Assembly (NCBI RefSeq): GCF_040024445.1
Contig: NZ_CP157276.1
Location: 3,782,001 to 3,846,000 of the forward strand
DNA length: 64,000 nt
From: Prescottella soli
GTDB lineage: Bacteria > Actinomycetota > Actinomycetes > Mycobacteriales > Mycobacteriaceae
Direction of reading: 5' to 3'
Shown here: piece after piece, positions 1 to 64,000 of the stretch
Layout: each line of letters opens with the position of its first letter
Position numbering within the stretch: position 1 is the first letter of the stretch
Position numbers and translations under genes: made by a program
The notes under the pieces: generated by a model
Seen by the model: the letters and a program-made list of their open reading frames with translations, nothing else
What the model was told of the DNA's origin: nothing
The model's database searches: none

Positions 1-202
1 GGGTCATTCGGGTCCATCCCGGCGCACGGTTTCTTCGCTGCGCACCCATTCCGCGCGTCCGGACCGATCCACCGATGCGAGCTACCTCGTCCCGCCCGTC
101 GTGAGGAACCCGACGGGTAGCGGCGACGCACGTCGCAGCCTTCGCCATCGAGCCTCGCGCCCATCGGATTCGGTCTCGACTGCACACATCCAGGGAACTG
201 AC

Positions 203-1834
203 TTGATCACCACCACAGACCTCGAAGTACGCGCCGGTACCCGGAGCCTCCTCACCGCACCCGGCCCCGCCCTGCGCGTGCAGGCTGGCGACCGCATCGG
301 CCTCGTCGGGCGCAACGGTGCCGGAAAGACCACCACGCTGCGCATCCTCGCCGGCGAGGGCGAACCATACGCCGGCGCGGTCGTCCGCACCGGCGCGCTC
401 GGCTACCTCCCGCAGGACCCCAAGGAGGGCGATCTCAACGTCCTGGCCAGGGACCGGGTGCTCTCAGCCCGCGGTCTCGACTCCATCCTGCGAGAGATGG
501 AGCAGCAGCAGACGCTGATGGCGGAGCTGGTCGACGGCCCCCAACTGGACAAGGCGGTCCGCAAGTACGGCTCGCTCGAGGAGCGGTTCTCGGCGCTCGG
601 CGGGTACGTTGCGGAATCCGAGGCCGCCCGGATCTGCCACAGCCTGGGCCTGCCGGACCGCATCCTCGCCCAGCCGCTGCGCACGTTGTCCGGCGGTCAG
701 CGTCGTCGCGTGGAACTGGCCCGGATCCTGTTCGCCGCCTCGGACGGTTCCGGCGGCAAGTCGAACACCACGTTGTTGCTCGACGAGCCGACCAACCACC
801 TCGACGCCGACTCCATCAGCTGGCTGCGCGGCTTCCTGCAGAACCACGAGGGTGGGCTGATCGTGATCAGTCACGACGCGGACTTGCTGGGCGACGTCGT
901 GAACAAGGTGTGGTTCCTCGACGCCGTGCGGGGCGAGGCCGACGTCTACAACATGGAGTGGAAGAAGTATCTCGACGCGCGCGCGACCGACGAGGCGCGT
1001 CGACGCCGCGAGCGTGCGAACGCCGAGAAGAAGGCCGGCGCCCTGCGGGTGCAGGCCGCGAAGCTCGGTGCCAAGGCGACGAAGGCGACCGCGGCGCAGA
1101 ACATGGCGAAGCGGGCCGACAAGCTGATCGCCGACCTCGACGACGTTCGGGTGGACGACAAGGTCGCGCACATCCGGTTCCCCGAGCCGGCACCGTGCGG
1201 CAAGACGCCGCTGGTGGCGAAGAACCTGACCAAGGTGTACGGATCGCTGGAGATCTTCGCCGGCGTCGATCTCGCGATCGACCGCGGCAGCCGGGTCGTG
1301 ATCCTCGGACTCAACGGCACCGGTAAGACCACGCTGCTGAAACTGCTTGCGGGCGTGGAGAAGCCGGACCTCGGCGAGCTGGTCCCCGGGCACGGGCTCA
1401 AGGTCGGATACTTCGCGCAGGAGCACGACACCCTCGACGACGAGGCGACTGTGTGGGAGAACGTCCGGCACGCCGCCCCGGATGCGGGGGAGCAGGACCT
1501 ACGCGGACTGCTCGGCGCGTTCATGTTCACCGGACCGCAGCTCGAGCAGCCCGCCGGGACGCTGTCGGGTGGTGAGAAGACCCGTCTGGCGTTGGCCGGC
1601 CTGGTGTCCTCGGCGGCCAACGTGCTGTTGCTCGACGAGCCGACCAACAACCTGGACCCGGTATCCCGGGAGCAGGTGCTCGACGCGCTGCGCAGCTACA
1701 CCGGCGCCGTCGTCCTGGTCACCCACGACCCCGGCGCAGCCGAGGCCCTCGATCCGGAGCGGGTCATCCTGCTGCCCGACGGCACCGAGGACCACTGGTC
1801 GCAGGAGTACCGGGAGCTGATCCAGCTCGCCTGA
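203..1834 (+). CDS. ABC-F family ATP-binding protein
   Basis: Soluble twin-cassette ATPase (543 aa) of the ABC-F type, a family that acts on the ribosome (translation factors, antibiotic ribosome protection) rather than in transport. No membrane segment is present. Cassette 1 has Walker A GRNGAGKTT near residue 36, signature LSGGQ near 162 and Walker B LLLDEPTNHLD near 190. Cassette 2 has GLNGTGKTT near 370, LSGGE near 454 and LLLDEPTNNLD near 473. A Lys/Arg/Ala-rich linker lies between them. I chose the TTG at 203 because AGGGA sits six bases upstream and homology begins there; an upstream GTG at 101 would add 34 unconserved residues. A strong hairpin follows the stop. Which member of the family it is (housekeeping or resistance) cannot be read from sequence alone. 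Confidence 0.9.
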   Translation: MITTTDLEVRAGTRSLLTAPGPALRVQAGDRIGLVGRNGAGKTTTLRILAGEGEPYAGAVVRTGALGYLPQDPKEGDLNVLARDRVLSARGLDSILREMEQQQTLMAELVDGPQLDKAVRKYGSLEERFSALGGYVAESEAARICHSLGLPDRILAQPLRTLSGGQRRRVELARILFAASDGSGGKSNTTLLLDEPTNHLDADSISWLRGFLQNHEGGLIVISHDADLLGDVVNKVWFLDAVRGEADVYNMEWKKYLDARATDEARRRRERANAEKKAGALRVQAAKLGAKATKATAAQNMAKRADKLIADLDDVRVDDKVAHIRFPEPAPCGKTPLVAKNLTKVYGSLEIFAGVDLAIDRGSRVVILGLNGTGKTTLLKLLAGVEKPDLGELVPGHGLKVGYFAQEHDTLDDEATVWENVRHAAPDAGEQDLRGLLGAFMFTGPQLEQPAGTLSGGEKTRLALAGLVSSAANVLLLDEPTNNLDPVSREQVLDALRSYTGAVVLVTHDPGAAEALDPERVILLPDGTEDHWSQEYRELIQLA

Positions 1835-1848
1835 CCCTTGCCGAATCG

Positions 1849-1893
1849 GGGTGTGGAGTCGTTTCCGCCGACGACGGGCACGACTCCACACCC
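1849..1893 (+). terminator. Intrinsic terminator after ABC-F gene
   Basis: Perfect 14-bp inverted repeat: GGGTGTGGAGTCGT-type arm at 1849-1862 and its reverse complement at 1880-1893, with a 17-nt loop. It begins 15 bases after the ABC-F stop and sits between convergent genes, so it can serve both. No U-tract, as is common in actinobacteria. Confidence 0.75.
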
Positions 1894-1922
1894 GGGCGGT
1901 GGCGGTCGGGGGAGCGGGGTGC

Positions 1923-2729
1923 CTACCAGTGCTGACCGGCGCAGGTGTCCGTAGGCCGTTCCCGGTCCGCCGCGACTGCGGGACTGCTGACCTTCCGGAC
2001 CGCCGTGATCGCCGCCGCGCAGCATGCCGCGCCGACCGCCATCAACGTCCAGAGCAGCGGCTCTCGGCCGCCGGTATCGCCGAATGCCATCAGCCCCAGG
2101 TTGACGACGGCATGGAACAGGGTGGCGATGAGCAGGGTCCCGTTGCGGAAAGGATCCAGGAGGACCGCCAGTAGCACCGACATGGCAATCGTCGACAGCA
2201 GGAAGCCGGCCGCATACGCGACCCCGGCCGTGAAGATCTGTACGTGCCACACTCCCCAGACGGCCCCGACCAGCACACCGGTGACCAGAACGGAGTACCT
2301 GCTCCGCAGGTAAGGCTGCAGGAATCCGCGCCATCCGACCTCTTCGCCGCAGGCGCCGACACACTGCGCGAGGACGAGCAGTCCGATCGGCGCCGACCCG
2401 GCATGCACAGCGGAGAGGCTGACGCTGCCGCCGAGCGCGACCAACACCACAACGGGCAAGCCCAAGACCACCAGCACCGATCCGGCGGCCACGGCTGCCA
2501 GAGCGGCGTCGGGCCGCCACAGGCTCACCTCCAGCGGTGCAACCCAGCGGCCTCGCCAGGCCAACAGGACCACCGCCACCGCGATCGCGGGTGCGAACTG
2601 CACCAGTTCGAGCAGGTCCGGATCGGGGCCCGTCGCGGACTGCATGGCGACGAGGATGCCGCCGACCAGAAAGGCCACGAGCACGTACACCGTTGTCGGC
2701 GCCCACATCCGGGGCGGTTGCGAAGTCAT
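1923..2729 (-). CDS. CPBP-family intramembrane metalloprotease
   Basis: Polytopic membrane protein (268 aa from the chosen ATG) of the CPBP/Abi (CAAX protease-like) family. The diagnostic motif EEVGWRGFL lies in the middle, followed by the second conserved motif around GVWHV and a later LFHAVVN helix, which supply the Glu and His metal ligands. Around eight hydrophobic segments are visible. The ATG at 2729 starts MTSQPP just before the first hydrophobic helix; an upstream start at 2768 would add a short Arg-rich stretch. Family members include prenyl-protein proteases and bacteriocin-immunity proteins; the substrate here is unknown. It converges with the ABC-F gene. Confidence 0.85.
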   Translation of the reverse strand: MTSQPPRMWAPTTVYVLVAFLVGGILVAMQSATGPDPDLLELVQFAPAIAVAVVLLAWRGRWVAPLEVSLWRPDAALAAVAAGSVLVVLGLPVVVLVALGGSVSLSAVHAGSAPIGLLVLAQCVGACGEEVGWRGFLQPYLRSRYSVLVTGVLVGAVWGVWHVQIFTAGVAYAAGFLLSTIAMSVLLAVLLDPFRNGTLLIATLFHAVVNLGLMAFGDTGGREPLLWTLMAVGAACCAAAITAVRKVSSPAVAADRERPTDTCAGQHW

Positions 2730-3051
2730 GCAGAAGAGCCTCGCGCGGCGCCGCCGGGCGCACATCAACCCACGGTATCAACCGTCCCTCGTACCCAGGG
2801 GGCATCCCGCCCGGAGTTCCGCGGCACCACCGTGTCCGAGCGTGGCAATCCTCTGGCTCCGCCCCGGCCAAGTGTCGACGAGGGTGTCGCGAGCAATCTC
2901 GTCCAGTCAGTGGCGCACGGCGGCGACATCGACGCCGTCGGGCTCCTTGACGGTCCTGCCGTGCCGAAGACATCGGTTCGCCGGTACCGATCAGCGGTAG
3001 CGGCTGTTTCGGGGGCAGCGAGCAGTTCTCGACGAGTTCGCATGTCGAAGA
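2730..3051. other. Intergenic gap without recognisable gene
   Basis: About 320 bases between the CPBP and GH16 genes, both on the minus strand. I see open frames but none with a ribosome-binding site or familiar sequence, and no strong hairpin. It should hold the CPBP promoter; no clear -35/-10 pair could be picked. Confidence 0.4.
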
Positions 3052-3930
3052 TCACTGCCAGACGCGGACGTAGTCGACGTACAGGGTCGACGCCCGATCG
3101 AGTGGCGCGTCGGCGATCGATCCTTGCGCCCACTGCAGGATCTCCTGCGACAGGATGGGGAACTCGGCGACCGTGCTGATCAACGCCGGATCCGTTACCG
3201 TGCGGACCGGCTTTCCGTCGTAACGGAATTCGAGCGTCGAGGGGGACCAGCTCAGGCCGATCGTGTGATAGCCACTGTGCAATCCGGGAGCGTTCACACG
3301 CTGTGCGGACTTGATGTGTCCTGCGCCGTAGCCGCCGTAGTGGATCGTGGCGGTGTATTCGTCGCCGGCAAAGTTGCTTTCGATCAGGTCGATCTCCGCA
3401 CCCCGCGCCGCATTGCGAGCACCGTCCGCCAGTCCGCGCGACGCCTGCAGCCAGGCTGCGGACAGATGCCCCTGGGTCGGCGGGAATCGGATGCGGAATT
3501 CGATCGTGCCGTACGTGAAATCGAACTTCCCATGGCTGTCGATACGGCCACCGGCATAGACGCCGTGGCCAAGCGCTGCGATGTCGATCGCGAGATTGCC
3601 CTCGGCGACACGAACCGTGGACGGCTTGTACCACCAGCGGAACCCGTCGGTCCGCGACGGCTCGGTGCGTTCTTCGTCACGGACGGTCCATTTGGCGGCA
3701 TCCACGACTGAACCGTTGAACTCATCACTGAAAACCAGCGCGCCACGACCGACGCCGCCCAACGGCTGCGCATCGGCGGGAGTGGTGGGATCCACCAGAT
3801 CGGGTGCGGCACCCGTTCCGAACGCCAGCACTCCCGCGACAGGGCCCAGCACGGCGGCGCCGGTTGCGACCCCGAGCAGGCTGAGCACGCGCCGACGAGA
3901 AATTGCGTCACCAAGGGTCCTTCTGCCCAT
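3052..3930 (-). CDS. Secreted glycoside hydrolase family 16 (beta-glucanase-like)
   Basis: Exported beta-glucan hydrolase of family GH16 (292 aa). The N terminus is a twin-arginine signal: SRRRVLSLLG followed by a hydrophobic run and small residues. The jelly-roll domain starts at LVFSDEFNG, a standard GH16 opening. The catalytic signature EIDLIE (two Glu around an Asp) lies near residues 178-183. It ends in YVDYVRVWQ, typical for the family. I chose the ATG at 3930; a TTG at 3960 is possible. M. tuberculosis Rv0315 is a comparable protein in a similar neighbourhood. The exact substrate (beta-1,3-glucan or other) is inferred from the family. Confidence 0.88.
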   Translation of the reverse strand: MGRRTLGDAISRRRVLSLLGVATGAAVLGPVAGVLAFGTGAAPDLVDPTTPADAQPLGGVGRGALVFSDEFNGSVVDAAKWTVRDEERTEPSRTDGFRWWYKPSTVRVAEGNLAIDIAALGHGVYAGGRIDSHGKFDFTYGTIEFRIRFPPTQGHLSAAWLQASRGLADGARNAARGAEIDLIESNFAGDEYTATIHYGGYGAGHIKSAQRVNAPGLHSGYHTIGLSWSPSTLEFRYDGKPVRTVTDPALISTVAEFPILSQEILQWAQGSIADAPLDRASTLYVDYVRVWQ

Positions 3931-4037
3931 GGCGGCCGAACCTACCACCCGGACCGGCAATACGAACGCTCATGTAGTACGACAAGGGCCCAGATCTCGG
4001 CGGTGAAACGCCTTTTACGGGGGCCTGCGTTGGCGGA

Positions 4038-4105
4038 GAGGTTCACCTATGCGAATCCCGTTGGTGCTGTTGAACGATTGGCGAACTTGCCGGCTGGCAA
4101 TCACC
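4038..4105 (+). repeat. Dispersed repeat, copy 1 (divergent)
   Basis: Divergent member of a repeat seen also at 12936, 14858, 20219 and 22379. A purine-rich GGCGGAGAG precedes TTCACC. The inner CGATTGG and the closing CCGGCTGGCAATCACC match the other copies, with the same 58-bp offset between the TTCACC and ATCACC boxes. It lies upstream of the GH16 gene. Just downstream, an 11-bp CCGCAATCTGA motif occurs twice, 50 bp apart (4129 and 4179). Confidence 0.5.
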
Positions 4106-4224
4106 CCCGAAGGGCGTCGCCAATCACACCGCAATCTGAGCGGTCCTATCTACCTGCTGGCAAGTCCATTCGATCATCCCGCAATCTGAAACTACCGATC
4201 GTGTGGCTCTTTCCGCTCCCGAGA

Positions 4225-4258
4225 CCCGGTCCCATCCGGCTCAGCGGATAGGACCGGG
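4225..4258 (-). terminator. Terminator of the amidase operon
   Basis: Outer arms CCCGGTCC (4225-4232) and GGACCGGG (4251-4258) enclose inner arms ATCCG and CGGAT, separated by one mismatch. It lies about 60 bases after the amiB stop on the minus strand, ending the amiC-amiS-amiE-amiB unit. Confidence 0.65.
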
Positions 4259-4315
4259 CCGCGGTCTGTTGCCGATCACGTGTGGTGGCCAATACCTGCC
4301 GCAGCAGGTCATCCA

Positions 4316-5368
4316 TCACATACAGGTGACTCGAACTCGGCCGTTGACCACGCGCGTGGTCAGTGCGAGGGGCTCGGTCCCCATCGGGCGGTGCTCGAGC
4401 ACCGCCGCCGAGATCGGATCGGTCAGCACCGCGCGGACGGTGCGCCGGAGCCCGCGGGCCCCGTAGGCCGGGTCGAAACCCTGTGCACAGAGGAGCGCGA
4501 CGACGTCGAGGCCGACGTCGACGCTGACGGACCGACGAGCCAGCCGGCGGGTGACGACGTCGATCTCGAGCCCGGTCACTTCACGTGCGGTCCGATCGTC
4601 GAACCCGTTCATCACAACGGTTTCGTCCAAACGATTGAAGAACTCTGGATCGAAGAACCGCTCGATCGCGCGCCGCACGACAGTCTCGCCGCCCCATCGT
4701 CGCTCGGCCCGACCGGGCCGGTGGGCCAGCCGAGCCCACGGAGTCCGGAGTCGTGCCGCCAGTTCGGCCGAACCGAGATTCGACGTCAGGAACACGTAGC
4801 TGTTGCGGAACGAGATCGTCTGTTGCCCGTTGGCCAATCGCAGTTCGCCGTGGTCGAGGATCTGCAGTAGCGCCCGCAGGACGGTCGTGTCGGCCTTCTC
4901 CACCTCGTCGAACAGGACGATGCCGGGGGTGTAGGGGTCGCCCTCGACGGCACCACGGTCGAACAGCGTGAACGACTCCTTGCTGCCGGCATAGCCCGGG
5001 GGAGCGCCGGAGAAGGACGCCGCATAGTGTTCCTGCGCGAGCGCGTTCATGTCGATGCGGCACATGTCGTCCGGGCCGGACCGCAGTTCGGCGGCGACCT
5101 GCCGAACCAGTTCGGTCTTGCCGACACCGGTCGGCCCGGCGAGCAGGACGTTCGCAAGCGGTCGGGTCGGGTCGTTCGCACCCACGGAGGCCAACGACAC
5201 CGCACGTACGACCGCATCGACCGCGTTGCGCTGTCCCACGATCCGTGCATTCAGTCGATCGGTGAGTGCGGTCGGATCGAACGCGCCGACGGGGCGCGGT
5301 GCCGGTGGTTCTGTCGGGTCCGGTCGGGTCTGGTTCTGGTCGTGAAACATGTCCGTGAGATAGGGCAC
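4316..5368 (-). CDS. amiB: AmiB-like AAA+ ATPase of amidase operon
   Basis: Single-AAA+ ClpB/ClpX-like ATPase (350 aa). Walker A is GPTGVGKTE near residue 90, Walker B is GIVLFDEVEKAD near 150, sensor-1 TSNLGS near 197, an arginine finger in FFNRLDE, and a C-terminal D2-type small domain (GFDPAYGARGLRR) typical of ClpA/ClpB. There is no N-terminal substrate domain and no ClpP-binding loop that I can see. The GTG start follows GAGGAGG. It lies 14 bp after amiE, matching the Pseudomonas amiEBCRS operon where AmiB is a ClpB-like protein of uncertain role, presumably a chaperone for amidase uptake or assembly. Confidence 0.85.
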   Translation of the reverse strand: MPYLTDMFHDQNQTRPDPTEPPAPRPVGAFDPTALTDRLNARIVGQRNAVDAVVRAVSLASVGANDPTRPLANVLLAGPTGVGKTELVRQVAAELRSGPDDMCRIDMNALAQEHYAASFSGAPPGYAGSKESFTLFDRGAVEGDPYTPGIVLFDEVEKADTTVLRALLQILDHGELRLANGQQTISFRNSYVFLTSNLGSAELAARLRTPWARLAHRPGRAERRWGGETVVRRAIERFFDPEFFNRLDETVVMNGFDDRTAREVTGLEIDVVTRRLARRSVSVDVGLDVVALLCAQGFDPAYGARGLRRTVRAVLTDPISAAVLEHRPMGTEPLALTTRVVNGRVRVTCM

Positions 5369-5382
5369 GGCGAACCTCCTCG

Positions 5383-6420
5383 TCAGGCCTCAGAGGTCTG
5401 TTCGACGGGAAGAGACCCGACCCGGCAATCGGCCACGCCCACAGTGTCTCTCGTGAACGACTCGACCCGCTCCTGGGCCTTCTCGGCGTCGGTGACCCAG
5501 AGCTTGTAGAACTCGAACGGGCAGTCGGCCACGCCCTTGTCGCCGTCGCCGGCGGCGTGGATTCCCGAGTAGCCGCGGTGCAGCAGCTTGAACAGGTGGT
5601 TCTGCGACTGGTCGTTCTCGCGGGCGTCGCGGATGGTGGAGACCGACAGCTGGGCGTACTGGATCCCGTACTCCTCCTCACCGGTCTCGCCGAGGGTGCG
5701 TCCGTCGAAGCCGATGATCGCCGAGTGTCCGAAATACGAGTAGACACCGTCGAATCCGGCGGCATTCGCCACAGCGACGTAGCAGTTGTTCGCCCATGCC
5801 ATCGCCTTCGACATGACGATCTGCTGCTCCTTCGCCGGGTACATGTACCCCTGGCAGCGGACGATCAGTTCGGCACCCTTCATCGCGCAGTCCCGCCAGA
5901 TCTCGGGGTAGTTGCCGTCGTCGCACACGATGAGCGAGATCTTCAGTCCCTTCGGGCCCTCGGTGACGTGCGTGGTGTCGCCCGGGTACCAGCCCTCGAT
6001 CGGGCACCACGGCAGGATCTTCCGGTACTTCTGCACGATCTCGCCCCTGTTGTTCACGAGGATCAGGGTGTTGTAGGGCGGCTTGTTCGGGTGGTCCTCG
6101 TGCTGTTCGCCGGTGATCGAGAAGACGCCCCACGTGTCGGCCTCGCGGCAGGCGGCCGAAAAGATGGCGGTCTCGTCGCCGGGAATCGTTGCGGCCGTGT
6201 CGTACATCTCTTGTTCGTCGTACATGATCCCCTGCGTGGAGTACTCGGGGAACACGACCAGATCGAGTCCGGGCAGGCCCTTCTTCATGCCGATCATCAT
6301 GTCGGCGATCCGGTGCGCGTTCTCGAGGACGCCCGCCTTGTCGTGCAGGCGAGGCATCTTGTAGTTGACGACCGCGACTCCGACGGTGTCGTTGCTCGAG
6401 GAGATGTCTCCGTGTCGCAT
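5383..6420 (-). CDS. amiE: Aliphatic amidase (acylamide amidohydrolase)
   Basis: Cytoplasmic nitrilase-superfamily amidase (345 aa) hydrolysing short aliphatic amides such as acetamide and propionamide to acid plus ammonia (EC 3.5.1.4). It closely follows the Pseudomonas aeruginosa AmiE sequence, which is 346 aa, from [10 protein letters not shown] onward. The catalytic triad is at the same numbers: Glu59 (FPEY), Lys134 (KYRKI) and Cys166 (IVCDDGN). A GAGAGGA ribosome site precedes the ATG. It lies between amiS (39 bp upstream) and amiB (14 bp downstream), so uptake, hydrolysis and the AAA+ partner are made together. Confidence 0.96.
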
Positions 6421-6459
6421 GTGCTTCGTTCCTCTCGTGGATTTCGTTGTAGGGCCGAG

Positions 6460-7095
6460 CTAGTGGGAGGTGGAGCTGAGTTGGGGATCGAGGGACGCCC
6501 GGTGCCTGGCAGTCGGTCGGCCCAGCGCCGCGGCGAACACGACGAGCACTGCCAGGCCGGCCGCCCAGATCGCGGCGACTCCGGGGGAAGTGGGGAGATT
6601 GCCGGTGAGGGCGAGGAAGGCGGGCAGGGTGCAGGTGGGCTGGCTGAGCAGCAGTGCCGTCCATCCGGTGAATCGGGTGAGGTCCTCCCGACTGGTGCCA
6701 AGGACCAGGAAGAACAGGGTCCACAGGCCGGCCCAGGCGAGCCAGATGACGCCGAACACCGGGTCGTGGACGACGGTGAACGACAGCAGGCCGTAGACGA
6801 CCGCGGCGGCGGCGACGAAGGCCGAGAACCAGCCGAGACCACGCGGATCGAGGTCCGCGAGGTTGCCGATCCCGACATACAGGTACGTGAAGCCGAACAG
6901 GTAGAGACCGGACGCGGCCAGGATCGCCCCGGCGTCCCCGTCGGCCTGGATCAGCATCGCCGTCGGAATCGTGCACTGGAGCGCGCCGACGAACAGGTTC
7001 AGGATCGCGGCCGACTTCGGCGGCACCGCACCCAGCAGCATCAGCCCGTTCACGAACAGGACCGCACCTACGTAGAGCAGACCGACACTGCCCAT
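6460..7095 (-). CDS. amiS: AmiS/UreI-family amide or urea channel
   Basis: Inner-membrane channel-like protein (211 aa) of the AmiS/UreI family, which passes small amides or urea. About six or seven hydrophobic helices are visible, beginning MGSVGLLYVGAVLFVNG, with the family-like G-L-Y-L-F-G-F-T-Y-L-Y-V-G segment near the middle and a short hydrophilic tail. ATG is preceded by GAGG. It is the first gene after the tandem palindromes at 7113-7139 and immediately precedes amiE. The substrate is inferred from context as the amides hydrolysed by AmiE. Confidence 0.9.
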   Translation of the reverse strand: MGSVGLLYVGAVLFVNGLMLLGAVPPKSAAILNLFVGALQCTIPTAMLIQADGDAGAILAASGLYLFGFTYLYVGIGNLADLDPRGLGWFSAFVAAAAVVYGLLSFTVVHDPVFGVIWLAWAGLWTLFFLVLGTSREDLTRFTGWTALLLSQPTCTLPAFLALTGNLPTSPGVAAIWAAGLAVLVVFAAALGRPTARHRASLDPQLSSTSH

Positions 7096-7112
7096 CGGAG
7101 ACCTCGAATCGC

Positions 7113-7139
7113 TTTCAAATGGAATGATTTCAAATGAAA
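7113..7139. promoter_or_regulatory. Tandem MarR-type operators upstream of amiS
   Basis: Two copies of a TTTCA-N2-TGAAA palindrome, 15 bp apart: TTTCAAATGGAA at 7113-7124 (one mismatch) and the perfect TTTCAAATGAAA at 7128-7139. They lie 18-44 bases upstream of the amiS start, in the amiC-amiS gap. The perfect element recurs as its reverse complement at 8301-8312 beside the MarR gene. Binding by that MarR protein is inferred. Confidence 0.65.
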
Positions 7140-7177
7140 GTAAGTGACGGGCGACACAGTGTCAAGAGGGGGAGTGA

Positions 7178-8251
7178 TCAGAGTGTGGCGACGACCTCGA
7201 AGTCGAGTCCGTTCGCCACGGCGAGATGAATTCGCTGCCGTGCCACCCGGTTTCGGAACTCGACGGTTCCGCGTGGCCCGTCGTAGGCGACCCCATCGAA
7301 GGCGATGTCGAGTGCGTCCGGCGATGTGGTGCCCGCGCGATGAATGAGGTGCGCGAGGGTCTGGATGCCCTCGTAGCAGGACTCCGCGGCGTTGTTGAGC
7401 GGCGGCGCGGTCGCTCCGTGCAGAGCCACGTAGCGGCCGACGAGGTCCAGGGCGTCGGCGTCGACGAGCGAGCGGAAGTATGCGGCCGCCACGAACAGGT
7501 TTCGGGTCGCACGGGGGCCGCTCGCCAGGAGCATGTTCTCCTCCATGAGCGGGCTGAACCGGAGGATGCGCTCGTCCAGTCCGCGTCGCGCGAAGGCTCG
7601 GTTGAAGTCGACGGCGTCCTGTCCGACCAGGAGCATCAGGACTCCGTCGCAGTCCGATGCCGCGACCGAGTCGACGACGCGATTCATGTTGCCGCGGCCC
7701 AGGTCGACGAACGACTCGCCCACGATCCGCAGATCGAGTTCGCGGGCGTATGCGCGGACGGCGCCCAACGACCCGTGCGGCCACACGTAGTCGTCGCCGA
7801 CGACGATCCATCGGCGGGCACCGACGTTGTCGCGCAACCACTTCAATGCGGGAGCGATCTGCTGACGCGGAGTCTCCCCGCAGCAGTAGATGCCACTCCG
7901 CGTCTCGCCGCCCTCGTACAACGAGGTGTAGGAGTACGGGATGCGGCCGGCTACGACCGGTGCGAGCGCATGGCGGACCGACGAGATGTGCCATCCGCTG
8001 ACCGCGTCGATCGCGCCCGCGGAGACCAGGCGGTTCACCTCCGCCGCGATCACCTCGGGGTGATCGCCACCGTCCACGACGTGGATGACGGCCTCGCGAC
8101 CGAGGATGCCGCCGGCGTTGTTGATGTCGTGCGCGGCCAGTTCGCCGATCGCCTCGCACGACGGCCCGAACAGGCCCGCGGGTCCCTGGAGGGGCACCAC
8201 CATCGCCACTCGCCACTGTGCGGCGCGTGCGCGGTCGAGCACGACGCTCAC
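7178..8251 (-). CDS. amiC: AmiC-like amide-sensing periplasmic-binding-fold protein
   Basis: Type I periplasmic-binding-protein fold (357 aa), Peripla_BP_6/ANF class, but without any signal peptide or lipobox. It is therefore a cytoplasmic sensor like Pseudomonas AmiC rather than a transporter component. It opens WRVAMVVPLQGPAGLFGPS and carries the DINNAGGILGRE motif near residue 45 that is typical of the family. The GTG start faces the divergent MarR gene. In Pseudomonas AmiC releases the antiterminator AmiR upon amide binding; no AmiR-like (ANTAR) gene is visible here, so AmiC must act on another partner, possibly the MarR protein. In the M. smegmatis acetamidase locus AmiC and a MarR-type AmiA occur together. 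Confidence 0.88.
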   Translation of the reverse strand: MSVVLDRARAAQWRVAMVVPLQGPAGLFGPSCEAIGELAAHDINNAGGILGREAVIHVVDGGDHPEVIAAEVNRLVSAGAIDAVSGWHISSVRHALAPVVAGRIPYSYTSLYEGGETRSGIYCCGETPRQQIAPALKWLRDNVGARRWIVVGDDYVWPHGSLGAVRAYARELDLRIVGESFVDLGRGNMNRVVDSVAASDCDGVLMLLVGQDAVDFNRAFARRGLDERILRFSPLMEENMLLASGPRATRNLFVAAAYFRSLVDADALDLVGRYVALHGATAPPLNNAAESCYEGIQTLAHLIHRAGTTSPDALDIAFDGVAYDGPRGTVEFRNRVARQRIHLAVANGLDFEVVATL

Positions 8252-8300
8252 GTCGACGTCTCTGCTGCGTCGTGGGTGGTGTACTGCGCGTGGGCTATCA

Positions 8301-8312
8301 TTTCATTTGAAA
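8301..8312. promoter_or_regulatory. Palindromic operator between amiC and marR
   Basis: TTTCATTTGAAA, the reverse complement of the perfect site at 7128-7139. It lies 50 bp from the amiC start and 46 bp from the marR start, well placed to control both divergent genes, including autoregulation. Inferred to bind the adjacent MarR protein. Confidence 0.65.
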
Positions 8313-8358
8313 GTATTGCCCGCGGAGTGTGAACTGCGCAACAGCTCGGGGGTGGGTC

Positions 8359-8805
8359 GTGTCGGACAAGGGTGCCATCGCGGTGGACGACGTCTCGGTG
8401 ACCGTCGCGCTCCTCCGCACGGCGAGGGTCGCGGCCCAGGCGGCGGACGACGCCCTCGCCGCCGACAACCTGAACGTCGACCACTACCTGGTGCTCGACA
8501 CACTGGCCGAGTGCCCCGGCGCGACCATGGCGGAACTGCGCGATCACACGCGGATACCGGCCCCGACGCTGACCCGGGTCGTCGATCGCCTGGTGTCGAT
8601 CGCCGCCGTCTACCGCGAGGTCGACGCCGACGACCGTCGCAAGGTGCGCGTGCATCCCAGTGCGCGAGGTTGCCAGTTGCACTCGCGTCTGTCGGCGACC
8701 GTTCGCGACGCCGAGCATGCATGGCTCGCCGACCTTCCAGGCTCCGGATCCGCCGACCTGGTCGGCAACCTGGCGAACTCGCTCGCAGGTCGCCTCGACG
8801 CCTGA
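8359..8805 (+). CDS. MarR-family regulator of amidase operon
   Basis: Winged-helix repressor-type protein (148 aa from GTG 8359, which follows GGGGGTGGG). The MarR core reads LDTLAECPGATMAELRDHT, with the recognition helix PAPTLTRVVDRLV near residues 72-84. The wing follows as DADDRRKVRVHPS. It is divergent from amiC and adjacent to a palindrome shared with the amiS promoter region. In mycobacteria the acetamidase operon is controlled by a MarR-like AmiA together with AmiC, and this is probably its counterpart. A GTG/ATG start at 8329 is also possible but has no better ribosome site. Confidence 0.85.
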   Translation: MSDKGAIAVDDVSVTVALLRTARVAAQAADDALAADNLNVDHYLVLDTLAECPGATMAELRDHTRIPAPTLTRVVDRLVSIAAVYREVDADDRRKVRVHPSARGCQLHSRLSATVRDAEHAWLADLPGSGSADLVGNLANSLAGRLDA

Positions 8806-8904
8806 CGGGCAGCGAGAGCGGTCCGCTGATGCCCGTGCGGCGTTCGTTGGGCCTACCTGGGACAGGTTGAGCGCGGACCGCGCAGCCCGCCGTGGGGAAC
8901 CTCC

Positions 8905-9789
8905 TCAAGCTGGCGGCGGGTCTTTGTGCAAACTCAGTTCATCGAGTACGCGCCGCAGCGGTGGCCAATGCTCGCGACCGCGGCGAACGACGGCGTAGGT
9001 TCGCATGATCACCTCGAGATCGTCGACGCTCTTAACCTGTACCTCCGGGTGCTGACGGGTGCGCTCGAGGGGCAGTAAACCGACGCCGTGGCCGGCGGCA
9101 ATGAGATCGTCGATGAGTTCGAGACTGTCGATGTGGTGGGTAATCCGAGGTGTGAAGCCGGCCATGGAGGCGAGGATGCGCAGTACCTCTTCGTCTGCAG
9201 TGTTGCGCGAGTTGACGATCCAGTTGCTGTCTGCGTAGGAGGACAGTCGACCGGGGCGCAGGGTCGCAGGCGTGCCGAGGCCCCATTCCATCGTCCAGAG
9301 CGAGGTCGCGGTGAAGTCGCTGCGAAGTACCGCCGGCGCGAGGTTGTAGTCGTACGTGAGCGCGATGTCGACATCGTCGCGGGCAAGCAGTTCGAGAGCT
9401 TCGAACGGTTCGTGTTCGGCGATCATGACCGTCAGGGCCGATTCAGCTGTGTCGAGGCGAGCAATGGTCGGCAACAGCGAGCGTCGAATGGCGGACGCGA
9501 AGCCCGCTACCCGCACCGTACCGGCCGGCGTCGCGTCAACGTCGAGATCGAGTATCGCGGCATCGACGGCGGCCAAGATCGTCACCGCGTGCTCGGCGAG
9601 GCGCCGGCCGGCCGGCGTCAGGCGCACCCGGCGGCCGTCGGGTTCTGTCAGCGGTGTGCCGATCTTTCGGGAGAGCTCCGCAATATGTTGGGAGACAGAC
9701 GAAGTCGTCATCCCGAGTTCGTGAGCGACCTCACGCATCGAACCCCACCGGGACAGTTCGAGAAGGATGCGGAGTCGGTGCAGGTCCAT
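8905..9789 (-). CDS. LysR-family transcriptional regulator
   Basis: Classic LTTR (294 aa). The N-terminal winged HTH ([12 protein letters not shown], then [12 protein letters not shown] near residue 30, then [12 protein letters not shown]) is followed by a two-lobed effector domain. It is divergent from an EamA exporter with an 82-bp gap that holds a T-N11-A dyad, the arrangement of an LTTR controlling its neighbour. Inferred target: the exporter gene at 9872. The effector is unknown. Confidence 0.9.
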
Positions 9790-9798
9790 GCCACTATT

Positions 9799-9815
9799 GT
9801 TCAGGATTCTTGAAC
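9799..9815. promoter_or_regulatory. Putative LysR operator
   Basis: GTTCA-N7-TGAAC dyad with an embedded T-N11-A core (9801-9813). It lies 10 bp from the LysR start and 57 bp from the exporter start. This is the usual LTTR recognition-site geometry; binding is inferred. Confidence 0.55.
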
Positions 9816-9871
9816 GATTTGTCCATTATCCTCGCGTGGATTCTGACGGATTAGTTCGCTTCACTGGCGTG

Positions 9872-10765
9872 ATGACAACGATCGAGGCCCGCAGTGCATC
9901 GCGGGCCGGAGCTGGGATGGCAGTCTCTGCGATGCTGTGCGTGCAGCTGGGTCTCGCGGCCTCGGTTGCGCTCATCGACCAGGTGGGCGCAACTGGTGCG
10001 GCCTGGCTGCGGCTCGTTTGGGCCGGCTTTCTACTTGTCGCGATCGTTCGACCACGTCCAGCGCAGTTCACTCGCCGCGCCTTTCGTTTAGCCGCTGCGT
10101 TGGGCGTCGTCACCGCCGGTATGACGGTCCTGTTCATGGCCGCGGCATCGCGAATCCCTCTCGGTACCGCGAGTGCGTTGGAGTTTCTCGGTCCCCTGGG
10201 AATCGCGGTGGCCCGAACCCGCGGAGTCGGCCGTCTGTGGGCGTTGGTCGGCGGCGCCGGCGTCGTGCTGCTGACGCAGCCCTGGAGCGGCGAGGTCGAT
10301 CCGACGGGTGCAGGGTTCGCGCTCGGCGCCGCCGTGTGTTGGGCGGCATACATCTTGCTGACGCAGAAGGTCGGTGACGAGGCGGACGGACTTGCCGGCC
10401 TGTCGATCTCGATGCCGGTCGCCGGGGTTGTCACGACGCTGGTGGCCGCGCCAGGCGTCTTCGAGCGCCTCACGCCGCAGCTGGTTTTCCTCGGTCTCGG
10501 TCTTGCGGTGCTACTCCCGGTGGTGCCCTATTCGCTGGAGCTGCTTGCGCTACGCCGCCTCGATGCGGGGACATTCGGCACACTGATGAGCCTCGAACCT
10601 GCACTTGCGGCGCTCATCGGACTGGTGGCGCTACAACAGATCCCGAACCCGATGGCTCTCCTCGGCATCGGCTTCGTCGTGGCCGCAGGGATCGGCGCAC
10701 AACGTGGCGGCGCCAGAGCGCCTGCGCTGCTCTCGCCCGGATCGGAGAAGCGGCGGGCGACGTAG
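9872..10765 (+). CDS. EamA/DMT-superfamily exporter (RhtA-like)
   Basis: Ten-helix drug/metabolite transporter (297 aa from ATG 9872) with two EamA repeats, as in amino-acid exporters of the RhtA type. Repeat 1 includes [19 protein letters not shown] and repeat 2 includes [16 protein letters not shown], the typical end of each EamA half. The short Arg/Ala-rich C tail is cytoplasmic. The upstream in-frame start at 9767 would overlap the LysR gene and its operator, so the ATG at 9872 is preferred. Substrate not known; export of an amino acid or metabolite sensed by the LysR protein is an inference. Confidence 0.88.
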
Positions 10766-11002
10766 GCGCGCACATCTCGTGCCGACACGACACGTCACCG
10801 CAACCGGGTCGGTCCAGATCTGTGGGGGTGGTCGTCGGCTGGAGCAGCGGGCAGATGCTGTGAAGTTGGGAAGAGCGGGAGCGGTCAAGCGATCGAAGAC
10901 CGAGGGAGGAGAAGAGCAGGGGAACGCCTTCGATTTGCTCCTTATGAGCCGATGGCGGGGAGGCGTCGCGGATCGGCAACAAGCCCAGGCTAGTGTCGAG
11001 AC

Positions 11003-11389
11003 ATGCTGGCCACCGCGATCATCGTCATCACTCTTGCCCTGGCCTTTTACTCCATCGGTGTGTGGTCGGAGCGCATCCAGAAGACCCTGAAGTGGTGGCA
11101 TGCCGGCGCCTTCGCGCTCGGCCTGGTCTGCGACGCCACCGGCACCTTCCTGATGAGCCAAATCTCCGGCGAGTCATCGGAAACCGCTACATCCACCTTC
11201 AACAAGATCATGATCGTCACTGGAGCCGTGGCGATCGTGCTCATGGCGATTCACCTGGTGTGGGCCGTCGTCGTTCTGCTCAGGGATCGGCCCTCCGAGA
11301 AGGCGAAGTTCCACCAGTTCAGCCTGGTCGTGTGGACGATCTGGCTGGTGCCCTACTTCACGGGCGCCATCGGCGCTATGAGCGGCTAG
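11003..11389 (+). CDS. Small four-helix membrane protein (HsmA/TIGR03987-like)
   Basis: A 128-aa integral membrane protein with four hydrophobic helices: near residues 1-20, 32-52, 67-90 and 106-124. The segments FYSIGVWSERIQ and LGLVCDATGTFLM with a WW pair between them resemble the conserved family TIGR03987 (HsmA family) as I remember it. That family has no firm biochemical role. The ATG at 11003 has no strong ribosome site. It stands alone between the EamA exporter and a convergent hydrolase gene. Confidence 0.75.
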   Translation: MLATAIIVITLALAFYSIGVWSERIQKTLKWWHAGAFALGLVCDATGTFLMSQISGESSETATSTFNKIMIVTGAVAIVLMAIHLVWAVVVLLRDRPSEKAKFHQFSLVVWTIWLVPYFTGAIGAMSG

Positions 11390-11602
11390 CACTGAACCCG
11401 GTGGGCGCCTGAGGCGTGAATGGATGGTGGGTGGGAGGAGTGCAACGACGACATTCTCCGCGCGCGCGAAACCGGTTGGGGAGGGTCGAGCCGCTGCCGT
11501 CCTGAGCGATGTGCGAGCTACTCGCGGACGTCGACGCTGCTGTGGGCACCTTAGCGGCAATGTGCTGTGTGGAAGCCGGACCCGCACGGCACCCACCGTC
11601 CT

Positions 11603-12445
11603 CTATCCGAGCGTGAGCATCGCCGCGGTGACCTCGCCGACCGCCGCATCGGGGATCGCAGTGGCGGCCTCTTCGAGGACGAGCAGCCGTGCCCCGGGGA
11701 TCTCGCGCGCGATCGCCTGGCCGTTGCCGACGGGGAAGAACCGGTTGCGGCGGCCGTGGACGACGAGCGTGGGAACCTCGATCTCGGGCAGGCGCTCGCG
11801 CCAGCGGGGTTTGCAGTCGAGCCTGGAGAACACCATGCCAATCTGGTTGGCCATCTGGACCAGGGGTGCGGTGCCGGGCGTGCGGTCCCAGATGCGCGCA
11901 GCTGTTGCGCGCGCGGCGACGGGGTCGTCGCCGAGGATCTCCGCGCCCGCGGCGGCGAACTCCGCGACCGCCTCGCGGTCGCTCCAATCAGGCATCGGGC
12001 GCGCGAACAGTCGGCTCATCGTCGCCTGGTCATGGTCGGGGAGGTCATCGTCGGGCTGGCCAGGGGCAACCGGGCGGGTGCCGATCAGGGTGAGCGCCGA
12101 GAAGGCGCCCGGATGGTCGAGCATGGCCACCTGGGCGACCATCCCGCCGACGCCGATTCCCGCGAGGTGTGCAGGCCCGCAGCTCAGCGCGTCAGCAAGG
12201 GCAGCGGCGTCGCCGGCGAGGCTGCGCAAGGTGTAGGCGGGCGCCTCCGGATCCGTCGTCGTGGACTCCCCGCTATCGCGCAGGTCGTAGCGCACCACAC
12301 GGCGCCCGCCGGCGACGAGGCGCTCGCACAGCGCGTCTGGCCAGGAGAGCATCGTCGTTCCGCCCGCGAGCAGAACGAGTGGCGCGTCGTCGTCACCGAA
12401 CGACTCGATGCCCAAGGCGATCCCATTGGCGTTGATAGTGGTCAT
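11603..12445 (-). CDS. Alpha/beta-hydrolase-fold protein lacking the triad
   Basis: Clear alpha/beta-hydrolase fold (280 aa) that begins MTTINANGIALGIESFG. The N-terminal strands, oxyanion-loop region and lid are recognisable. The nucleophile elbow, normally G-A-S-M-G-G in this subgroup, reads GIGVGG, so Ser is replaced by Gly. The acid position in the HGDADP-type loop reads HGRRNR (Asp to Asn), and the usual GMGHDLP reads EAATAIP (His to Thr). I confirmed the elbow from the nucleotides. Classical hydrolase chemistry is therefore unlikely; it may be a pseudoenzyme, a binding protein or a decaying gene. It overlaps the truncated DHFR-like frame upstream by four bases (ATGA). Confidence 0.82.
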   Translation of the reverse strand: MTTINANGIALGIESFGDDDAPLVLLAGGTTMLSWPDALCERLVAGGRRVVRYDLRDSGESTTTDPEAPAYTLRSLAGDAAALADALSCGPAHLAGIGVGGMVAQVAMLDHPGAFSALTLIGTRPVAPGQPDDDLPDHDQATMSRLFARPMPDWSDREAVAEFAAAGAEILGDDPVAARATAARIWDRTPGTAPLVQMANQIGMVFSRLDCKPRWRERLPEIEVPTLVVHGRRNRFFPVGNGQAIAREIPGARLLVLEEAATAIPDAAVGEVTAAMLTLG

Positions 12446-12693
12446 CGGATCACCCGAAGAAGTCGTAGGTCAGTTGCGTCACGGTCGATGTCGAGCTGGA
12501 GGTCGCGGCCGAGGACGACGACGCCCGAGCGGGTGGTCCCCTCGCGCATGATCCGGCGGTCGTCGGAACAGTCGGAAAGCACCCACGTGTACAGGGCCTC
12601 GCCGCCGGTGCCCAGACCGTTGTCCGGGCTGGGATCGGGCCCGGTGACGAAGCCGTCCAGAGAGACCGAGATGTCGGCAACAATTCGAGTCAT
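12442..12693 (-). pseudogene. DHFR/RibD-C-like gene with internal deletion
   Basis: An 83-codon frame whose first ~62 residues (MTRIVADISVSLDGFVTGPD onward, then VVVLGRD) are the N-terminal part of a dihydrofolate-reductase/RibD-C domain protein, normally about 180-200 aa. The last ~20 residues (LQLDIDR...LRLLRVIR) look like the extreme C terminus of the same family. The middle, including most of the substrate and NADPH pocket, is missing, which indicates an in-frame internal deletion. Its stop overlaps the start of the triad-less hydrolase, so it may still be translated for coupling. Confidence 0.6.
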
Positions 12694-12935
12694 ACCAAGG
12701 CAGACCCGATCCGCCGCCCAAACTCATCGCTGACGCATGAAGCGTATGGCGGATGCAACTCGATAGCACGACGCGCGAGGCGGCACGTCGGATGTACACA
12801 GGACGATCGCCCGCGACCACCTCAGCGGCGCATATGTACAGGTGAAAGCACATGGCTTCTTTGGTGTTCGGGGTGGCCGGGTGAACGTTGGTCACGTCCA
12901 TGCGTCCACGTTGCAGCAGCAAGAGAGAGCGTGGG

Positions 12936-13003
12936 GGTGTTCACGTATCGCGGTTTGCCTGCTGAGGCAGATTGATTCGCGATGTGCCCGGTCGGTGATC
13001 ACA
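12936..13003 (+). repeat. Dispersed repeat, copy 2
   Basis: GGTGTTCACG at 12936, preceded by a purine run (AAGAGAGAGCGTGGG), and CGGTCGGTGATCACA ending at 13003. The offset between boxes is 58 bp. It lies in the 365-bp gap between the DHFR remnant and the TetR gene. The rest of that gap shows no gene. Confidence 0.6.
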
Positions 13004-13058
13004 CTTTTCGGAGGCCCCGGACCACACGACGAATGTCGACCCAATATGGGGTCGGGTC

Positions 13059-13691
13059 TCACGATTTTCCGGTAGAGGTCTTCGGAGGTGGGACGACACC
13101 TCGCAGGTAGGCAGTGAGGATGGATTCCAGGGGGGTGGTTCCGTGGATGACCGTCCGCGTGAACACCAAGGAGTCCGTGAGCGAGATCAGCTCCTCGATC
13201 CGCTCGTCTGAATTGGGAAGACCCGCGCTGGTGAGGAGTGACGAGGTCACCTCTCTGGTAATCGCATGGACTTCGGACTGTGTAGTCAGCTTCCCCTGAA
13301 GCAGGGGAACGTCATCGGTTTCGAGGATGAGTGCGTAGCGGGCTTTCATGTCGTCGCGACGGTCCGAGAGTCTCTCGATGAGTGCGCCGATCACACCAGC
13401 AAGCTCGGTGATGCTCAGCTGGTGTTCGCTCTGAGGCGTTGCGCTCAGGGCATCTGCAGCGTGCTTGGCGTCAACTATCGCGCGTTCGGCGAGCGTGTCG
13501 ACTACAAGTTCGAGTAGCGCGAGCCGGGTTCTTGCAAGGTGGGAGGTCGACCCCTGCGGGATCCCGGCTTCTTGGTCGACGGCTCGGTGTGTGAGCGCGC
13601 GAAGTCCGTCGCGGGAAATGATGCGGATGGCGCTGTTTGCGACCAGTCCTCGGCGTTCATTGGCGCCGGTTGCTCGTGCAGGCACAACCAC
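13059..13691 (-). CDS. TetR-family repressor
   Basis: TetR-type regulator (210 aa). N-terminal HTH: ANSAIRIISRDGLRALTHRA followed by DQEAGIPQGSTSHL, the recognition helix near residues 42-52. The C-terminal ligand domain is helical and unassigned. The gene is divergent from a haloalkane dehalogenase, and twin palindromes fill the gap. The GTG start at 13691 lies three bases from an operator with no room for a ribosome site, so the mRNA may be leaderless. A second GTG two codons in is an alternative. It probably represses itself and the dehalogenase, with the inducer perhaps being the halogenated substrate. Confidence 0.86.
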   Translation of the reverse strand: MVVPARATGANERRGLVANSAIRIISRDGLRALTHRAVDQEAGIPQGSTSHLARTRLALLELVVDTLAERAIVDAKHAADALSATPQSEHQLSITELAGVIGALIERLSDRRDDMKARYALILETDDVPLLQGKLTTQSEVHAITREVTSSLLTSAGLPNSDERIEELISLTDSLVFTRTVIHGTTPLESILTAYLRGVVPPPKTSTGKS

Positions 13692-13693
13692 AT

Positions 13694-13737
13694 GCTACAG
13701 GTGTAGCGTATTGTTGAGGTTGTGCTACACCTGTAGC
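13694..13737. promoter_or_regulatory. Twin TetR operators
   Basis: Two perfect GCTACA-N2-TGTAGC palindromes: GCTACAGGTGTAGC at 13694-13707 and GCTACACCTGTAGC at 13724-13737, each other's reverse complement and 30 bp centre to centre (three helical turns). One abuts the TetR start codon; the other is upstream of the dehalogenase gene. Binding by the adjacent TetR protein is inferred from position and symmetry. Confidence 0.75.
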
Positions 13738-13855
13738 GCAACCTCGCGGTGGGGGTTGCTGCGCAGGGGGATTCGGTGGCCGGGGTTTAGTCACTGAGCG
13801 CGCGCTGGCCCTGTCGAGCGACGTGAAGAGATGGTCCGGACGAGGAGGGCGCCCA

Positions 13856-14716
13856 ATGATGATCGATTTCGTTCCCGATAAGACCCTGTATCCGTTCGAG
13901 TCGCGATGGTTCGACTCGTCCGTCGGTCGGGTGCACTACATCGATGAGGGATCCGGACCGCCGATTCTGTTCTGTCACGGCTCGCCGACGTGGAGTTTCC
14001 TATACCGCCACATCGTGAAGGGCCTGCGCGACCAGTATCGGTGCATCGCCGTGGATCATCTGGGCTTCGGACTGTCCGAACGGCCGGAGAATTTCGACTA
14101 CAGGATCGCTGAGCACGCGACGGTCCTGGGTGAACTGATCGACCATCTGCAACTGGACGGCTTCGTCGTGATGGGGCACGACTGGGGCGGCCCTATCGGG
14201 CTGAGCGCGGCAACTGCGCGGGCAGATCGAGTCAGAGGGGTCGTGCTGGGCAACACGGTGTTCTGGCCGATCGAGCCACTGGTCAATCGGGCATTCAGTG
14301 TGATCATGAGCAGCCGCCCCATGCAACGACGCATACTCGGCCAGAATCTGCTTGTGGAGCGATTCCTGCTCGGGGAGCTGGGCCGCACGCTCACCGAGGC
14401 GGAGGCCGACCACTACCGCATGGTGCAACCCACAGAGGAAGCGCGAACTGGGCTCACGTTCATGCCCAAGGAAATTCGCGACGCACGCCCGCTGTTGGAC
14501 CGTCTCGCCCGAGACGTACCCGCCCTGCTGAGACACAAGCCGACGCTGGCAGTGTGGGGGATGCGGGACATGATCTTCCGTCCGAAAGCGTGCATCCCGC
14601 GGATACATGCCGCATTTTCCGATTTCGAGGTTGTCGAGCTACCCCGTGCGCGGCACTTCATCCAGGAACACGAGCCCGACGAGATCATCTCGGCAATCGC
14701 CAATCGGTTCCAGTGA
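13856..14716 (+). CDS. Haloalkane dehalogenase-like hydrolase
   Basis: Alpha/beta-hydrolase (286 aa) with haloalkane dehalogenase features. HGSPTWSFLYR is the HLD-type oxyanion segment. GHDWGG contains the Asp nucleophile with the adjacent halide-binding Trp. WGMRD carries the acid and ARHFIQEHEP the catalytic His. Members cleave carbon-halogen bonds to alcohol plus halide in the cytoplasm. GAGGAGGG six bases before the ATG at 13856 fixes the start. It is divergent from the TetR gene with two operators between them, so it is probably inducible. Epoxide hydrolases share the Asp-Trp elbow but usually not HGxPTWSF. Subfamily and substrate are not certain. Confidence 0.85.
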   Translation: MMIDFVPDKTLYPFESRWFDSSVGRVHYIDEGSGPPILFCHGSPTWSFLYRHIVKGLRDQYRCIAVDHLGFGLSERPENFDYRIAEHATVLGELIDHLQLDGFVVMGHDWGGPIGLSAATARADRVRGVVLGNTVFWPIEPLVNRAFSVIMSSRPMQRRILGQNLLVERFLLGELGRTLTEAEADHYRMVQPTEEARTGLTFMPKEIRDARPLLDRLARDVPALLRHKPTLAVWGMRDMIFRPKACIPRIHAAFSDFEVVELPRARHFIQEHEPDEIISAIANRFQ

Positions 14717-14857
14717 ACAGCGCGGAGGGCGAATGCGTGCGCTTGGGTGGCTCATGATGGCTGGATGGCGGCTGGCTGAGAGAGAACCGTGAGAAGAGAG
14801 GTGAGAGATGAGAGATGAGATGGAGACAGCGTGGAAGTGTGGAGAGAGACAGGGAGA

Positions 14858-14926
14858 GGTGTTCACCAAAGGCGGAGCGAGCTGGGCTGCATGTGGATTG
14901 GATAGTGTTATCAGTCGGTGATCACC
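14858..14926 (+). repeat. Dispersed repeat, copy 3 with purine tract
   Basis: GGTGTTCACC at 14858-14867 and GGTGATCACC at 14917-14926, 59 bp apart; both are near-perfect 10-bp palindromes differing at one position. The inner part (GGCGGAGCG, TGGGCTGCATG, GGATTGGATAG) matches copy 5 closely. A purine-rich tract (about 14776-14857) precedes it. It sits in the 368-bp gap between two convergent genes, which otherwise shows no gene. Confidence 0.7.
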
Positions 14927-15084
14927 CATGGCGGGGCTCCTGATCACACAATCCGGACGAGTTCTAGGTTGGCGAGACTGCCAACTGCAGGGTCCAGTTT
15001 CCGGTGTGGGTGATCGGTGCCGTGTCAATGAAACCGAGGGCTGTCCTAAACGCACTTCGGCCCAGCTTCAGGATCGCTGGTGAA

Positions 15085-16143
15085 TCAGAGCGCGTCGAGC
15101 AGGTCGATTCCCTTATTCTCGATGTCGCCAAGCCGATTGGTCTGGATGACGACTGCGCGGTGCTGCGCGCGGTCCATCACGATGACACCTAGGAAGCCGC
15201 CGGTCTCGCCAGCGTGCATTGTGTACTCGCGTCCGCCGCGGTTGAGGATTGTCCACGTCATGCCTCCGCGAGTGCCGCCGATCTTGTCCCATCGAGGGGT
15301 CATCGCACTCGAGCCCGGCGCGGTCTCGGCCAGGAGAGCTGATGTGTAGCGGGCCATGTCCGGAAGAGTGGAGCGCAGCCCGCCGGCCGGTGCGTAGGCG
15401 TCGAGCGGCCAGGGGGCCTGAGGCCGACCCTGGGCATTGACGCCGGTGCTGACGTCAGTGGGAAGGTCGGCGGAGGTAAGTGGCAGCCAGGTGTGCGACA
15501 AACCGAGCCTATCGAGCATCCGTTCGCGCAACAGCGTCGCGTAGTCGGTGTGGGCGGCCGCCGCGACAGCCTGGCCGAGCAGTGCATATCCGAGCGTGGA
15601 GTAGGAGACGACGAGGCCGCGGCCGATGAGAGGCGACCACCTCGCCTGATTGAGAAGAGCTTCCCGGTCGAAGGTGAATGGGTTCTTCCCCTCCAGCTGC
15701 CACGCGATCCCGCCGACCGCCATGTCCGGCGTGAGCGCGAACTGAGGCAGGCCGGAGCGGTGGCTTGCGAGCTCGATCAGCGTGACGTCCGCGACAGGGG
15801 TGCCTGCGACGGGGAGGAGTTCGCCGACTTTGGTATCTTCGCGGACCTCGCCGCGCGAGACCGCATCGGCGAAGAGCCCCGCGGTGAATGTTTTGGTGAT
15901 GGAGCCGATTTCGTACTCGGAGTCGTCCGCGGCACCGAAGTGCGCATACCGGACACCTGACGAGTCGATGTAGGCGACGCTGGCCGCATCCTGCGGTGTC
16001 CGCTCCAGGATCGGTCGGGCTGCTTCCGCGAGGCTTGCATCCCCTGCGCCGGTGAACGGTGCGAGCGCGGCCGCGGCGGGCGCCGCGCCCACCGTCAGCG
16101 CGACCACGCACGCCGCGGTGGTCATCAAGATCGATCGGCGCAT
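15085..16143 (-). CDS. Secreted serine beta-lactamase-like hydrolase
   Basis: Class C beta-lactamase/D-alanyl-D-alanine-carboxypeptidase-like protein (352 aa) with a Sec signal peptide (MRRSILMTTAACVVALTVG, then APAAA). The SxxK motif is SITK, with GSITKTFTAGLFADA around it near residue 85. The second motif is YSTLGY, and the KTG-like motif is HAGETGG. The ATG at 16143 follows a GGGGGGAA ribosome site. It acts outside the cytoplasmic membrane, probably on peptidoglycan peptides, D-amino-acid peptides or esters; a true beta-lactamase role cannot be read from sequence. It converges with the dehalogenase gene. Confidence 0.87.
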   Translation of the reverse strand: MRRSILMTTAACVVALTVGAAPAAAALAPFTGAGDASLAEAARPILERTPQDAASVAYIDSSGVRYAHFGAADDSEYEIGSITKTFTAGLFADAVSRGEVREDTKVGELLPVAGTPVADVTLIELASHRSGLPQFALTPDMAVGGIAWQLEGKNPFTFDREALLNQARWSPLIGRGLVVSYSTLGYALLGQAVAAAAHTDYATLLRERMLDRLGLSHTWLPLTSADLPTDVSTGVNAQGRPQAPWPLDAYAPAGGLRSTLPDMARYTSALLAETAPGSSAMTPRWDKIGGTRGGMTWTILNRGGREYTMHAGETGGFLGVIVMDRAQHRAVVIQTNRLGDIENKGIDLLDAL

Positions 16144-17005
16144 TTCTGCATTCCCCCCGGAAGTCGTGTGCGAAAGCCCGAGCCGACACCTTCGCACACT
16201 GGAGTGTGGCCGACTGCCCTTTGCCCACACTGGGTGAGGAAGGTCACCCACCCGGGACGGCACGTTCTCTGCGAGAGGCGGGGCGAGCGAAGAGACGGAC
16301 ACGAAATCGCACACAGATGGCTGCCGGGCCCCTTCCGGGGGAGGACCTCGAGTTTCTGGAACGGGTCCGGTGGGTGCAGCGTCTGAACGACGTTGCTGCC
16401 GGTGCGGGATCGCGGCCGTTCGTGGTCCCCACCGTGCTGGCCGTGATCCGGCGGCAGCTTTGCCGGCGTCGTTGTGGGGGCGCCGAGGTTGATGGTGCCG
16501 CGCCTGCGATCGACGGGGGGCTTGAGCGTTGCCTGCTTGTGTTGTCGCGGAGATCTTCTCGGCCGCAGGAACCGTGATCGGCAAGGCGTTCTCGGGTGGC
16601 CCCCGTATTTGCTTGCACCGCAGGTCGGTTCGTCGCAGTGGCGACGACTCGCGGTAGCGAGGCGATGGCGCCGCGGACACCGGGGGAGATCATCAAGCTA
16701 TGCGCCCCGCGCTAGCCGGCGCAGCAGTGGGGGGATCGGGCAGTTCGTGGGTGATGTCGTTCGACGAGGATTCAAGGCGACGCGGCTCATGGCGATGGAA
16801 GACTCTCTCGAGCAGCTTCGCGTCACCAGTCCGCCGCCCGTACCGCTGGCCCGGCGGTAAGTCGTGCGAATGGTCAAGTGACTCAACAGTATTAGTCGTT
16901 CTTAGGTCTGCGGTGTGGCGGTATGGTTGGGGCGTAAGGCATTGGCTTTGCATTACCCCCAATCATTAAGGGAGGCAGAGGTAATAAGAAGTCGAACGAC
17001 AGAAC
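16144..17005. other. Gene-poor stretch upstream of recombinase stub
   Basis: Some 860 bases without a convincing gene. Short frames on both strands lack ribosome sites and resemble nothing I know. A 16-codon peptide frame begins at 16666 (MAPRTPGEIIKL), without support. The last ~60 bases are AT-richer and end in AAGGGAGGCAGAGG before the recombinase stub, so they are probably its leftover leader. Confidence 0.4.
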
Positions 17006-17086
17006 ATGCTCGGCTATGTGCGCGTCAGCACCGACGAACAAGCCCGTGGCGGGCTAGGGCGAGTCTCCTGTATGTGTGAGTGATCT
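17006..17086 (+). pseudogene. Serine recombinase N-terminal stub
   Basis: The frame starting ATG 17006 encodes MLGYVRVSTDEQARGGLG, the catalytic N terminus of a serine resolvase/integrase (the Ser of RVST is the nucleophile). After about 18 codons the family match ends and the frame stops at 17086. Everything downstream, including the rest of the catalytic domain and the DNA-binding domain, is gone. It marks the edge of a deleted phage, plasmid or transposon. Confidence 0.7.
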
Positions 17087-17101
17087 CGCGGCAGAGCGGC
17101 G

Positions 17102-17350
17102 CTGAACCCCGACGCGAGCGCGGCGTTGTTCGAGCGCTTCGCCGCCGACCGGTTCTGGAGCGTGCGGATCGCGGTCGCCGAGCATCCGAACGCCACGCGG
17201 AGCACAGTGATCGGGCTGCTCGAGCCGATCCGCGCCGCCGCGGGGTGGTGCACCACGCAGCTCGGAAGCGGCTCGAGCGCGAGGGCGTGGAGTTCGGCGA
17301 CGGCGGGATGCCAACCGATTACGCGGCCAGACTGGGCCCGTGCACAAGAA
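17102..17350 (+). pseudogene. Frameshifted leucine-rich-repeat-variant fragment
   Basis: One frame reads LNPDASAALFERFAADRFWS then VRIAVAEHPNATRSTVIGLL, the pattern of leucine-rich repeat variant (LRV) repeats. Near 17228 the match moves to another frame, DPRRRGVVHHAARKRLEREG. No start precedes it, and it directly abuts the recombinase stub. Read as a truncated and frameshifted remnant. Confidence 0.5.
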
Positions 17351-17406
17351 GCAATAGGATGCGACACACGGGCCGGATCCGCCGGGCGAGACGAAGGGCG
17401 AAACGC

Positions 17407-17778
17407 GTGGGAGCATGGGGAAGCGCGCCGTGGCACAACGATGCGGCGGCCGACTGGTTCGGAGACGTCTTCGGTGGCATCGACATCGATGCGCGCATCG
17501 GCGATGCCCTCGAACACGACGACGATTACGATCGGGTGCGGGCCGCGTGCTACCTGCTCGCTGTGCTCGGGCGCAGCACGGTGTGGCCCGGCGATCTCGA
17601 GCGCCTAGATGGTCACCTCGAACGGGGGGTCGAGCTGCTCACTGAGATGATCGAACCGGAGTCGGAGTTCCGTGAGCTCTGGGAAGACGACCCCGAGGTC
17701 ATCGAGGCCGTTCGCGTAGAGATCGCGGAACTCGAGGCCCGCCTCGACGGTGAGGGCGACGAGGGCGACGAGGACTAG
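17407..17778 (+). CDS. DUF4259 domain protein
   Basis: A 123-aa acidic protein that starts VGAWGSAPWHNDAAADWFGD, the characteristic N terminus of DUF4259 (usually MGAWGxGxFxNDxAxDW). The C-terminal half is helical and strongly acidic, ending EGDEGDED. The GTG at 17407 follows GAAGGGC. The family is widespread and has no assigned function. It ends four bases into a convergent small gene. It may have travelled with the adjacent decayed elements. Confidence 0.75.
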   Translation: MGAWGSAPWHNDAAADWFGDVFGGIDIDARIGDALEHDDDYDRVRAACYLLAVLGRSTVWPGDLERLDGHLERGVELLTEMIEPESEFRELWEDDPEVIEAVRVEIAELEARLDGEGDEGDED

Positions 17779-18068
17779 CGGCAATCATCTCCAGCCCACC
17801 GCAGCAGCGCCTCGCCGAACGCGGCTGCGAGCTGTGGGTGGTCGGAGGCTACAAGGCCGGACTGGTCTTCCAAATGCTCCCGCGCGAGTGCAGGCCCCGA
17901 GAAGGGGCTGGGCTCATCGATATCCGTTGGCTCAGGCGGAACTGGGCCACCTGGGTGAATCCACACTGGCCGCTCCATCGGATCGCTGTCCGCCCCTGGG
18001 ACGCCGACGAGGACCTCGACCCCGCGCACTCTGAGCGGAACTGAAGCCTCGACCTCACTTCGCAGCAC
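17775..18068 (-). CDS. Hypothetical protein
   Basis: A 97-aa frame with balanced composition (LRSEVEASVPLRVRGVEVLV near the start, then a Pro/Asp-rich centre and a helical end with LAAAFGEALLRWAG). I do not recognise a family. It overlaps the DUF4259 stop by four bases in a convergent layout. No clear ribosome site is visible upstream of 18068. An opposite-strand frame covers part of it, so the call is tentative. Confidence 0.4.
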   Translation of the reverse strand: MLRSEVEASVPLRVRGVEVLVGVPGADSDPMERPVWIHPGGPVPPEPTDIDEPSPFSGPALAREHLEDQSGLVASDHPQLAAAFGEALLRWAGDDCR

Positions 18069-18428
18069 GAGTCCTGTTGCCTGGGGAGTGGGACTCTGGA
18101 AGAGATCCGCGCGCCGGTACGCTCGTGCTGACGGTGGAGGTGTGCTCCAACACCATCCGAGACCGACAGAGTAGCGGCGGTGGTTTGAATATCCCTGTGA
18201 GGCTTGATGTTTCGTCGCTAATGCGAGCTTAACTGCCTACGTCGATGTCTCGGTTACCGGGTCCGTGAGGGCGAGTGCGCTTGAATAGTGAAGATGCGGC
18301 ATCGAGATCCACCCCTATCTTTGGGGTTGCTCCATTCAAGAGGACCCGCAGGTTCAGCTGCGATGAAAGCGGTATCTATAGGAAATGAAGCGATGAGGGC
18401 GCTGCTATCTCGGATGTACAGCATATGA
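18069..18428. other. Lower-GC intergenic stretch
   Basis: About 360 bases, visibly AT-richer than the surroundings (for example near 18183-18240), with no supported gene. CCCC-TATCTTT-GGGG near 18323 could form a small hairpin. Composition suggests acquired DNA. Confidence 0.4.
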
Positions 18429-18463
18429 CGAAGGGAGAGGGACGCGATGACCCTCTCCCTTCG
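18429..18463 (-). terminator. Terminator of small peptide gene
   Basis: Perfect 13-bp stem: CGAAGGGAGAGGG (18429-18441) and CCCTCTCCCTTCG (18451-18463), with a 9-nt loop. It lies 12 bases past the stop of the 35-aa peptide gene on the minus strand. Confidence 0.75.
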
Positions 18464-18475
18464 CTTCAGTCCGGG

Positions 18476-18583
18476 CTAGGACGCAGACGTGAGTCCCGCG
18501 CCAATCGCGACGATGGCAAGAACGACGGCTCCGATGCCCGCGAAGTAGTTGATCTGGGCGAGCTGCTCGTTCGATGAACCCAT
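18476..18583 (-). CDS. 35-aa single-pass membrane peptide
   Basis: Tiny gene encoding MGSSNEQLAQINYFAG followed by an uninterrupted hydrophobic helix (IGAVVLAIVAIGAGL) and TSAS. CAGGGAG lies seven bases upstream of the ATG at 18583; an in-frame ATG two codons earlier (18589) is too close to that site. A good promoter (TTGTCA, 16 bp, TATAGT) lies about 100 bases upstream and a perfect hairpin follows the stop, so it looks like an independent transcription unit. Function unknown: possibilities include a small porin-like, bacteriocin-like, toxin or regulatory membrane peptide. No family recognised. Confidence 0.65.
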   Translation of the reverse strand: MGSSNEQLAQINYFAGIGAVVLAIVAIGAGLTSAS

Positions 18584-18687
18584 TGACATACTCCCTGTTG
18601 TAGATGGTTCGCCTGGGCTGAAGTTGCACCAGGTCCTCGAGATTCGAACGTCGCTATGACAGAACCGCGGAGCTCGATCTCTGAATG

Positions 18688-18715
18688 ACTATATTAGGTT
18701 CAGCTACGATGACAA
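18688..18715 (-). promoter_or_regulatory. Sigma-70-type promoter for the 35-aa peptide
   Basis: On the minus strand: TTGTCA (18710-18715), 16-bp spacer, TATAGT (18688-18693). Both hexamers are close to consensus, which is rare in this GC-rich window. Transcription would start near 18681 and give a leader of roughly 95 nt. Confidence 0.6.
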
Positions 18716-18757
18716 TGGTGTTCCTCGAGAAGACGGATTCCCAGCTGATAGTGCCCG

Positions 18758-18892
18758 ATGGTCATGACCTACGCCATGCTGTCCTTGCTGGGACTGGGTG
18801 AGCCGGGTTCCCGTGCGTCTATGCGGGAGATGCGGGGGCGAGTTCCTCGGATCGTGGAGCAGTACGAGGCAGATATTGCCAAGCGCGTGTAG
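18758..18892 (+). CDS. Possible 44-aa protein or gene fragment
   Basis: Frame MVMTYAMLSLLGLGEPGSRA, then a charged helical end (RVPRIVEQYEADIAKRV). The composition is protein-like and may be the C-terminal piece of a larger protein, but I cannot name it. No clear ribosome site precedes the ATG. Divergent to the 35-aa peptide gene. The ~225 bases downstream hold no supported gene. Confidence 0.3.
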   Translation: MVMTYAMLSLLGLGEPGSRASMREMRGRVPRIVEQYEADIAKRV

Positions 18893-19117
18893 ATCCACTT
18901 CGGTCCCATCCGAAATCGTCTGGTGAATCGCGAAAGACGTTTCCTGAACCACGGTTCTGGCGTCCCTCCGTCGTCGTTGAGCGCCTATCGGGTCTCGTTT
19001 CGATCGATCGATCGCGTCGGGACTTAGGGGCGCTCGAAATCGAGATCAGCGCACTGTCGGTGGCTTCCTGTCTTGATGACGCTGATACCTGTCGCCCGGG
19101 GCGGGGTGTACGACGAG

Positions 19118-19267
19118 TCAAATGGGTGACCAAGTCAATGCTGCGGAACTCAGCCATGGCACATTGGAAGCTTGGCTAAGGGTCTTCATTGCGGGCTCGC
19201 ACGCGGAGAAGCCCATTCCTAGTGTCAGCATCAAGTCCCCCCCGATCACACTGATGTGATCGGACAT
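19118..19267 (-). CDS. Hypothetical 49-aa peptide
   Basis: MSDHISVIGGDLMLTLGMGF is followed by SACEPAMKTL and an amphipathic end. GGAAGGAG, an unusually strong ribosome site, lies just upstream of the ATG at 19267. No family recognised; it has no signal peptide and one Cys. It lies in the same lower-GC island as the 35-aa peptide gene and on the same strand. Confidence 0.45.
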   Translation of the reverse strand: MSDHISVIGGDLMLTLGMGFSACEPAMKTLSQASNVPWLSSAALTWSPI

Positions 19268-19299
19268 GTCACTCCTTCCCTTCTGTAAACCGATTCGTC

Positions 19300-19336
19300 G
19301 CGCCCCACCGAACCCGCGAAAGGGACGGTGGGGCGC
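19300..19336 (-). terminator. Hairpin downstream of lipoprotein gene
   Basis: Perfect 11-bp stem GCGCCCCACCG (19300-19310) / CGGTGGGGCGC (19326-19336), 15-nt loop, about 100 bases after the lipoprotein stop and 33 bases before the 49-aa peptide start. It most likely terminates the lipoprotein mRNA. Confidence 0.6.
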
Positions 19337-19435
19337 GGGCGGCACCGAGGGTCTAACTGCCATCGGGTGGCGGCCGTGCGCTGGCGAGAGCTCCGCGGCC
19401 GGAGTGCCCCGGAAGTGGGCGGGTGCGGGGTGCGG

Positions 19436-20023
19436 CTAGGCCCCGATCAGTTCTTTGGCGGCCGACACGGCGGCCGGACCGTCCAGAGACGGCATGTCAT
19501 CCCACTGCCCACCGGTGATCGTTACCTTGACATCGGGAGTCTCGACCGTCGTGACGATCACCCCGGCGACGGCCGTCGTCACCGGGAGGGTGTAGGCGAC
19601 GCCACCGGCCTTTTCGAGTTCGGCGTCCGGAAGGACGACGAGCTTGCCGGCCTCGAGGTCCCGCACTGCCGAGACCTCTCCGGTCCCGGGCTCGATGAGG
19701 ACCTCGACGACACGGATCTCGCTCAGATCCGTGGCGCCGTCGGGGATCTCCCAGTTGCACAGCACACCGTACTCGTCGACCGCGTTCGACGGACTCTCCT
19801 GCAGCCCAGCGATGTACGGTGCGACCGCAGGGGCAACGTCGCTGCAGCTCGTGAATCGCGTCAGCGCGTGCGCTCCCGAGGCGCTCACTGCGTTGTCCTG
19901 GGCGACTGCGGTCCCTTCGGCCTTGGCGTCCTGGGCCGCTTTGTCGGTGTCGTCGGAACCGCAGGCACTGACTGCTGCGGCGAGAAGAAGCGCCACAGAA
20001 ACAAACCGGGCATTTCGAATCAT
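19436..20023 (-). CDS. Putative lipoprotein
   Basis: A 195-aa secreted lipoprotein. Signal MIRNARFVSVALLLAAA leads to lipobox VSAC, with Cys21 as the lipid-modified residue, followed by a GSDDTDKAAQD linker. The mature domain has two further Cys (SCSDVAP and VLCNWEIP), probably a disulphide, in a pattern reminiscent of the actinobacterial DUF3558-like lipoproteins, though I cannot confirm the family. It would sit on the outer face of the plasma membrane. No enzyme motif is seen. Confidence 0.72.
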   Translation of the reverse strand: MIRNARFVSVALLLAAAVSACGSDDTDKAAQDAKAEGTAVAQDNAVSASGAHALTRFTSCSDVAPAVAPYIAGLQESPSNAVDEYGVLCNWEIPDGATDLSEIRVVEVLIEPGTGEVSAVRDLEAGKLVVLPDAELEKAGGVAYTLPVTTAVAGVIVTTVETPDVKVTITGGQWDDMPSLDGPAAVSAAKELIGA

Positions 20024-20218
20024 GGGGGCAATCTATCAAGGTGGTCGGTCGACCGACAGCACCAATCACGGGTCATCGTCGGGTCATCGCTGCTGGAACT
20101 CGGCCGGAGGTGCGCACGGGTACGCGACGTGGCGAGAGGTGGTGTTCTGTGACTGGGAGAGGAGGTTGACTGCGTGCATGGATGGCAGCGTGAAAGAGGG
20201 AGACGAGCGAGCGAAGGG

Positions 20219-20288
20219 GTGTTCACCAATGACGTGCCGAGTTGGGGCATACGTGGACTCGCTTGGCTGACTGGTCGGTAGGGTCGGT
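20219..20288 (+). repeat. Dispersed repeat, copy 4
   Basis: GGTGTTCACCAATG at 20219, preceded by a purine run (GAAAGAGGGAGACGAGCGAG). The inner part (GGGGCATACGTGGA) is diverged, and the second box (CTGGTCGGTAGGG near 20274-20285) has lost ATCAC. The spacing of 59 bp is kept. It lies in the 384-bp gap between the lipoprotein and lhgO genes, which otherwise holds no gene. Confidence 0.55.
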
Positions 20289-20384
20289 CGGCGTCTGTGC
20301 GAGTTCCACCGGCTCCATACCGGAATTTATCCACAGGTAGGCCGGTGGATACCTCCGGTGGAACCGGGTCCGCCCGGTCACGGA

Positions 20385-20402
20385 GCCGGGCAGTTGCCCG
20401 GC
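20385..20402 (-). terminator. Terminator of lhgO
   Basis: GCCGGGC-AGTT-GCCCGGC: 7-bp perfect stem with a tetraloop, five bases past the lhgO stop on the minus strand. Confidence 0.6.
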
Positions 20403-20407
20403 GGTCC

Positions 20408-21643
20408 TCATGGCAGCAAGCCCGCCCGACTGAGCGATTCGCGGACGACGTACTCGGCGATCGCCAGCGAGGACGTCGCTCCCGGTGAAGGCGCATTGCG
20501 CACGTGAATCAACCGATTCTTGCCCGAGATGACGAAATCGTCTTCGAGAGTGCCGTCACTGTTCATGGCTTGCGCGCGGATTCCCCGAGGCCCGCGATGT
20601 ACATCGGCCATCGTGATGGCGGGGACGTACTTGCGCGCCTCCTTCACGAACGACCGGGTGCTCACGACCGTGCGCGACTCACGCGCCGCAGCGGGCAGAT
20701 TCTGGGACGCGAAGCGCCAGAATCCACCAAATCCGATCGCATCCGCGATGTCACGCAGGGAGTAGTCGCGGGGCCGGTACGCCTCCCTCCCAAGTGACAG
20801 GAATGCGTTCGGCCCAAGCATGATCGCTCCGTCGAAGCGTTTGGTGAGGTGCACTCCGAGGAAGGGGTACTTCGGGTCGGGCACGGGGTAGATCAAGCCC
20901 TTGACCAGAGACGACTTCTCCGGTGAGAGCAGGAAGTAGTCGCCGAAGAAAGGAACGATCTTCGGGAATGCGGAGTCTCCGGCGCCGTGCGCGACCCGGT
21001 CGGATTGCAGTCCGGCACAGGTGATGACGAGATCGAAGGTCTCTACGCCGGCGGCGGTCGTGACAGACACTCGTCGGTTTCCGGCGTTCGCCGACGTGGC
21101 ATCGCCAGTCGCGATGGCGGCGACCTCGTGGCCCAGAAGCACGGTGCCGCCCGCAGTCACGATGTCTTCCGCAAGAGCGTTGCCGATCCCGACGTAGTCG
21201 ACGATGGCGGTGTGTGGTGAATGCAGCGCCGCGACGCCGCGCGCATGCGGCTCGATGTCGGAGATCTCGTTGGCGCCGACCAAGCGGACGTCGGGGACGC
21301 CGTTGGCCTGCGCCCGTTCATAGATCGCGCGCAGGCGGTCGAGTTCATTGGCGTTCTGCGCGACGACGATCTTGCCGCACTCCTCGTACGTGACGCCCTT
21401 GTCCGCGGCAAGCTTCTCGAGCAGCCCCACTCCCCGCCGGCAGAGTCGGGCCTTGAGGCTTCCCGGCTCGTAATACAACCCGGCATGCACGACGCCGCTG
21501 TTGTGGCCGGTCTGATGGGTGCCGACGGCCGATTCCTTCTCGAAAACGATGACGTCAGCTCCCGGAAGCTTGGAGAGCAGCTCACGGGCCACCGCGAGTC
21601 CAACAATGCCGCCACCGACGACCGCGGCTCGAATCTTGCTCAT
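20408..21643 (-). CDS. lhgO: L-2-hydroxyglutarate oxidase
   Basis: FAD-dependent oxidase/dehydrogenase of the DAO fold (411 aa) that converts L-2-hydroxyglutarate to 2-oxoglutarate at the membrane. The N-terminal dinucleotide motif is VVGGGIVGLAVARELL, followed by FEKE. HQTGHNSGVVHAGLYYEPGS is the hallmark segment of LhgO. The C-terminal part contains GPRGIRAQAM and the NAPSPGATSSLAIAEYV end typical of the family. The ATG at 21643 follows AAGGGAG; a start at 21679 would add 12 unconserved residues. Probably a monocistronic metabolite-repair gene. Confidence 0.93.
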   Translation of the reverse strand: MSKIRAAVVGGGIVGLAVARELLSKLPGADVIVFEKESAVGTHQTGHNSGVVHAGLYYEPGSLKARLCRRGVGLLEKLAADKGVTYEECGKIVVAQNANELDRLRAIYERAQANGVPDVRLVGANEISDIEPHARGVAALHSPHTAIVDYVGIGNALAEDIVTAGGTVLLGHEVAAIATGDATSANAGNRRVSVTTAAGVETFDLVITCAGLQSDRVAHGAGDSAFPKIVPFFGDYFLLSPEKSSLVKGLIYPVPDPKYPFLGVHLTKRFDGAIMLGPNAFLSLGREAYRPRDYSLRDIADAIGFGGFWRFASQNLPAAARESRTVVSTRSFVKEARKYVPAITMADVHRGPRGIRAQAMNSDGTLEDDFVISGKNRLIHVRNAPSPGATSSLAIAEYVVRESLSRAGLLP

Positions 21644-21789
21644 AAAGGCTCCCTTTGCATCGAGCTGAATGAAGCTCACTCGCTACCCACTCGCGAGATG
21701 TGCGTCACAACACTATGTTGCATGTTGCATGCACCACATGGATCGGGCGATTTCGCCGCTCGGCAGTGAACGCCGCGCCTGACTCGCTT

Positions 21790-22110
21790 CCGTGGGAACC
21801 GCCCAGTGCGTGGTTGCTGGGTTCAACGAGCGGATTCGTGCAATTCGACAGGCCCCCTTTGCCCCGCGAGAGGTTGGTGCCGTGCCGGTGGGCCAAGCAG
21901 ATCGTCGAGTCCACCGATACCATCCAGCCGACGGGGACGTCCGCATCGGCATGGGCCGGAGTGCGGCCAGGATCGCGTCCCAGGTCCCGTCACTGGAGTA
22001 GCGGCGTTGCCGCTGCCGGATCGTCTGCCACGGGGCGAATTTCGCGGACAGTTGACGCCACGTGATTCGGGCGCGGGATCGGTAGACGATGCCTTCGACG
22101 ACCCGGCGTA
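21790..22110 (-). pseudogene. IS5-family transposase remnant
   Basis: Read on the minus strand, one frame from about 22110 gives RRVVEGIVYRSRARITWRQL, then GTWDAILAALRP: the N-terminal (DUF4096-like) part of an IS5-type transposase. The match then moves to another frame with VDSTICLAHRHGT, KGGLSNCTN and EPSNHALGGSHG, corresponding to the DDE-region start (usually VDST...HQH...DHALGRSRGG). Such elements often use a programmed frameshift. Here both ends are missing and no terminal repeats are visible, so it is inactive. Confidence 0.6.
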
Positions 22111-22321
22111 GACGTCACCGCCATCGGTCGCGATCCGGGCCGGGCTGCCATTGAGGTCGCGGCCGGTGGTGAGCGCTGCCGATCGTGTTCGCGCGGTGCA
22201 GGACGGCCTCTGCGCCTGTTTCGGGTGTGGGTCCCTTTATCGAACCTGCCCTGGTAGACGACAGCCACAGCGTGCCAGCGCGATTGGATTGCCGGCTTGG
22301 GCCCTGTGCCCGTGGAGAGCA

Positions 22322-22378
22322 GTAGAGAGAGAAGAGAAGAGAAGAGAAGAGAGAGGAGAGAGAGAAGAGAAGAAGAGG
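22322..22378 (+). repeat. Purine-only GA tract
   Basis: About 57 bases of almost pure purine ((GA)n and GAGAAGA units), with a single T near the start, directly before repeat copy 5. Shorter, more degenerate purine runs precede the other repeat copies. Such tracts can adopt triplex structure and are slippage-prone. Confidence 0.7.
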
Positions 22379-22447
22379 GATGTTCACCAATGGCGGAGCG
22401 TGGTGGGCTGCATGCGGATTGGATAGGTCTACCGGTCGGTAATCACG
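22379..22447 (+). repeat. Dispersed repeat, copy 5
   Basis: GATGTTCACCAATGGCGGAG at 22379 and CCGGTCGGTAATCACG ending at 22447, 59 bp between boxes. It is the closest match to copy 3 (shared GGCGGAGCG, TGGGCTGCATG, GGATTGGATAG). It lies between the IS5 remnant and a small hypothetical gene. Confidence 0.7.
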
Positions 22448-22465
22448 CTTAAGGAGGTCTCCAGA

Positions 22466-22738
22466 TCACGGAAGTCTGGAAGAGTTCCAGACTTTGTAAG
22501 TCCGGGTGCGCTCGAGTCCGGTATAGGCCACCTTTCCCGGACTGAATGTAGGACGGGTTGCCGGGACGCCTGCGCCGGCCGCTGTCGATCTGCAGCGAAG
22601 ATTAGCCAGGTAAACGTCATAATCCCGGTTAGCGGCAAGCATTTTCAGATGGAGTTGGCCGACGCTGTACTCCTCGGCCGGCTCGTCGTCAGTGTCGAGG
22701 TAGCGGCGGCGGATCATCTCGCTGACTTCGCCAGCCAT
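22466..22738 (-). CDS. Hypothetical protein, 90 aa
   Basis: Frame beginning MAGEVSEMIRRRYLDTDDEP, with an amphipathic centre (VGQLHLKMLAANRDYDVYLA) and a basic C-terminal third. GAGGGC precedes the ATG at 22738. No family recognised. The frame continues upstream to 22846 with low-complexity sequence that I leave out. A 7-bp inverted repeat (AGTCCGG/CCGGACT) at 22515-22543 lies in its 3' part. It may be genuine or a remnant. Confidence 0.4.
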   Translation of the reverse strand: MAGEVSEMIRRRYLDTDDEPAEEYSVGQLHLKMLAANRDYDVYLANLRCRSTAAGAGVPATRPTFSPGKVAYTGLERTRTYKVWNSSRLP

Positions 22739-22808
22739 TGCCCTCGTTCCAGCTCGGCTGGTCCCTGATTCGGATTCAGCGTGAGGGGTACTTTTGGGGC
22801 GGGCTCGC

Positions 22809-23291
22809 CTACGCGGGCTCGAGGTCGCGCTCGAACTCGATTTCATCCCGAAGCTGGATCTTGTAGTAGCCCACGTCGGGGATGTCCGGCTTCAGCGTCC
22901 GTCTCGCCTCGTCCACTGCGCCGCATCGAACGGCCGACAGGCGGAAGCCGCGCCGCTGGTAGAACTGCATCGAGTCGAGGTTGTCGTTTGTCGTGACCAA
23001 CCACAGCCGCGAACAGCCTTGTGCACGGGCGACTTGGGCGATGCGTTCGATGAGTGCGGTGCCGACGCCGCCCCATTGGTCGGATGCGCGCATGTTCACG
23101 ATTTCGCAGTTCGTGCCGTCGATGTCGTATATCAGCACCCCGACCGTCTCGTCGTCGGTCAATGCGATCAGGGCCGGGCGGTCGCGTGCGTCGACCAATT
23201 CGCCGCGCCGGGCGATCTGGGCGGTGTGCTGCGCCTGGAGGAATGACGTCAGGCGTGGCTCTCCTGCGGGTACCTCATAGATGTCGACCAT
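22809..23291 (-). CDS. GNAT-family N-acetyltransferase
   Basis: A 160-aa acetyl-CoA-dependent acyltransferase of the GNAT fold. The acetyl-CoA motif is ASDQWGGVGTALIERIAQVA near residues 70-90, followed by strand LWLVTTNDN and QFYQRRGF, the usual motif B. AGGGA precedes the ATG at 23291. The family acetylates amines on small molecules or proteins; the substrate cannot be read here. It looks monocistronic. Confidence 0.88.
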   Translation of the reverse strand: MVDIYEVPAGEPRLTSFLQAQHTAQIARRGELVDARDRPALIALTDDETVGVLIYDIDGTNCEIVNMRASDQWGGVGTALIERIAQVARAQGCSRLWLVTTNDNLDSMQFYQRRGFRLSAVRCGAVDEARRTLKPDIPDVGYYKIQLRDEIEFERDLEPA

Positions 23292-23624
23292 CGTCCCTAT
23301 TTTCCTCGCCCCACCGAGGATGGACCAGGGTGGATTCAACCGGGGGACTGCCCACGATCGATGAGGCTGGGCTACGAACACCCGACCGTGCAGTGCAACC
23401 GCCGACGGGCCGACGATCCGTGCGCGTGCTGCAAGACCGTCACGATCCGCGACGAGGACCAACCCAGAACCCGCATGCCGTTTCCGCACGGAACCAAACA
23501 ATGGTTTGCGTCGTATCACCGCAGAGTGCCAAGAAAACGAGATTCGTGCGAGCAACGCACCGATAGGTGAACTCAACGGCATCTGATCGGTGGACACCCT
23601 GAAGTGTCAAGAAAGGAGAGAGAG
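23292..23624. other. Intergenic stretch with one doubtful small frame
   Basis: About 330 bases. A 69-codon plus-strand frame at 23361-23570 (MRLGYEHPTVQCNRRRADD, then a CACC cysteine cluster) has protein-like spacing but no ribosome site and no recognised family; it could be a relic. The last bases are a purine run (AAAGGAGAGAGAGAG) just past the tRNA 3' end. Confidence 0.3.
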
Positions 23625-23695
23625 AGCCGATGACGGGAATCGAACCCGCGTATTCAGCTTGGGAAGCTGATGTTCTACCATTGAACTACATCGGC
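23625..23695 (-). tRNA. tRNA-Gly (anticodon CCC)
   Basis: Complete 71-nt cloverleaf on the minus strand. The acceptor stem is GCCGATG/CATCGGC, the D-arm contains AGTTCAATGGTAGAAC, the anticodon arm is TCAGC-TTCCCAA-GCTGA and the T-arm is CGGGTTCGATTCCCG. The loop TTCCCAA gives anticodon CCC, reading GGG. No CCA is encoded. In M. tuberculosis a tRNA-Gly gene also neighbours dcd, as I recall. Confidence 0.95.
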
Positions 23696-23834
23696 ATGCG
23701 GAGCTTCGCCCTGCAAGCGGCAACTGTAGCAGAAGCCGTTGACCGTGTGTCCGAGGCCGACTGGAATCCGTGTCGCGTCTGATGATCGCCGAGGTCGACG
23801 CCGGTCACAATCGCCACACCGGTAGCCTTTTGCT

Positions 23835-24422
23835 GTGCTGCTCTCAGATCGTGACATCCGTGCCGAGATTTCTTCCGGGCGACTGGGCATCGACCCGTTC
23901 GAGTCCGAGATGGTGCAGCCGTCCAGCGTGGACGTTCGACTCGACAGTTTGTTCCGGGTCTTCGACAACACCAAGTACACCCACATCGACCCGGCGCTCC
24001 GCCAGGACGAGCTGACGTCGTTGGTCGAGCCGGCGCCCGGCGAGCCGTTCGTGCTCCATCCGGGGGAGTTCGTCCTCGGGTCGACGCTCGAGGTGTGCAG
24101 CCTGCCCGACGACCTGGCGGGCCGGCTCGAGGGCAAGTCGAGCCTCGGTCGTCTCGGGCTTCTGACGCACTCGACCGCGGGCTTCATCGATCCGGGGTTC
24201 AGCGGTCACATCACGCTGGAGCTCTCGAACGTCGCGAACCTGCCCATCACGCTGTGGCCGGGCATGAAGATCGGCCAGCTGTGCCTCCTGCGACTCACGA
24301 GCGCGGCGGAGAACCCGTACGGCAGCTCCGCGGTCGGTTCGAAGTACCAGGGGCAGCGCGGTCCGACGCCGTCGCGGGCCTACCTCAACTTCGCGACGCA
24401 CCCCAGCGCCCAGGCCCGCTGA
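23835..24422 (+). CDS. dcd: dCTP deaminase
   Basis: Cytosolic trimeric-fold dCTP deaminase (195 aa, normal length), making dUTP for dTMP synthesis; mycobacterial orthologues also hydrolyse dUTP. Typical segments: [11 protein letters not shown] at the N terminus, [16 protein letters not shown] near residue 28, and the core motif [20 protein letters not shown], with catalytic Glu in [17 protein letters not shown]. The end has [14 protein letters not shown]. Starts with GTG. Divergent from the tRNA gene. Confidence 0.96.
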
Positions 24423-25173
24423 CCGAATTCTGACCGCCGACGGCGACCGCTGCCGGTCGGCTGGTTGAAGATTCACATACTCCCAGCTCGCGGGAACGCG
24501 AACCGTTCCGCGACGCCCCGAGCTGTGTTTTGCATCACATTGACAGGTCGTGCTGTTTGCGATCGCTGTCTGATCTTGTGCATCGATTCAGGTTGCGGCA
24601 TTCGCCCCTTCCGCGCCGGTCGGCGGGGCGACGACCGGCGGTCCGGTGGCCTGTGGGCGCTGATATTGCGATGGGATCGCCGCTGGGCGTGCGTGGTCTC
24701 CGCAGGTCGATTCGGTTACCGGAGAGTAGTACGACCGTCCCGATAGTTGATAAAGGGTCGTTTTCCCCGTTATTTTCAGGTAGAGGCTTTGGTCCCGTGG
24801 GGGGATCTTTGTGGACGTTCGTCCAAATCCGGGCGCGGTCGAATCGGACGAACGCCCAACTCATTCGGCCGTTCGTTTCAACTTTTGGCGGGCATTGGCC
24901 CGTGCTAGAACCATTCCGTACAGCGGAGGGCGTCACGCGATTCGACGCCCGAAGCGCATCTACCTCAGGGGTGATCGAAAGCTTTGCGGGATGGAGGATC
25001 CCGCGGGGCGAACGCGAACCCCAGCCGGTGTCGTCGCCTTCGGGCGCCGGGCCGGGGGGAAGGGGTAGGTGACACGGACGGCGGTTCGCTCTTCGAGCGC
25101 TGCCGTCCGGGCTCGACAGCAAGATCGACCCGTCGGGGGTCATGTCATGTGAATGGTCGATGGAGGTGAAGGC
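24423..25173. promoter_or_regulatory. 750-bp leader region of exopolysaccharide operon
   Basis: No gene seen between dcd and the sugar transferase. A possible promoter is TTGATA (24747-24752), 17 bp, TTATTT (24770-24775), giving a leader of nearly 400 nt. In the leader, GCGGGAT-GGAGG-ATCCCGC (24986-25004) displays a Shine-Dalgarno-like GGAGG in its loop. A long hairpin follows at 25075-25109. The length and structure suggest post-initiation control of capsule genes; no known riboswitch class could be assigned by eye. Confidence 0.45.
25075..25109 (+). terminator. Leader hairpin, possible attenuator
   Basis: CGGACGGC (25075-25082) pairs with GCCGTCCG (25102-25109), with an inner CGCTC/GAGCG stem. 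It ends 64 bases before the GTG start of the first exopolysaccharide gene. Too far upstream to hide the ribosome site; transcription attenuation is a possibility. Confidence 0.5.
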
Positions 25174-26703
25174 GTGACGGCTTCGCGTTACCTGGAAACA
25201 GGTGCGGAGGCGGAGGACGAGGGTATATCCCCGCTTCGTCTGGTGAATGAAGCTTCTCTGCAACAGAATTCGCGCAGTCTCTGGCAGCACTGCTACGTGA
25301 GCCGACTGCGAATCGTCGATTCCGTCATCGTGGGTGTCGCGGTGGCGGCGGCGCAGGTCGCCCGGTTCGGCACGACGCCCGAGGCCGTCGCTGCCGGCAT
25401 CTCGGGGTTGAGTTACACCATGATGTCGGTCGCGCTGGCCGGCTTGTGGCTCGCGATGCTGGCGATTCACCGCACGCGTTCGACGCGTGTCATCGGCGCC
25501 GGTGCCGAGGAATACCGCCGCATCGTCTCCGCGACGTTCCAGTTGTTCGGGCTCATCGCGATTCTCAGCCTCCTCGTCCGCGCAGACATCGCGCGCGGAT
25601 ATCTCGCGATCGCCTTCCCGCTCGGACTCGCCGGGTTGCTCGGCGGTCGGTGGGTGATGCGCAAGGTCGTCACGAGTCGACGTGCGAAGGGCGACTGCCA
25701 CACTTCAGTACTCGTGGTGGGGAGCCGTCAGTCGGTGCTGACGATGACACGCAACTTCGAGCGGGACGCGGCGTCCGGCTATCGCGTGGTCGGTGTCTGC
25801 ATGCCGGGATATGGCTACCGCGAAGACGAGCACGTCGTGGTCGACGGACGCGAGATCCCCGTTCTCGGAAACGAGTACGACGTGATCGGTGCGCTCGGCG
25901 CCTGCGGCGCAGACACCGTGGTCGTGACCGCGACCGAGCACCTGGGGCACGACGGAATCCGCAGCCTTGTATGGGATCTCGAACCCCACAATGTCGATCT
26001 CGTTGTCGCACCCGGTGTCGTCGACGTCGCCGGCCCGCGTCTCGTGATGCGCCCCGTCGCCGGATTCCCCCTGATCCACGTGGAGAAGCCGCGCTACCAC
26101 GGCGCGAAGCGCTTCGGGAAGACCGCCTTCGACACGTGCTTCGCGCTCGCGGCCCTCGTCGCGGTGGCGCCGGTGATGCTCGTGGCTGCGATTGCCGTCA
26201 AGACGACCAGCAAGGGCCCGATCCTCTACAAGTCGGAGCGAATCGGCATCAACGGCAGGCCGTTCCCGATGCTGAAGTTCCGCACCATGGTCGACGGTGC
26301 CGACAAGCAGGTCTCCGCTCTGCTCGGCCAGAACGAAGGCGCCGGCGTCCTGTTCAAGATGAAGGACGATCCCCGCATCACCCCGGTCGGAAAGTTCCTG
26401 CGCAAGTACAGCCTCGACGAGTTGCCGCAGTTCGTGAACGTCCTGCGCCGCGAAATGAGCGTGGTCGGACCGCGCCCGCCGCTGCGTCGCGAGGTGGAGG
26501 CGTACGACGGCACCGTCCGGCGCCGCATGCTCGTCAAGCCGGGCCTCACCGGGCTCTGGCAGGTCAGCGGCCGCAGCGACCTTTCGTGGGATGAGACTGT
26601 GCGACTCGATCTTTCATATGTCGAGAACTGGTCGATGATGCAGGACATCCTCATCGTCGGCAAGACCGTCCGCGCCGTCACCGCCGGCAGCGGAGCGTAC
26701 TGA
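25174..26703 (+). CDS. Polyprenyl-phosphate sugar-1-phosphate transferase
   Basis: Initiating phosphoglycosyltransferase (509 aa) of the WbaP/WcaJ type, which loads the first sugar-phosphate on undecaprenyl/decaprenyl phosphate at the inner membrane. About four N-terminal helices come first, then a CoA_binding_3-type Rossmann region (SVLVVGSRQSVLTM near residue 185), a fifth helix, and the C-terminal transferase domain with KFRTMV, PRITPVGKFLRKYSLDELPQ and MSVVGPRPPL. GGAGGTG precedes GTG 25174, which I prefer over ATG 25153. First gene of the plus-strand polysaccharide operon. Confidence 0.92.
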   Translation: MTASRYLETGAEAEDEGISPLRLVNEASLQQNSRSLWQHCYVSRLRIVDSVIVGVAVAAAQVARFGTTPEAVAAGISGLSYTMMSVALAGLWLAMLAIHRTRSTRVIGAGAEEYRRIVSATFQLFGLIAILSLLVRADIARGYLAIAFPLGLAGLLGGRWVMRKVVTSRRAKGDCHTSVLVVGSRQSVLTMTRNFERDAASGYRVVGVCMPGYGYREDEHVVVDGREIPVLGNEYDVIGALGACGADTVVVTATEHLGHDGIRSLVWDLEPHNVDLVVAPGVVDVAGPRLVMRPVAGFPLIHVEKPRYHGAKRFGKTAFDTCFALAALVAVAPVMLVAAIAVKTTSKGPILYKSERIGINGRPFPMLKFRTMVDGADKQVSALLGQNEGAGVLFKMKDDPRITPVGKFLRKYSLDELPQFVNVLRREMSVVGPRPPLRREVEAYDGTVRRRMLVKPGLTGLWQVSGRSDLSWDETVRLDLSYVENWSMMQDILIVGKTVRAVTAGSGAY

Positions 26704-26811
26704 CCGTCGCACACCGCGACGTCGACCACCTGATCCATACGACGCATGACAACCTGCACCCGTCGGTGCGGGAGTTCGTCGACCCCGAGTTTCGAAGATG
26801 AGGCAGATCAA

Positions 26812-28137
26812 ATGAGTTCATCCGTTGCGGTATTCGGTACCGGATACCTGGGCGCGACACACGCCGCGTGCATGGCGGAGCTCGGCCACCAGGTTCTCGG
26901 CGTGGACGTCGACGAGTCGAAGCTCGCCAAGCTCGCGGCCGGTGAGGTTCCGTTCTACGAACCCGGCCTCGACGAGGTTCTCCAGCGCAACATCGCCGCG
27001 GGCCGGCTCCGCTTCACGTCGTCCTACGAGGAGGCCGCGGAGTTCGCGGACATCCATTTCATCGGCGTCGGCACGCCCCAGAAGAAGGGCGAGTTCGCCG
27101 CGGACCTGACGTACGTCGACGCGGTGATCGACCGGCTCGCACCGCTTCTCACGCGGCCGGCCGTGATCTTCGGCAAGTCGACCGTTCCGGTGGGTACCGC
27201 CGAGCGGCTGGGGGCGCGGGCGAGGGCACTCGCACCCGCAGGTGACGACGTCGAGGTCGCCTGGAACCCGGAGTTCCTGAGGGAGGGCTTCGCCGTCCAG
27301 GACACTTTGCACCCGGATCGGCTCGTGCTCGGCGTGGATCGCGATCGGCCCGGGCGTGCCGAGGAGGTGGCCCGGGAGGTCTACGCGCGCCTCCTGGAAG
27401 AGGAGATCCCCTTCCTGGTCACCGATCTCGCAACCGCGGAGCTCGTGAAGACCTCTGCGAATGCCTTTCTGGCCACGAAGATCTCGTTCATCAACGCGAT
27501 GGCCGAGGTCTGTGAGGCGGCGGGTGCCGATGTCACCACGCTCGCGGACGCCATCGGTCACGACGCCCGGATCGGTCGCCGGTTCCTGAACGCGGGTGTG
27601 GGATTCGGGGGCGGCTGCCTACCGAAGGACATCCGTGCCTTCATGGCCCGGGCCGGTGAACTCGGTGCGGATCAGGCGCTGACTTTCCTGCGCGAGGTGG
27701 ACGCAATCAACATGCGCCGCCGCACCCGCATGGTCGAGATGGCTCGCGAAGCCTGTGGGGGAACGCTTCTCGGTACCCGGGTCGCGGTCCTCGGTGCCGC
27801 CTTCAAGCCCGAATCGGACGACGTGCGTGACTCGCCGGCCCTCAACGTCGCCGGGCAGATCCAGCTCCAGGGCGCGACCGTCACTGTGTACGACCCCAAG
27901 GCGATGGACAACTCCCGTCGGCTCTTCCCGACCCTCGGATACGCGACCAGCGTGGCCGAGGCGGTCGAAGGGGCAGACGTCGTGCTCGTCCTCACGGAGT
28001 GGAAGGAGTTCCGTGAGATGCGGCCGGCCAGGTTGGCTGCACGGGTGCGCCAGCAGAGCATCATCGACGGCCGAAACTGCTTGCGGCCGGACGAGTGGCG
28101 CGACGCCGGGTGGGCCTACCGGGGTATGGGCCGATGA
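26812..28137 (+). CDS. UDP-glucose 6-dehydrogenase
   Basis: NAD-dependent enzyme (441 aa) that oxidises UDP-glucose to UDP-glucuronate, an acidic sugar donor. Residues: NAD motif VFGTGYLGATHA at the N terminus, GTPQKKGEFAADLTYVD near 85, GKSTVPVGT near 120, WNPEFLREG, and GFGGGCLPKDI with the catalytic Cys. The C-terminal part has LGAAFKPESDDVRDSP. ATG 26812 follows a weak site. It is ugd/udgA in other species. Here it supplies glucuronate for the polymer, 108 bp after the initiating transferase. Confidence 0.95.
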   Translation: MSSSVAVFGTGYLGATHAACMAELGHQVLGVDVDESKLAKLAAGEVPFYEPGLDEVLQRNIAAGRLRFTSSYEEAAEFADIHFIGVGTPQKKGEFAADLTYVDAVIDRLAPLLTRPAVIFGKSTVPVGTAERLGARARALAPAGDDVEVAWNPEFLREGFAVQDTLHPDRLVLGVDRDRPGRAEEVAREVYARLLEEEIPFLVTDLATAELVKTSANAFLATKISFINAMAEVCEAAGADVTTLADAIGHDARIGRRFLNAGVGFGGGCLPKDIRAFMARAGELGADQALTFLREVDAINMRRRTRMVEMAREACGGTLLGTRVAVLGAAFKPESDDVRDSPALNVAGQIQLQGATVTVYDPKAMDNSRRLFPTLGYATSVAEAVEGADVVLVLTEWKEFREMRPARLAARVRQQSIIDGRNCLRPDEWRDAGWAYRGMGR

Positions 28138-28180
28138 GGGCTGCAATGTGCCGTGAGATGCCGATGGTAGGTGCCACGTG

Positions 28181-29194
28181 ATGAGCCGAGAACCCTCCTT
28201 TCACGACCTCGCTCCCTCCGGAGCGCGGGTGTTGTGGGTTGCGTCTTCCGGCGGGCACCTCACCGAGCTCACGAGAATCGCGCGCACAACGTCAGCTGAC
28301 GAGCAGTCCGATTGGGTCACCTTCGACACTCCTCAGACCCGTGGCGCACTGCAGGGCCAGAGGTGTCACTTCGTCGACTACATCGCGCCGCGAGACCTCA
28401 GAAGAGCCGTCAAGGCGTCGTCCTGGGCGATTCGGCATCTTCGCCGCGAGAAGTATGACGTTTGTATCAGTACTGGTGCTGCCCTCGCCGTTTCGGTTCT
28501 TCCTGTAGCGGCCGCATATGGCTGCAACGCGATCTACGTCGAGAGCATCTCGAGGGTCGACGGGCCTTCGTTGACCGGGCGGATACTGAGGGCGACTCCT
28601 CGTGTGCGGACCTACACGCAGCATGCTGCCTGGTCCTCGTCCTCCTGGAAGTGGTCCGGCTCGATCCTCGACGGTTGGGTTGCAGAGCCGCGGGCGCGGG
28701 CGAAGCGCTCTCGAAGAGTGTTCGTCACCCTCGGCACGATTCAGCCGTACAGATTCGATCGCATCGTCGACGCCGTGCTCTCGGTGATCGAGCCGGGCGA
28801 CGAGGTGGTGTGGCAGCTGGGGAGCACGGTCAGAGCCGATCTTCCCGGAAAGGTCCTCCGCGAGGTCTCTCAGGACGAATTCCGGAGACTTGCCGCCGAA
28901 TCGGACGTAACAGTTACACATGCTGGTGTCGGGAGCATTCTCGAGCTGCTCGATCTCGGACTCGTGCCAGTTCTTGCTGTGCGCAGCAGCGGATTCGACG
29001 AACACGTAGACGACCACCAACGGCAGATCGCAGACGAAATGGTCAGGCGGGGGTTGGCGTTCGAGCTCGATTTGGAGGCTCCCTCCGGGGAGACCTTCGA
29101 GCGAGCCTGCTCCTTCGAGGCACTCGCCGTCGGCGCCAACGATCATCGTCGTTCCGGTACATCGGCCGGCCACAACACCTTCCGTGGAGAATGA
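28181..29194 (+). CDS. Fused Alg14/Alg13-like glycosyltransferase
   Basis: GT-B enzyme (337 aa) combining both halves of the PssD/PssE (EpsE/EpsF, Alg14/Alg13) type. The N half starts with the glycine loop VLWVASSGGHLTEL. The C half begins near residue 180 with VFVTLGTIQPYRFDRI and ends with the nucleotide-sugar site VTHAGVGSILELLDLG. In related systems this pair adds the second sugar (often glucuronate or galactose) to the lipid-linked primer, which fits its place after UDP-glucose dehydrogenase. A GTG directly before the ATG is an equal start candidate. Confidence 0.85.
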   Translation: MSREPSFHDLAPSGARVLWVASSGGHLTELTRIARTTSADEQSDWVTFDTPQTRGALQGQRCHFVDYIAPRDLRRAVKASSWAIRHLRREKYDVCISTGAALAVSVLPVAAAYGCNAIYVESISRVDGPSLTGRILRATPRVRTYTQHAAWSSSSWKWSGSILDGWVAEPRARAKRSRRVFVTLGTIQPYRFDRIVDAVLSVIEPGDEVVWQLGSTVRADLPGKVLREVSQDEFRRLAAESDVTVTHAGVGSILELLDLGLVPVLAVRSSGFDEHVDDHQRQIADEMVRRGLAFELDLEAPSGETFERACSFEALAVGANDHRRSGTSAGHNTFRGE

Positions 29195-29201
29195 GATCGA
29201 G

Positions 29202-30242
29202 ATGACATCAGTTGAAGAGCGGCCTCGCATCACTGTGTTGCACTCGCTGGGAAAGCCCGACGGAACGACCCGATACGTCGATCACATGATCGACAGCGCT
29301 CCCGAGAGTCTGCAGGTAGAAACGCTGTCGTGGAAGCGTGCGCTCACCGGTCGGTACGACGTCTTCCATATCCACTGGCCGGAGAACCTCATTCGCGGAA
29401 AGAATCGCGTGTCCGGAGCTGTCAAGAAGACAATGTTCGTGACATTGCTCGGTAGGCTCCGCCTGAGTCGGCGACCCATTGTGCGGACCGTCCACAATGT
29501 CGCACCCCACGAGGAGGGAAGTGTCGTCGAGCGGTCCCTGCTGAAGCTGTGTGACCGGGCGACCACCCACTTCATCCGACTCAATGTGACGACGGAGCTG
29601 CCGGAAGGCAAGGACAGCAGCACGATTCTCCACGGACACTACCGGGATCGCCCGGAGTACCAGTGCTCGATCGAATCTGATCCGACTCGGCTCCTTTATT
29701 TCGGGTTGATCCGCCCCTACAAGGGAATAGAGGATCTGCTGCCGGCATTCTCGGCTCTCCGGTCCGAAACGTTGACGCTGCGAATCGTCGGGAAGCCTCA
29801 GGATGAGAAGCTTGCCGCAGACATTCTCGCCGCATGCGATCAATCCGCGTCTGTGACATGCAAATTGGCGTTCGTTCCCGACGCGGAACTCGCTGCAGAG
29901 ATCGCTAGTGCTTCGTTGGTCGTGCTTCCCTATCGAGAGATGCACAACTCGGGCGCGGCGATTCTCGCGTTGTCCATGGACCGCCCTGTGCTGGTTCCTG
30001 CCACCCAGGCGAATCGCGCGCTTCAGGAAGAAGTCGGGGAAGACTGGGTTCATCTTTACGAAGGGTCGGCCATCACTGCCGAGGCAATATCCGATGCCGT
30101 CGACCGTGCCGCAAGTCGTGTGCGGACGGCACGCCCGGATCTCTCTGAGCGGGACTGGGATCGGATCGGTGAACGCCACTATCAGTTGTACGCTTCTTTG
30201 CTCGCTACAGCGGCGCCCTCTCGCACCCGTGAGACGGCTTGA
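29202..30242 (+). CDS. Glycosyltransferase, GT-B fold
   Basis: A 346-aa cytoplasmic or membrane-associated GT-B glycosyltransferase. ITVLHSLGKPDGTTRYVDHM opens the N domain; DVFHIHWPENLIRG is typical of family 4-like enzymes acting in exopolysaccharide assembly. The donor-binding half has LLYFGLIRPYKGIEDLLPAF and a late LPYREMHNSGAAILAL with the usual small-residue loop in place of the EX7E motif. The start is seven bases past the previous stop, so translation is probably coupled. Donor and linkage unknown. Confidence 0.85.
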   Translation: MTSVEERPRITVLHSLGKPDGTTRYVDHMIDSAPESLQVETLSWKRALTGRYDVFHIHWPENLIRGKNRVSGAVKKTMFVTLLGRLRLSRRPIVRTVHNVAPHEEGSVVERSLLKLCDRATTHFIRLNVTTELPEGKDSSTILHGHYRDRPEYQCSIESDPTRLLYFGLIRPYKGIEDLLPAFSALRSETLTLRIVGKPQDEKLAADILAACDQSASVTCKLAFVPDAELAAEIASASLVVLPYREMHNSGAAILALSMDRPVLVPATQANRALQEEVGEDWVHLYEGSAITAEAISDAVDRAASRVRTARPDLSERDWDRIGERHYQLYASLLATAAPSRTRETA

Positions 30243-31735
30243 CCGTGTCTGTCCAAGCAACATCCGAGTCGGCCACCCCGCTCGGGGCACTCGCGGCACG
30301 AGGCGCCGCGGTGACGATGGTCGGTCAGGTTGCCAAGTTCGGGATCCAGTTCGGCGGAATTGCGATTCTGGCGCGACTCCTGGATCCCGAGTCCTTCGGC
30401 CTGGTCGCGATGGTCACAGCTGTCGTCGGTGTCGGTGAGGTTCTCCGCGACTTCGGTTTGTCGTCGGCGGCGGTTCAGGCGAAGTCGCTGACGAACGGAC
30501 AGCGGAGCAACCTCTTCTGGATCAACACCTCGATCGGGGCCTTCCTGGCAGTCGTGGTGCTGTGTTGTGCTCCGCTGATCTCCTCGTTGTACGACGAGCC
30601 ACGCGTAGGTGAGGTCGCGAGACTGCTGGCCGTGACGTTCTTGATCAATGGCCTTTCCACCCAGTTCCGTGCCCATCTGACGCGGCAGATGAAGTTCGGC
30701 AAGCTCGCTATCGCAGACGTGGCGGCGCAGTCTGGCGGACTGCTCGTCGGTATTACGCTTGCTGTAGCAGGCTTCGGATATTGGGCGATCGTTTGGCAGC
30801 AGATTTCGCAGTCGCTTCTCACGTTGTTGTTGACGGTGGTCTTCTGCCGGTGGTTGCCCGGGTTGCCGACTCGGGCGGCGGACATGCGCGTGCTCCTTTC
30901 GTTCGGGTGGAACCTGATGGGGACACAGCTGTTGCAGTACCTGAGCAAGAACATCGACTCCGTCCTCGTCGGTAACAGGTTCGGCGCCGCGTCACTCGGG
31001 TACTACAACCGCGCGACTCAAGTGGTGAACGGCCCCCTGAACCAACTCAATGTTCCCGCCACCACCGTTGCGATCCCAGTTCTATCGAGGCTTCAAGACG
31101 ACAGGCCCCGATACGACAGGTTCATTCTTCGCGGCCAGACCGCGCTCATGACCGTGGTGGTAGCCGGCTTCTTGTTCCTGGCCAGTCAGGCGGAGCCGTT
31201 CGTGGAGGTTCTGCTCGGCGCCGGGTGGACGCAGTCAGCCGACCTCTTTCGGCTAATCGCTATCGGCGCAGCGTTTCAGGGGGCAGGCTACGCGACATAC
31301 TGGGTGTTCCTTTCGAAAGGCCTGACCCGGTCAATGCTGCGGTACGCGATCGTCGCACGCGTGCTGTCCATTTCGCTGTTGGTCGTCGGGTCCTTCTTCG
31401 GTGTGCTCGGCGTTGCGGCGGGGTTCGCACTGGGCGTGGCGTTGACGTGGCCTCTGGGACTCGCCTGGATCTCCAGGATCTCGAATGCGCCTGTGAAGCT
31501 CATGTTCGTCAACGGCGCGAGAACGCTGCTCGTCTACGCGGTCTCCGCGCTGTGTGGGTTCCTCGTGACCGACCGTATGGGCGGTACAGCACTGCTCCAT
31601 ATCGGACTCGGCGCGTTGACCATGGTTCTGTGTGCCGGAATCCTGGCGGCGACCGTCCCGAGCTACCGTGCGGATCTCCGGTCACTGGGAGGCATTGTGG
31701 CGCTCGTTCGTTCGAGAAGGCAGAGCCCCGCGTGA
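30239..31735 (+). CDS. Wzx-type polysaccharide flippase
   Basis: MOP-superfamily (polysaccharide transporter) membrane protein of 498 aa with about 14 hydrophobic helices. It starts AARGAAVTMVGQVAKFGIQF and has the typical LARLLDPESFGLVAMVTAVV near residue 45 and the GAASLGYYNRATQVVNGPLN loop near 250. It flips lipid-linked repeat units across the membrane. The TTG at 30239 overlaps the previous stop; a GTG two codons in is equally plausible. Works with the Wzy at 34113. Confidence 0.92.
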   Translation: MTVSVQATSESATPLGALAARGAAVTMVGQVAKFGIQFGGIAILARLLDPESFGLVAMVTAVVGVGEVLRDFGLSSAAVQAKSLTNGQRSNLFWINTSIGAFLAVVVLCCAPLISSLYDEPRVGEVARLLAVTFLINGLSTQFRAHLTRQMKFGKLAIADVAAQSGGLLVGITLAVAGFGYWAIVWQQISQSLLTLLLTVVFCRWLPGLPTRAADMRVLLSFGWNLMGTQLLQYLSKNIDSVLVGNRFGAASLGYYNRATQVVNGPLNQLNVPATTVAIPVLSRLQDDRPRYDRFILRGQTALMTVVVAGFLFLASQAEPFVEVLLGAGWTQSADLFRLIAIGAAFQGAGYATYWVFLSKGLTRSMLRYAIVARVLSISLLVVGSFFGVLGVAAGFALGVALTWPLGLAWISRISNAPVKLMFVNGARTLLVYAVSALCGFLVTDRMGGTALLHIGLGALTMVLCAGILAATVPSYRADLRSLGGIVALVRSRRQSPA

Positions 31736-31788
31736 ACTATGTCATCCGGATCCTGGTCTCGAACCGTACGAGAGGTGTGCTGAAGTGA
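31732..31788 (+). CDS. 18-codon coupling mini-ORF
   Basis: A frame GTG...TGA encoding MNYVIRILVSNRTRGVLK. Its GTG overlaps the wzx stop (GTGA), and its stop overlaps the GTG start of the next gene (GTGA again). Both junctions use the same four-base overlap, as expected for translational coupling, so ribosomes could pass from wzx to the pyruvyltransferase through it. Whether a stable peptide is made is unknown. Confidence 0.4.
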   Translation: MNYVIRILVSNRTRGVLK

Positions 31789-32825
31789 TCTTCTATTGGT
31801 GTGCAGGCCAGGACGACAACATCGGTGATGTCATCCTCCGTCGGCGGATGCTGCGAGCGGTCCAGGACACGGGGCGTGCCTGCCATGTCTACGTCGGTCG
31901 GGCGACGCCCGGATTCGTCGAAGGGCTTTCGCTCCGACGTGACGATGTCGTCTACAGGAACTTCATCCAGTTCGTGATGGTTGCGCTGCTCGCGAGTCTG
32001 CGCAGGGAATGGCTCTTCGCGTTCAATCCCGGTGAGATCCGTTGTACTAGGCGACAGGGGATCATGCATGCCATCCTGATCCCGATGATGCTGGTTTCCC
32101 ATCTGCGGGGTAGGCGTTGCGTCCGCCTGGGTGTAGGCGTCCACGAGTACGAATCGATGTGGAAGTTCCCGATCCTCGTCACGGTGTGGCTCTCCAAGGA
32201 AAATGTCTGGCGCGACAGCGAATCGCGCGATCGGTTCGGCATGGGCACGGTGGCGCCGGACTGGGCCTTCGACGAGGGCTCGGAGTTGAGCGAGTCCGCG
32301 GACCTTCCACGGCGCTGGCTGGCGATGTCGCTTCGATCCGACAGCCCGGAGCCGAGTGACGAGTGGTTCGCCGCGATGGAGCAGATTAGCGAGGCGAAGG
32401 GCTTGGAGCCGATTGTGGTGGTCCAGGTTCGACGAGACTCGCTCAGGGCCCGCGCCATTTCAGAACGGTTGCAGTGCAGTGTTGTCGACTGGACCGGCGA
32501 ATCACATCACGCGCAGGAACAGCGGCTGCGAAACGTGTATCGCGAGTCTGAGGCGGTGGTCAGCGACCGACTGCATGTCCTGATCATGGCGCTCACCGAA
32601 GGCGCGATACCGCTCGGTCTTATGGAGCACGAGGACAGCAAGATCGGGCGTCACTTCCGCGCAGCGGGATTCGAGACCGTTAGCTGGGACGTCTCCGATT
32701 GGACTTCCGCGGAGATTACGCAACAAGGCATGAGAATCCTCGACGATCGGCGAAGCGTGGAAGCAGCGAGCCGATTCGCACGAGACCGAGTTGACGCGAT
32801 GGACATGATTGTGGGTGTGAAATGA
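31785..32825 (+). CDS. Polysaccharide pyruvyltransferase-family protein (1)
   Basis: A 346-aa protein of the polysaccharide pyruvyltransferase family (PF04230), which transfers pyruvate from PEP to sugars as ketals. The N terminus IFYWCAGQDDNIGDVILRRRML has the family's (D/N)xGD motif. The C half carries SEAVVSDRLHVLIMAL, equivalent to the conserved S-x-R-(L/M)-H motif. GAGAGG lies upstream of GTG 31785. It would make the polymer more acidic. An unspecified glycosyltransferase role cannot be excluded for divergent members. Confidence 0.75.
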   Translation: MIFYWCAGQDDNIGDVILRRRMLRAVQDTGRACHVYVGRATPGFVEGLSLRRDDVVYRNFIQFVMVALLASLRREWLFAFNPGEIRCTRRQGIMHAILIPMMLVSHLRGRRCVRLGVGVHEYESMWKFPILVTVWLSKENVWRDSESRDRFGMGTVAPDWAFDEGSELSESADLPRRWLAMSLRSDSPEPSDEWFAAMEQISEAKGLEPIVVVQVRRDSLRARAISERLQCSVVDWTGESHHAQEQRLRNVYRESEAVVSDRLHVLIMALTEGAIPLGLMEHEDSKIGRHFRAAGFETVSWDVSDWTSAEITQQGMRILDDRRSVEAASRFARDRVDAMDMIVGVK

Positions 32826-34048
32826 ACGAAGCGGTGGCATGCAGAGCTCGGACAGATTCGGCGTCGGATGACGTGCCGGCGAACCAGCGGGTGGACTATC
32901 TGGTGGGTGGGTTCCGTATCTCTCTCGACAGCTCCACAGATACGCCCGGTCCGCGCACACACATTGTGAATTTCCTTCGCGGCCTGGATCAGAACGGGGT
33001 GCAGTCGAAGCTCTTCCTGGCATCGTCCTTCCCCTTCATGGGACGGTTCGCCTCGATCAAGCAGACCGACTACGTGGACATCAGCAATGCGCGAGTCTGG
33101 CTCGCGGACGTCGTTCGCCTTGTCGCCGCACTGTGGTGCGGGTTGAACGTCTTCGTACGATCGGTGGCGTCCCCGAAACCGGCGATGATCTACGAGCGAC
33201 TGGCCGTTCTGCAGTCTATGTCGAGCTTTCATTTCTGGAAGAACCGTGCATTCCGTGTCGTGGAGGCGAATGGAATCCTCTCGCGTGAGACTGCGCGCGA
33301 CCGCAATGTCCTGAAGTCCGAGCGCTTGGCTGCGTACCTCGAGCGCAGGGTGCTTCGCCGAGCCGACCTGGTGGTCGCCGTCAGTGCCCCGCTGAAGGAC
33401 GAACTCGTAGCGTTCGCCTCGCTCGATCCGGACAAGATCATGGTCGTTCCGAACGGTGTACCCGATCAGCTTCTTCGCTACGAGCGGAAACCCCATACGG
33501 TTCGGGTGGCCGGCTTCGTCGGGTCAGTCGTGAAATGGCACGGCCTCGATCGGATCATCGAGGAGGTCGCCGAGGTTTCACGGAAGAGTGATGTCGCGCT
33601 TGCCTTCGAGGTCATCGGCGACGGAGCCGAGCTCGCTTCGTTGCGCGCGCTGGTCGACGAGCAGGGCCTGACAGATGTTGTGCGCCTGCGGGGGCGGATG
33701 GCGCAGGAGGACGCCTTCGAGCTCATGGCCGGATGGGATATCGGGATCGCGAGCCATCAGAAGTCGTCGAGCGATTCGATGTACCACAGCCCGTTGAAGC
33801 TGTACGAGTACGCTGCGCTCGGACTCAGCATTCTGTGCACGGACTCGAATGATGCGCGCGCGCTCGCGTCCTCCGGGGCAGACGTCCGGATGTTCGAAGA
33901 CGCGACGCAATTCTCGGAACAACTGCAGGCGATGCTCGTGGAGCCTCCGCGCTCCGGAGAAGAGATCGAGGCCAGTCGATCTGCGGTGCTGGCCGCGCAC
34001 TCCTGGCGCAGTAGGGCGGCAGGAGTCCTCCGCCGAGCGGGCATGTGA
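32822..34048 (+). CDS. Glycosyltransferase family 4
   Basis: GT-B retaining glycosyltransferase (408 aa). The donor domain begins near residue 225 (VAGFVGSVVKWHGLDRIIEE). The EX7E-type region is SPLKLYEYAALGLSIL. The acceptor half includes FRVVEANGILSRETA and RADLVVAVSAPLKDEL, common in GT4. It overlaps the pyruvyltransferase stop by ATGA. The adenine/uridine donor and linkage are unknown. Probably adds one of the last sugars of the repeat unit. Confidence 0.87.
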   Translation: MNEAVACRARTDSASDDVPANQRVDYLVGGFRISLDSSTDTPGPRTHIVNFLRGLDQNGVQSKLFLASSFPFMGRFASIKQTDYVDISNARVWLADVVRLVAALWCGLNVFVRSVASPKPAMIYERLAVLQSMSSFHFWKNRAFRVVEANGILSRETARDRNVLKSERLAAYLERRVLRRADLVVAVSAPLKDELVAFASLDPDKIMVVPNGVPDQLLRYERKPHTVRVAGFVGSVVKWHGLDRIIEEVAEVSRKSDVALAFEVIGDGAELASLRALVDEQGLTDVVRLRGRMAQEDAFELMAGWDIGIASHQKSSSDSMYHSPLKLYEYAALGLSILCTDSNDARALASSGADVRMFEDATQFSEQLQAMLVEPPRSGEEIEASRSAVLAAHSWRSRAAGVLRRAGM

Positions 34049-34112
34049 GCACAGGTCGAGGGGGCTGTCCAAGTTGACTGTCAGTGCGCCGCCGCGGGTC
34101 GAAGAGGCCGAG

Positions 34113-35423
34113 ATGAACGGTTCTGTGCGTCATCGATCGTCCCAGGGCGTAGCAGCAACGGTGGGTGTGCTGCTCGGACTCGCCGCGGCCGTTCCGGGTG
34201 TCGTGTCGTTCATCCCTGCCTTCGGGATTCGCCCGTGGCACATCCTCGTGTGCGGCGCTCTGGCTCTAGCACTCGCCTCCACGCCCGGTACGGTCCTTCG
34301 GAGAGTGAAGATCACTTCGCTCGACGTCGCGGTCGTCCTGTATGCGTGCGCGTATGTCCTTGTCGAGTACTCGAATTCGATCGAGCTGGGATTTCGCCTC
34401 GATCTGGTCGCGGCGCTCAGCCCGCTGTTCTTCCTGATCGGGTTCTACGCGGCGCGTACGGCAGTCTGCAGTGTCGAGACCGCCCGGAGGCTCCTGATCG
34501 GATTCGCTTTGCCGGCCGTACCCGCCGCTGTCGTGGCGGTTCTCCAGCTCGGTTCACCGGCCTTCTCCGCGGCGGTGCTCCGCGTTGCGCCCGGTCCGGG
34601 ATTGGAGGCACGGCTGGCGGACGGGCGCTTGATCCGCGCCACCGGGTTGGTCGGACACTGGACGGGATCAGGTTTCTACTTCTGCACCGCGCTCGCCGCC
34701 GCTTGTACCGCACTGCTCCTCTGCAAGAGGCGAGGACTTCGTCCTCCTCCGGTCGTGATGATCTCGCTTGTCGCCGCGGTCTTCGGCGCAGTCTCGTCGC
34801 TGACGATCACCGTCGTTCTCACGGCCCTCGCCGTGGTGATCATGACGCTCGTCGTGGTAGGAGTCCGAGCGGGACGCATAGCCGCCGTGTTGGGACTGAT
34901 TGGTGTCGTGTACTTCCAATTCGGCAGCTACTTGTCGGAGCGGGTCGAACAGCAGACTGCATACCGCTCGGAATATGTGCCCGCATGGGTTCCGAACACG
35001 ATCGCCTACCGATGGAAGATCTGGACCGAACAAACGATTCCGGTGATTCGTGAGCGCCCGTGGAGTGGATGGGGAACCAACGTCTACAACAGTGCGGACC
35101 GTCCGCGCCAGCTTGCCTGGGGATCGGCTGAATCCCAGTGGTTCGGCGGCGCGATTTCATCCGGGATTGTCGTGACGGCCCTGTTGGCCGTCACGCTGTT
35201 GGCTGCTCTGATTCTGGTCGCGCGTGGTTCCACCAAGCAGAACGGTCGATGGAAGCTGCCCATGTTGGGACTTCTCGTTTCGACGTTACTGGCATCGTTC
35301 ACCGTCCCACTGTTCACCAATCGGGGACTACCGATCGGCGTCTGGGTTCTCTTCGGAGTCGTACTCGCTTTGGACGCGGCTCTGTCCCGCGATACGGAGG
35401 ATGTCGGTGTGGGTGATCGATGA
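34113..35423 (+). CDS. Wzy-type polysaccharide polymerase / O-antigen ligase-like
   Basis: Polytopic membrane protein (436 aa, ~10-12 helices) with the Wzy_C/O-antigen ligase layout. A large external loop between late helices contains RPWSGWGTNVYNSADRPRQL, the motif region that typically carries catalytic Arg/His. The ATG at 34113 follows GAAGAGG; earlier frames overlap the glycosyltransferase gene. It polymerises or ligates lipid-linked repeat units on the outer membrane face, with the Wzx at 30239 and the Wzc-type protein at 57381. Confidence 0.83.
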   Translation: MNGSVRHRSSQGVAATVGVLLGLAAAVPGVVSFIPAFGIRPWHILVCGALALALASTPGTVLRRVKITSLDVAVVLYACAYVLVEYSNSIELGFRLDLVAALSPLFFLIGFYAARTAVCSVETARRLLIGFALPAVPAAVVAVLQLGSPAFSAAVLRVAPGPGLEARLADGRLIRATGLVGHWTGSGFYFCTALAAACTALLLCKRRGLRPPPVVMISLVAAVFGAVSSLTITVVLTALAVVIMTLVVVGVRAGRIAAVLGLIGVVYFQFGSYLSERVEQQTAYRSEYVPAWVPNTIAYRWKIWTEQTIPVIRERPWSGWGTNVYNSADRPRQLAWGSAESQWFGGAISSGIVVTALLAVTLLAALILVARGSTKQNGRWKLPMLGLLVSTLLASFTVPLFTNRGLPIGVWVLFGVVLALDAALSRDTEDVGVGDR

Positions 35424-35462
35424 ATCAGACCGAGACACAATGGCTCACAGGAAGGAATGCTA

Positions 35463-36278
35463 GTGGCCGTCGACATTGTCCACTGGAACCCGCGGAAGCC
35501 GCGAATTCGCGGTCCGCTGGGTTGGCTGCTTCCGAAATATCCGCCGGTCAACAACTTCGGTGACCTGCTGGGTCCACCGATCGTTCGTGAGATGCTTCGC
35601 CGTAGAGGTTTGGACTACGAAAAGGCCTCCTCCGAAGGCAGATTGGTTGCGGTCGGATCCATCATGCGCATGGCACGAGATGGCGACGTCGTGTGGGGTA
35701 CGGGTGTCAACGGAAAGAGTACGGCGCTTCCACACGAGTTCTCGAACCTCGATGTCCGAGCTGTGCGTGGTCCACTTACCGCGCAGTTCCTGAGAGACAG
35801 AGGAATAGACGTCCCAGATGTCTATGGGGACCCTGGCCTGCTCGTCGGGTGGCTCTGGCCGCGCGAGTCATTCGACGGAACGATGAAGCGTAGAGCCCTC
35901 ACTGTTATCCCGAACCTGCACGACGTCGATCGATACAAGGATCATCCGGGCTTCTGGCATCCGTGCAGTCCGCTATCGCAGACGATCGCGAGGATCGCGA
36001 CGAGCGACTTCGTTGTCGGAAGCTCGCTGCATGCTGTGGTGCTCGCGGATTCGTTCGGGATCGGTAGCCGGTTGATCCGGTCGGCCCACGAGCCGCCGTT
36101 CAAGTACGAGGACTATTACCGCGGCACCGGGCGAGCGAGCTTCAAGATGGCCTCCGATGTCGATGAGGCACTCGCGATGGGAGGGGAGGAGTTGCCGGGG
36201 TGGTCGCCCGACGAACTCGTACGGGCCTTTCCATGGGATCTGTGGTCGTTGACAGAACCGAATCGGAATCTCTGGTAA
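35463..36278 (+). CDS. Polysaccharide pyruvyltransferase-family protein (2)
   Basis: A second, more typical member (271 aa) like ExoV-type ketal pyruvate transferases. Near the start, NNFGDLLGPPIVREML carries the NxGD motif. DVYGDPGLLV follows near 120, and DFVVGSSLHAVVLADSFGI near 180 has the conserved S-S-L-H. AGGAAGG at 35449-35455 is seven bases from the GTG at 35463 but only one from ATG 35457, so GTG is preferred. Last intact gene of the plus-strand biosynthetic run. Confidence 0.82.
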   Translation: MAVDIVHWNPRKPRIRGPLGWLLPKYPPVNNFGDLLGPPIVREMLRRRGLDYEKASSEGRLVAVGSIMRMARDGDVVWGTGVNGKSTALPHEFSNLDVRAVRGPLTAQFLRDRGIDVPDVYGDPGLLVGWLWPRESFDGTMKRRALTVIPNLHDVDRYKDHPGFWHPCSPLSQTIARIATSDFVVGSSLHAVVLADSFGIGSRLIRSAHEPPFKYEDYYRGTGRASFKMASDVDEALAMGGEELPGWSPDELVRAFPWDLWSLTEPNRNLW

Positions 36279-36329
36279 GACCTTGCCAGGTCCGCTGAGG
36301 GGTCGCGGTCCCGGCGATCGAAGATCCTG

Positions 36330-36562
36330 TCCGGCTCGCGAAACTGCGTCGGCACATCGAAAGCGACTACCACGGTTTGAAGCTCGCGCACTGTCTCAAC
36401 GGTTTCGAGGGCCACTCCTCGCTCGGATGGCACGAGGACTTCCGCTCGGGACGGGAAGCAACGCTCGGGTGGTACCGCGAGAACGAAGCCCGGTGGCGCC
36501 CAGGGAGAGTCGCCACCGAAAGGGCTTGCGAGTCGGTCAGTGAATCGATACTGGTCGGCTGA
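36330..36562 (+). pseudogene. Remnant of dTDP-glucose 4,6-dehydratase (rmlB) 3' end
   Basis: The plus-strand frame ending at 36562 reads HEDFRSGREATLGWYRENEA RWRP in two pieces (LGWHEDFRSGREATLGWYRE, then NEARWRPGR). This is the usual C terminus of RmlB-type dehydratases (LGWxPxxxDFxxGLxATxxWYxxNExWWRP). Upstream coding for the Rossmann domain is absent and there is no start. It suggests that the cluster once made a dTDP-deoxysugar such as rhamnose. Confidence 0.5.
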
Positions 36563-36577
36563 CAGCCCAACGAAACG

Positions 36578-36613
36578 ATCGGCCCGAGCGAGTTCCCCCT
36601 CGCTCGGGCCGAT
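36578..36613. terminator. Bidirectional terminator
   Basis: Perfect 15-bp stem ATCGGCCCGAGCGAG (36578-36592) / CTCGCTCGGGCCGAT (36599-36613) with a six-base loop. It lies between the end of the plus-strand polysaccharide genes and the convergent DUF4012 gene. Confidence 0.85.
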
Positions 36614-36625
36614 TGCTCGTGAGGC

Positions 36626-38473
36626 TCAGCACACAGGGACGTCGACCGTTACGGCGGGCTCATCCACCAGTGGCTGGATCGGCACCACCGGATCGCCCGA
36701 CGACGTGGGTTCGGTGAGTTGGTAGACGACCTCGACGGTCTTGCCCTGCGGGATCGGGAGCTGGAGATCGAAGACGGGGTGCCCGAGTTCGGCCCCTGTG
36801 AACGCGAAGCCGGGCTTCCCGTCGACGGTGACCTTGTCGAGTTTCGCGGCGCGCGTCGAGATGAGTGACAGATTGGTGAGGTTGGTCCCGACAGGGGCGC
36901 CCATCGGGTTGTCGAACATTCCGGCAACGTAGTTGGTGTAGTCACCGGGCGGAAGGGTGTTGGTCAGACGCACCTTCACGGTGGTGGCGCGGGTGTCTCC
37001 CGCACATGAGTCGGCCGTGTACTCGATCTCGCGGCGCAGGTAGTAGTCGAGCTTGTTGCCACCGAGGTTGTTCACCACGACCCCGGCGTACGGGGCGTCA
37101 TCGTCCGGAACGGTGTGTCCCAGCGGGGTGCCGGCCAGGACGGACTGCTCGTCGGGCCGCGAGCTCCAGACCGCGATCCGGCCCTCGCCGGCAGCCTTGC
37201 CGAGCGCCTCCAGCAGCGCCTGCGGGTGGGAGATCTTGCCTGTCATCTTCTCGACCACCTTGGCAGCGACGGTCTGGAGATAGTGCTTGCGGGCGGCGTT
37301 GTCGGTTCCGAAGCGGGAGTAGGCCGTCGACTCGGTGAGTTCGACGACGTTGTCTGCGGTGATCTTCTCGCCGTCCGGCATCGTGACCGGGCCGACCACC
37401 TTCAGCACGTAGCTCAGCGCGACGGGGTCGGTCGCGATGACCCCGTCCACTGGTGTGCCCGATTCCTGATTCCACATCGACCGCCAGATCTGTGCTGCGT
37501 AGGGGAAGTGTGAACTGACGTTGCTGTTGCGGAAATCGGTTGTCGGCCGGCTCTGTCCGTAGTGCTTGTCGAAATCGGGACCGAGATCGATCGGGTCGAG
37601 CCCAGTCAGTCTCAGTTCCCTGTTGCTGGCGAGCTCGTCCACGCGAACGGCCCCGTCGACGGCACGCAGTTCACCGAAACCGCCGAGCAACCCCCCGGTT
37701 CCGCGTGCCTCCGCGTTGGTCTGGAACCCGATGAAGTAGGTCCGGGGTCCGTCCGCGCCGAGCATTGCCGGCGCGATCTCAGCGGCGGTCGATATGTTGC
37801 CGAGCATCCCCGACAGCTCCGACGTCTGCTGCTCGAGCTGTATGCGTGCATCATCGACGGGGCCGAGGAACGAACCGTCCACTGCGGCAGCCCGCGTTGC
37901 CAATGCCTGTGCCGCGGAGGCGGTGTCCGCGATCGTCGGGGCTGCGTCCCGCAGGGCCTGCAGGTTGATCCGCGCGCCGTCCAGGATCAACTGGTCGGGT
38001 GCGATCGCGGATCCCGTTCTCACGGCCGAGGGGAGGACCTCGGACGTGAGCCCGTGGACGACGGTCGCGATCTGGCGGGTCGTGCGGAACGGATCGCCTA
38101 CACCAGGGAGTGTGGCAGCGAAACGCCAGTTGAGTGAGTCGGTCTTCTCGCGGGCGCGGTCGGCATAGCGGTCGGCGTCACTTGCCGCGAGCGCCGCGGC
38201 ATCCGAGTTACCCGCCAGTAGTGAGTCTTTCGCTTGCAGCGAATGGTTTGCTGCTCGTTCAAGATTCAACTTGACCTGAGCGGCTTCGTAGGCGGTGTAG
38301 CAGGCCCAGGCCACGGCGGCCGTCGATGCGGCGGCAACCCCTATTGTGATGCGGCGTCGCCGCTTCCGGCGCTGAGCTGCAGGTTGTGAGCTTCTGCGGC
38401 GGCGGGTGCGGCGAACTGGCGTCGATTCGTCCTCGCCGGTGGGCGACGCCGGTTCCGTTTCGATCTGCTCCAC
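36626..38473 (-). CDS. DUF4012 domain membrane-anchored protein
   Basis: A 615-aa protein: a charged N-terminal tail rich in Arg (residues ~20-42), one transmembrane helix (ITIGVAAASTAAVAWACYTA, ~42-62), a coiled-coil-like Ala-rich stretch, and a large extracytoplasmic DUF4012 domain. Within it, YFIGFQTNAEARGTGGLLGG near 245 is the family hallmark, and a beta-rich end follows. GTG start after AAGGGGG. DUF4012 genes are frequent in actinobacterial exopolysaccharide clusters; the biochemical role is unknown, and assembly or attachment of surface polymer is inferred. It is divergent from the NRPS gene. Confidence 0.85.
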   Translation of the reverse strand: MEQIETEPASPTGEDESTPVRRTRRRRSSQPAAQRRKRRRRITIGVAAASTAAVAWACYTAYEAAQVKLNLERAANHSLQAKDSLLAGNSDAAALAASDADRYADRAREKTDSLNWRFAATLPGVGDPFRTTRQIATVVHGLTSEVLPSAVRTGSAIAPDQLILDGARINLQALRDAAPTIADTASAAQALATRAAAVDGSFLGPVDDARIQLEQQTSELSGMLGNISTAAEIAPAMLGADGPRTYFIGFQTNAEARGTGGLLGGFGELRAVDGAVRVDELASNRELRLTGLDPIDLGPDFDKHYGQSRPTTDFRNSNVSSHFPYAAQIWRSMWNQESGTPVDGVIATDPVALSYVLKVVGPVTMPDGEKITADNVVELTESTAYSRFGTDNAARKHYLQTVAAKVVEKMTGKISHPQALLEALGKAAGEGRIAVWSSRPDEQSVLAGTPLGHTVPDDDAPYAGVVVNNLGGNKLDYYLRREIEYTADSCAGDTRATTVKVRLTNTLPPGDYTNYVAGMFDNPMGAPVGTNLTNLSLISTRAAKLDKVTVDGKPGFAFTGAELGHPVFDLQLPIPQGKTVEVVYQLTEPTSSGDPVVPIQPLVDEPAVTVDVPVC

Positions 38474-38677
38474 GCCGGAGACCCCCTTCTGTCGTCGTGT
38501 TCTGGCAGGCTAACGCGAATCTTGATTGGTCGAGCGTTCAACTGGTGAATCGTTCAGTCGCACAGTAAGTTATTCCTGCCCGTTCCATGCAGGTTGGTTC
38601 GGGTGGGCTCCAGTGGACCTCAGGGTCAGCTTCACTCGGAGTTGTCGGGACACCTGTCGAAGGCAAGGGGGTGCGGA

Positions 38678-41600
38678 TTGCGTCCGTTCCCCCTTTCGCG
38701 TGCGCAGCGAGCGCTCCTGTTCGCGCAGCAATTGGCTCCCGATATTGCCCTGACGGTCGCCCAGTATCTGGATCTCCAAGGTCCTCTCGACGCCGAGCTG
38801 ATGCTCTCGGCGTGCGATCGCGCGGCGCGCGATATCGGCTCGGGGACCACGATTCTCGTGGATATCGCCGGTGAGCCCCATCAGTCGGAAGTCCCGGACA
38901 TCGACGATGCTCCGCATTTCCTTGACCTCAGCGGCGCTGACGATCCGACGTCGGCTGCGATCGATTGGATGACGCAGCGTACTTCCCGACCGATCGACCC
39001 GTTCTCCGATCGACTGGCGGAGATGACGTTGATCCGCCTCTCCGACGACCATCATTTCCTTCACTGCTTCGCGCACCACGTTGTGATGGACGGCTACGCG
39101 GCGCAGGTCCTGACCGCCCGCATAGCGGAGCTCTACCGGGCTGCGGTGGCGGGCAAGGAACCTCCGCCGAATCGCACGGCATCGATCGAGGAGATCGGCC
39201 GGATCGTCGAGGCGTACGAGACGAGTGCGCGAGCGGACAAGGACCGTGCGTACTGGCTCGGCAAGACGGCAAGGCTCCCCCGCGGGGTGTCCCTCGGGGA
39301 CCGTGTCGGCCCCGTCGCATCGCCGGCGCTCCGCTCGCTCGATGCACTCTCGGACGCTACGACCGAGTCGCTCGCCGACTCGTCCCTGCCCGAGGTGCCC
39401 GCGATCCTGGCGGCCTTCGCCGTGTACCTGGCTCGGTACACAGGAGTCGACGAGGTTTCGTTGAGTCTGCCGGTCTCCGCCCGGACGACAGCGGTGCTGC
39501 GCCGCTCCGCCGGATCGGTGTCGAACGTCGTGCCGATCCGACTCCGGATTGCCCACGAACAATCCGTCGGTGACCTGATCCGTGATGTCCAGGTGGAACT
39601 CACCGGAGCCTTGCGGCATCAGCGGTTCCGTTACGACGAGATGCTTCGCGGTCTCGAAGTCGGCGAGATTCAGTCCGGTGTCGGCGGCGTCTTCGGTCCG
39701 GTCGTCAACATCATGCAGTTCCCGCTCCGCTGGTCGTTCGGTGACGTCGATGCGGAGTTGCACATCCTGTCGACTGGACCGATCGACGACCTGTCGGTGA
39801 CGATCTATCCGGCGGGCGAAGACGGGGCGACACGCGTCGACTTCGAAGCCAATCCGTCGCGGTACTCGGAGGAGTCGCTGGGGCGACACCATCGGCGGTT
39901 CCTCGACTTCCTCTCCGATTTCGTGTCCGACATGCGCCGGCGTGTAGGCGACGTCGATCTGGATCGCCCGGACGACATCGTTCGATCGTCGACGACGATC
40001 GCATCCGGCGCGCTGCTCCTCCCGGACGCCCTCACTCGAAGGGTGGCCAGTGGGGGAGTCGCGGTGCGCTCCGGTGAGGTCGAGATCACCTACACCGAAT
40101 TGGATGCGCGCTCGTCCGCGATCGCACGCAAACTGATTGCCCACGGGGCCGGCCCCGAAGTCGGTGTCGGGGTGGTGCTCCCGCGGTCGGTCGACTCGGT
40201 TCTCGCGATGTGGGCCGTGGCCAAGACCGGTGCCGCCTTCGTACCGGTCGACCCGGATCTTCCGCCGCGCAGGCTGGCCCAACACCTCGTCGGCCTCACG
40301 TTGGTGATTGCCGGACGCGAGGTCGAACTACCCAGTGGGACGGAACGAGTCGATCTCGTCACCGACGGTTGGGAATCCACCCCGATCGATGATGCGGACC
40401 GCCCGCGCCCGCTTCGTCCTGACAATGCGGCCTGGGTGATCCACACGTCGGGCTCGACCGGTCGACCCAAGCCCGTGGTCGTGACCCACCGTGGTGTCGC
40501 CGGCCTCGTCTCGACGCTGCGCGCCCGCTATGCCGCCGCCTCGGCCGAGCGGGTGCTGCACATGTCGTCGCCGGCGTTCGACGCGTCGATCCAGGAGATC
40601 CTGCTCGCGGCCGACGCGGGCGCGACGCTGATCGTCGCGCACGAGAACGAGATCGGTGGCGATGCGTTGGCCCGCCTGCTGCGGGTCGAGGCGGTCACCC
40701 ACGTCGTGTCTGCGCCGGCCGTGCTCGCTGCTACGCCGGCCGTGGAACTTCCCTCCCTGCGCGTGCTCGACGCGGGGGGCGAAGTGCTCCCCGTCGCCGT
40801 CGCGCAACGCTGGATGCCCGGGCGGACCATGCTCAACGCCTACGGTCCGACGGAGACGACCGTCCTTGCAGCGGTGAGTGATCCGATCGAGGCTCGGACG
40901 CTCGAGGGTGAACGGTCGGTGCCCATCGGAAGGCCCGTCGACGGCACGACGCTCGCGGTCCTGGACGGCCGACTGCGGATCGTCCCGAAGGGAGCCGTCG
41001 GCGAACTCTATGTCGGTGGACCGTCGCTCGCGCGCGGGTACGGAGGCGACCCGGGCTCCACCGCCGAACGGTTCGTCGCGTCGGTGTTCGGTCCGGGCCG
41101 GATGTACCGTACCGGCGACCTTGTGCGCCGGCGCCTCGACGGTCAACTCGAGTTCGTCGGCCGCATCGACAACCAGGTGCAGGTGCGGGGAGTCCGAATC
41201 GAGTTGGGGGACATCGAGACCGTCCTCGCCGAGCACCCGGAGGTCGCCGTCGCGGCGGCGATCCTCAGTGGCGGTCGGATCGTCGCGTTCGTCACGGGAA
41301 CAGGTGTCGACCGGGAGACGCTGTGGCGGTGGGCCGTCGAGCGGCTGCCCCGTCATATGGTGCCGGATCGCATCGTGGTGCTCGAGACATTTCTGCTCAC
41401 CCCCGGCGGAAAGATCGACCGCTCCGCCCTGTCGGCGATCGAGATTGCCCGAGGGGACGACGTTCCCGGACGCCCCGTGCACGGACAGCTCGAGACCCTC
41501 ATCGCCGACACCGTCGCTCGGTTGTTGGGCACACACGAGGTATCTGCGTCCGCAGACTTCTTCGCACTCGGCGGCGATTCACTCGCAGCGTCGCAGCTCG

Positions 41601-44600
41601 CTGCGCACGTCTCCGCGGCCACCGGGCGCAGGATCACGGTCAAGGACGTCTTCGAGCACCGGACCGTCGCACGTCTGGCCGCGCTCGCGGTGGGGCGGTC
41701 CGAGCTGCCCGCCCTGGAACGGTCCGCCGAGGGTCCGGCTCTGCTCGCCCCGGCGCAGCGGCGGCTGTGGCTTCACGCACAGTCGGATCCGGAGAGCACG
41801 GCCTATCACGTGCCCTTCGTGATCGAGCTCGATGGTGATCTGTCCGTCGGCGCGCTGCACGCGGCGCTCGGCGACATCGTCGAACGTCACGGCACGCTCC
41901 GCAGCGTCCTGGCACCGTCCATCGACGGAGTCCATCAGCACGTACTTCCCGCGTCCGAGGCGATCGCATCATTTCGGGTCGTCGAGTGTGCGACTGCCGA
42001 GGAATCGCAGCGCCTGGCGGAGGAGTTCGCGTCCCGCCCGTTCGCGCTCGACACCGAGGTGCCGATCCGATTCCGCATCCATCGACTCGCCGACGATCGG
42101 CACGAGCTCGTGGTCGTGGCCCATCACATCGCACTCGACGGCCTGTCCTTCGCCCCGCTCGTGTCGGGACTCGCCGACGCGTACTCGGCGCGGCACGCGG
42201 GAACATCCTCGTCCTGGGCGCCGCTTCGGATCCGCTACGAGGACTATGCGCGGTGGCACTCCACAGTGCTGGACTCGGGCGTGCGGGACCGCGATGTCGA
42301 GTACTGGCGCACGGCACTCGACGGTGTCGAGGAGGTGCCGCGGCTCCCGCTGGATCGAGTGCGATTCGACGCGTCGGGCGGCGTCGGCCGTGTCGTCCGC
42401 TCGCTCGACGGGGATCTGTCCGCAGCCGTTCGCCGACTCGCGAGTGCGCACGGCGTCACCGCGTTCATGGTCCTGCACGCGGTGGTCGCGGCCGTCACAT
42501 CCGCCGTGACGGGATCCGGCGACACGGTCGTCGGCACCGTCGACGCGGGCCGCCGTCATCCGGACCTCGATCCACTGGTCGGAATGTTCGTCGGAACGAT
42601 CGCGCTCCGCGCACCGGTCGACCTCGACGGGTCCTTCACCGATCTGGTGGCCGCCGTCCGCACCGCCGACGTCGAGGCCTTCGCGCACAGCGACACCCCG
42701 TTCGACGAGGTCGCCGACGCCATCGGCGGGCGGATTCCGATACAGGTGATGTTCTCGTTCGAGGGCTTCACCGACCCCCGGATCGATCTACCCGGCCTCC
42801 GAGTCCGGGCGCGGGAGTTGCGGACCCGCGACGCCCGGTTCGATCTCGAGATCGTGGCGCGGGAGAGTGACCGTGGGGAGATCGGGCTCGAGTTCCGATT
42901 CGACGAGGGGGTCCTGTTCGAGGACACCGTGCGATCGTGGGCATCCCTGGTCTGCGACGGACTCGCCCGCGCGGTCGCCGAACCCACCGCAACCCTCGCC
43001 GACATCCTCGGCCTCGGAACGGTCGACCACGGACCGACAGCGCCGGTGGTCGCAACCCTGTCCGGGATCCTCGCGGGCCCGATGTGGATCGAGGACGCTG
43101 CCGGCACTGCCGTCGACATCGCTCCGGCTGTCGCCGCGCTGGCCGCCAGGCTCTCCCTCCTGGGCGTCGTTCCGGACGAGTTCGTCGCCGTGCTCCTCCC
43201 ACGGTCGGTCCAGTCGATCGTCGCGTCGGCCGCGATTGCCCGGGTCGGTGCCGCATTCGTTCCGCTCGACCCGTCGCAGCCGGCAGCCCGGATCGCCGCG
43301 ATCATCGCCGACGTCGGCGCACGCTACGTCGTCGCCGCGGCGGACACCGATCTTCCTACCGGAGCAATTCGAGTCGATCCCGTTGCGGAAGAGACAGTTC
43401 CGGCCCCGCCCGTGTGGTCGGTCCATCCGGACAGCCCGGCGTACGTGATCTACACGTCCGGGTCCACGGGCGCGCCGAAGGGCGTCGTCGTCACCCATCG
43501 TGGGCTCGCCGCGCTGGCCGCTGCCGTGCGCCGGGCCTTCGATGTCGGGCCCGATGCGCGGATCCTGGTGAGCGCCTCACCGGCGTTCGACGCCTCGATC
43601 CTCGAGTACCTGCTCGGGCTCGGGACCGGCGCCACGATGGTCGTGCTTCCCCCGGAGATGTACGGCGGAGCAGAGCTTTCCGACCTCCTTCGGGAAGGGC
43701 GGATCACGCACTGGTTCTCGACGCCGGCGATTCCCGCCCAGTTTGCGCCGGACGATCTGGACGATCTGCGTGTGGTCGGTCTCGGCGGTGAGGCCTGGTC
43801 CACCGAGATCGCCGCACGGTGGGCGGCGGGACGAACGCTGTTGAATCTCTATGGGCCCACCGAGGCGTCGGTCGTGGCGATGATCAGCGAACCGGTCTCG
43901 GCGGATCGGACCGTGCCGATCGGCAGACTCGTGGACGGCATGTCGGCGGTTGTGCTGGACGGCGGCCTCCGCCCGGTTCCGGAGGGGACGGTCGGCGAGC
44001 TGTATCTCGCGGGTCCCGGCCTGGCCCGGGGATACCTCGGTGCGCCGGGGCTGACGGCAGCGCGCTTCGTCGCGTCGATCCTCGGTCCGGGGCGGATGTA
44101 CCGGACCGGTGATCTCGTGCGGCGCCGGCCCGACGGGCAGTACGAGTTCGTCGGGCGTGCAGACAACCAGGTGCAGATCCGTGGGATCCGTGTGGAATTG
44201 GGGGAGATCGAGGGTGCGCTCGCCTCTCACCCGGCGGTGCACACCGCGATCGCTGCCGTCCAGGACGACGTATTGGTCGCGTACGTGTACGGACCGGACC
44301 GATTCGAAACCGATTTCCTGCGAGGGTATGTGGCGGAACGGTTGCCGCGCCACATGGTTCCGGCCGTGGTCCACGCGCTCGACCACCTCCCACTGACTGT
44401 CGGCGGCAAGATCGACCGATCGGCCTTGCCCAATTGGAGCGGTGGCCCGGTCACGGGTGCCGCTTTCCGTACCCACATCGAAGAGATCGTGGGGCGACTC
44501 GTCGCGGACGTGCTCTCGCTGGACACGATCGGGCGCGACTCGGACTTCTTCGCGCTCGGCGGAAACTCGCTGCTGGCAACGAAACTGGTGTCGCGCATCC

Positions 44601-47600
44601 AGAGCGCGCTCGGTACCCGAGTCGACGTCCGGGACGTGTTCGAGCATTCGACGGTGGACGCGCTCGCACGCGCGATCGACGGGCGTGACCGTGACTGTCG
44701 ACCGGCGCTCATCGCGGTGGCGTCCGACGACCCGGTGCCACTCTCGCCGGCGCAACAGCGGATGTGGCTGCTGAACTGTGTCGATCGATCCGCCGGAGAC
44801 AACATCGCGTTCGCGGTGGAACTTCGGGGATCTTTGGATGTCGCTGCCTGCGTCGCGGCGCTGCAAGACGTGGCCGAACGGCACGCCATCCTCCGGACCG
44901 TCTTCGTCGAGGACGGTGAGGCGCCGGTGCAGGTGGTGCGGTCGACGCCACCCGAGGTGCCGATCGTCGACTGCGACGATGCGGGCCGGCTGGAGGCGGC
45001 GCTCGCGGCGCTTGCGACGGTGGGGTTCGATCTCGCACACGAGGCGCCGATCCGGCTCGCGCTCCACCGATCGGGACCGGACCTGCACACGCTGGCCGTG
45101 GTCGCGCACCACATCGCCCTGGACGGGCTGTCGACGGTGCCCCTCACCCGGGATTTCGTGGAGGCCTACCGTGCCCGCCGCGCTGGTGCGGCTCCGATTT
45201 GGACTCCGCTCGACGTCCAGTTCGTCGACTACGCGCGCTGGCATCGTGCCGCTCTCGGGGATCCGGCCGTCCCCGGCAGCCGCGCCTACAGCGACCTCGC
45301 CTACTGGCGGTCCGTGCTCGATCCCGCGCCGGCCCGGGTTGCGTTGCCGGCCGATCGAAGCCGCCGCGGTGCCGACGACACATCGGGCACCACCGAGTTC
45401 GCGATCCCCGTCGAGCTGCACTCCGCACTGGACAAGGTGGCGCGCGAGTACGACGCGACGACCTTCATGGTGCTGCACGCCGCACTCGTGGTGTTGCTCC
45501 ACAAACTCTCCGGGTCATCCGACGTGACGATCGGCACGCCGGTGTCCGGCCGCACCGAGCCGGCACTCGACGAACTCGCCGGGATGTTCGTCGGGACGGT
45601 CGCATTGCGCTGCGATGTCGACCCCCGGCGGTCCTTCGTCGATCTGCTCGCCCGGGTGCGACACAACGACATCCACGCCTTCGCACACGCCGAGCTGCCG
45701 TTCGACGAGGTCGTCGCGAATCTCGTGCCCGAGCGCTCCGGAGCGCATCATCCGCTGTTCCAGGTCATGCTCGCCTACGAGAACTTCGTGCCCACGACGT
45801 TCACGCTCCCGGGCCTGGAAGCGCGGACCCGCGAACTGCACAGCGGCCGGTCCCGGTTCGACCTCGAGGTGACGTTCCGAGAACGTGAGCCCGAGATGGG
45901 CGAGACGGCCGGACTCGACGGCATGCTCACATACTCGCGCGGACTGTTCGACCGTTCGACGGTCACTCGGTGGGCGTCGTGGCTGCTGCGGATCCTCGAG
46001 GTCGTGGCCGACGATCCGAATGCGATTCTCGGCGCGATCGATCTCGAGCCGGCGAGCGTCCTCGACGCCCGCGCAGGCGCGATCACGACGGCGGCGACCT
46101 CGCTCGGGGAACTGTTCGTTCAGCGCGCCCGTGAGTGCCCCGAGGCGACGGCGCTCGTCTGGGGCGCGCGCCGCGTGACCTACCGCGAACTCGACGATCG
46201 ATCGCGGGCTCTGGCGGTGGCGATGACGGACGCCGGTGTCGGGTGCGGGGATCTGGTGGCACTTGCGTTGCCACGATCGGTGGACCTGATTGCGGCCATG
46301 GTGGCGGCGGTCCGGATGGGCGCCGCCTATCTGCCGCTCGACGTCACCCAACCACACCAGCGACTGGCCGAGATTCTGACGGAGTCTCGACCCTGCCTCG
46401 TGCTCACCGAGGGAGCGGTCGGTACCGAGTTCCCCACGCTGCGCATCGAATCGATCGGTACCTGCCGGGACAGCGATCGTGTCGGCGTCGTCGACGCGCC
46501 GATTCGATCGGATCAGGTCGCCTACGTGATCTTCACGAGCGGCTCGACCGGAACCCCCAAGGGCGTTGCGGTGCCGCATGCGGCGGCTCTCGCGTTGCTG
46601 ACCAACACCAGCGCGGGCTTCGCCTTCGGCCCGGACGACGTGTGGACGATGTTCCACTCGCCGGCGTTCGACTTCTCGGTCTGGGAAGTGTGGGGTCCAC
46701 TCGCTACCGGCGGTCGTGTGGTGATCGTCGACCCGATGGTCGCACGCAGCCCGCACGAGCTGCGGGAGTTGCTGGTTGGTGAAGGGGTCACGGTCGTGAA
46801 CCAGACCCCGACGGCGTTCACTCAACTGGCGGCGGTTCCGGGTGACCCGGACGACTTGTCGGTGCGACTGCTGATCTTCGGTGGTGAGCCGCTGGCCGTG
46901 GAGCCGATCCGCGACTGGCTCGAGCTGAACCCGAAGGTCCGTGCTGTCAACATGTTCGGCATCACCGAGTCGACCGTCCACGCGACGTGGACTGACGTGG
47001 GGCCGGATGCGCCCGAGCACAGCGTGATCGGTGCCGTACTCCCGGGCATCGGGATCGAACTGCTGGACGAGTATCTGCGTCCGGTCCCGCAGGGAGCGAT
47101 CGGTGAGATCTACCTCGGCGGGGCGCAGGTCGCGCGTGGTTACCTGCACCGTCCCGGGCTCACTGCCGCCCGGTTCGTCGCGGCGGCGGACGGAACGATT
47201 CGCTACCGCACCGGTGATTTCGCGAGGATCCGCAATGACGGCCGTCTCGAGTATCGCGGACGGGCCGATGCACAGTTGCAGATCCGGGGACATCGGGTCG
47301 AGCCGGGTGAGATACGCGGCGCCTTGCGTCGAATCGCACCCGTCACCGATGCCGCCGTCCTGGTCCGCGACGGTGGCCTGACCGCGTTCGTCACCTCCCG
47401 TGGGGACGTCGATGAACGTGCCGTCATCCGGGCGCTGCGCCGATTGCTGCCGGACTACATGGTGCCGACGGCCGTCGTGCCCGTACCCGAGCTCCCGATG
47501 ACCCCCAACGGAAAGCTCGACGTCGCAGCCCTCACGGAACCCATGCGGGTACAGGGTGTCTCGACCACGTCGCCGCGGAATCCGCTCGAGGACCTCGTGG

Positions 47601-50600
47601 TCGCCGTCTGCCGGGATCTGCTCGCGACCGATCGCGTCGGAGCCGACGACGACTTCTTCGACATCGGCGGCAACTCGCTGCTCGCCACTCAGCTCGCCGG
47701 CCGGCTGCGCGCGGTCAGCGGAGTTCCGATCGACGTGCGCGACGTGTTCGAGAACCCGTCCGTGAACGAACTCGCACGCCTCCTGGAACAGCGCGCCGGG
47801 GCGCCGGCGCCGATCGCCGGGCCCACCGCATCGATCCCGGCGAGCGCGCGGGGGCCGCTCTCCCCGGCCCAGCGCCGGTTGTGGTTCCTGCAGCGGCTCG
47901 ATCCCGACTCGACCGCAATGAATCTCGCCTTCGCCCTGAGGTTCGACGGGGCCTTGGACGTGACAGCTCTCCACGCCGCCCTGCACGACGTGGTGGCCCG
48001 GCACCGAGTGCTGCGGACGGTGTACCCGGGTGACGATCCGACGCAGGTCGTCATCGACACCCCGGAGCTCGATCTGGAGATCGTCGACGTACCCGAGGAC
48101 GCGGTCGACGAGTTCGTCCGCCAGCTGGCGGCGGTGCCGTTGCGCCTGGACTCGGAGCCTCCGATCCGGACCCGCCTGTACCGGACCGCGACGGACCGCC
48201 ATCACCTCGCCTTGGTCGTCCACCACATCGCGGTCGACGAGTGGTCGCTGACGCCGCTGCTCCGAGATCTCCTGCACGCCTACGGTTGTCGGGTATCCGC
48301 CGAGCCGGCAGAACTGCCACCCCCGGCGATCGAGTACATCGACTACGCGCGCTGGCGCGCCGAAACGGCCGACGGCGACCTGGTGCACTGGCGCGAGGCG
48401 CTCGCCGGGATCGACGAGCAGTGCACCCTGCCGCACGACCGCCCACGCACCTCGTCGACGCCGGGACGCGCCGCAACCGTGCGACTGACCGTAGGCGCCG
48501 AACAGGCCGAGGCGTTCACCGAAACCGCACGGCGCCATCGCATCACCACCTTCATGCTCGTGCACGCCGCGCTGGCGGCGGTCCTGGCCCGCCACACCGA
48601 TCGCGCCGACATCGTGGTCGGGACGGCGGTGGCCGGACGCGGAGATCCCGCGCTGGACGCCACGGTCGGAATGTTCGCATCGACGGTCGTGCTGCGCACC
48701 CGTGTCGATCCCGCGGCATCGGTCACGGAATTGCTCGACGACGTCCGTCGGCGCGACGTCGCGGCATTCACGCACGCCGATACACCCTTCGAGACGATCG
48801 TCGACGAGATCCTTCCCACCCGGGATGCCCTGTCTCATCCGTTGTTCCAGGTGGCGTTGTCCATGCGCCGGCCGGCCCGAACGCGGATGGAGATGCGCGG
48901 ACTCACGGTGTCCATCTCACCCCGTCCCGCCGAGACCGTGCAGTACGACCTGCAACTCACGGTGACGGAGCAGACTGAATCGTTCGAGTTCGAATTCACG
49001 TACGACCGAGACGTCTACGAACACGACACCGTCGCGGCGTTCGCGCAGCGGATGGTCGCTTTCCTGGACGCGGTGGCCGGCGGACACTCCGGTACCGTCG
49101 GCGACATCGACCTGCTGACCGACGCCGAGCGCGTCGAGTTGGTACCGGCCCGTGGCGGTCGATCCGTTCCGGAATCCCTGTGGCAGTTGCTGGCGCGTGG
49201 CGCCGCGGCCAACCGCGACGGTGTCGCGATCGCGGGCGCGGAGACCCTGACCTACCGGGAGCTGGTGCGCAGGGCCGAGTCGCTGGCTGCCGTTCTGTGT
49301 GCGCGCGGTGCGCGGCCGGGCGTACCGGTGGCCTGCGTGCTGGAGCGATCCGTCGAATCGGTTGTCGCGGTCTGGGCGATCGCTCGAACCGGCGGTGCCC
49401 CGGTGATGATCGATCCCGTCAACCCCACCAGACGCGTCGAACACATGCTGGCGGTGTCCGGGGCGCGTATCGGCATCACATCTGCGGCTCGCAGTGCGCA
49501 TCTGCCTGAGACCGTCTCGTGGCTCGACGTCGCCGCGGGCGCGCCCGGTGACATAGTCGAACCCGAAGCTCTGCCGGACCATCCCGCCTACGTCGTATTC
49601 ACATCCGGCACGACCGGACGGCCCAAGGGAGTGGTGCTCACCGTCCGTGGACTCGGTGCGCTGGCCGCCGACCTCGTCGATGTGTTCGGCGCGGATCCGG
49701 CCTCGCGCATGCTGCATGTGGCGTCGTCGGGCTTCGACATGGCACTGCTCGAGGTCGTCGTCGCGGGAGCATCCGGGGCGACCCTGGTCGTCGCAGACGC
49801 CGACTCCTATGCCGGTGCGCAACTGACGGACGTGCTCGAGCGCGAGCAGGTCACCCACGCCTGCCTGACGCCGTCGGTGCTGGCCACACTCGAACCACGA
49901 GAACTTCCGTGGCTCGGCACCCTGATGCTCGGCGGCGAACCCGTATCACCGGAACTGGTCGGCACGTGGGCACCCGGGAGGCGACTGTTCAACGGCTACG
50001 GACCGGCCGAAGCCACCGCCTTCGCGACGTACGCCGGTCCATTGACGCCCGCGACGCGCGCGGTGATCGGCTCTCCGGCACGAGGGATCGAGGTCGTCGT
50101 CCTGGACTCTCGGCTGTGCCCGGTGCCGCCCGGCGTGACGGGGGAGTTGTATCTCGCGGGGGACCGCGTCGCCACGGGGTACATGGGCGATCCCACCCGC
50201 ACCGCAGAGCGATTCGTCGCGGGGGAGGGCGGCCGCCGGTGGTACCGAACGGGTGATCTCGCCCGGTGGGTCGTCGACGGCGACGAGCGTCCAGTCCTCG
50301 AGTTCCGCGGCCGCAACGACGATCAGGTCAAGATCCGGGGGGTGAGGGTCGAACCGGCCGAACTCGACGCGATCCTCGTCGCTGATCCGGACGTCACGCA
50401 CGCGGTTACCGTGATGCGTGACGGTGATGCCGGCAAGGCAGTGTTGGTCTCGTATGTCGCTCCCGCCGATGCCGACGTGACGGCGCTGCACCGCGTTCTG
50501 GTCGAGCGCCTCCCGCGGTACATGGTGCCGGCGGCCGTCGTCGCGGTCGAGTCGATCCCGCTGACCGTCAACGGCAAGGTCGATCTCGGGCGGCTGCCCG

Positions 50601-53600
50601 ATCCGTCCTTCGACGCGTCGGTTCCCACCGCGGATCCGTCCGAGGAACTCGTGGCCCGCGTGTTCTCCGACCTTCTCGGGCATCCGGTCGGCCGGTTCGA
50701 CGACTTCTTCGCTGCCGGTGGCGACTCGCTACTCGCGACAGCGGCGGTTGCGCGGCTCCGCGAGTTGGCCGGCCGAGATGTACCGCTGCGACTGTTGTTC
50801 GCCGAGCCGACCGTCGCGGGCCTGGCACGGAGGATGTCGGACGAGACGTTGCCCGGTACGGACCCGGGGCCCGTCGCCCGGTCGCGTCCGGCACGAATCC
50901 CTCTGAGTCGCAGCCAGAACCGGATGTGGGCGTTGCGTCGTGCACGAGGGGACTCGGCCTTCCGGCCATCGGTCCGGATCGAGTTTCGGGGACCGCTCGA
51001 CGCCGATGCGTTGTGGGCGGCGTGCGGCGACGTCGTCGATCGACACGAGGCGCTGCGCACCAAGGTCGAGACCGACGCAGACGGGCCGTACGCGGTGGTC
51101 GGCGACACCGCCTCCGGGAACGGTGCGGTGCGGATGTCGTTGAACACCAAGGGCGATGGCGATCACATTCTCGATCTGATCCTCGATCATCTGGTCGTGG
51201 ACGGTGGTTCGATTGCGGTCCTGTTCCGCGATCTCGTGACCGCCTACGAGGCGCGGCTGAGCGGCACGGCACCGTCCTGGGACCCGCTGCCCCTGCAGTA
51301 CGCCGACTACGTGCTGTGGGAGCGCGAGCGCGGCACCGACGCGCTGCTCGACCAGTGGCGCACCAGCCTGGCCGGCTTCGATCCGGCGGTTCTGCCGACC
51401 GGACGGGTGCCTGTGCCCGGCCCCGCATCCGGGGCGACGATCGAGTTCGATGTGGACCCCGGGGTCGTGCGACGGCTCGAACAGCTGGGCGCGCGGTTCC
51501 ACGCCACCGAGTTCATGGTGCTCCACGCGGTGCTGGCGGGGGTGCTCGCACGGCTCACCGACCATCCGGACGTGGGGATCGCGGCCGTCGTCTCGACTCG
51601 TCGACACCAGCAGACGGCGGCGGTGGTAGGCCTGTTCGTCGAGACCCTCGTCCTGCGTTCGCGGTTGACGTCGGCGATGACAATGGGTGGACTCCTCGCC
51701 CAGGTACGCGACTTCGACGTCGCGGCGCTCGACCGATCGGGCGTGCCGTTCGAGGACGTGCTGCGGGCGGTGGGGGCCTCGACACCGCAGGTGGCGCTCG
51801 CGTTCCAGGACTTCACCCCACCCACGGTCCGCATCGGGGAGCTCGAAGTCGGCGCACGCGAGCTGGGCTCCAGTGCCGCCGATTTCGAGTTCGGGTTCAC
51901 TTTCGCCCGCACCGCGGACGGCGGCTACGGCGCGGTCCTGACGTTCGACGAGTCGCGCGTCGACTCGGCCGTGGCTCGTACGCTGGCCGACCACTTCGCG
52001 ACGGCCCTGGCGGTCGTCGACGCCGACATGCGGGTGCAGGACCTGCCCCTGACGACGACCGGACCGGTGGACGGCGGCCGGCCGCCGCGACCGGAGCTGC
52101 TTGCCGACCTGTTCCGTGCGACCGTGGCCGCGCATCCCGATCGGGTCGCGGTCGTCGACGGGGAACGGCAACTGACCTACCGACAGCTCGACGAACGATC
52201 CGACGAACAGGCGCGACGCTCGTCCGGCCGGCGTGGTGGGGATGTCGTGCCCATCGCGGACATCGGTGCCACACGCTCGCTCGAACGTATCGAAAAGCTC
52301 TGGGCTGCGGCGAAATCTGGCCATGCCTTCGGCGCTGTGACGGCCGCCGCGGCATCCGACGGCCCGGTGTCGTCGGTCGACTCCCTCGCCTACGTCATCG
52401 CGACGTCGGGCTCGACGGGTGAACCGAAGTCGGTGGGCGTGACGCATCGCGGCCTCGCCGCGCTCGCGGCAGAGGCGCGCCGCCGGTACCGCGTCGGGCC
52501 GGGCGATCGTGTGCTGCACGGCTACAACCCGGCCTTCGACGCGGCGATGCTCGAGGTCCTGCTGGCGCACACCTCGGGGGCGACGCTCGTGATCGCGCCG
52601 GACGACGTCTTCGCCGGACCGGCTCTGCGCAGTCTGCTGCTGGACGCGAAGGTCACGCACTTCCTGTCGACCCCGGCGGTGCTGTCGACCCTGACCCCGG
52701 ACGGGCTCCCCGACCTCCGGGTGGTCGCCAGCGGTGGGGAGAGCCTGCCCGCCGAACTCGCCGACACCTGGCGCACGGGGCGAGTGATGCTCGACGCGTA
52801 CGGGCCCACCGAATCCACCGTCGTCGCCACGGTTGGTGAGGTGGACGGTCGTGGTGGCATCGGGTCCCCGATCGCGGGCACGACCGTCGTCGTCCTCGAC
52901 CGGCATCTGCGTCCGGTGCCGGTCGGCGGTGTCGGCGAGCTGTACCTGGCCGGTGAGGGGCTCGCCCGTGGGTACCTGGGGGCTGCGGCGCAGACCGCCA
53001 CCCACTTCGTTGCCGGACTGCACGACACCGGACGGATGTATCGCACGGGCGACCGAGTGCAGGTGCTGCCGGACGGACGTATGACCTTCCTGGGCCGTGC
53101 CGACCGTCAGTTGAAGATCCGTGGGATGCGGGTCGAACCAGGACAGGTGGAGACCGTGCTGCTCCGCTGCCGGTCGGTACGGCAGGCCGCCGTGATCGTG
53201 CGCGGCGGCGCCCTGGTCGGCTTCGTGAGCGGCACCGACATCTCGTCCGCCGACGTGTGGGCACAGGTCGGAAGGGAACTGCCCGCCGCGCTGGTCCCGA
53301 CACGTGTGCACGTCGTCGATCGCATCCCGACCACAGCGAACGGCAAGGTCGATGCGACCCGCCTCACGGACCTCGCGGACGAGTTCGCGACGATCGAATC
53401 CGCGCGCCCGCTCACGACATCCGAGGAGGTTGTCGTGGGAGCGGTGCAGGAGGTGCTCGGGCACGATGTCGACGTCGACGCGGGCTTCTTCGCCGTCGGC
53501 GGGCACTCTCTCGCGGCCGTCGAGGTCGCGGCACGCCTCGCGGCGGTGCTTCGGCGGGACGTCCCTTCTCGTACCGTCCTGGAAGCTCCGACGCTCGCGG

Positions 53601-56600
53601 CCCTCGCGAGCAGACTCGACGAGGAGTTCGATCCCCGTCCGTCGCTGCTCGGCGGCACGCCGACGCCGAGCCCGATGGCCCCCGCGCAGCGTCGACTGTG
53701 GCTGATGCAGGTCGCCGATCCGGGATCGACTGCCTACAACGTGCCGTTCGTGTCGAAGCTGCACGGGAACCTGGACGCGGACGCCTTGGTCACAGCGCTG
53801 ACGGACGTGGTCGAGCGTCATCGACCACTGCGAACCGTCCACCCCGACAGCGAGCGCCAGCGGGTCGTGGATGCTGGTGAATTCGAACTGCACGTCGAGG
53901 CCGAACCGTCCGCGGAGAGTGCCGTCGGTGTGCGGGTCCGCGAGCTCGTCGGCCGGCCGTTCGACGTCGTCACCCGACCGCCGTTCCGGGTCGGGCTGTT
54001 CCGTACGGCGGACTCGACGTGGACACTCGCCGTGGTCGCCCACCACATCGCCTTCGACGGTGGATCCGTGGCCCCGCTGCTCCGCGATCTCGAACTCGCC
54101 TACGAGGCCCGCTCGCGCGCCGCCGCCCCGCAGTTCGCGTCGATGCCGCTGCACTACGGTGACTTCGCGTCCTGGCAGACCGCGTTGCTGGGCAACCTGG
54201 ACGACCCGTCGAGCGTCGGCGGCCGGCAACTCGACTACTGGTCCGACGTGCTGGCGGGTATGCCGACCGGCCCGCTGGACCTGCCGGCGGATCGGCCGCG
54301 TCCCGCGCGGCCGACGCACCGAGGCGGCGTCGTGGGGACGCGCATCGGCCCGGAAGTCCACGTGGCCCTGCTCGAACTCGCCCGCGGCCAAGGCGTCTCG
54401 ACGTTCATGGTCCTGCACGCCGTCCTGGCGGTTCTGCTGGCACGATTCAGCGGCCGGAACGACGTCACCGTCGGGAGCGTCGTCGACGGGCGTCCCGACA
54501 CCCGCCTGCGGGATCTGGTCGGGATGTTCGTGGGCACGGTCGCCCTCCGAACACCGGTCGACCCGGCGGAGGGATTCACCGATCTCCTCCGGCGGGTCCG
54601 CGACATCGATCTGGGTGCGTTCGCGAACTCGGACATCCCGTTCGACGACGTGGTGGCCCGGGTCGCCCCGGAGCGGAATCCTGCGCATCATCCCGTCTTC
54701 CAGATCCTGCTCGCGCACACCCTAGGGGCGCCGACACCGCTCGGCCTGTCAGGCATCGAGGTCTCCGAACACGGCGACGGCGTGCCACCAGCGCAGTTCG
54801 ACCTGGCCTGGGACGTCGCCGAGCACCCCGACGGAACCGGTGTCGAGGTTCGCGTGATCCACGCCGTGGATCTCTTCGAGACGAAGACCGTCGAACGACT
54901 CCTGTCCGTGTGGATCGATCTGCTCGATCAGGTGTGTGCCGACCCCTCGATTCCGGTCGGGGACTTGCGGGTTGCCGCACAGCACCCCGATCACCCGGCG
55001 CTGCCGGCGCCGGAGCCCAGAACCCTGTCGCAGATCCTCACGAAGTCCGTGCGCCGCCACCCGGACCGTGTGGCGCTGCGTGCCGGAGCACAGCAATGGA
55101 CGTACGCGGAACTCGACGCGGAGGCAGAGCGCAGGGCGGCCGGATTCCGCAGCAGGGGAGTCGGTCTCGGTGACGTCGTGCCCGTCGACGCGGTGCGCGG
55201 GCCGAACTGGGTGCTCGACGCGTGGGCGCTGACGCGGATCGGTGCCGCCTGGGTCCCGATCGATCCGCAGCAACCGGAGGAGCGCCGCCGTCGACTTCTC
55301 GCGGACGCACTCGGCGCTGCCGCCGACCGGGGCCGCCCGGGAGCGGATCTCGCTTACCTCCTCTTCACCTCGGGGACGACGGGCCGTCCGAAGGGCGTGG
55401 CCGTGACCCACTCGGGACTGGCGTCGCTCGTGGACCTCCAATCACGGACGCTGGGAGTCACGCACGAATCCGTCGTCCTGCAGGTCGCTTCGCCCACGTT
55501 CGACGCCGCGGTGTTCGAGTTGCTCTCCGCACATGCGCACGGCGGCGAGCTGGTCTGCGCCACCGGGAGTGCCTACGCCGGAACGGATCTGCAGGATTTG
55601 ATCGAGAGCCGGGCGATCACGCATGCGAATCTGACGCCCAGCGTGTTGCGAACGCTGCAGCCGCAGGACCTTTCCCGCACGTTGACCGTCGTCGCTGCGG
55701 GCGAGCCGCTTCCCCCGGAGGTGGCACGGGCGTGGGCGGATCACCGCCTCCACAACGGGTACGGGCCCACCGAGTGCACGGTCGGGGTCACCTGCAGCGA
55801 GGTCGTCGGCCGCGGTCCGGTGACGATCGGTTCGCCGCTGGCCGGTGTCGTCGCCCGGGTCCTCGACGGGCGCCTGCACCCGGTTCCGGTGGGCGTGATC
55901 GGCGAACTCTACGTCGGTGGTCCCGGTGTGGCCCGCGGATACCACGCGCAGCCGGGTCTGACGGCAAAGCGTTTCGTCGCGGACCCGCACGGCGCAACGG
56001 GAACCCGGCTGTATCGGACCGGTGACCTCGTACGTGAGCGGGAGGACGGCGCCCTCGACTACGTCGGACGCACCGACGAACAGGTGCAGATCAACGGGGT
56101 CCGGGTCGAGCCCACCGAAGTGGACGCCGTGCTGTCCGCGGTCGACGATGTGGCCACGGCCGTGACGGTGCCGGGTACGCGCCCCTCCGGAGAGCCGACG
56201 CTCGTGTGCTACGTGGTGCCTCGGCCCGGGCGGTCGATCGACGAGGACCGGTTGCTGCGCCACGCCAGGACGTTGCTGCCGCGGCATCTCGTGCCGGCGG
56301 CGGTGCGCGTCATCGATCGGATTCCGTTGACGCCGAGCGGGAAGTTCGACCGATCAGCGCTGCCGGTCCCGTCGCTCGACGTCGCTTCAGCGAGCGGTGC
56401 AGAGCCCCGGGGGCCCGTTGAACGTGCGGTCGCGGATGCGATGGCGCGCGTGATCGGGTGCGACGACGTGCCCCGCGACATCGGGTTCTTCGAACTCGGA
56501 GGCACCTCGATGGGAGCGATTCGGTTCGTGGGCGAACTGCGTGCCGACCACGGTTACGCGGCGTCCGTCGGCTGGCTCGCCGATGACGACACGGTGGCCG

Positions 56601-57322
56601 GCATCGCCCGAAGGGTCGTCGATGGGGGCGAGACCGCAGATCCCCTGGCGACACTGGTGCCGCTTCGCACGGTCGGGGACGGGGCCCCACTGTTCTGCGT
56701 GCATCCGGTCGGCGGACTCGCCTGGTGCTACAGCGGACTCGCCGAGCACATCGGGGCGCGGTCGTTGTACGGTGTGCAGGCGACCGGCTTGACCTCGGTG
56801 CCGAACACTGTGGCCGAGTTGGCAAGTCGATACGTCGACCACGTGACCGCCCTCCACCCGGACGGGCCGTACCACCTCTTGGGGTGGTCCCTCGGCGGCA
56901 ATGTCGCTCACGAGATGGCCGTGCAGTTGCGGTCGGCCGGACACGACGTCGCTGCGTTGGTGCTGCTCGACTCGCTGCCGCCCGATGTCGTTCCCGACGG
57001 TGTGCCGGACGCGGGAGTGCAACAGCCGCTGCAGGACCTGAGCGGTGTCGACCCGGAGACCGTGCAGCATGTGCTGAACGTGGGTGCGGCGCTCGAGGCA
57101 GCGGCCCGTACTCACGTACCGTCCGTGTTCGACGGCGATGCCCTGTTGTTCGTCGCGGGCGACGAGTCGGACCGGCACGGTTTGGCGGATCTGTGGCGAC
57201 GCCACATCGCCGGTGCGGTCGTCGAGGAGACCTTGCCGTGTTCGCACGCGGAGATGGTGTCGGCCGAGGCATTGCAGGCGATCGGGAGAATTCTCGAAGA
57301 ACCGAACGAAGGTGAGCCGTGA
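38678..57322 (+). CDS. Six-module nonribosomal peptide synthetase
   Basis: A 6214-aa cytoplasmic NRPS with layout (C-A-T)x6-TE. C-domain active sites: HHVVMDG (His133-134), HHIALDG (1149), HHIALDG (2144), HHIAVDE (3182), DHLVVDG (4170) and HHIAFDG (5122). Carrier serines: 968, 1964, 3000, 4017, 4944 and 5944. The thioesterase has GWSLGG (Ser6071) and SHAEM (His6190). There is no epimerisation or methylation domain. Hand-read ten-residue specificity codes: DAQVDGAVLK, DALFGGLVVK, DFWNIGMVHK (the classic Thr code), DMLCMGGAFK, DALLAGAVVK, DAFNAGGVGK. An N-terminal C domain implies a pre-acylated or otherwise supplied starter. Module 5 is shortened in C and A. The TTG at 38678 has AAGGGGG six bases upstream; TTG 38594 would add 28 residues. 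The product is probably a hexapeptide. No MbtH, acyl ligase or exporter is adjacent; the neighbours are polysaccharide genes. Confidence 0.93.
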   Translation: MRPFPLSRAQRALLFAQQLAPDIALTVAQYLDLQGPLDAELMLSACDRAARDIGSGTTILVDIAGEPHQSEVPDIDDAPHFLDLSGADDPTSAAIDWMTQRTSRPIDPFSDRLAEMTLIRLSDDHHFLHCFAHHVVMDGYAAQVLTARIAELYRAAVAGKEPPPNRTASIEEIGRIVEAYETSARADKDRAYWLGKTARLPRGVSLGDRVGPVASPALRSLDALSDATTESLADSSLPEVPAILAAFAVYLARYTGVDEVSLSLPVSARTTAVLRRSAGSVSNVVPIRLRIAHEQSVGDLIRDVQVELTGALRHQRFRYDEMLRGLEVGEIQSGVGGVFGPVVNIMQFPLRWSFGDVDAELHILSTGPIDDLSVTIYPAGEDGATRVDFEANPSRYSEESLGRHHRRFLDFLSDFVSDMRRRVGDVDLDRPDDIVRSSTTIASGALLLPDALTRRVASGGVAVRSGEVEITYTELDARSSAIARKLIAHGAGPEVGVGVVLPRSVDSVLAMWAVAKTGAAFVPVDPDLPPRRLAQHLVGLTLVIAGREVELPSGTERVDLVTDGWESTPIDDADRPRPLRPDNAAWVIHTSGSTGRPKPVVVTHRGVAGLVSTLRARYAAASAERVLHMSSPAFDASIQEILLAADAGATLIVAHENEIGGDALARLLRVEAVTHVVSAPAVLAATPAVELPSLRVLDAGGEVLPVAVAQRWMPGRTMLNAYGPTETTVLAAVSDPIEARTLEGERSVPIGRPVDGTTLAVLDGRLRIVPKGAVGELYVGGPSLARGYGGDPGSTAERFVASVFGPGRMYRTGDLVRRRLDGQLEFVGRIDNQVQVRGVRIELGDIETVLAEHPEVAVAAAILSGGRIVAFVTGTGVDRETLWRWAVERLPRHMVPDRIVVLETFLLTPGGKIDRSALSAIEIARGDDVPGRPVHGQLETLIADTVARLLGTHEVSASADFFALGGDSLAASQLAAHVSAATGRRITVKDVFEHRTVARLAALAVGRSELPALERSAEGPALLAPAQRRLWLHAQSDPESTAYHVPFVIELDGDLSVGALHAALGDIVERHGTLRSVLAPSIDGVHQHVLPASEAIASFRVVECATAEESQRLAEEFASRPFALDTEVPIRFRIHRLADDRHELVVVAHHIALDGLSFAPLVSGLADAYSARHAGTSSSWAPLRIRYEDYARWHSTVLDSGVRDRDVEYWRTALDGVEEVPRLPLDRVRFDASGGVGRVVRSLDGDLSAAVRRLASAHGVTAFMVLHAVVAAVTSAVTGSGDTVVGTVDAGRRHPDLDPLVGMFVGTIALRAPVDLDGSFTDLVAAVRTADVEAFAHSDTPFDEVADAIGGRIPIQVMFSFEGFTDPRIDLPGLRVRARELRTRDARFDLEIVARESDRGEIGLEFRFDEGVLFEDTVRSWASLVCDGLARAVAEPTATLADILGLGTVDHGPTAPVVATLSGILAGPMWIEDAAGTAVDIAPAVAALAARLSLLGVVPDEFVAVLLPRSVQSIVASAAIARVGAAFVPLDPSQPAARIAAIIADVGARYVVAAADTDLPTGAIRVDPVAEETVPAPPVWSVHPDSPAYVIYTSGSTGAPKGVVVTHRGLAALAAAVRRAFDVGPDARILVSASPAFDASILEYLLGLGTGATMVVLPPEMYGGAELSDLLREGRITHWFSTPAIPAQFAPDDLDDLRVVGLGGEAWSTEIAARWAAGRTLLNLYGPTEASVVAMISEPVSADRTVPIGRLVDGMSAVVLDGGLRPVPEGTVGELYLAGPGLARGYLGAPGLTAARFVASILGPGRMYRTGDLVRRRPDGQYEFVGRADNQVQIRGIRVELGEIEGALASHPAVHTAIAAVQDDVLVAYVYGPDRFETDFLRGYVAERLPRHMVPAVVHALDHLPLTVGGKIDRSALPNWSGGPVTGAAFRTHIEEIVGRLVADVLSLDTIGRDSDFFALGGNSLLATKLVSRIQSALGTRVDVRDVFEHSTVDALARAIDGRDRDCRPALIAVASDDPVPLSPAQQRMWLLNCVDRSAGDNIAFAVELRGSLDVAACVAALQDVAERHAILRTVFVEDGEAPVQVVRSTPPEVPIVDCDDAGRLEAALAALATVGFDLAHEAPIRLALHRSGPDLHTLAVVAHHIALDGLSTVPLTRDFVEAYRARRAGAAPIWTPLDVQFVDYARWHRAALGDPAVPGSRAYSDLAYWRSVLDPAPARVALPADRSRRGADDTSGTTEFAIPVELHSALDKVAREYDATTFMVLHAALVVLLHKLSGSSDVTIGTPVSGRTEPALDELAGMFVGTVALRCDVDPRRSFVDLLARVRHNDIHAFAHAELPFDEVVANLVPERSGAHHPLFQVMLAYENFVPTTFTLPGLEARTRELHSGRSRFDLEVTFREREPEMGETAGLDGMLTYSRGLFDRSTVTRWASWLLRILEVVADDPNAILGAIDLEPASVLDARAGAITTAATSLGELFVQRARECPEATALVWGARRVTYRELDDRSRALAVAMTDAGVGCGDLVALALPRSVDLIAAMVAAVRMGAAYLPLDVTQPHQRLAEILTESRPCLVLTEGAVGTEFPTLRIESIGTCRDSDRVGVVDAPIRSDQVAYVIFTSGSTGTPKGVAVPHAAALALLTNTSAGFAFGPDDVWTMFHSPAFDFSVWEVWGPLATGGRVVIVDPMVARSPHELRELLVGEGVTVVNQTPTAFTQLAAVPGDPDDLSVRLLIFGGEPLAVEPIRDWLELNPKVRAVNMFGITESTVHATWTDVGPDAPEHSVIGAVLPGIGIELLDEYLRPVPQGAIGEIYLGGAQVARGYLHRPGLTAARFVAAADGTIRYRTGDFARIRNDGRLEYRGRADAQLQIRGHRVEPGEIRGALRRIAPVTDAAVLVRDGGLTAFVTSRGDVDERAVIRALRRLLPDYMVPTAVVPVPELPMTPNGKLDVAALTEPMRVQGVSTTSPRNPLEDLVVAVCRDLLATDRVGADDDFFDIGGNSLLATQLAGRLRAVSGVPIDVRDVFENPSVNELARLLEQRAGAPAPIAGPTASIPASARGPLSPAQRRLWFLQRLDPDSTAMNLAFALRFDGALDVTALHAALHDVVARHRVLRTVYPGDDPTQVVIDTPELDLEIVDVPEDAVDEFVRQLAAVPLRLDSEPPIRTRLYRTATDRHHLALVVHHIAVDEWSLTPLLRDLLHAYGCRVSAEPAELPPPAIEYIDYARWRAETADGDLVHWREALAGIDEQCTLPHDRPRTSSTPGRAATVRLTVGAEQAEAFTETARRHRITTFMLVHAALAAVLARHTDRADIVVGTAVAGRGDPALDATVGMFASTVVLRTRVDPAASVTELLDDVRRRDVAAFTHADTPFETIVDEILPTRDALSHPLFQVALSMRRPARTRMEMRGLTVSISPRPAETVQYDLQLTVTEQTESFEFEFTYDRDVYEHDTVAAFAQRMVAFLDAVAGGHSGTVGDIDLLTDAERVELVPARGGRSVPESLWQLLARGAAANRDGVAIAGAETLTYRELVRRAESLAAVLCARGARPGVPVACVLERSVESVVAVWAIARTGGAPVMIDPVNPTRRVEHMLAVSGARIGITSAARSAHLPETVSWLDVAAGAPGDIVEPEALPDHPAYVVFTSGTTGRPKGVVLTVRGLGALAADLVDVFGADPASRMLHVASSGFDMALLEVVVAGASGATLVVADADSYAGAQLTDVLEREQVTHACLTPSVLATLEPRELPWLGTLMLGGEPVSPELVGTWAPGRRLFNGYGPAEATAFATYAGPLTPATRAVIGSPARGIEVVVLDSRLCPVPPGVTGELYLAGDRVATGYMGDPTRTAERFVAGEGGRRWYRTGDLARWVVDGDERPVLEFRGRNDDQVKIRGVRVEPAELDAILVADPDVTHAVTVMRDGDAGKAVLVSYVAPADADVTALHRVLVERLPRYMVPAAVVAVESIPLTVNGKVDLGRLPDPSFDASVPTADPSEELVARVFSDLLGHPVGRFDDFFAAGGDSLLATAAVARLRELAGRDVPLRLLFAEPTVAGLARRMSDETLPGTDPGPVARSRPARIPLSRSQNRMWALRRARGDSAFRPSVRIEFRGPLDADALWAACGDVVDRHEALRTKVETDADGPYAVVGDTASGNGAVRMSLNTKGDGDHILDLILDHLVVDGGSIAVLFRDLVTAYEARLSGTAPSWDPLPLQYADYVLWERERGTDALLDQWRTSLAGFDPAVLPTGRVPVPGPASGATIEFDVDPGVVRRLEQLGARFHATEFMVLHAVLAGVLARLTDHPDVGIAAVVSTRRHQQTAAVVGLFVETLVLRSRLTSAMTMGGLLAQVRDFDVAALDRSGVPFEDVLRAVGASTPQVALAFQDFTPPTVRIGELEVGARELGSSAADFEFGFTFARTADGGYGAVLTFDESRVDSAVARTLADHFATALAVVDADMRVQDLPLTTTGPVDGGRPPRPELLADLFRATVAAHPDRVAVVDGERQLTYRQLDERSDEQARRSSGRRGGDVVPIADIGATRSLERIEKLWAAAKSGHAFGAVTAAAASDGPVSSVDSLAYVIATSGSTGEPKSVGVTHRGLAALAAEARRRYRVGPGDRVLHGYNPAFDAAMLEVLLAHTSGATLVIAPDDVFAGPALRSLLLDAKVTHFLSTPAVLSTLTPDGLPDLRVVASGGESLPAELADTWRTGRVMLDAYGPTESTVVATVGEVDGRGGIGSPIAGTTVVVLDRHLRPVPVGGVGELYLAGEGLARGYLGAAAQTATHFVAGLHDTGRMYRTGDRVQVLPDGRMTFLGRADRQLKIRGMRVEPGQVETVLLRCRSVRQAAVIVRGGALVGFVSGTDISSADVWAQVGRELPAALVPTRVHVVDRIPTTANGKVDATRLTDLADEFATIESARPLTTSEEVVVGAVQEVLGHDVDVDAGFFAVGGHSLAAVEVAARLAAVLRRDVPSRTVLEAPTLAALASRLDEEFDPRPSLLGGTPTPSPMAPAQRRLWLMQVADPGSTAYNVPFVSKLHGNLDADALVTALTDVVERHRPLRTVHPDSERQRVVDAGEFELHVEAEPSAESAVGVRVRELVGRPFDVVTRPPFRVGLFRTADSTWTLAVVAHHIAFDGGSVAPLLRDLELAYEARSRAAAPQFASMPLHYGDFASWQTALLGNLDDPSSVGGRQLDYWSDVLAGMPTGPLDLPADRPRPARPTHRGGVVGTRIGPEVHVALLELARGQGVSTFMVLHAVLAVLLARFSGRNDVTVGSVVDGRPDTRLRDLVGMFVGTVALRTPVDPAEGFTDLLRRVRDIDLGAFANSDIPFDDVVARVAPERNPAHHPVFQILLAHTLGAPTPLGLSGIEVSEHGDGVPPAQFDLAWDVAEHPDGTGVEVRVIHAVDLFETKTVERLLSVWIDLLDQVCADPSIPVGDLRVAAQHPDHPALPAPEPRTLSQILTKSVRRHPDRVALRAGAQQWTYAELDAEAERRAAGFRSRGVGLGDVVPVDAVRGPNWVLDAWALTRIGAAWVPIDPQQPEERRRRLLADALGAAADRGRPGADLAYLLFTSGTTGRPKGVAVTHSGLASLVDLQSRTLGVTHESVVLQVASPTFDAAVFELLSAHAHGGELVCATGSAYAGTDLQDLIESRAITHANLTPSVLRTLQPQDLSRTLTVVAAGEPLPPEVARAWADHRLHNGYGPTECTVGVTCSEVVGRGPVTIGSPLAGVVARVLDGRLHPVPVGVIGELYVGGPGVARGYHAQPGLTAKRFVADPHGATGTRLYRTGDLVREREDGALDYVGRTDEQVQINGVRVEPTEVDAVLSAVDDVATAVTVPGTRPSGEPTLVCYVVPRPGRSIDEDRLLRHARTLLPRHLVPAAVRVIDRIPLTPSGKFDRSALPVPSLDVASASGAEPRGPVERAVADAMARVIGCDDVPRDIGFFELGGTSMGAIRFVGELRADHGYAASVGWLADDDTVAGIARRVVDGGETADPLATLVPLRTVGDGAPLFCVHPVGGLAWCYSGLAEHIGARSLYGVQATGLTSVPNTVAELASRYVDHVTALHPDGPYHLLGWSLGGNVAHEMAVQLRSAGHDVAALVLLDSLPPDVVPDGVPDAGVQQPLQDLSGVDPETVQHVLNVGAALEAAARTHVPSVFDGDALLFVAGDESDRHGLADLWRRHIAGAVVEETLPCSHAEMVSAEALQAIGRILEEPNEGEP

Positions 57323-57380
57323 GACCGACTCGCGCATAGGGTGTTTGCAATCGTTACTGACAGAGACGGGGATCGGGGAT

Positions 57381-58793
57381 ATGGAAGTACAGGACTACCT
57401 GCGCGTAATGCAGACGCGTTGGCGGATCATCGCGTTGGCAACGCTCGTCGGTGTGCTCGTTGCTCTGGGCGCATCGCTCGTGGCGACGCCGATGTACCAG
57501 GCGTCGGCCAGGCTTTTCGTATCCACGTCCTCCGGGGCATCGGTCAACGAGGTGTACCAGGGCAACCTCTTCTCGCAGCAGCGTGTCGCGTCATACACCA
57601 AACTTTTGACCGGTACGACGCTCGCGCAGCGCACCCTCGACAAGCTCGACGTGCCGGGCATGACGGCCCCGCAACTGTCGAGCAAGGTCAAGGCGACGTC
57701 TACGCCCGACACCGTGCTGATCGACCTCAAGCTGACCGATGCCTCCCCGGAACGCGCCCGGGACCTGGCGAACGCCCTCGCCGACGAATTCGTGGTGATG
57801 GCAGACGGACTCGAGACGCTCGAGCCGGGCAAGCCGCCGATGGCGCGGGTCGTGGTGGAGCAGCACGCGACGACGCCCACCGACCCGGTGAGCCCCAGGA
57901 CCAAGCGCAACCTGTTGCTCGGTTTCGCTGTCGGCCTCCTGGGCGGCATCGCGCTGGCGATCCTCCGCGACCGCCTGGACAACACGGTCAAGAGCCGTGA
58001 GGTGCTCGACGAGCTCGCCGGCGTCGGCCTGGTGGGCAGCGTGCCGTTCGACAAGGAGCGGGAACAGAAGGCTGCCATCGCTTTCCACGACGGGTATTCG
58101 GGCAGTGCGGAGGCGTTCCGGGAGCTGCGGACGAATCTGCAGTTCCTCGAGGTCGACAACCCGCCGCGCGTCATCTCGATCACCAGTTCGCTTCCGGGCG
58201 AGGGCAAGACGACGACGGCGATCAACCTGTCGCTCGCGATCGCCGAGGCCGGCTTCTCGGTGTGCCTGGTGGACGCGGATCTGCGCCGGCCCCGTGTTGC
58301 GAAGTACCTGGACTTGATCGGTTCGGTCGGTATGAGCACCGTCCTTGCGGGACAGGCAGACCTGGACGACGTCCTGCAGTCGACGTCGTTCGCCAACGTC
58401 TCTGTGCTGGCGTCGGGTCCGTTGCCGCCGAACCCGAGCGAGCTGCTGGGTTCGACGCACGCGGGGAAGCTGCTCGACGACCTGCGGTCGAAGTTCGACT
58501 TCGTCGTCATCGACGCGTCGCCGCTGTTGCCGGTGACGGACGCGGCCGTGCTGGCGGCGAAGGTCGACGGATCGCTGGTCGTGGTGCGGCACGGCAAGAC
58601 GAAGCGCGATCAGGTGTCGCGCGCGATCGGCAACCTGCGCAGTGTCGGAGCCACCGTCCTCGGCACGATCCTGACCATGACCCCGTCCAAGGGCAAGGGC
58701 GCGTACGAGTACAAGTACTACTACGAGTCCGACGGAGCAAGCGTCCCCGAGTTGGAGAAGGCCGTCGAGCCTCCGACTCCCGTCCGCAGTTAG
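57381..58793 (+). CDS. Wzc-type polysaccharide co-polymerase / tyrosine kinase
   Basis: A 470-aa membrane protein. The N-terminal Wzz domain lies between helices near residues 15-37 and 172-190. The cytoplasmic BY-kinase follows: Walker A SSLPGEGKTTTAINL, Walker A' CLVDADLRRP, Walker B FDFVVIDASPL. A tyrosine cluster near the C terminus (YEYKYYYESDG) is the usual autophosphorylation tail. It controls chain length and export of the polymer, cycling with a tyrosine phosphatase (probably the gene at 60315). It starts 58 bp after the NRPS stop on the same strand, so co-transcription is likely. A hairpin follows. Confidence 0.92.
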   Translation: MEVQDYLRVMQTRWRIIALATLVGVLVALGASLVATPMYQASARLFVSTSSGASVNEVYQGNLFSQQRVASYTKLLTGTTLAQRTLDKLDVPGMTAPQLSSKVKATSTPDTVLIDLKLTDASPERARDLANALADEFVVMADGLETLEPGKPPMARVVVEQHATTPTDPVSPRTKRNLLLGFAVGLLGGIALAILRDRLDNTVKSREVLDELAGVGLVGSVPFDKEREQKAAIAFHDGYSGSAEAFRELRTNLQFLEVDNPPRVISITSSLPGEGKTTTAINLSLAIAEAGFSVCLVDADLRRPRVAKYLDLIGSVGMSTVLAGQADLDDVLQSTSFANVSVLASGPLPPNPSELLGSTHAGKLLDDLRSKFDFVVIDASPLLPVTDAAVLAAKVDGSLVVVRHGKTKRDQVSRAIGNLRSVGATVLGTILTMTPSKGKGAYEYKYYYESDGASVPELEKAVEPPTPVRS

Positions 58794-58814
58794 TCGAAGC
58801 GATCCCGGAGTCGG

Positions 58815-58850
58815 CCCGCTCGGCGATCAGTGCACCGATCGCCGAGCGGG
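58815..58850. terminator. Bidirectional terminator
   Basis: Perfect 14-bp stem CCCGCTCGGCGATC (58815-58828) / GATCGCCGAGCGGG (58837-58850), 8-nt loop, between the convergent Wzc-type and mycolyltransferase genes. Confidence 0.85.
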
Positions 58851-58870
58851 ACGCGGCTCGAGACGGTCGC

Positions 58871-59905
58871 CTAGATTCCCATGGACCGGGCGATCATCGG
58901 CCACGAGTTGTGCAGGTCGTCCTGCCAGTAGCCCCAGGTGTGGGTGCCGGTGGGCTTGAAGTCGAACGTGGCCGGGATCTTCAGGTCGGCGAGGCGGTAC
59001 GCGAGGTTGTGGGTGCAGTAGTTGGTGACCAACTCGATCACACCGCCGCCCATCACACGCTCGGCGAGCACGGACGGATCACCGTCGATCCCGGGACCGT
59101 CGAGCGTCTCGTGCGGACCGGGTAGGCCGGAGGCACTGGTGATGTAGAGCTCTGTGCCGCGCAGCTTCTCGGCGTTGACGACAGGGTCGTTCTCGGCCCA
59201 GCCGGGTCCGTCGAGCGGTCCCCACATGTTGGAGATGTCGGCGCCACCGCGGATACCGGTGACCGCCTGAATGGCGTTCTGGCCGGCCCACGTGCTGGTC
59301 TCGGCGCAGCCGCTGTACGAGCCGACGCTCCTGTAGAAGCCGGGCTTGGCGATGGCGAGATTGAGCACCGAGGTCGCGGTCATCGAGATCGCTGCGATGG
59401 ACTGCACCTCGTCGGTGCCGAACTCGGCGTCGACGACAGGTGGGAGTTCCTCGAGCAGGAACGTCTGCCACTTCTGACGGCCCAGCGTGGGGTCGTCCTT
59501 CTGCCAGTCGGTGTAGTAGCTGAACGCGCCCTCGAGCGGCGTGACGACGTTGACGTTCTTGTCCTCGAAGAAGTCCATGACGTCGGTCCTGCGCTGCCAG
59601 GTGGCCGAGTCCTCGCCGCCGCCTGCGCCGTTGAGCAGGTACAGCGTCGGTCGGGGTTGGCTGCGGTCGGCGGGGCGGATGACCTCGAGGGGGATGTCGC
59701 GGTCCATCGACGGCGAGTAGACCGAGATGGTGACCTTGCGGTCGGAGTTCTCGGTGCTGCTCACCAGGTGGGCGCCGGTGGCGTTCGCCGCGGCGGTGGT
59801 GCCGCTGGCGGCGGATGCGGCGGCCGGCACCGCGAGCAGCGAAGCGGCGGACACGACCACTGCAGCCGCGAGCACTCGGGCACGCTCGACCCGCGAACTC
59901 CTCAT
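58871..59905 (-). CDS. Antigen-85-like mycolyltransferase/esterase
   Basis: Secreted esterase-D-fold protein (344 aa) with a Sec signal (RVLAAAVVVSAASLLAVPAA). Ag85-type enzymes move mycolates between trehalose esters and arabinogalactan in the mycomembrane. The nucleophile region reads AAISMTATS, where Ag85 has GLSMAGS: the Ser is kept but the preceding Gly is Ala. The end has GTHTWGYWQDDL, with the catalytic His in the usual H-x-W-x-Y-W. AGGAGG precedes ATG 59905; a start at 59938 is less likely. It marks the host as a mycolate producer. Confidence 0.9.
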   Translation of the reverse strand: MRSSRVERARVLAAAVVVSAASLLAVPAAASAASGTTAAANATGAHLVSSTENSDRKVTISVYSPSMDRDIPLEVIRPADRSQPRPTLYLLNGAGGGEDSATWQRRTDVMDFFEDKNVNVVTPLEGAFSYYTDWQKDDPTLGRQKWQTFLLEELPPVVDAEFGTDEVQSIAAISMTATSVLNLAIAKPGFYRSVGSYSGCAETSTWAGQNAIQAVTGIRGGADISNMWGPLDGPGWAENDPVVNAEKLRGTELYITSASGLPGPHETLDGPGIDGDPSVLAERVMGGGVIELVTNYCTHNLAYRLADLKIPATFDFKPTGTHTWGYWQDDLHNSWPMIARSMGI

Positions 59906-60116
59906 CTGAACGTCCTCCTGTGAAATTCGAATCATCACGCGCGATGCTGACGATGGGTGCCGGCGCCGGCCTCATCTCGGCGCGGCTTCAGCGGCAGCAG
60001 ACTACCGGGCCGAAGAGTCGGAAATGTCCCGATTGGCAAGGTGGACGCAGCATTCACCCACCGATTCACTCCGCGTCTCACTCTGTGCCGGGTGTGCCGG
60101 GCGCCCTGCGGCAGGC

Positions 60117-60290
60117 TCAGCCGGTGATCGTGTCCTCCAGGCCCCACGCGGCGCGCATGCTGACGATCTTGCCGTCGTCGTCGAATTCCATGATGTCGAT
60201 CGGCGCGAGCTGGATGGGTCTGGTCGCCCGCCTTGGTGGTCAGACGGAAGTTGAAGGCAGCGGTGTGGACGCGATGCGCAGCGTCAGGAG
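60117..60290 (-). pseudogene. SnoaL/ketosteroid-isomerase-like remnant
   Basis: On the minus strand, HTAAFNFRLTTKAGDQT in one frame continues in another as PIDIMEFDDDGKIVSMRAAW ending DTITG and a stop at 60117, the standard C terminus of SnoaL-like/steroid isomerase-like proteins. The frame break is near 60205, and the N-terminal half is absent. The remaining bases of this 409-bp gap (59906-60314) show no gene. Confidence 0.6.
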
Positions 60291-60314
60291 CCTGTGCCGT
60301 AGGTCGGCCCTGCG

Positions 60315-60830
60315 CTAGCGGCGCAGACGGGGAAGTAGGTCCAGAAGGGCCTTGTCGATCACATTGCCGACGTCCCCGAACACGGTCGCGCTCTGCCCGA
60401 TCGGGTCGGGGACGTCGGCGATAACCGGGCGCGGGATGGTGCCGCGCGCGGCCGCGAGTTCGGCGACGGTGGCCGAACCGATCGTCGCCGCCAGGTGCGC
60501 GGCCTCGAGCAGCGTGAACGTCCGTTTGAACTGGCGGGGAGCGATCCGGAGAACCGCGTCTCGGTGCGACTCCGTCATCGCCAGGACCAGATCGGCGCCG
60601 CCCGCGATCGCCGGCGTGAGCCGTCGCGCGACGAAGCCGTCGGGGTCCCCGCCCAGCGTCGAAAGGATCTGTGCTGCCGTGGGTTCGAGACCCGATCCGA
60701 CGACGGCCCGGGTGCCTGCGCTGGACGCGGTGAGATCGGCGGTGCCGGTGCGGGACGCCCAGGCGGCGGTGAGGCGTTCGGCGGTGGGGGAGCGACAGAT
60801 GTTGCCGGTGCATACGAACAGCAGCTGCAT
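60315..60830 (-). CDS. Low-molecular-weight protein tyrosine phosphatase
   Basis: Cytoplasmic LMW-PTP (171 aa). P-loop CTGNICRS (C-x5-R-S) lies at residues ~7-14, and the general-acid loop DVPDPIG near 140. It would dephosphorylate the tyrosine kinase at 57381, as Wzb does Wzc. The ATG at 60830 lacks a ribosome site but a -10-like TATACA lies at 60852-60857, so the mRNA may have a very short leader; a GTG at 60860 is the alternative. Divergent from the Hsp70-like gene. Confidence 0.87.
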   Translation of the reverse strand: MQLLFVCTGNICRSPTAERLTAAWASRTGTADLTASSAGTRAVVGSGLEPTAAQILSTLGGDPDGFVARRLTPAIAGGADLVLAMTESHRDAVLRIAPRQFKRTFTLLEAAHLAATIGSATVAELAAARGTIPRPVIADVPDPIGQSATVFGDVGNVIDKALLDLLPRLRR

Positions 60831-60925
60831 ACCGGTGAGTGTAGGCACTGCTGTATACACTCGGCTGGTCCTGTACGCGCCCCGGTTCGAGTATCGGCCC
60901 GGGAGCCCTCGATCGAAGGCGGCTC

Positions 60926-62080
60926 ATGGGTGGGGTTCTCGGAATTTCGGTGGGGGCCGAATTCGTGCGGCTGGTGCGCTCCCAGCGTGCCGGTATCGCG
61001 GGGGTCTCGCCGACGTTCGAACGTCGGACGGTCGCCGTCGCCGGCCGCATCCCGGAGGAGGCCGCGGCGGATGCGGTCGGTGTGGCGCTGGCGGAAATGG
61101 CGGACTCGGGGGCGCCTGTCGGGGTGACCGTCGCATACGGCGACGAGGCGCAGGCCGCTGCGCTCGACGCGGCGATGCGCACCGCGGGGATCACGGACTT
61201 CCGGCTGATTCCGGAACCCACCGCCGCGCTCGAGCGACTGGGCAGCGACGGTCGGCTCGCGGGGGCCCGGACGATCGTGCTGTACGACCTGGGGCGCACC
61301 GGGCTGACCGTGAGCGTGGTCGACCGCTACACCGGCTCGGTGACGGCGTCCGAGCGCACGGACACTCTGCGATGCGATCGACTCGGACGACTGCCACGTG
61401 AAACATTCGGCATGGCCGCCCGGCCCGCGATCGAGGAGTCGGCCGAGCTGATCGGGGAGCTGGCGGCGCAGGTCGAGTTGCTGCCCGAGGCCGTGGTGCT
61501 GCTGGGCGGGGGCGCCTACATCCCCGAGGTGCGGGCGGTGCTCGCCGAGCGGTCGGCGGTGCCGATCGTGGTGCCCGAGCATCCGGAGTTCGTGGTGGCC
61601 GGCGGAGCGGCGCTTCTGGCCGCGCCGGTGACGAAGCCGCGACGGTCGACGCGGCCGGCCCACCGGGCGGTCTCCCGCCGGCAGGTGAGCGGGGCGGGTC
61701 TGGCGGGGGCCGCGCTCGTCGCCATCGCGGTCACCGGGTTCGGGCTCGGCTACGGCAAAACGGTTTTCGGGTCGGAGGCGGGGGCCTCGACGGAGACGTC
61801 GACCGCGAGCGTTCCGTCGATCGGTGTGAGGTCGTCGCAGGAGCCCACCACGCCACCGCCGCCGCCGTCGTCGGAACCGCCCGTCACCACCACGGAGGTT
61901 GCGCAGCAGCCGGCACCGGACCCCGGATACCGTGCGGTGCCGCCCCCCACGACCGCGCCGGCTCCGGCCCCGCTCTTCCCTGGCCTGGACATCCAGCTGC
62001 CCGCACTGCCCGCACTCCCGCAGGTTCAGCTGCCGCCGATGCCGGTCCTTCCCGGACTACCGCCGCTGCCGAAGCTCTGA
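60926..62080 (+). CDS. Hsp70/actin-fold protein with membrane anchor and Pro-rich tail
   Basis: A 384-aa protein. Residues 1-235 form a shortened Hsp70-like actin fold: VLGISVGAEFVRLV (phosphate 1-like, but without the DxGT consensus), IPEPTAALERLG near 92, VLYDLGRTGLTVSVVD near 117 and VVLLGGGAYIPEVRAVL near 190. A transmembrane helix follows (GLAGAALVAIAVTGFGLGYG, ~253-272), then a Ser/Thr/Pro-rich exterior tail ending in repeated LPxLP units. No substrate-binding domain is present. Similar truncated Hsp70-like proteins are common in mycolate actinobacteria; the role is unknown, perhaps cell-wall linked. Confidence 0.72.
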   Translation: MGGVLGISVGAEFVRLVRSQRAGIAGVSPTFERRTVAVAGRIPEEAAADAVGVALAEMADSGAPVGVTVAYGDEAQAAALDAAMRTAGITDFRLIPEPTAALERLGSDGRLAGARTIVLYDLGRTGLTVSVVDRYTGSVTASERTDTLRCDRLGRLPRETFGMAARPAIEESAELIGELAAQVELLPEAVVLLGGGAYIPEVRAVLAERSAVPIVVPEHPEFVVAGGAALLAAPVTKPRRSTRPAHRAVSRRQVSGAGLAGAALVAIAVTGFGLGYGKTVFGSEAGASTETSTASVPSIGVRSSQEPTTPPPPPSSEPPVTTTEVAQQPAPDPGYRAVPPPTTAPAPAPLFPGLDIQLPALPALPQVQLPPMPVLPGLPPLPKL

Positions 62081-62089
62081 CAGCTCCGG

Positions 62090-63424
<1,335 letters not shown>

Positions 63425-63475
63425 CGGATTGTCCTCCGCACCGGATCAGAGTAGTGGGCACGGAAAGGTAAGCGA

Positions 63476-63512
63476 CGGTGGCGGGGAGCAGGGGGGGTCG
63501 TCCCCGCCACCG
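63476..63512 (-). terminator. Terminator downstream of aminotransferase gene
   Basis: Perfect 12-bp stem CGGTGGCGGGGA (63476-63487) / TCCCCGCCACCG (63501-63512), 13-nt loop, about 150 bases beyond the aminotransferase stop and before the YibE/F gene on the same strand. Confidence 0.6.
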
Positions 63513-63664
63513 ATAACCTCGTCGCCCAGGGGGGGGAGGGGCAGGACGAGGCGCTTACTGGCACACAATGGTGCCAAACGGTGAATCTACCCATATCGGA
63601 GCGATCATGCTGGATTGGGTCGGGATTCCGTGTCGCGTCTCACCCGTGACGTGATACGCGGCGG

Positions 63665-64000
63665 CTACTGCTTGTAGCTCGACAGGAAGTTTCCGAATCG
63701 CTCGATCGCGACCGCCAGATCACGCGCCCATGGCAGCGTCACGATGCGGAGGTGATCGTGGTCGGGCCAGTTGAAGCCGGTGCCCTGGACCATGAGGATC
63801 TTCTCCTGCAGCAACAGGTCCTGAACCAGCTTCTCGTCGTCGTGGATCTCGTAGACGTTCGGATCCAGGCGCGGGAACGCGTAGAGCGCGCCGCGCGGCT
63901 TGACGCACGAGACACCGGGAATCATGTTGAGCCGTTCCCAGGCGATGTCGCGCTGCTCGAGCAGGCGGCCACCGGGCAGGACCAGATCCTCGATGCTCTG
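63665..64000 (-). CDS. PLP-dependent aminotransferase (AspC/AlaA-type), partial
   Basis: C-terminal 111 residues of a fold-type I aminotransferase; the start lies beyond the window end. Segments SIEDLVLPGGRLLEQRDIAW, PGVSCVKPRGALYAFPRLD and VQGTGFNWPDHDHLRIVTLP correspond to the end of M. tuberculosis Rv0337c (aspC) as I remember it. LRIVTLP contains the Arg that binds the substrate alpha-carboxylate in this class. The family transfers amino groups between alanine or aspartate and 2-oxo acids; the exact donor is uncertain. Confidence 0.9.
   Translation of the reverse strand, partial: QSIEDLVLPGGRLLEQRDIAWERLNMIPGVSCVKPRGALYAFPRLDPNVYEIHDDEKLVQDLLLQEKILMVQGTGFNWPDHDHLRIVTLPWARDLAVAIERFGNFLSSYKQ

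Follow-up and report, generated by a model that had tools for sequence, protein, structure and literature searches.

A predicted lipopeptide synthetase gene beside wzc in a surface-polysaccharide locus of Prescottella soli

Mycobacterial glycopeptidolipid loci place a lipopeptide synthetase (NRPS) beside glycosyltransferases and yield a surface product with a Thr residue; the NRPS is epimerising and is accompanied by an MmpL/MmpS transporter. The LCP (LytR-CpsA-Psr) fold is that of glycopolymer ligases. How capsular polysaccharides are retained on mycolate-envelope cells is, to our knowledge, not settled. Here we describe a locus of Prescottella soli in a 64,000-nucleotide stretch (the window; NZ_CP157276.1, positions 3,782,001 to 3,846,000). 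Like glycopeptidolipid loci, it has a lipopeptide NRPS near glycosyltransferases and a predicted Thr. However, domain and motif searches across the NRPS frame found no E domain, a Wzx/Wzy-type operon and Wzc are present instead, and MmpL/MmpS, PapA and FadD were absent from the neighbours scanned, so that the glycopeptidolipid combination of epimerising NRPS and MmpL/MmpS was not seen.

Many lipopeptide NRPSs with starter condensation (C) domains are known in rhodococci (Ceniceros 2017, PMC5550956). These clusters share with our locus a starter C domain, a modular NRPS and a predicted lipopeptide without known structure, but in the portions of that source available to us no wzc/DUF4012 linkage is described, and its main text does not contain the word "polysaccharide". 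Among Wzx/Wzy-type capsule or exopolysaccharide loci, that of Bifidobacterium longum resembles ours in grouping a priming transferase, DUF4012, Wzz/Wzc and glycosyltransferases, the genes for the first three being adjacent; unlike ours, it has no NRPS in the available part of the locus table (PMC5412050). A literature search at the level of titles and listings, with most subscription journals outside its scope, found no published description of a wzc-NRPS-DUF4012 unit.

Gene content of the locus

The gene content and linkage observed in the window are given in Table 1.

Table 1. Features of the locus (window coordinates)
Feature	Coordinates	Strand	Basis
Priming polyprenyl glycosylphosphotransferase (PGT)	25153..26703	+	PF02397; TIGR03025 above cut-off
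UDP-glucose/GDP-mannose dehydrogenase	26746..28137	+	PF03721/PF00984/PF03720
GT28/Alg14-like glycosyltransferase, perhaps glucuronosyltransferase	28178..29194	+	PF04101, PF08660; WelK far under cut-off
GT4 glycosyltransferase	29184..30242	+	PF13692
Wzx flippase	30239..31735	+	PF13440, PF01943
Polysaccharide pyruvyltransferase (open frame, start probably later)	31632..32825	+	PF04230 barely above cut-off
GT4 glycosyltransferase	32822..34048	+	PF13692/PF13439
Wzy/O-antigen-ligase-like candidate polymerase (open frame, start probably later)	33849..35423	+	PF04932
Second polysaccharide pyruvyltransferase	35457..36278	+	PF04230
DUF4012 protein, residues ~236-450 model as LCP-like	36626..38473	-	PF13196; models and fold searches
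NRPS, (C-A-T)x6-TE, predicted lipopeptide synthetase	38594..57322	+	domain and motif searches
C1, starter-like C domain, predicted N-acylation	38690..39961	+	similarity to solved structures
NRPS C domains	38690-39961, 41738-43006, 44732-46045, 47855-49141, 50897-52018 (two pieces), 53672-54973	+	domain search
Thioesterase (TE) domain of NRPS	56687..57295	+	PF00975, GWSLG motif
Wzc: Wzz and BY-kinase/AAA domains, Tyr-rich tail	57381..58793	+	domain searches

The operon at 25153-36278, upstream of the DUF4012 gene, is of the Wzx/Wzy type, and the priming PGT, Wzx and Wzc that mark such loci are all present; the Wzy candidate matched PF04932 at 29.7 bits, under the Pfam cut-off of 31.7. Because the DUF4012 gene intervenes on the minus strand, this plus-strand operon is cut off from the NRPS, which stands head-to-head with, and divergent from, the DUF4012 gene.

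The NRPS frame encodes 6242 aa (18.7 kb), although its real start may be further in. Searches found six C, six A and six T domains and one TE, arranged in successive C-A-T modules whose carrier and condensation motifs are present, which bears out the first-pass annotation of a six-module NRPS between the DUF4012 gene and a Wzc gene 58 bp downstream. The fifth C domain reads DHxxxDG rather than HHxxxDG, here and in the six six-module relatives that were read. Among solved structures, C1 best matched 7c1k/7c1h and the CDA synthetase domains 4jn3/5du9 (E 4e-47 to 9e-53), all of which we take to be starter C domains. ObiF1 (E 3e-38) and EntF (E 1e-34), whose C domains presumably accept other acyl groups, ranked next, which makes a fatty acyl start less than certain. 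By sequence similarity, then, C1 resembles an N-terminal acylating starter, and a lipohexapeptide is predicted. The A-domain codes, including a Thr-like one, are conserved among relatives although the NRPS itself diverges fast. The sole confident code, DFWNIGMVH, we take to mean Thr. The predicted product is a hexapeptide, N-acylated, whose third residue is Thr.

Does the NRPS belong with wzc? Only 58 bp separate its stop from the wzc ATG at 57381, and in 8 of 26 named NRPS-wzc loci the stop and start overlap as TGATG or TAATG. Given this short spacing and the overlaps in relatives, the two genes are probably co-transcribed; promoter and terminator scans of the junction gave nothing informative.

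Among the 24 neighbour sequences scanned (larger frames, with little of the window's first 11.5 kb), neither an exporter of the ABC or MFS type nor a stand-alone acyl ligase turned up. Nor was an MbtH gene found near the NRPS, the genome's two copies adjoining other NRPSs. The first-pass annotation, which had reported no adjacent exporter, MbtH or acyl ligase, thus holds for this set. Acyl ligases may be encoded outside a lipopeptide cluster (PMC5550956). Siderophore tailoring or transport genes, which can lie elsewhere, were likewise absent from the scanned neighbours; with the starter-like C domain, this disfavours a siderophore, in keeping with the earlier reading.

DUF4012 and the conserved gene grouping

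In a structure model and fold searches, residues 236-450 of the DUF4012 protein resemble the LCP fold. The full-length protein gave a single Foldseek match at E <= 0.001 (4g2a), followed mostly by aminopeptidases; the LCP match emerged on a second look and from a separate model of the domain. The protein differs from LCP ligases in its additional N-terminal helices and C-terminal beta domain and in its sequence: PF13196 was the sole match at E <= 0.001, with no PF03816, and profile comparison with five LCPs of the genome gave no signal (hhalign probability 0.3%). R32, D124 and R207 (domain numbering), possible counterparts of the catalytic arginines and acidic residues of LCP proteins, are invariant across 21 sequences. 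From the modelled fold, we infer that DUF4012 probably acts on the completed glycan at the envelope.

Of 35 named Prescottella/Rhodococcus loci, 26 have the NRPS immediately in front of wzc and 9 lack it. The arrangement holds in every one of the 12 wzc-bearing Prescottella genomes (14 searched); the two without wzc also lack DUF4012. In a survey of 121 genomes, 32 of 60 DUF4012 genes were aligned with, and at most 1.3 kb from, NRPS modules (31 of 51 genomes, nine genera), against a chance expectation of ~0.4%, a rough, unshuffled figure derived from this genome's NRPS number. For the other 28 no NRPS lay within 1.3 kb, some stretches stopping at contig ends. A second lineage of ten genomes has wzc, NRPS and DUF4012 all in one direction; in 9 of the 10 the end of the NRPS gene shares 4 bases with the earliest DUF4012 start that the frame allows, and the one NRPS tested also begins with a starter-like C domain. 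The wzc-NRPS-DUF4012 order occurs in 3 of 7 genomes of group g18.

The NRPS-wzc arrangement is therefore not unique to this strain, many related genomes carrying the same grouping, and chance adjacency is rejected by the NRPS-wzc order and overlaps in the named loci, the Prescottella genomes and the DUF4012 survey. Good support for the proposal that peptide and surface polysaccharide are made together comes from the recurrence of NRPS, wzc and DUF4012 across genera, in two orders and with partly overlapping genes. This conserved grouping suggests that the peptide and the sugar coat are meant to function jointly. The association is nevertheless not invariable: besides the 9 named loci without the NRPS, mycobacterial loci can have DUF4012 and wzc alone, and some NRPS-DUF4012 pairs sit apart from wzc. 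Hsp70-like and YibE/F genes likewise recur as neighbours in many loci, so the synteny is in part general.

Relation of the peptide to the polysaccharide

We think it probable, if well short of assured, that the lipopeptide NRPS functions as an integral part of a locus for surface-glycan assembly and that its product is deployed with the polysaccharide. For the co-transcription, export and function of this system we infer the following scheme. The NRPS, expressed with the copolymerase/kinase Wzc, would assemble the N-acylated, Thr-containing hexapeptide, and the TE would release it; the upstream operon would make an acidic, probably pyruvylated polysaccharide by the Wzx/Wzy route; and the lipopeptide would share an envelope layer with the glycan, in the simplest form as its non-covalent partner.

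Could the two be joined covalently? The LCP-like domain of DUF4012 might take the polysaccharide polymerised by Wzy off its lipid carrier and transfer it to the lipopeptide, perhaps to the Thr hydroxyl, so that the lipopeptide would anchor the glycan in the mycolate envelope. The modelled fold, that of glycopolymer ligases, makes such attachment plausible and covalent linkage possible, and a code that we take as Thr-like is kept. DUF4012 moreover adjoins the NRPS even where the pair sits away from wzc (G083, G097 and a second copy in G023), and the 4-base overlaps of the second lineage point the same way. However, DUF4012 also occurs with wzc but without the NRPS, as in six named mycobacterial loci (L058, L059, L060, L063, L068, L070); its sequence profile has no LCP match; and the repeat of R. 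equi serotype 4 is reviewed as consisting of sugar and pyruvate alone, although a chain-end anchor could be missed. The alleles speak against it too: G121 has the window's NRPS (~90%) and DUF4012 (92%), but its wzx is only 47% identical. We regard the conjugate as doubtful.

An independent lipopeptide, a surfactant or antibiotic whose NRPS merely uses the site, with a regulatory or historical link to the glycan, seems to us quite improbable. It would fit the many starter-C lipopeptide NRPSs of rhodococci (PMC5550956) and the separability of NRPS and sugar genes. G122 has relatives of every sugar gene of the window, and in G039 only the first pyruvyltransferase lacks one, but the NRPSs of both are no more than 56-63% identical to the window's; with G121, they leave unsupported the idea that the NRPS allele follows the sugar type. 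In the unrooted TE tree, the second lineage forms one clade (100/100) and most wzc-linked NRPSs another (95/90), which includes two pairs away from wzc, and other NRPSs fall on its side; the unrooted C1 tree is poorly resolved and divides the wzc-linked NRPSs. Since the paired NRPSs do not form a single separate clade, the sharing of the site may have had several origins. Against an independent product stand the persistence of the grouping over several genera, in both gene orders and partly with overlapping genes, and the matches of at least 50% identity to the NRPS: all eight are wzc-linked NRPSs, among the best candidates scored (up to seven per genome).

The first-pass annotation had named, as evidence against a polysaccharide role, the NRPS occurring in other genomes without the polysaccharide genes and with its own exporter. 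Rhodococcus sp. P-2 (G083) partly shows this: its relative of the NRPS, which falls inside the wzc-linked TE clade, and wzc are ~1.1 Mb apart, and a scan of 20 neighbours of this NRPS showed neither PGT, Wzx or Wzy nor wzc. Yet it remains head-to-head with DUF4012. An MFS-type transporter lies ~1.7 kb beyond it and a PMT-type mannosyltransferase ~3 kb from DUF4012.

If the glycan-assembly reading is right, the recurring wzc-NRPS-DUF4012 unit offers a concrete, deletable gene set for testing capsule retention, an orphan lipopeptide group gains a probable role, and DUF4012 gains a predicted fold and job. A bolder, speculative proposal is a new anchoring system in Mycobacteriaceae (GTDB sense), in which LCP-fold DUF4012 would couple a capsular polysaccharide polymerised by Wzy to a lipopeptide that the NRPS makes for this purpose and that would hold the capsule in the mycolate envelope.

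Divergence across the locus

The five-module Prescottella NRPSs of G058 and G091 had no firm tree placement. The closest named relative of the window's Wzc is that of P. agglutinans (91%), in line with an assignment to Prescottella rather than to Rhodococcus, the genus that the first-pass annotation had in view. Against that species, the NRPS shows 68-71% DNA identity in long blocks, compared with 87-90% for three other NRPS stretches, and identity steps up to 86% at wzc. Against P. equi the values are 67-70% and, for three other stretches, 74, 80 and 84%, making the NRPS a smaller outlier there. Judged by DNA identity, the NRPS sits in a fast-diverging part of the locus.

Layout of the locus and predicted product of the NRPS

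The window (C1:3782001-3846000) belongs to a genome that is a single contig of 5.48 Mb. Among the matches listed, the closest named Wzc, the polysaccharide copolymerase/kinase, is that of Prescottella agglutinans (91%), which places the genome in Prescottella, the R. equi group. The first-pass annotation had described a six-module nonribosomal peptide synthetase (NRPS) placed 58 bp ahead of wzc. The domain content of the frame and the position of the wzc ATG bear this out, with 58 bp separating the NRPS stop from that ATG, and, judged from sequence, one transcript can carry both genes. The DUF4012 gene (PF13196) is divergent on the other strand and therefore stands between the sugar operon and the NRPS. 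Wzc is followed by genes for an esterase-family protein, an Hsp70-like protein and YibE/F. By tblastn, the esterase-family gene was matched in only one (G121) of 11 other Prescottella loci. The frame next to it had no match in Pfam or NCBIfam and is possibly not a gene.

Features of the locus (window coordinates)
Feature	Position	Strand	Remarks
Sugar operon	25153-36278		
DUF4012 gene	36626-38473	opposite to NRPS	divergent
NRPS frame	38594-57322	+	six C-A-T modules and C-terminal thioesterase
Esterase-family gene	58871-59938	-	PF00756
Additional frame	59935-61299	-	454 aa; overlaps the plus-strand Hsp70-like gene

The top solved C-domain matches for the first C domain, C1, were 7c1k, 7c1h and 4jn3/5du9, all presumably starter C domains, and N-acylation of the first residue is therefore predicted. 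ObiF1 and EntF ranked next, so the acyl group may be of another kind. A search of the window NRPS for an E domain found none. The nine-residue A-domain codes for modules 1 to 6 are DAQVDGAVL, DALFGGLVV, DFWNIGMVH, DMLCMGGAF, DALLAGAVV and DAFNVAGVG; the module 3 code, which we take to specify Thr, is the only one of the six that we assign confidently. The predicted product is acyl-X-X-Thr-X-X-X, released by the thioesterase.

Linkage of the NRPS to wzc among relatives

From a named scan we took the best 80 Wzc loci, of which 35 have Wzc at about 64% identity or higher (L021-L054 and L066); every one of these carries Prescottella or Rhodococcus in its title. An NRPS lies immediately upstream of wzc in 26 of these 35, including L042 and L051, which were scored positive on module matches and were missed by the automatic flag. 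NRPS stop and wzc start codons overlap in eight of the 26 (L027, L028, L037, L040, L043, L045, L049 and L052). The nine loci with no upstream NRPS are L036 and L066 (one R. erythropolis genome), L038 and L047 (both strain P-2), L041, L044, L048, L050 and L054. Within Prescottella, 12 of the 14 genomes searched have wzc, and all 12 show the order DUF4012-NRPS-wzc with a gene for the priming glycosylphosphotransferase (PGT) on the far side; the NRPS has six modules in ten and five in two (G058 and G091). In the two genomes lacking wzc (G105 and G118), the DUF4012 search gave no match either.

We also searched 121 genomes with the C1-A1 region, scoring up to seven candidates per genome. Among the matches listed, all eight of at least 50% identity were wzc-linked NRPSs, and those below 50% formed a continuum of other NRPSs, inside which fell the wzc-linked NRPSs of G058, G091 and G049 (43-45%) and the NRPS of a second NRPS-DUF4012 pair in genome G023 (46%).

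The R. phenolicus and R. zopfii loci carry, some kb past YibE/F, a second NRPS together with a relative of the window's esterase-family gene (L104:4859-19774; near 18.6-21.4 kb in L040 and L043). In L015 (Rhodococcus sp. P-2, G083) and in L036 and L066 (R. erythropolis), wzc is present twice, the copies being separated by about 13-15 kb and adjoining UGDH and PGT genes, with no NRPS alongside.

DUF4012 as a partner of the NRPS

Structure modelling gives the DUF4012 protein, whose family has no assigned function, an LCP-like fold, to which helices at the N terminus and a beta domain at the C terminus are added. We found 60 genes for it in 51 of the 121 genomes (E <= 1e-40) and inspected the surroundings of all 60. 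Thirty-two, in 31 genomes of nine genera, lie within 1.3 kb of NRPS modules as measured between alignment ends, with a short extra match in between in G056 and G116; the other 28 have no NRPS within that distance, several inspected stretches stopping at contig ends. The two genes are divergent in the genera that the search tool labels g1, g6, g23, g27 and g28, while in g9, g10, g18 and g26 they point the same way, with the NRPS upstream of DUF4012. The order wzc, then NRPS, then DUF4012 is seen in ten genomes (six of g10, three of the seven of g18, one of g9). The NRPS stop overlaps the earliest possible DUF4012 start by 4 bases in nine of the ten (TTG in six, ATG in three; true starts may differ). 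The g9 NRPS (G090) appears broken close to its start. The first C domain is starter-like in the sole NRPS of this lineage tested (G010). In six named mycobacterial loci, DUF4012 adjoins wzc and the NRPS is absent.

Are there pairs apart from polysaccharide genes, the case that the first-pass annotation had set against its own proposal? In G083, an NRPS-DUF4012 pair lies about 1.1 Mb from wzc. Its 20 scanned neighbours include an MFS-type transporter and a PMT-type mannosyltransferase, with an EmbC-type arabinosyltransferase farther out; PGT, Wzx, Wzy and wzc were not found among those 20. Thus, the contrary case occurs there in part, but the pair keeps its DUF4012. No wzc was seen within the stretches fetched around the G097 pair and the second G023 pair; a PGT match lies about 7 kb beyond the latter.

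Divergence of the locus and its possible role

With P. agglutinans (G075) the window shares 90% identity over the left flank (23.6-28.1 kb) and 68-71% over long blocks of the NRPS. In 300-base windows, identity is 61-73% at the NRPS ends and 70-78% in DUF4012, then steps up to 86% at wzc; three other NRPS stretches of the window's genome stand at 87-90% against that species. The contrast is weaker against P. equi (67-70% for the locus NRPS versus 74, 80 and 84% for three others). Between P. equi and 'R. hoagii AcN21-7', PGT is 97% and YibE/F 99% identical (236 residues), but the compared NRPS modules reach only 42-43%, DUF4012 53% and Wzc 76%. G121 matches the window at about 90% in the NRPS and 92% in DUF4012, but at 47% in wzx and 82% in Wzc. 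Across nine other six-module Prescottella NRPSs, each code of modules 1-5 departs from its counterpart in the window by two of the nine residues at most, and that of module 6 is identical; the G121 codes were read in pieces. In the Rhodococcus loci examined, the module 5 code is nearly invariant and that of module 6 variable. These comparisons put the NRPS among the variable genes of the locus, partly independent of the sugar genes, with its specificity codes retained. Apparent frame breaks split the NRPS frames of L139 and L140 (G121) and L208 (G090), perhaps through sequencing error.

Our best reading is that a lipopeptide is made and deployed together with a surface glycan. A bolder one, suggested by the modelled LCP-like fold of DUF4012 and its pairing with the NRPS, is that the lipopeptide would be bonded covalently to the glycan as an anchor. 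Many starter-C lipopeptide NRPSs have been described in Rhodococcus (PMC5550956). The R. equi serotype 4 capsule, as reviewed, has a pyruvylated sugar repeat that shows no peptide (PMC6801904). Such pyruvylation would fit, by analogy, the two pyruvyltransferases in the sugar operon.
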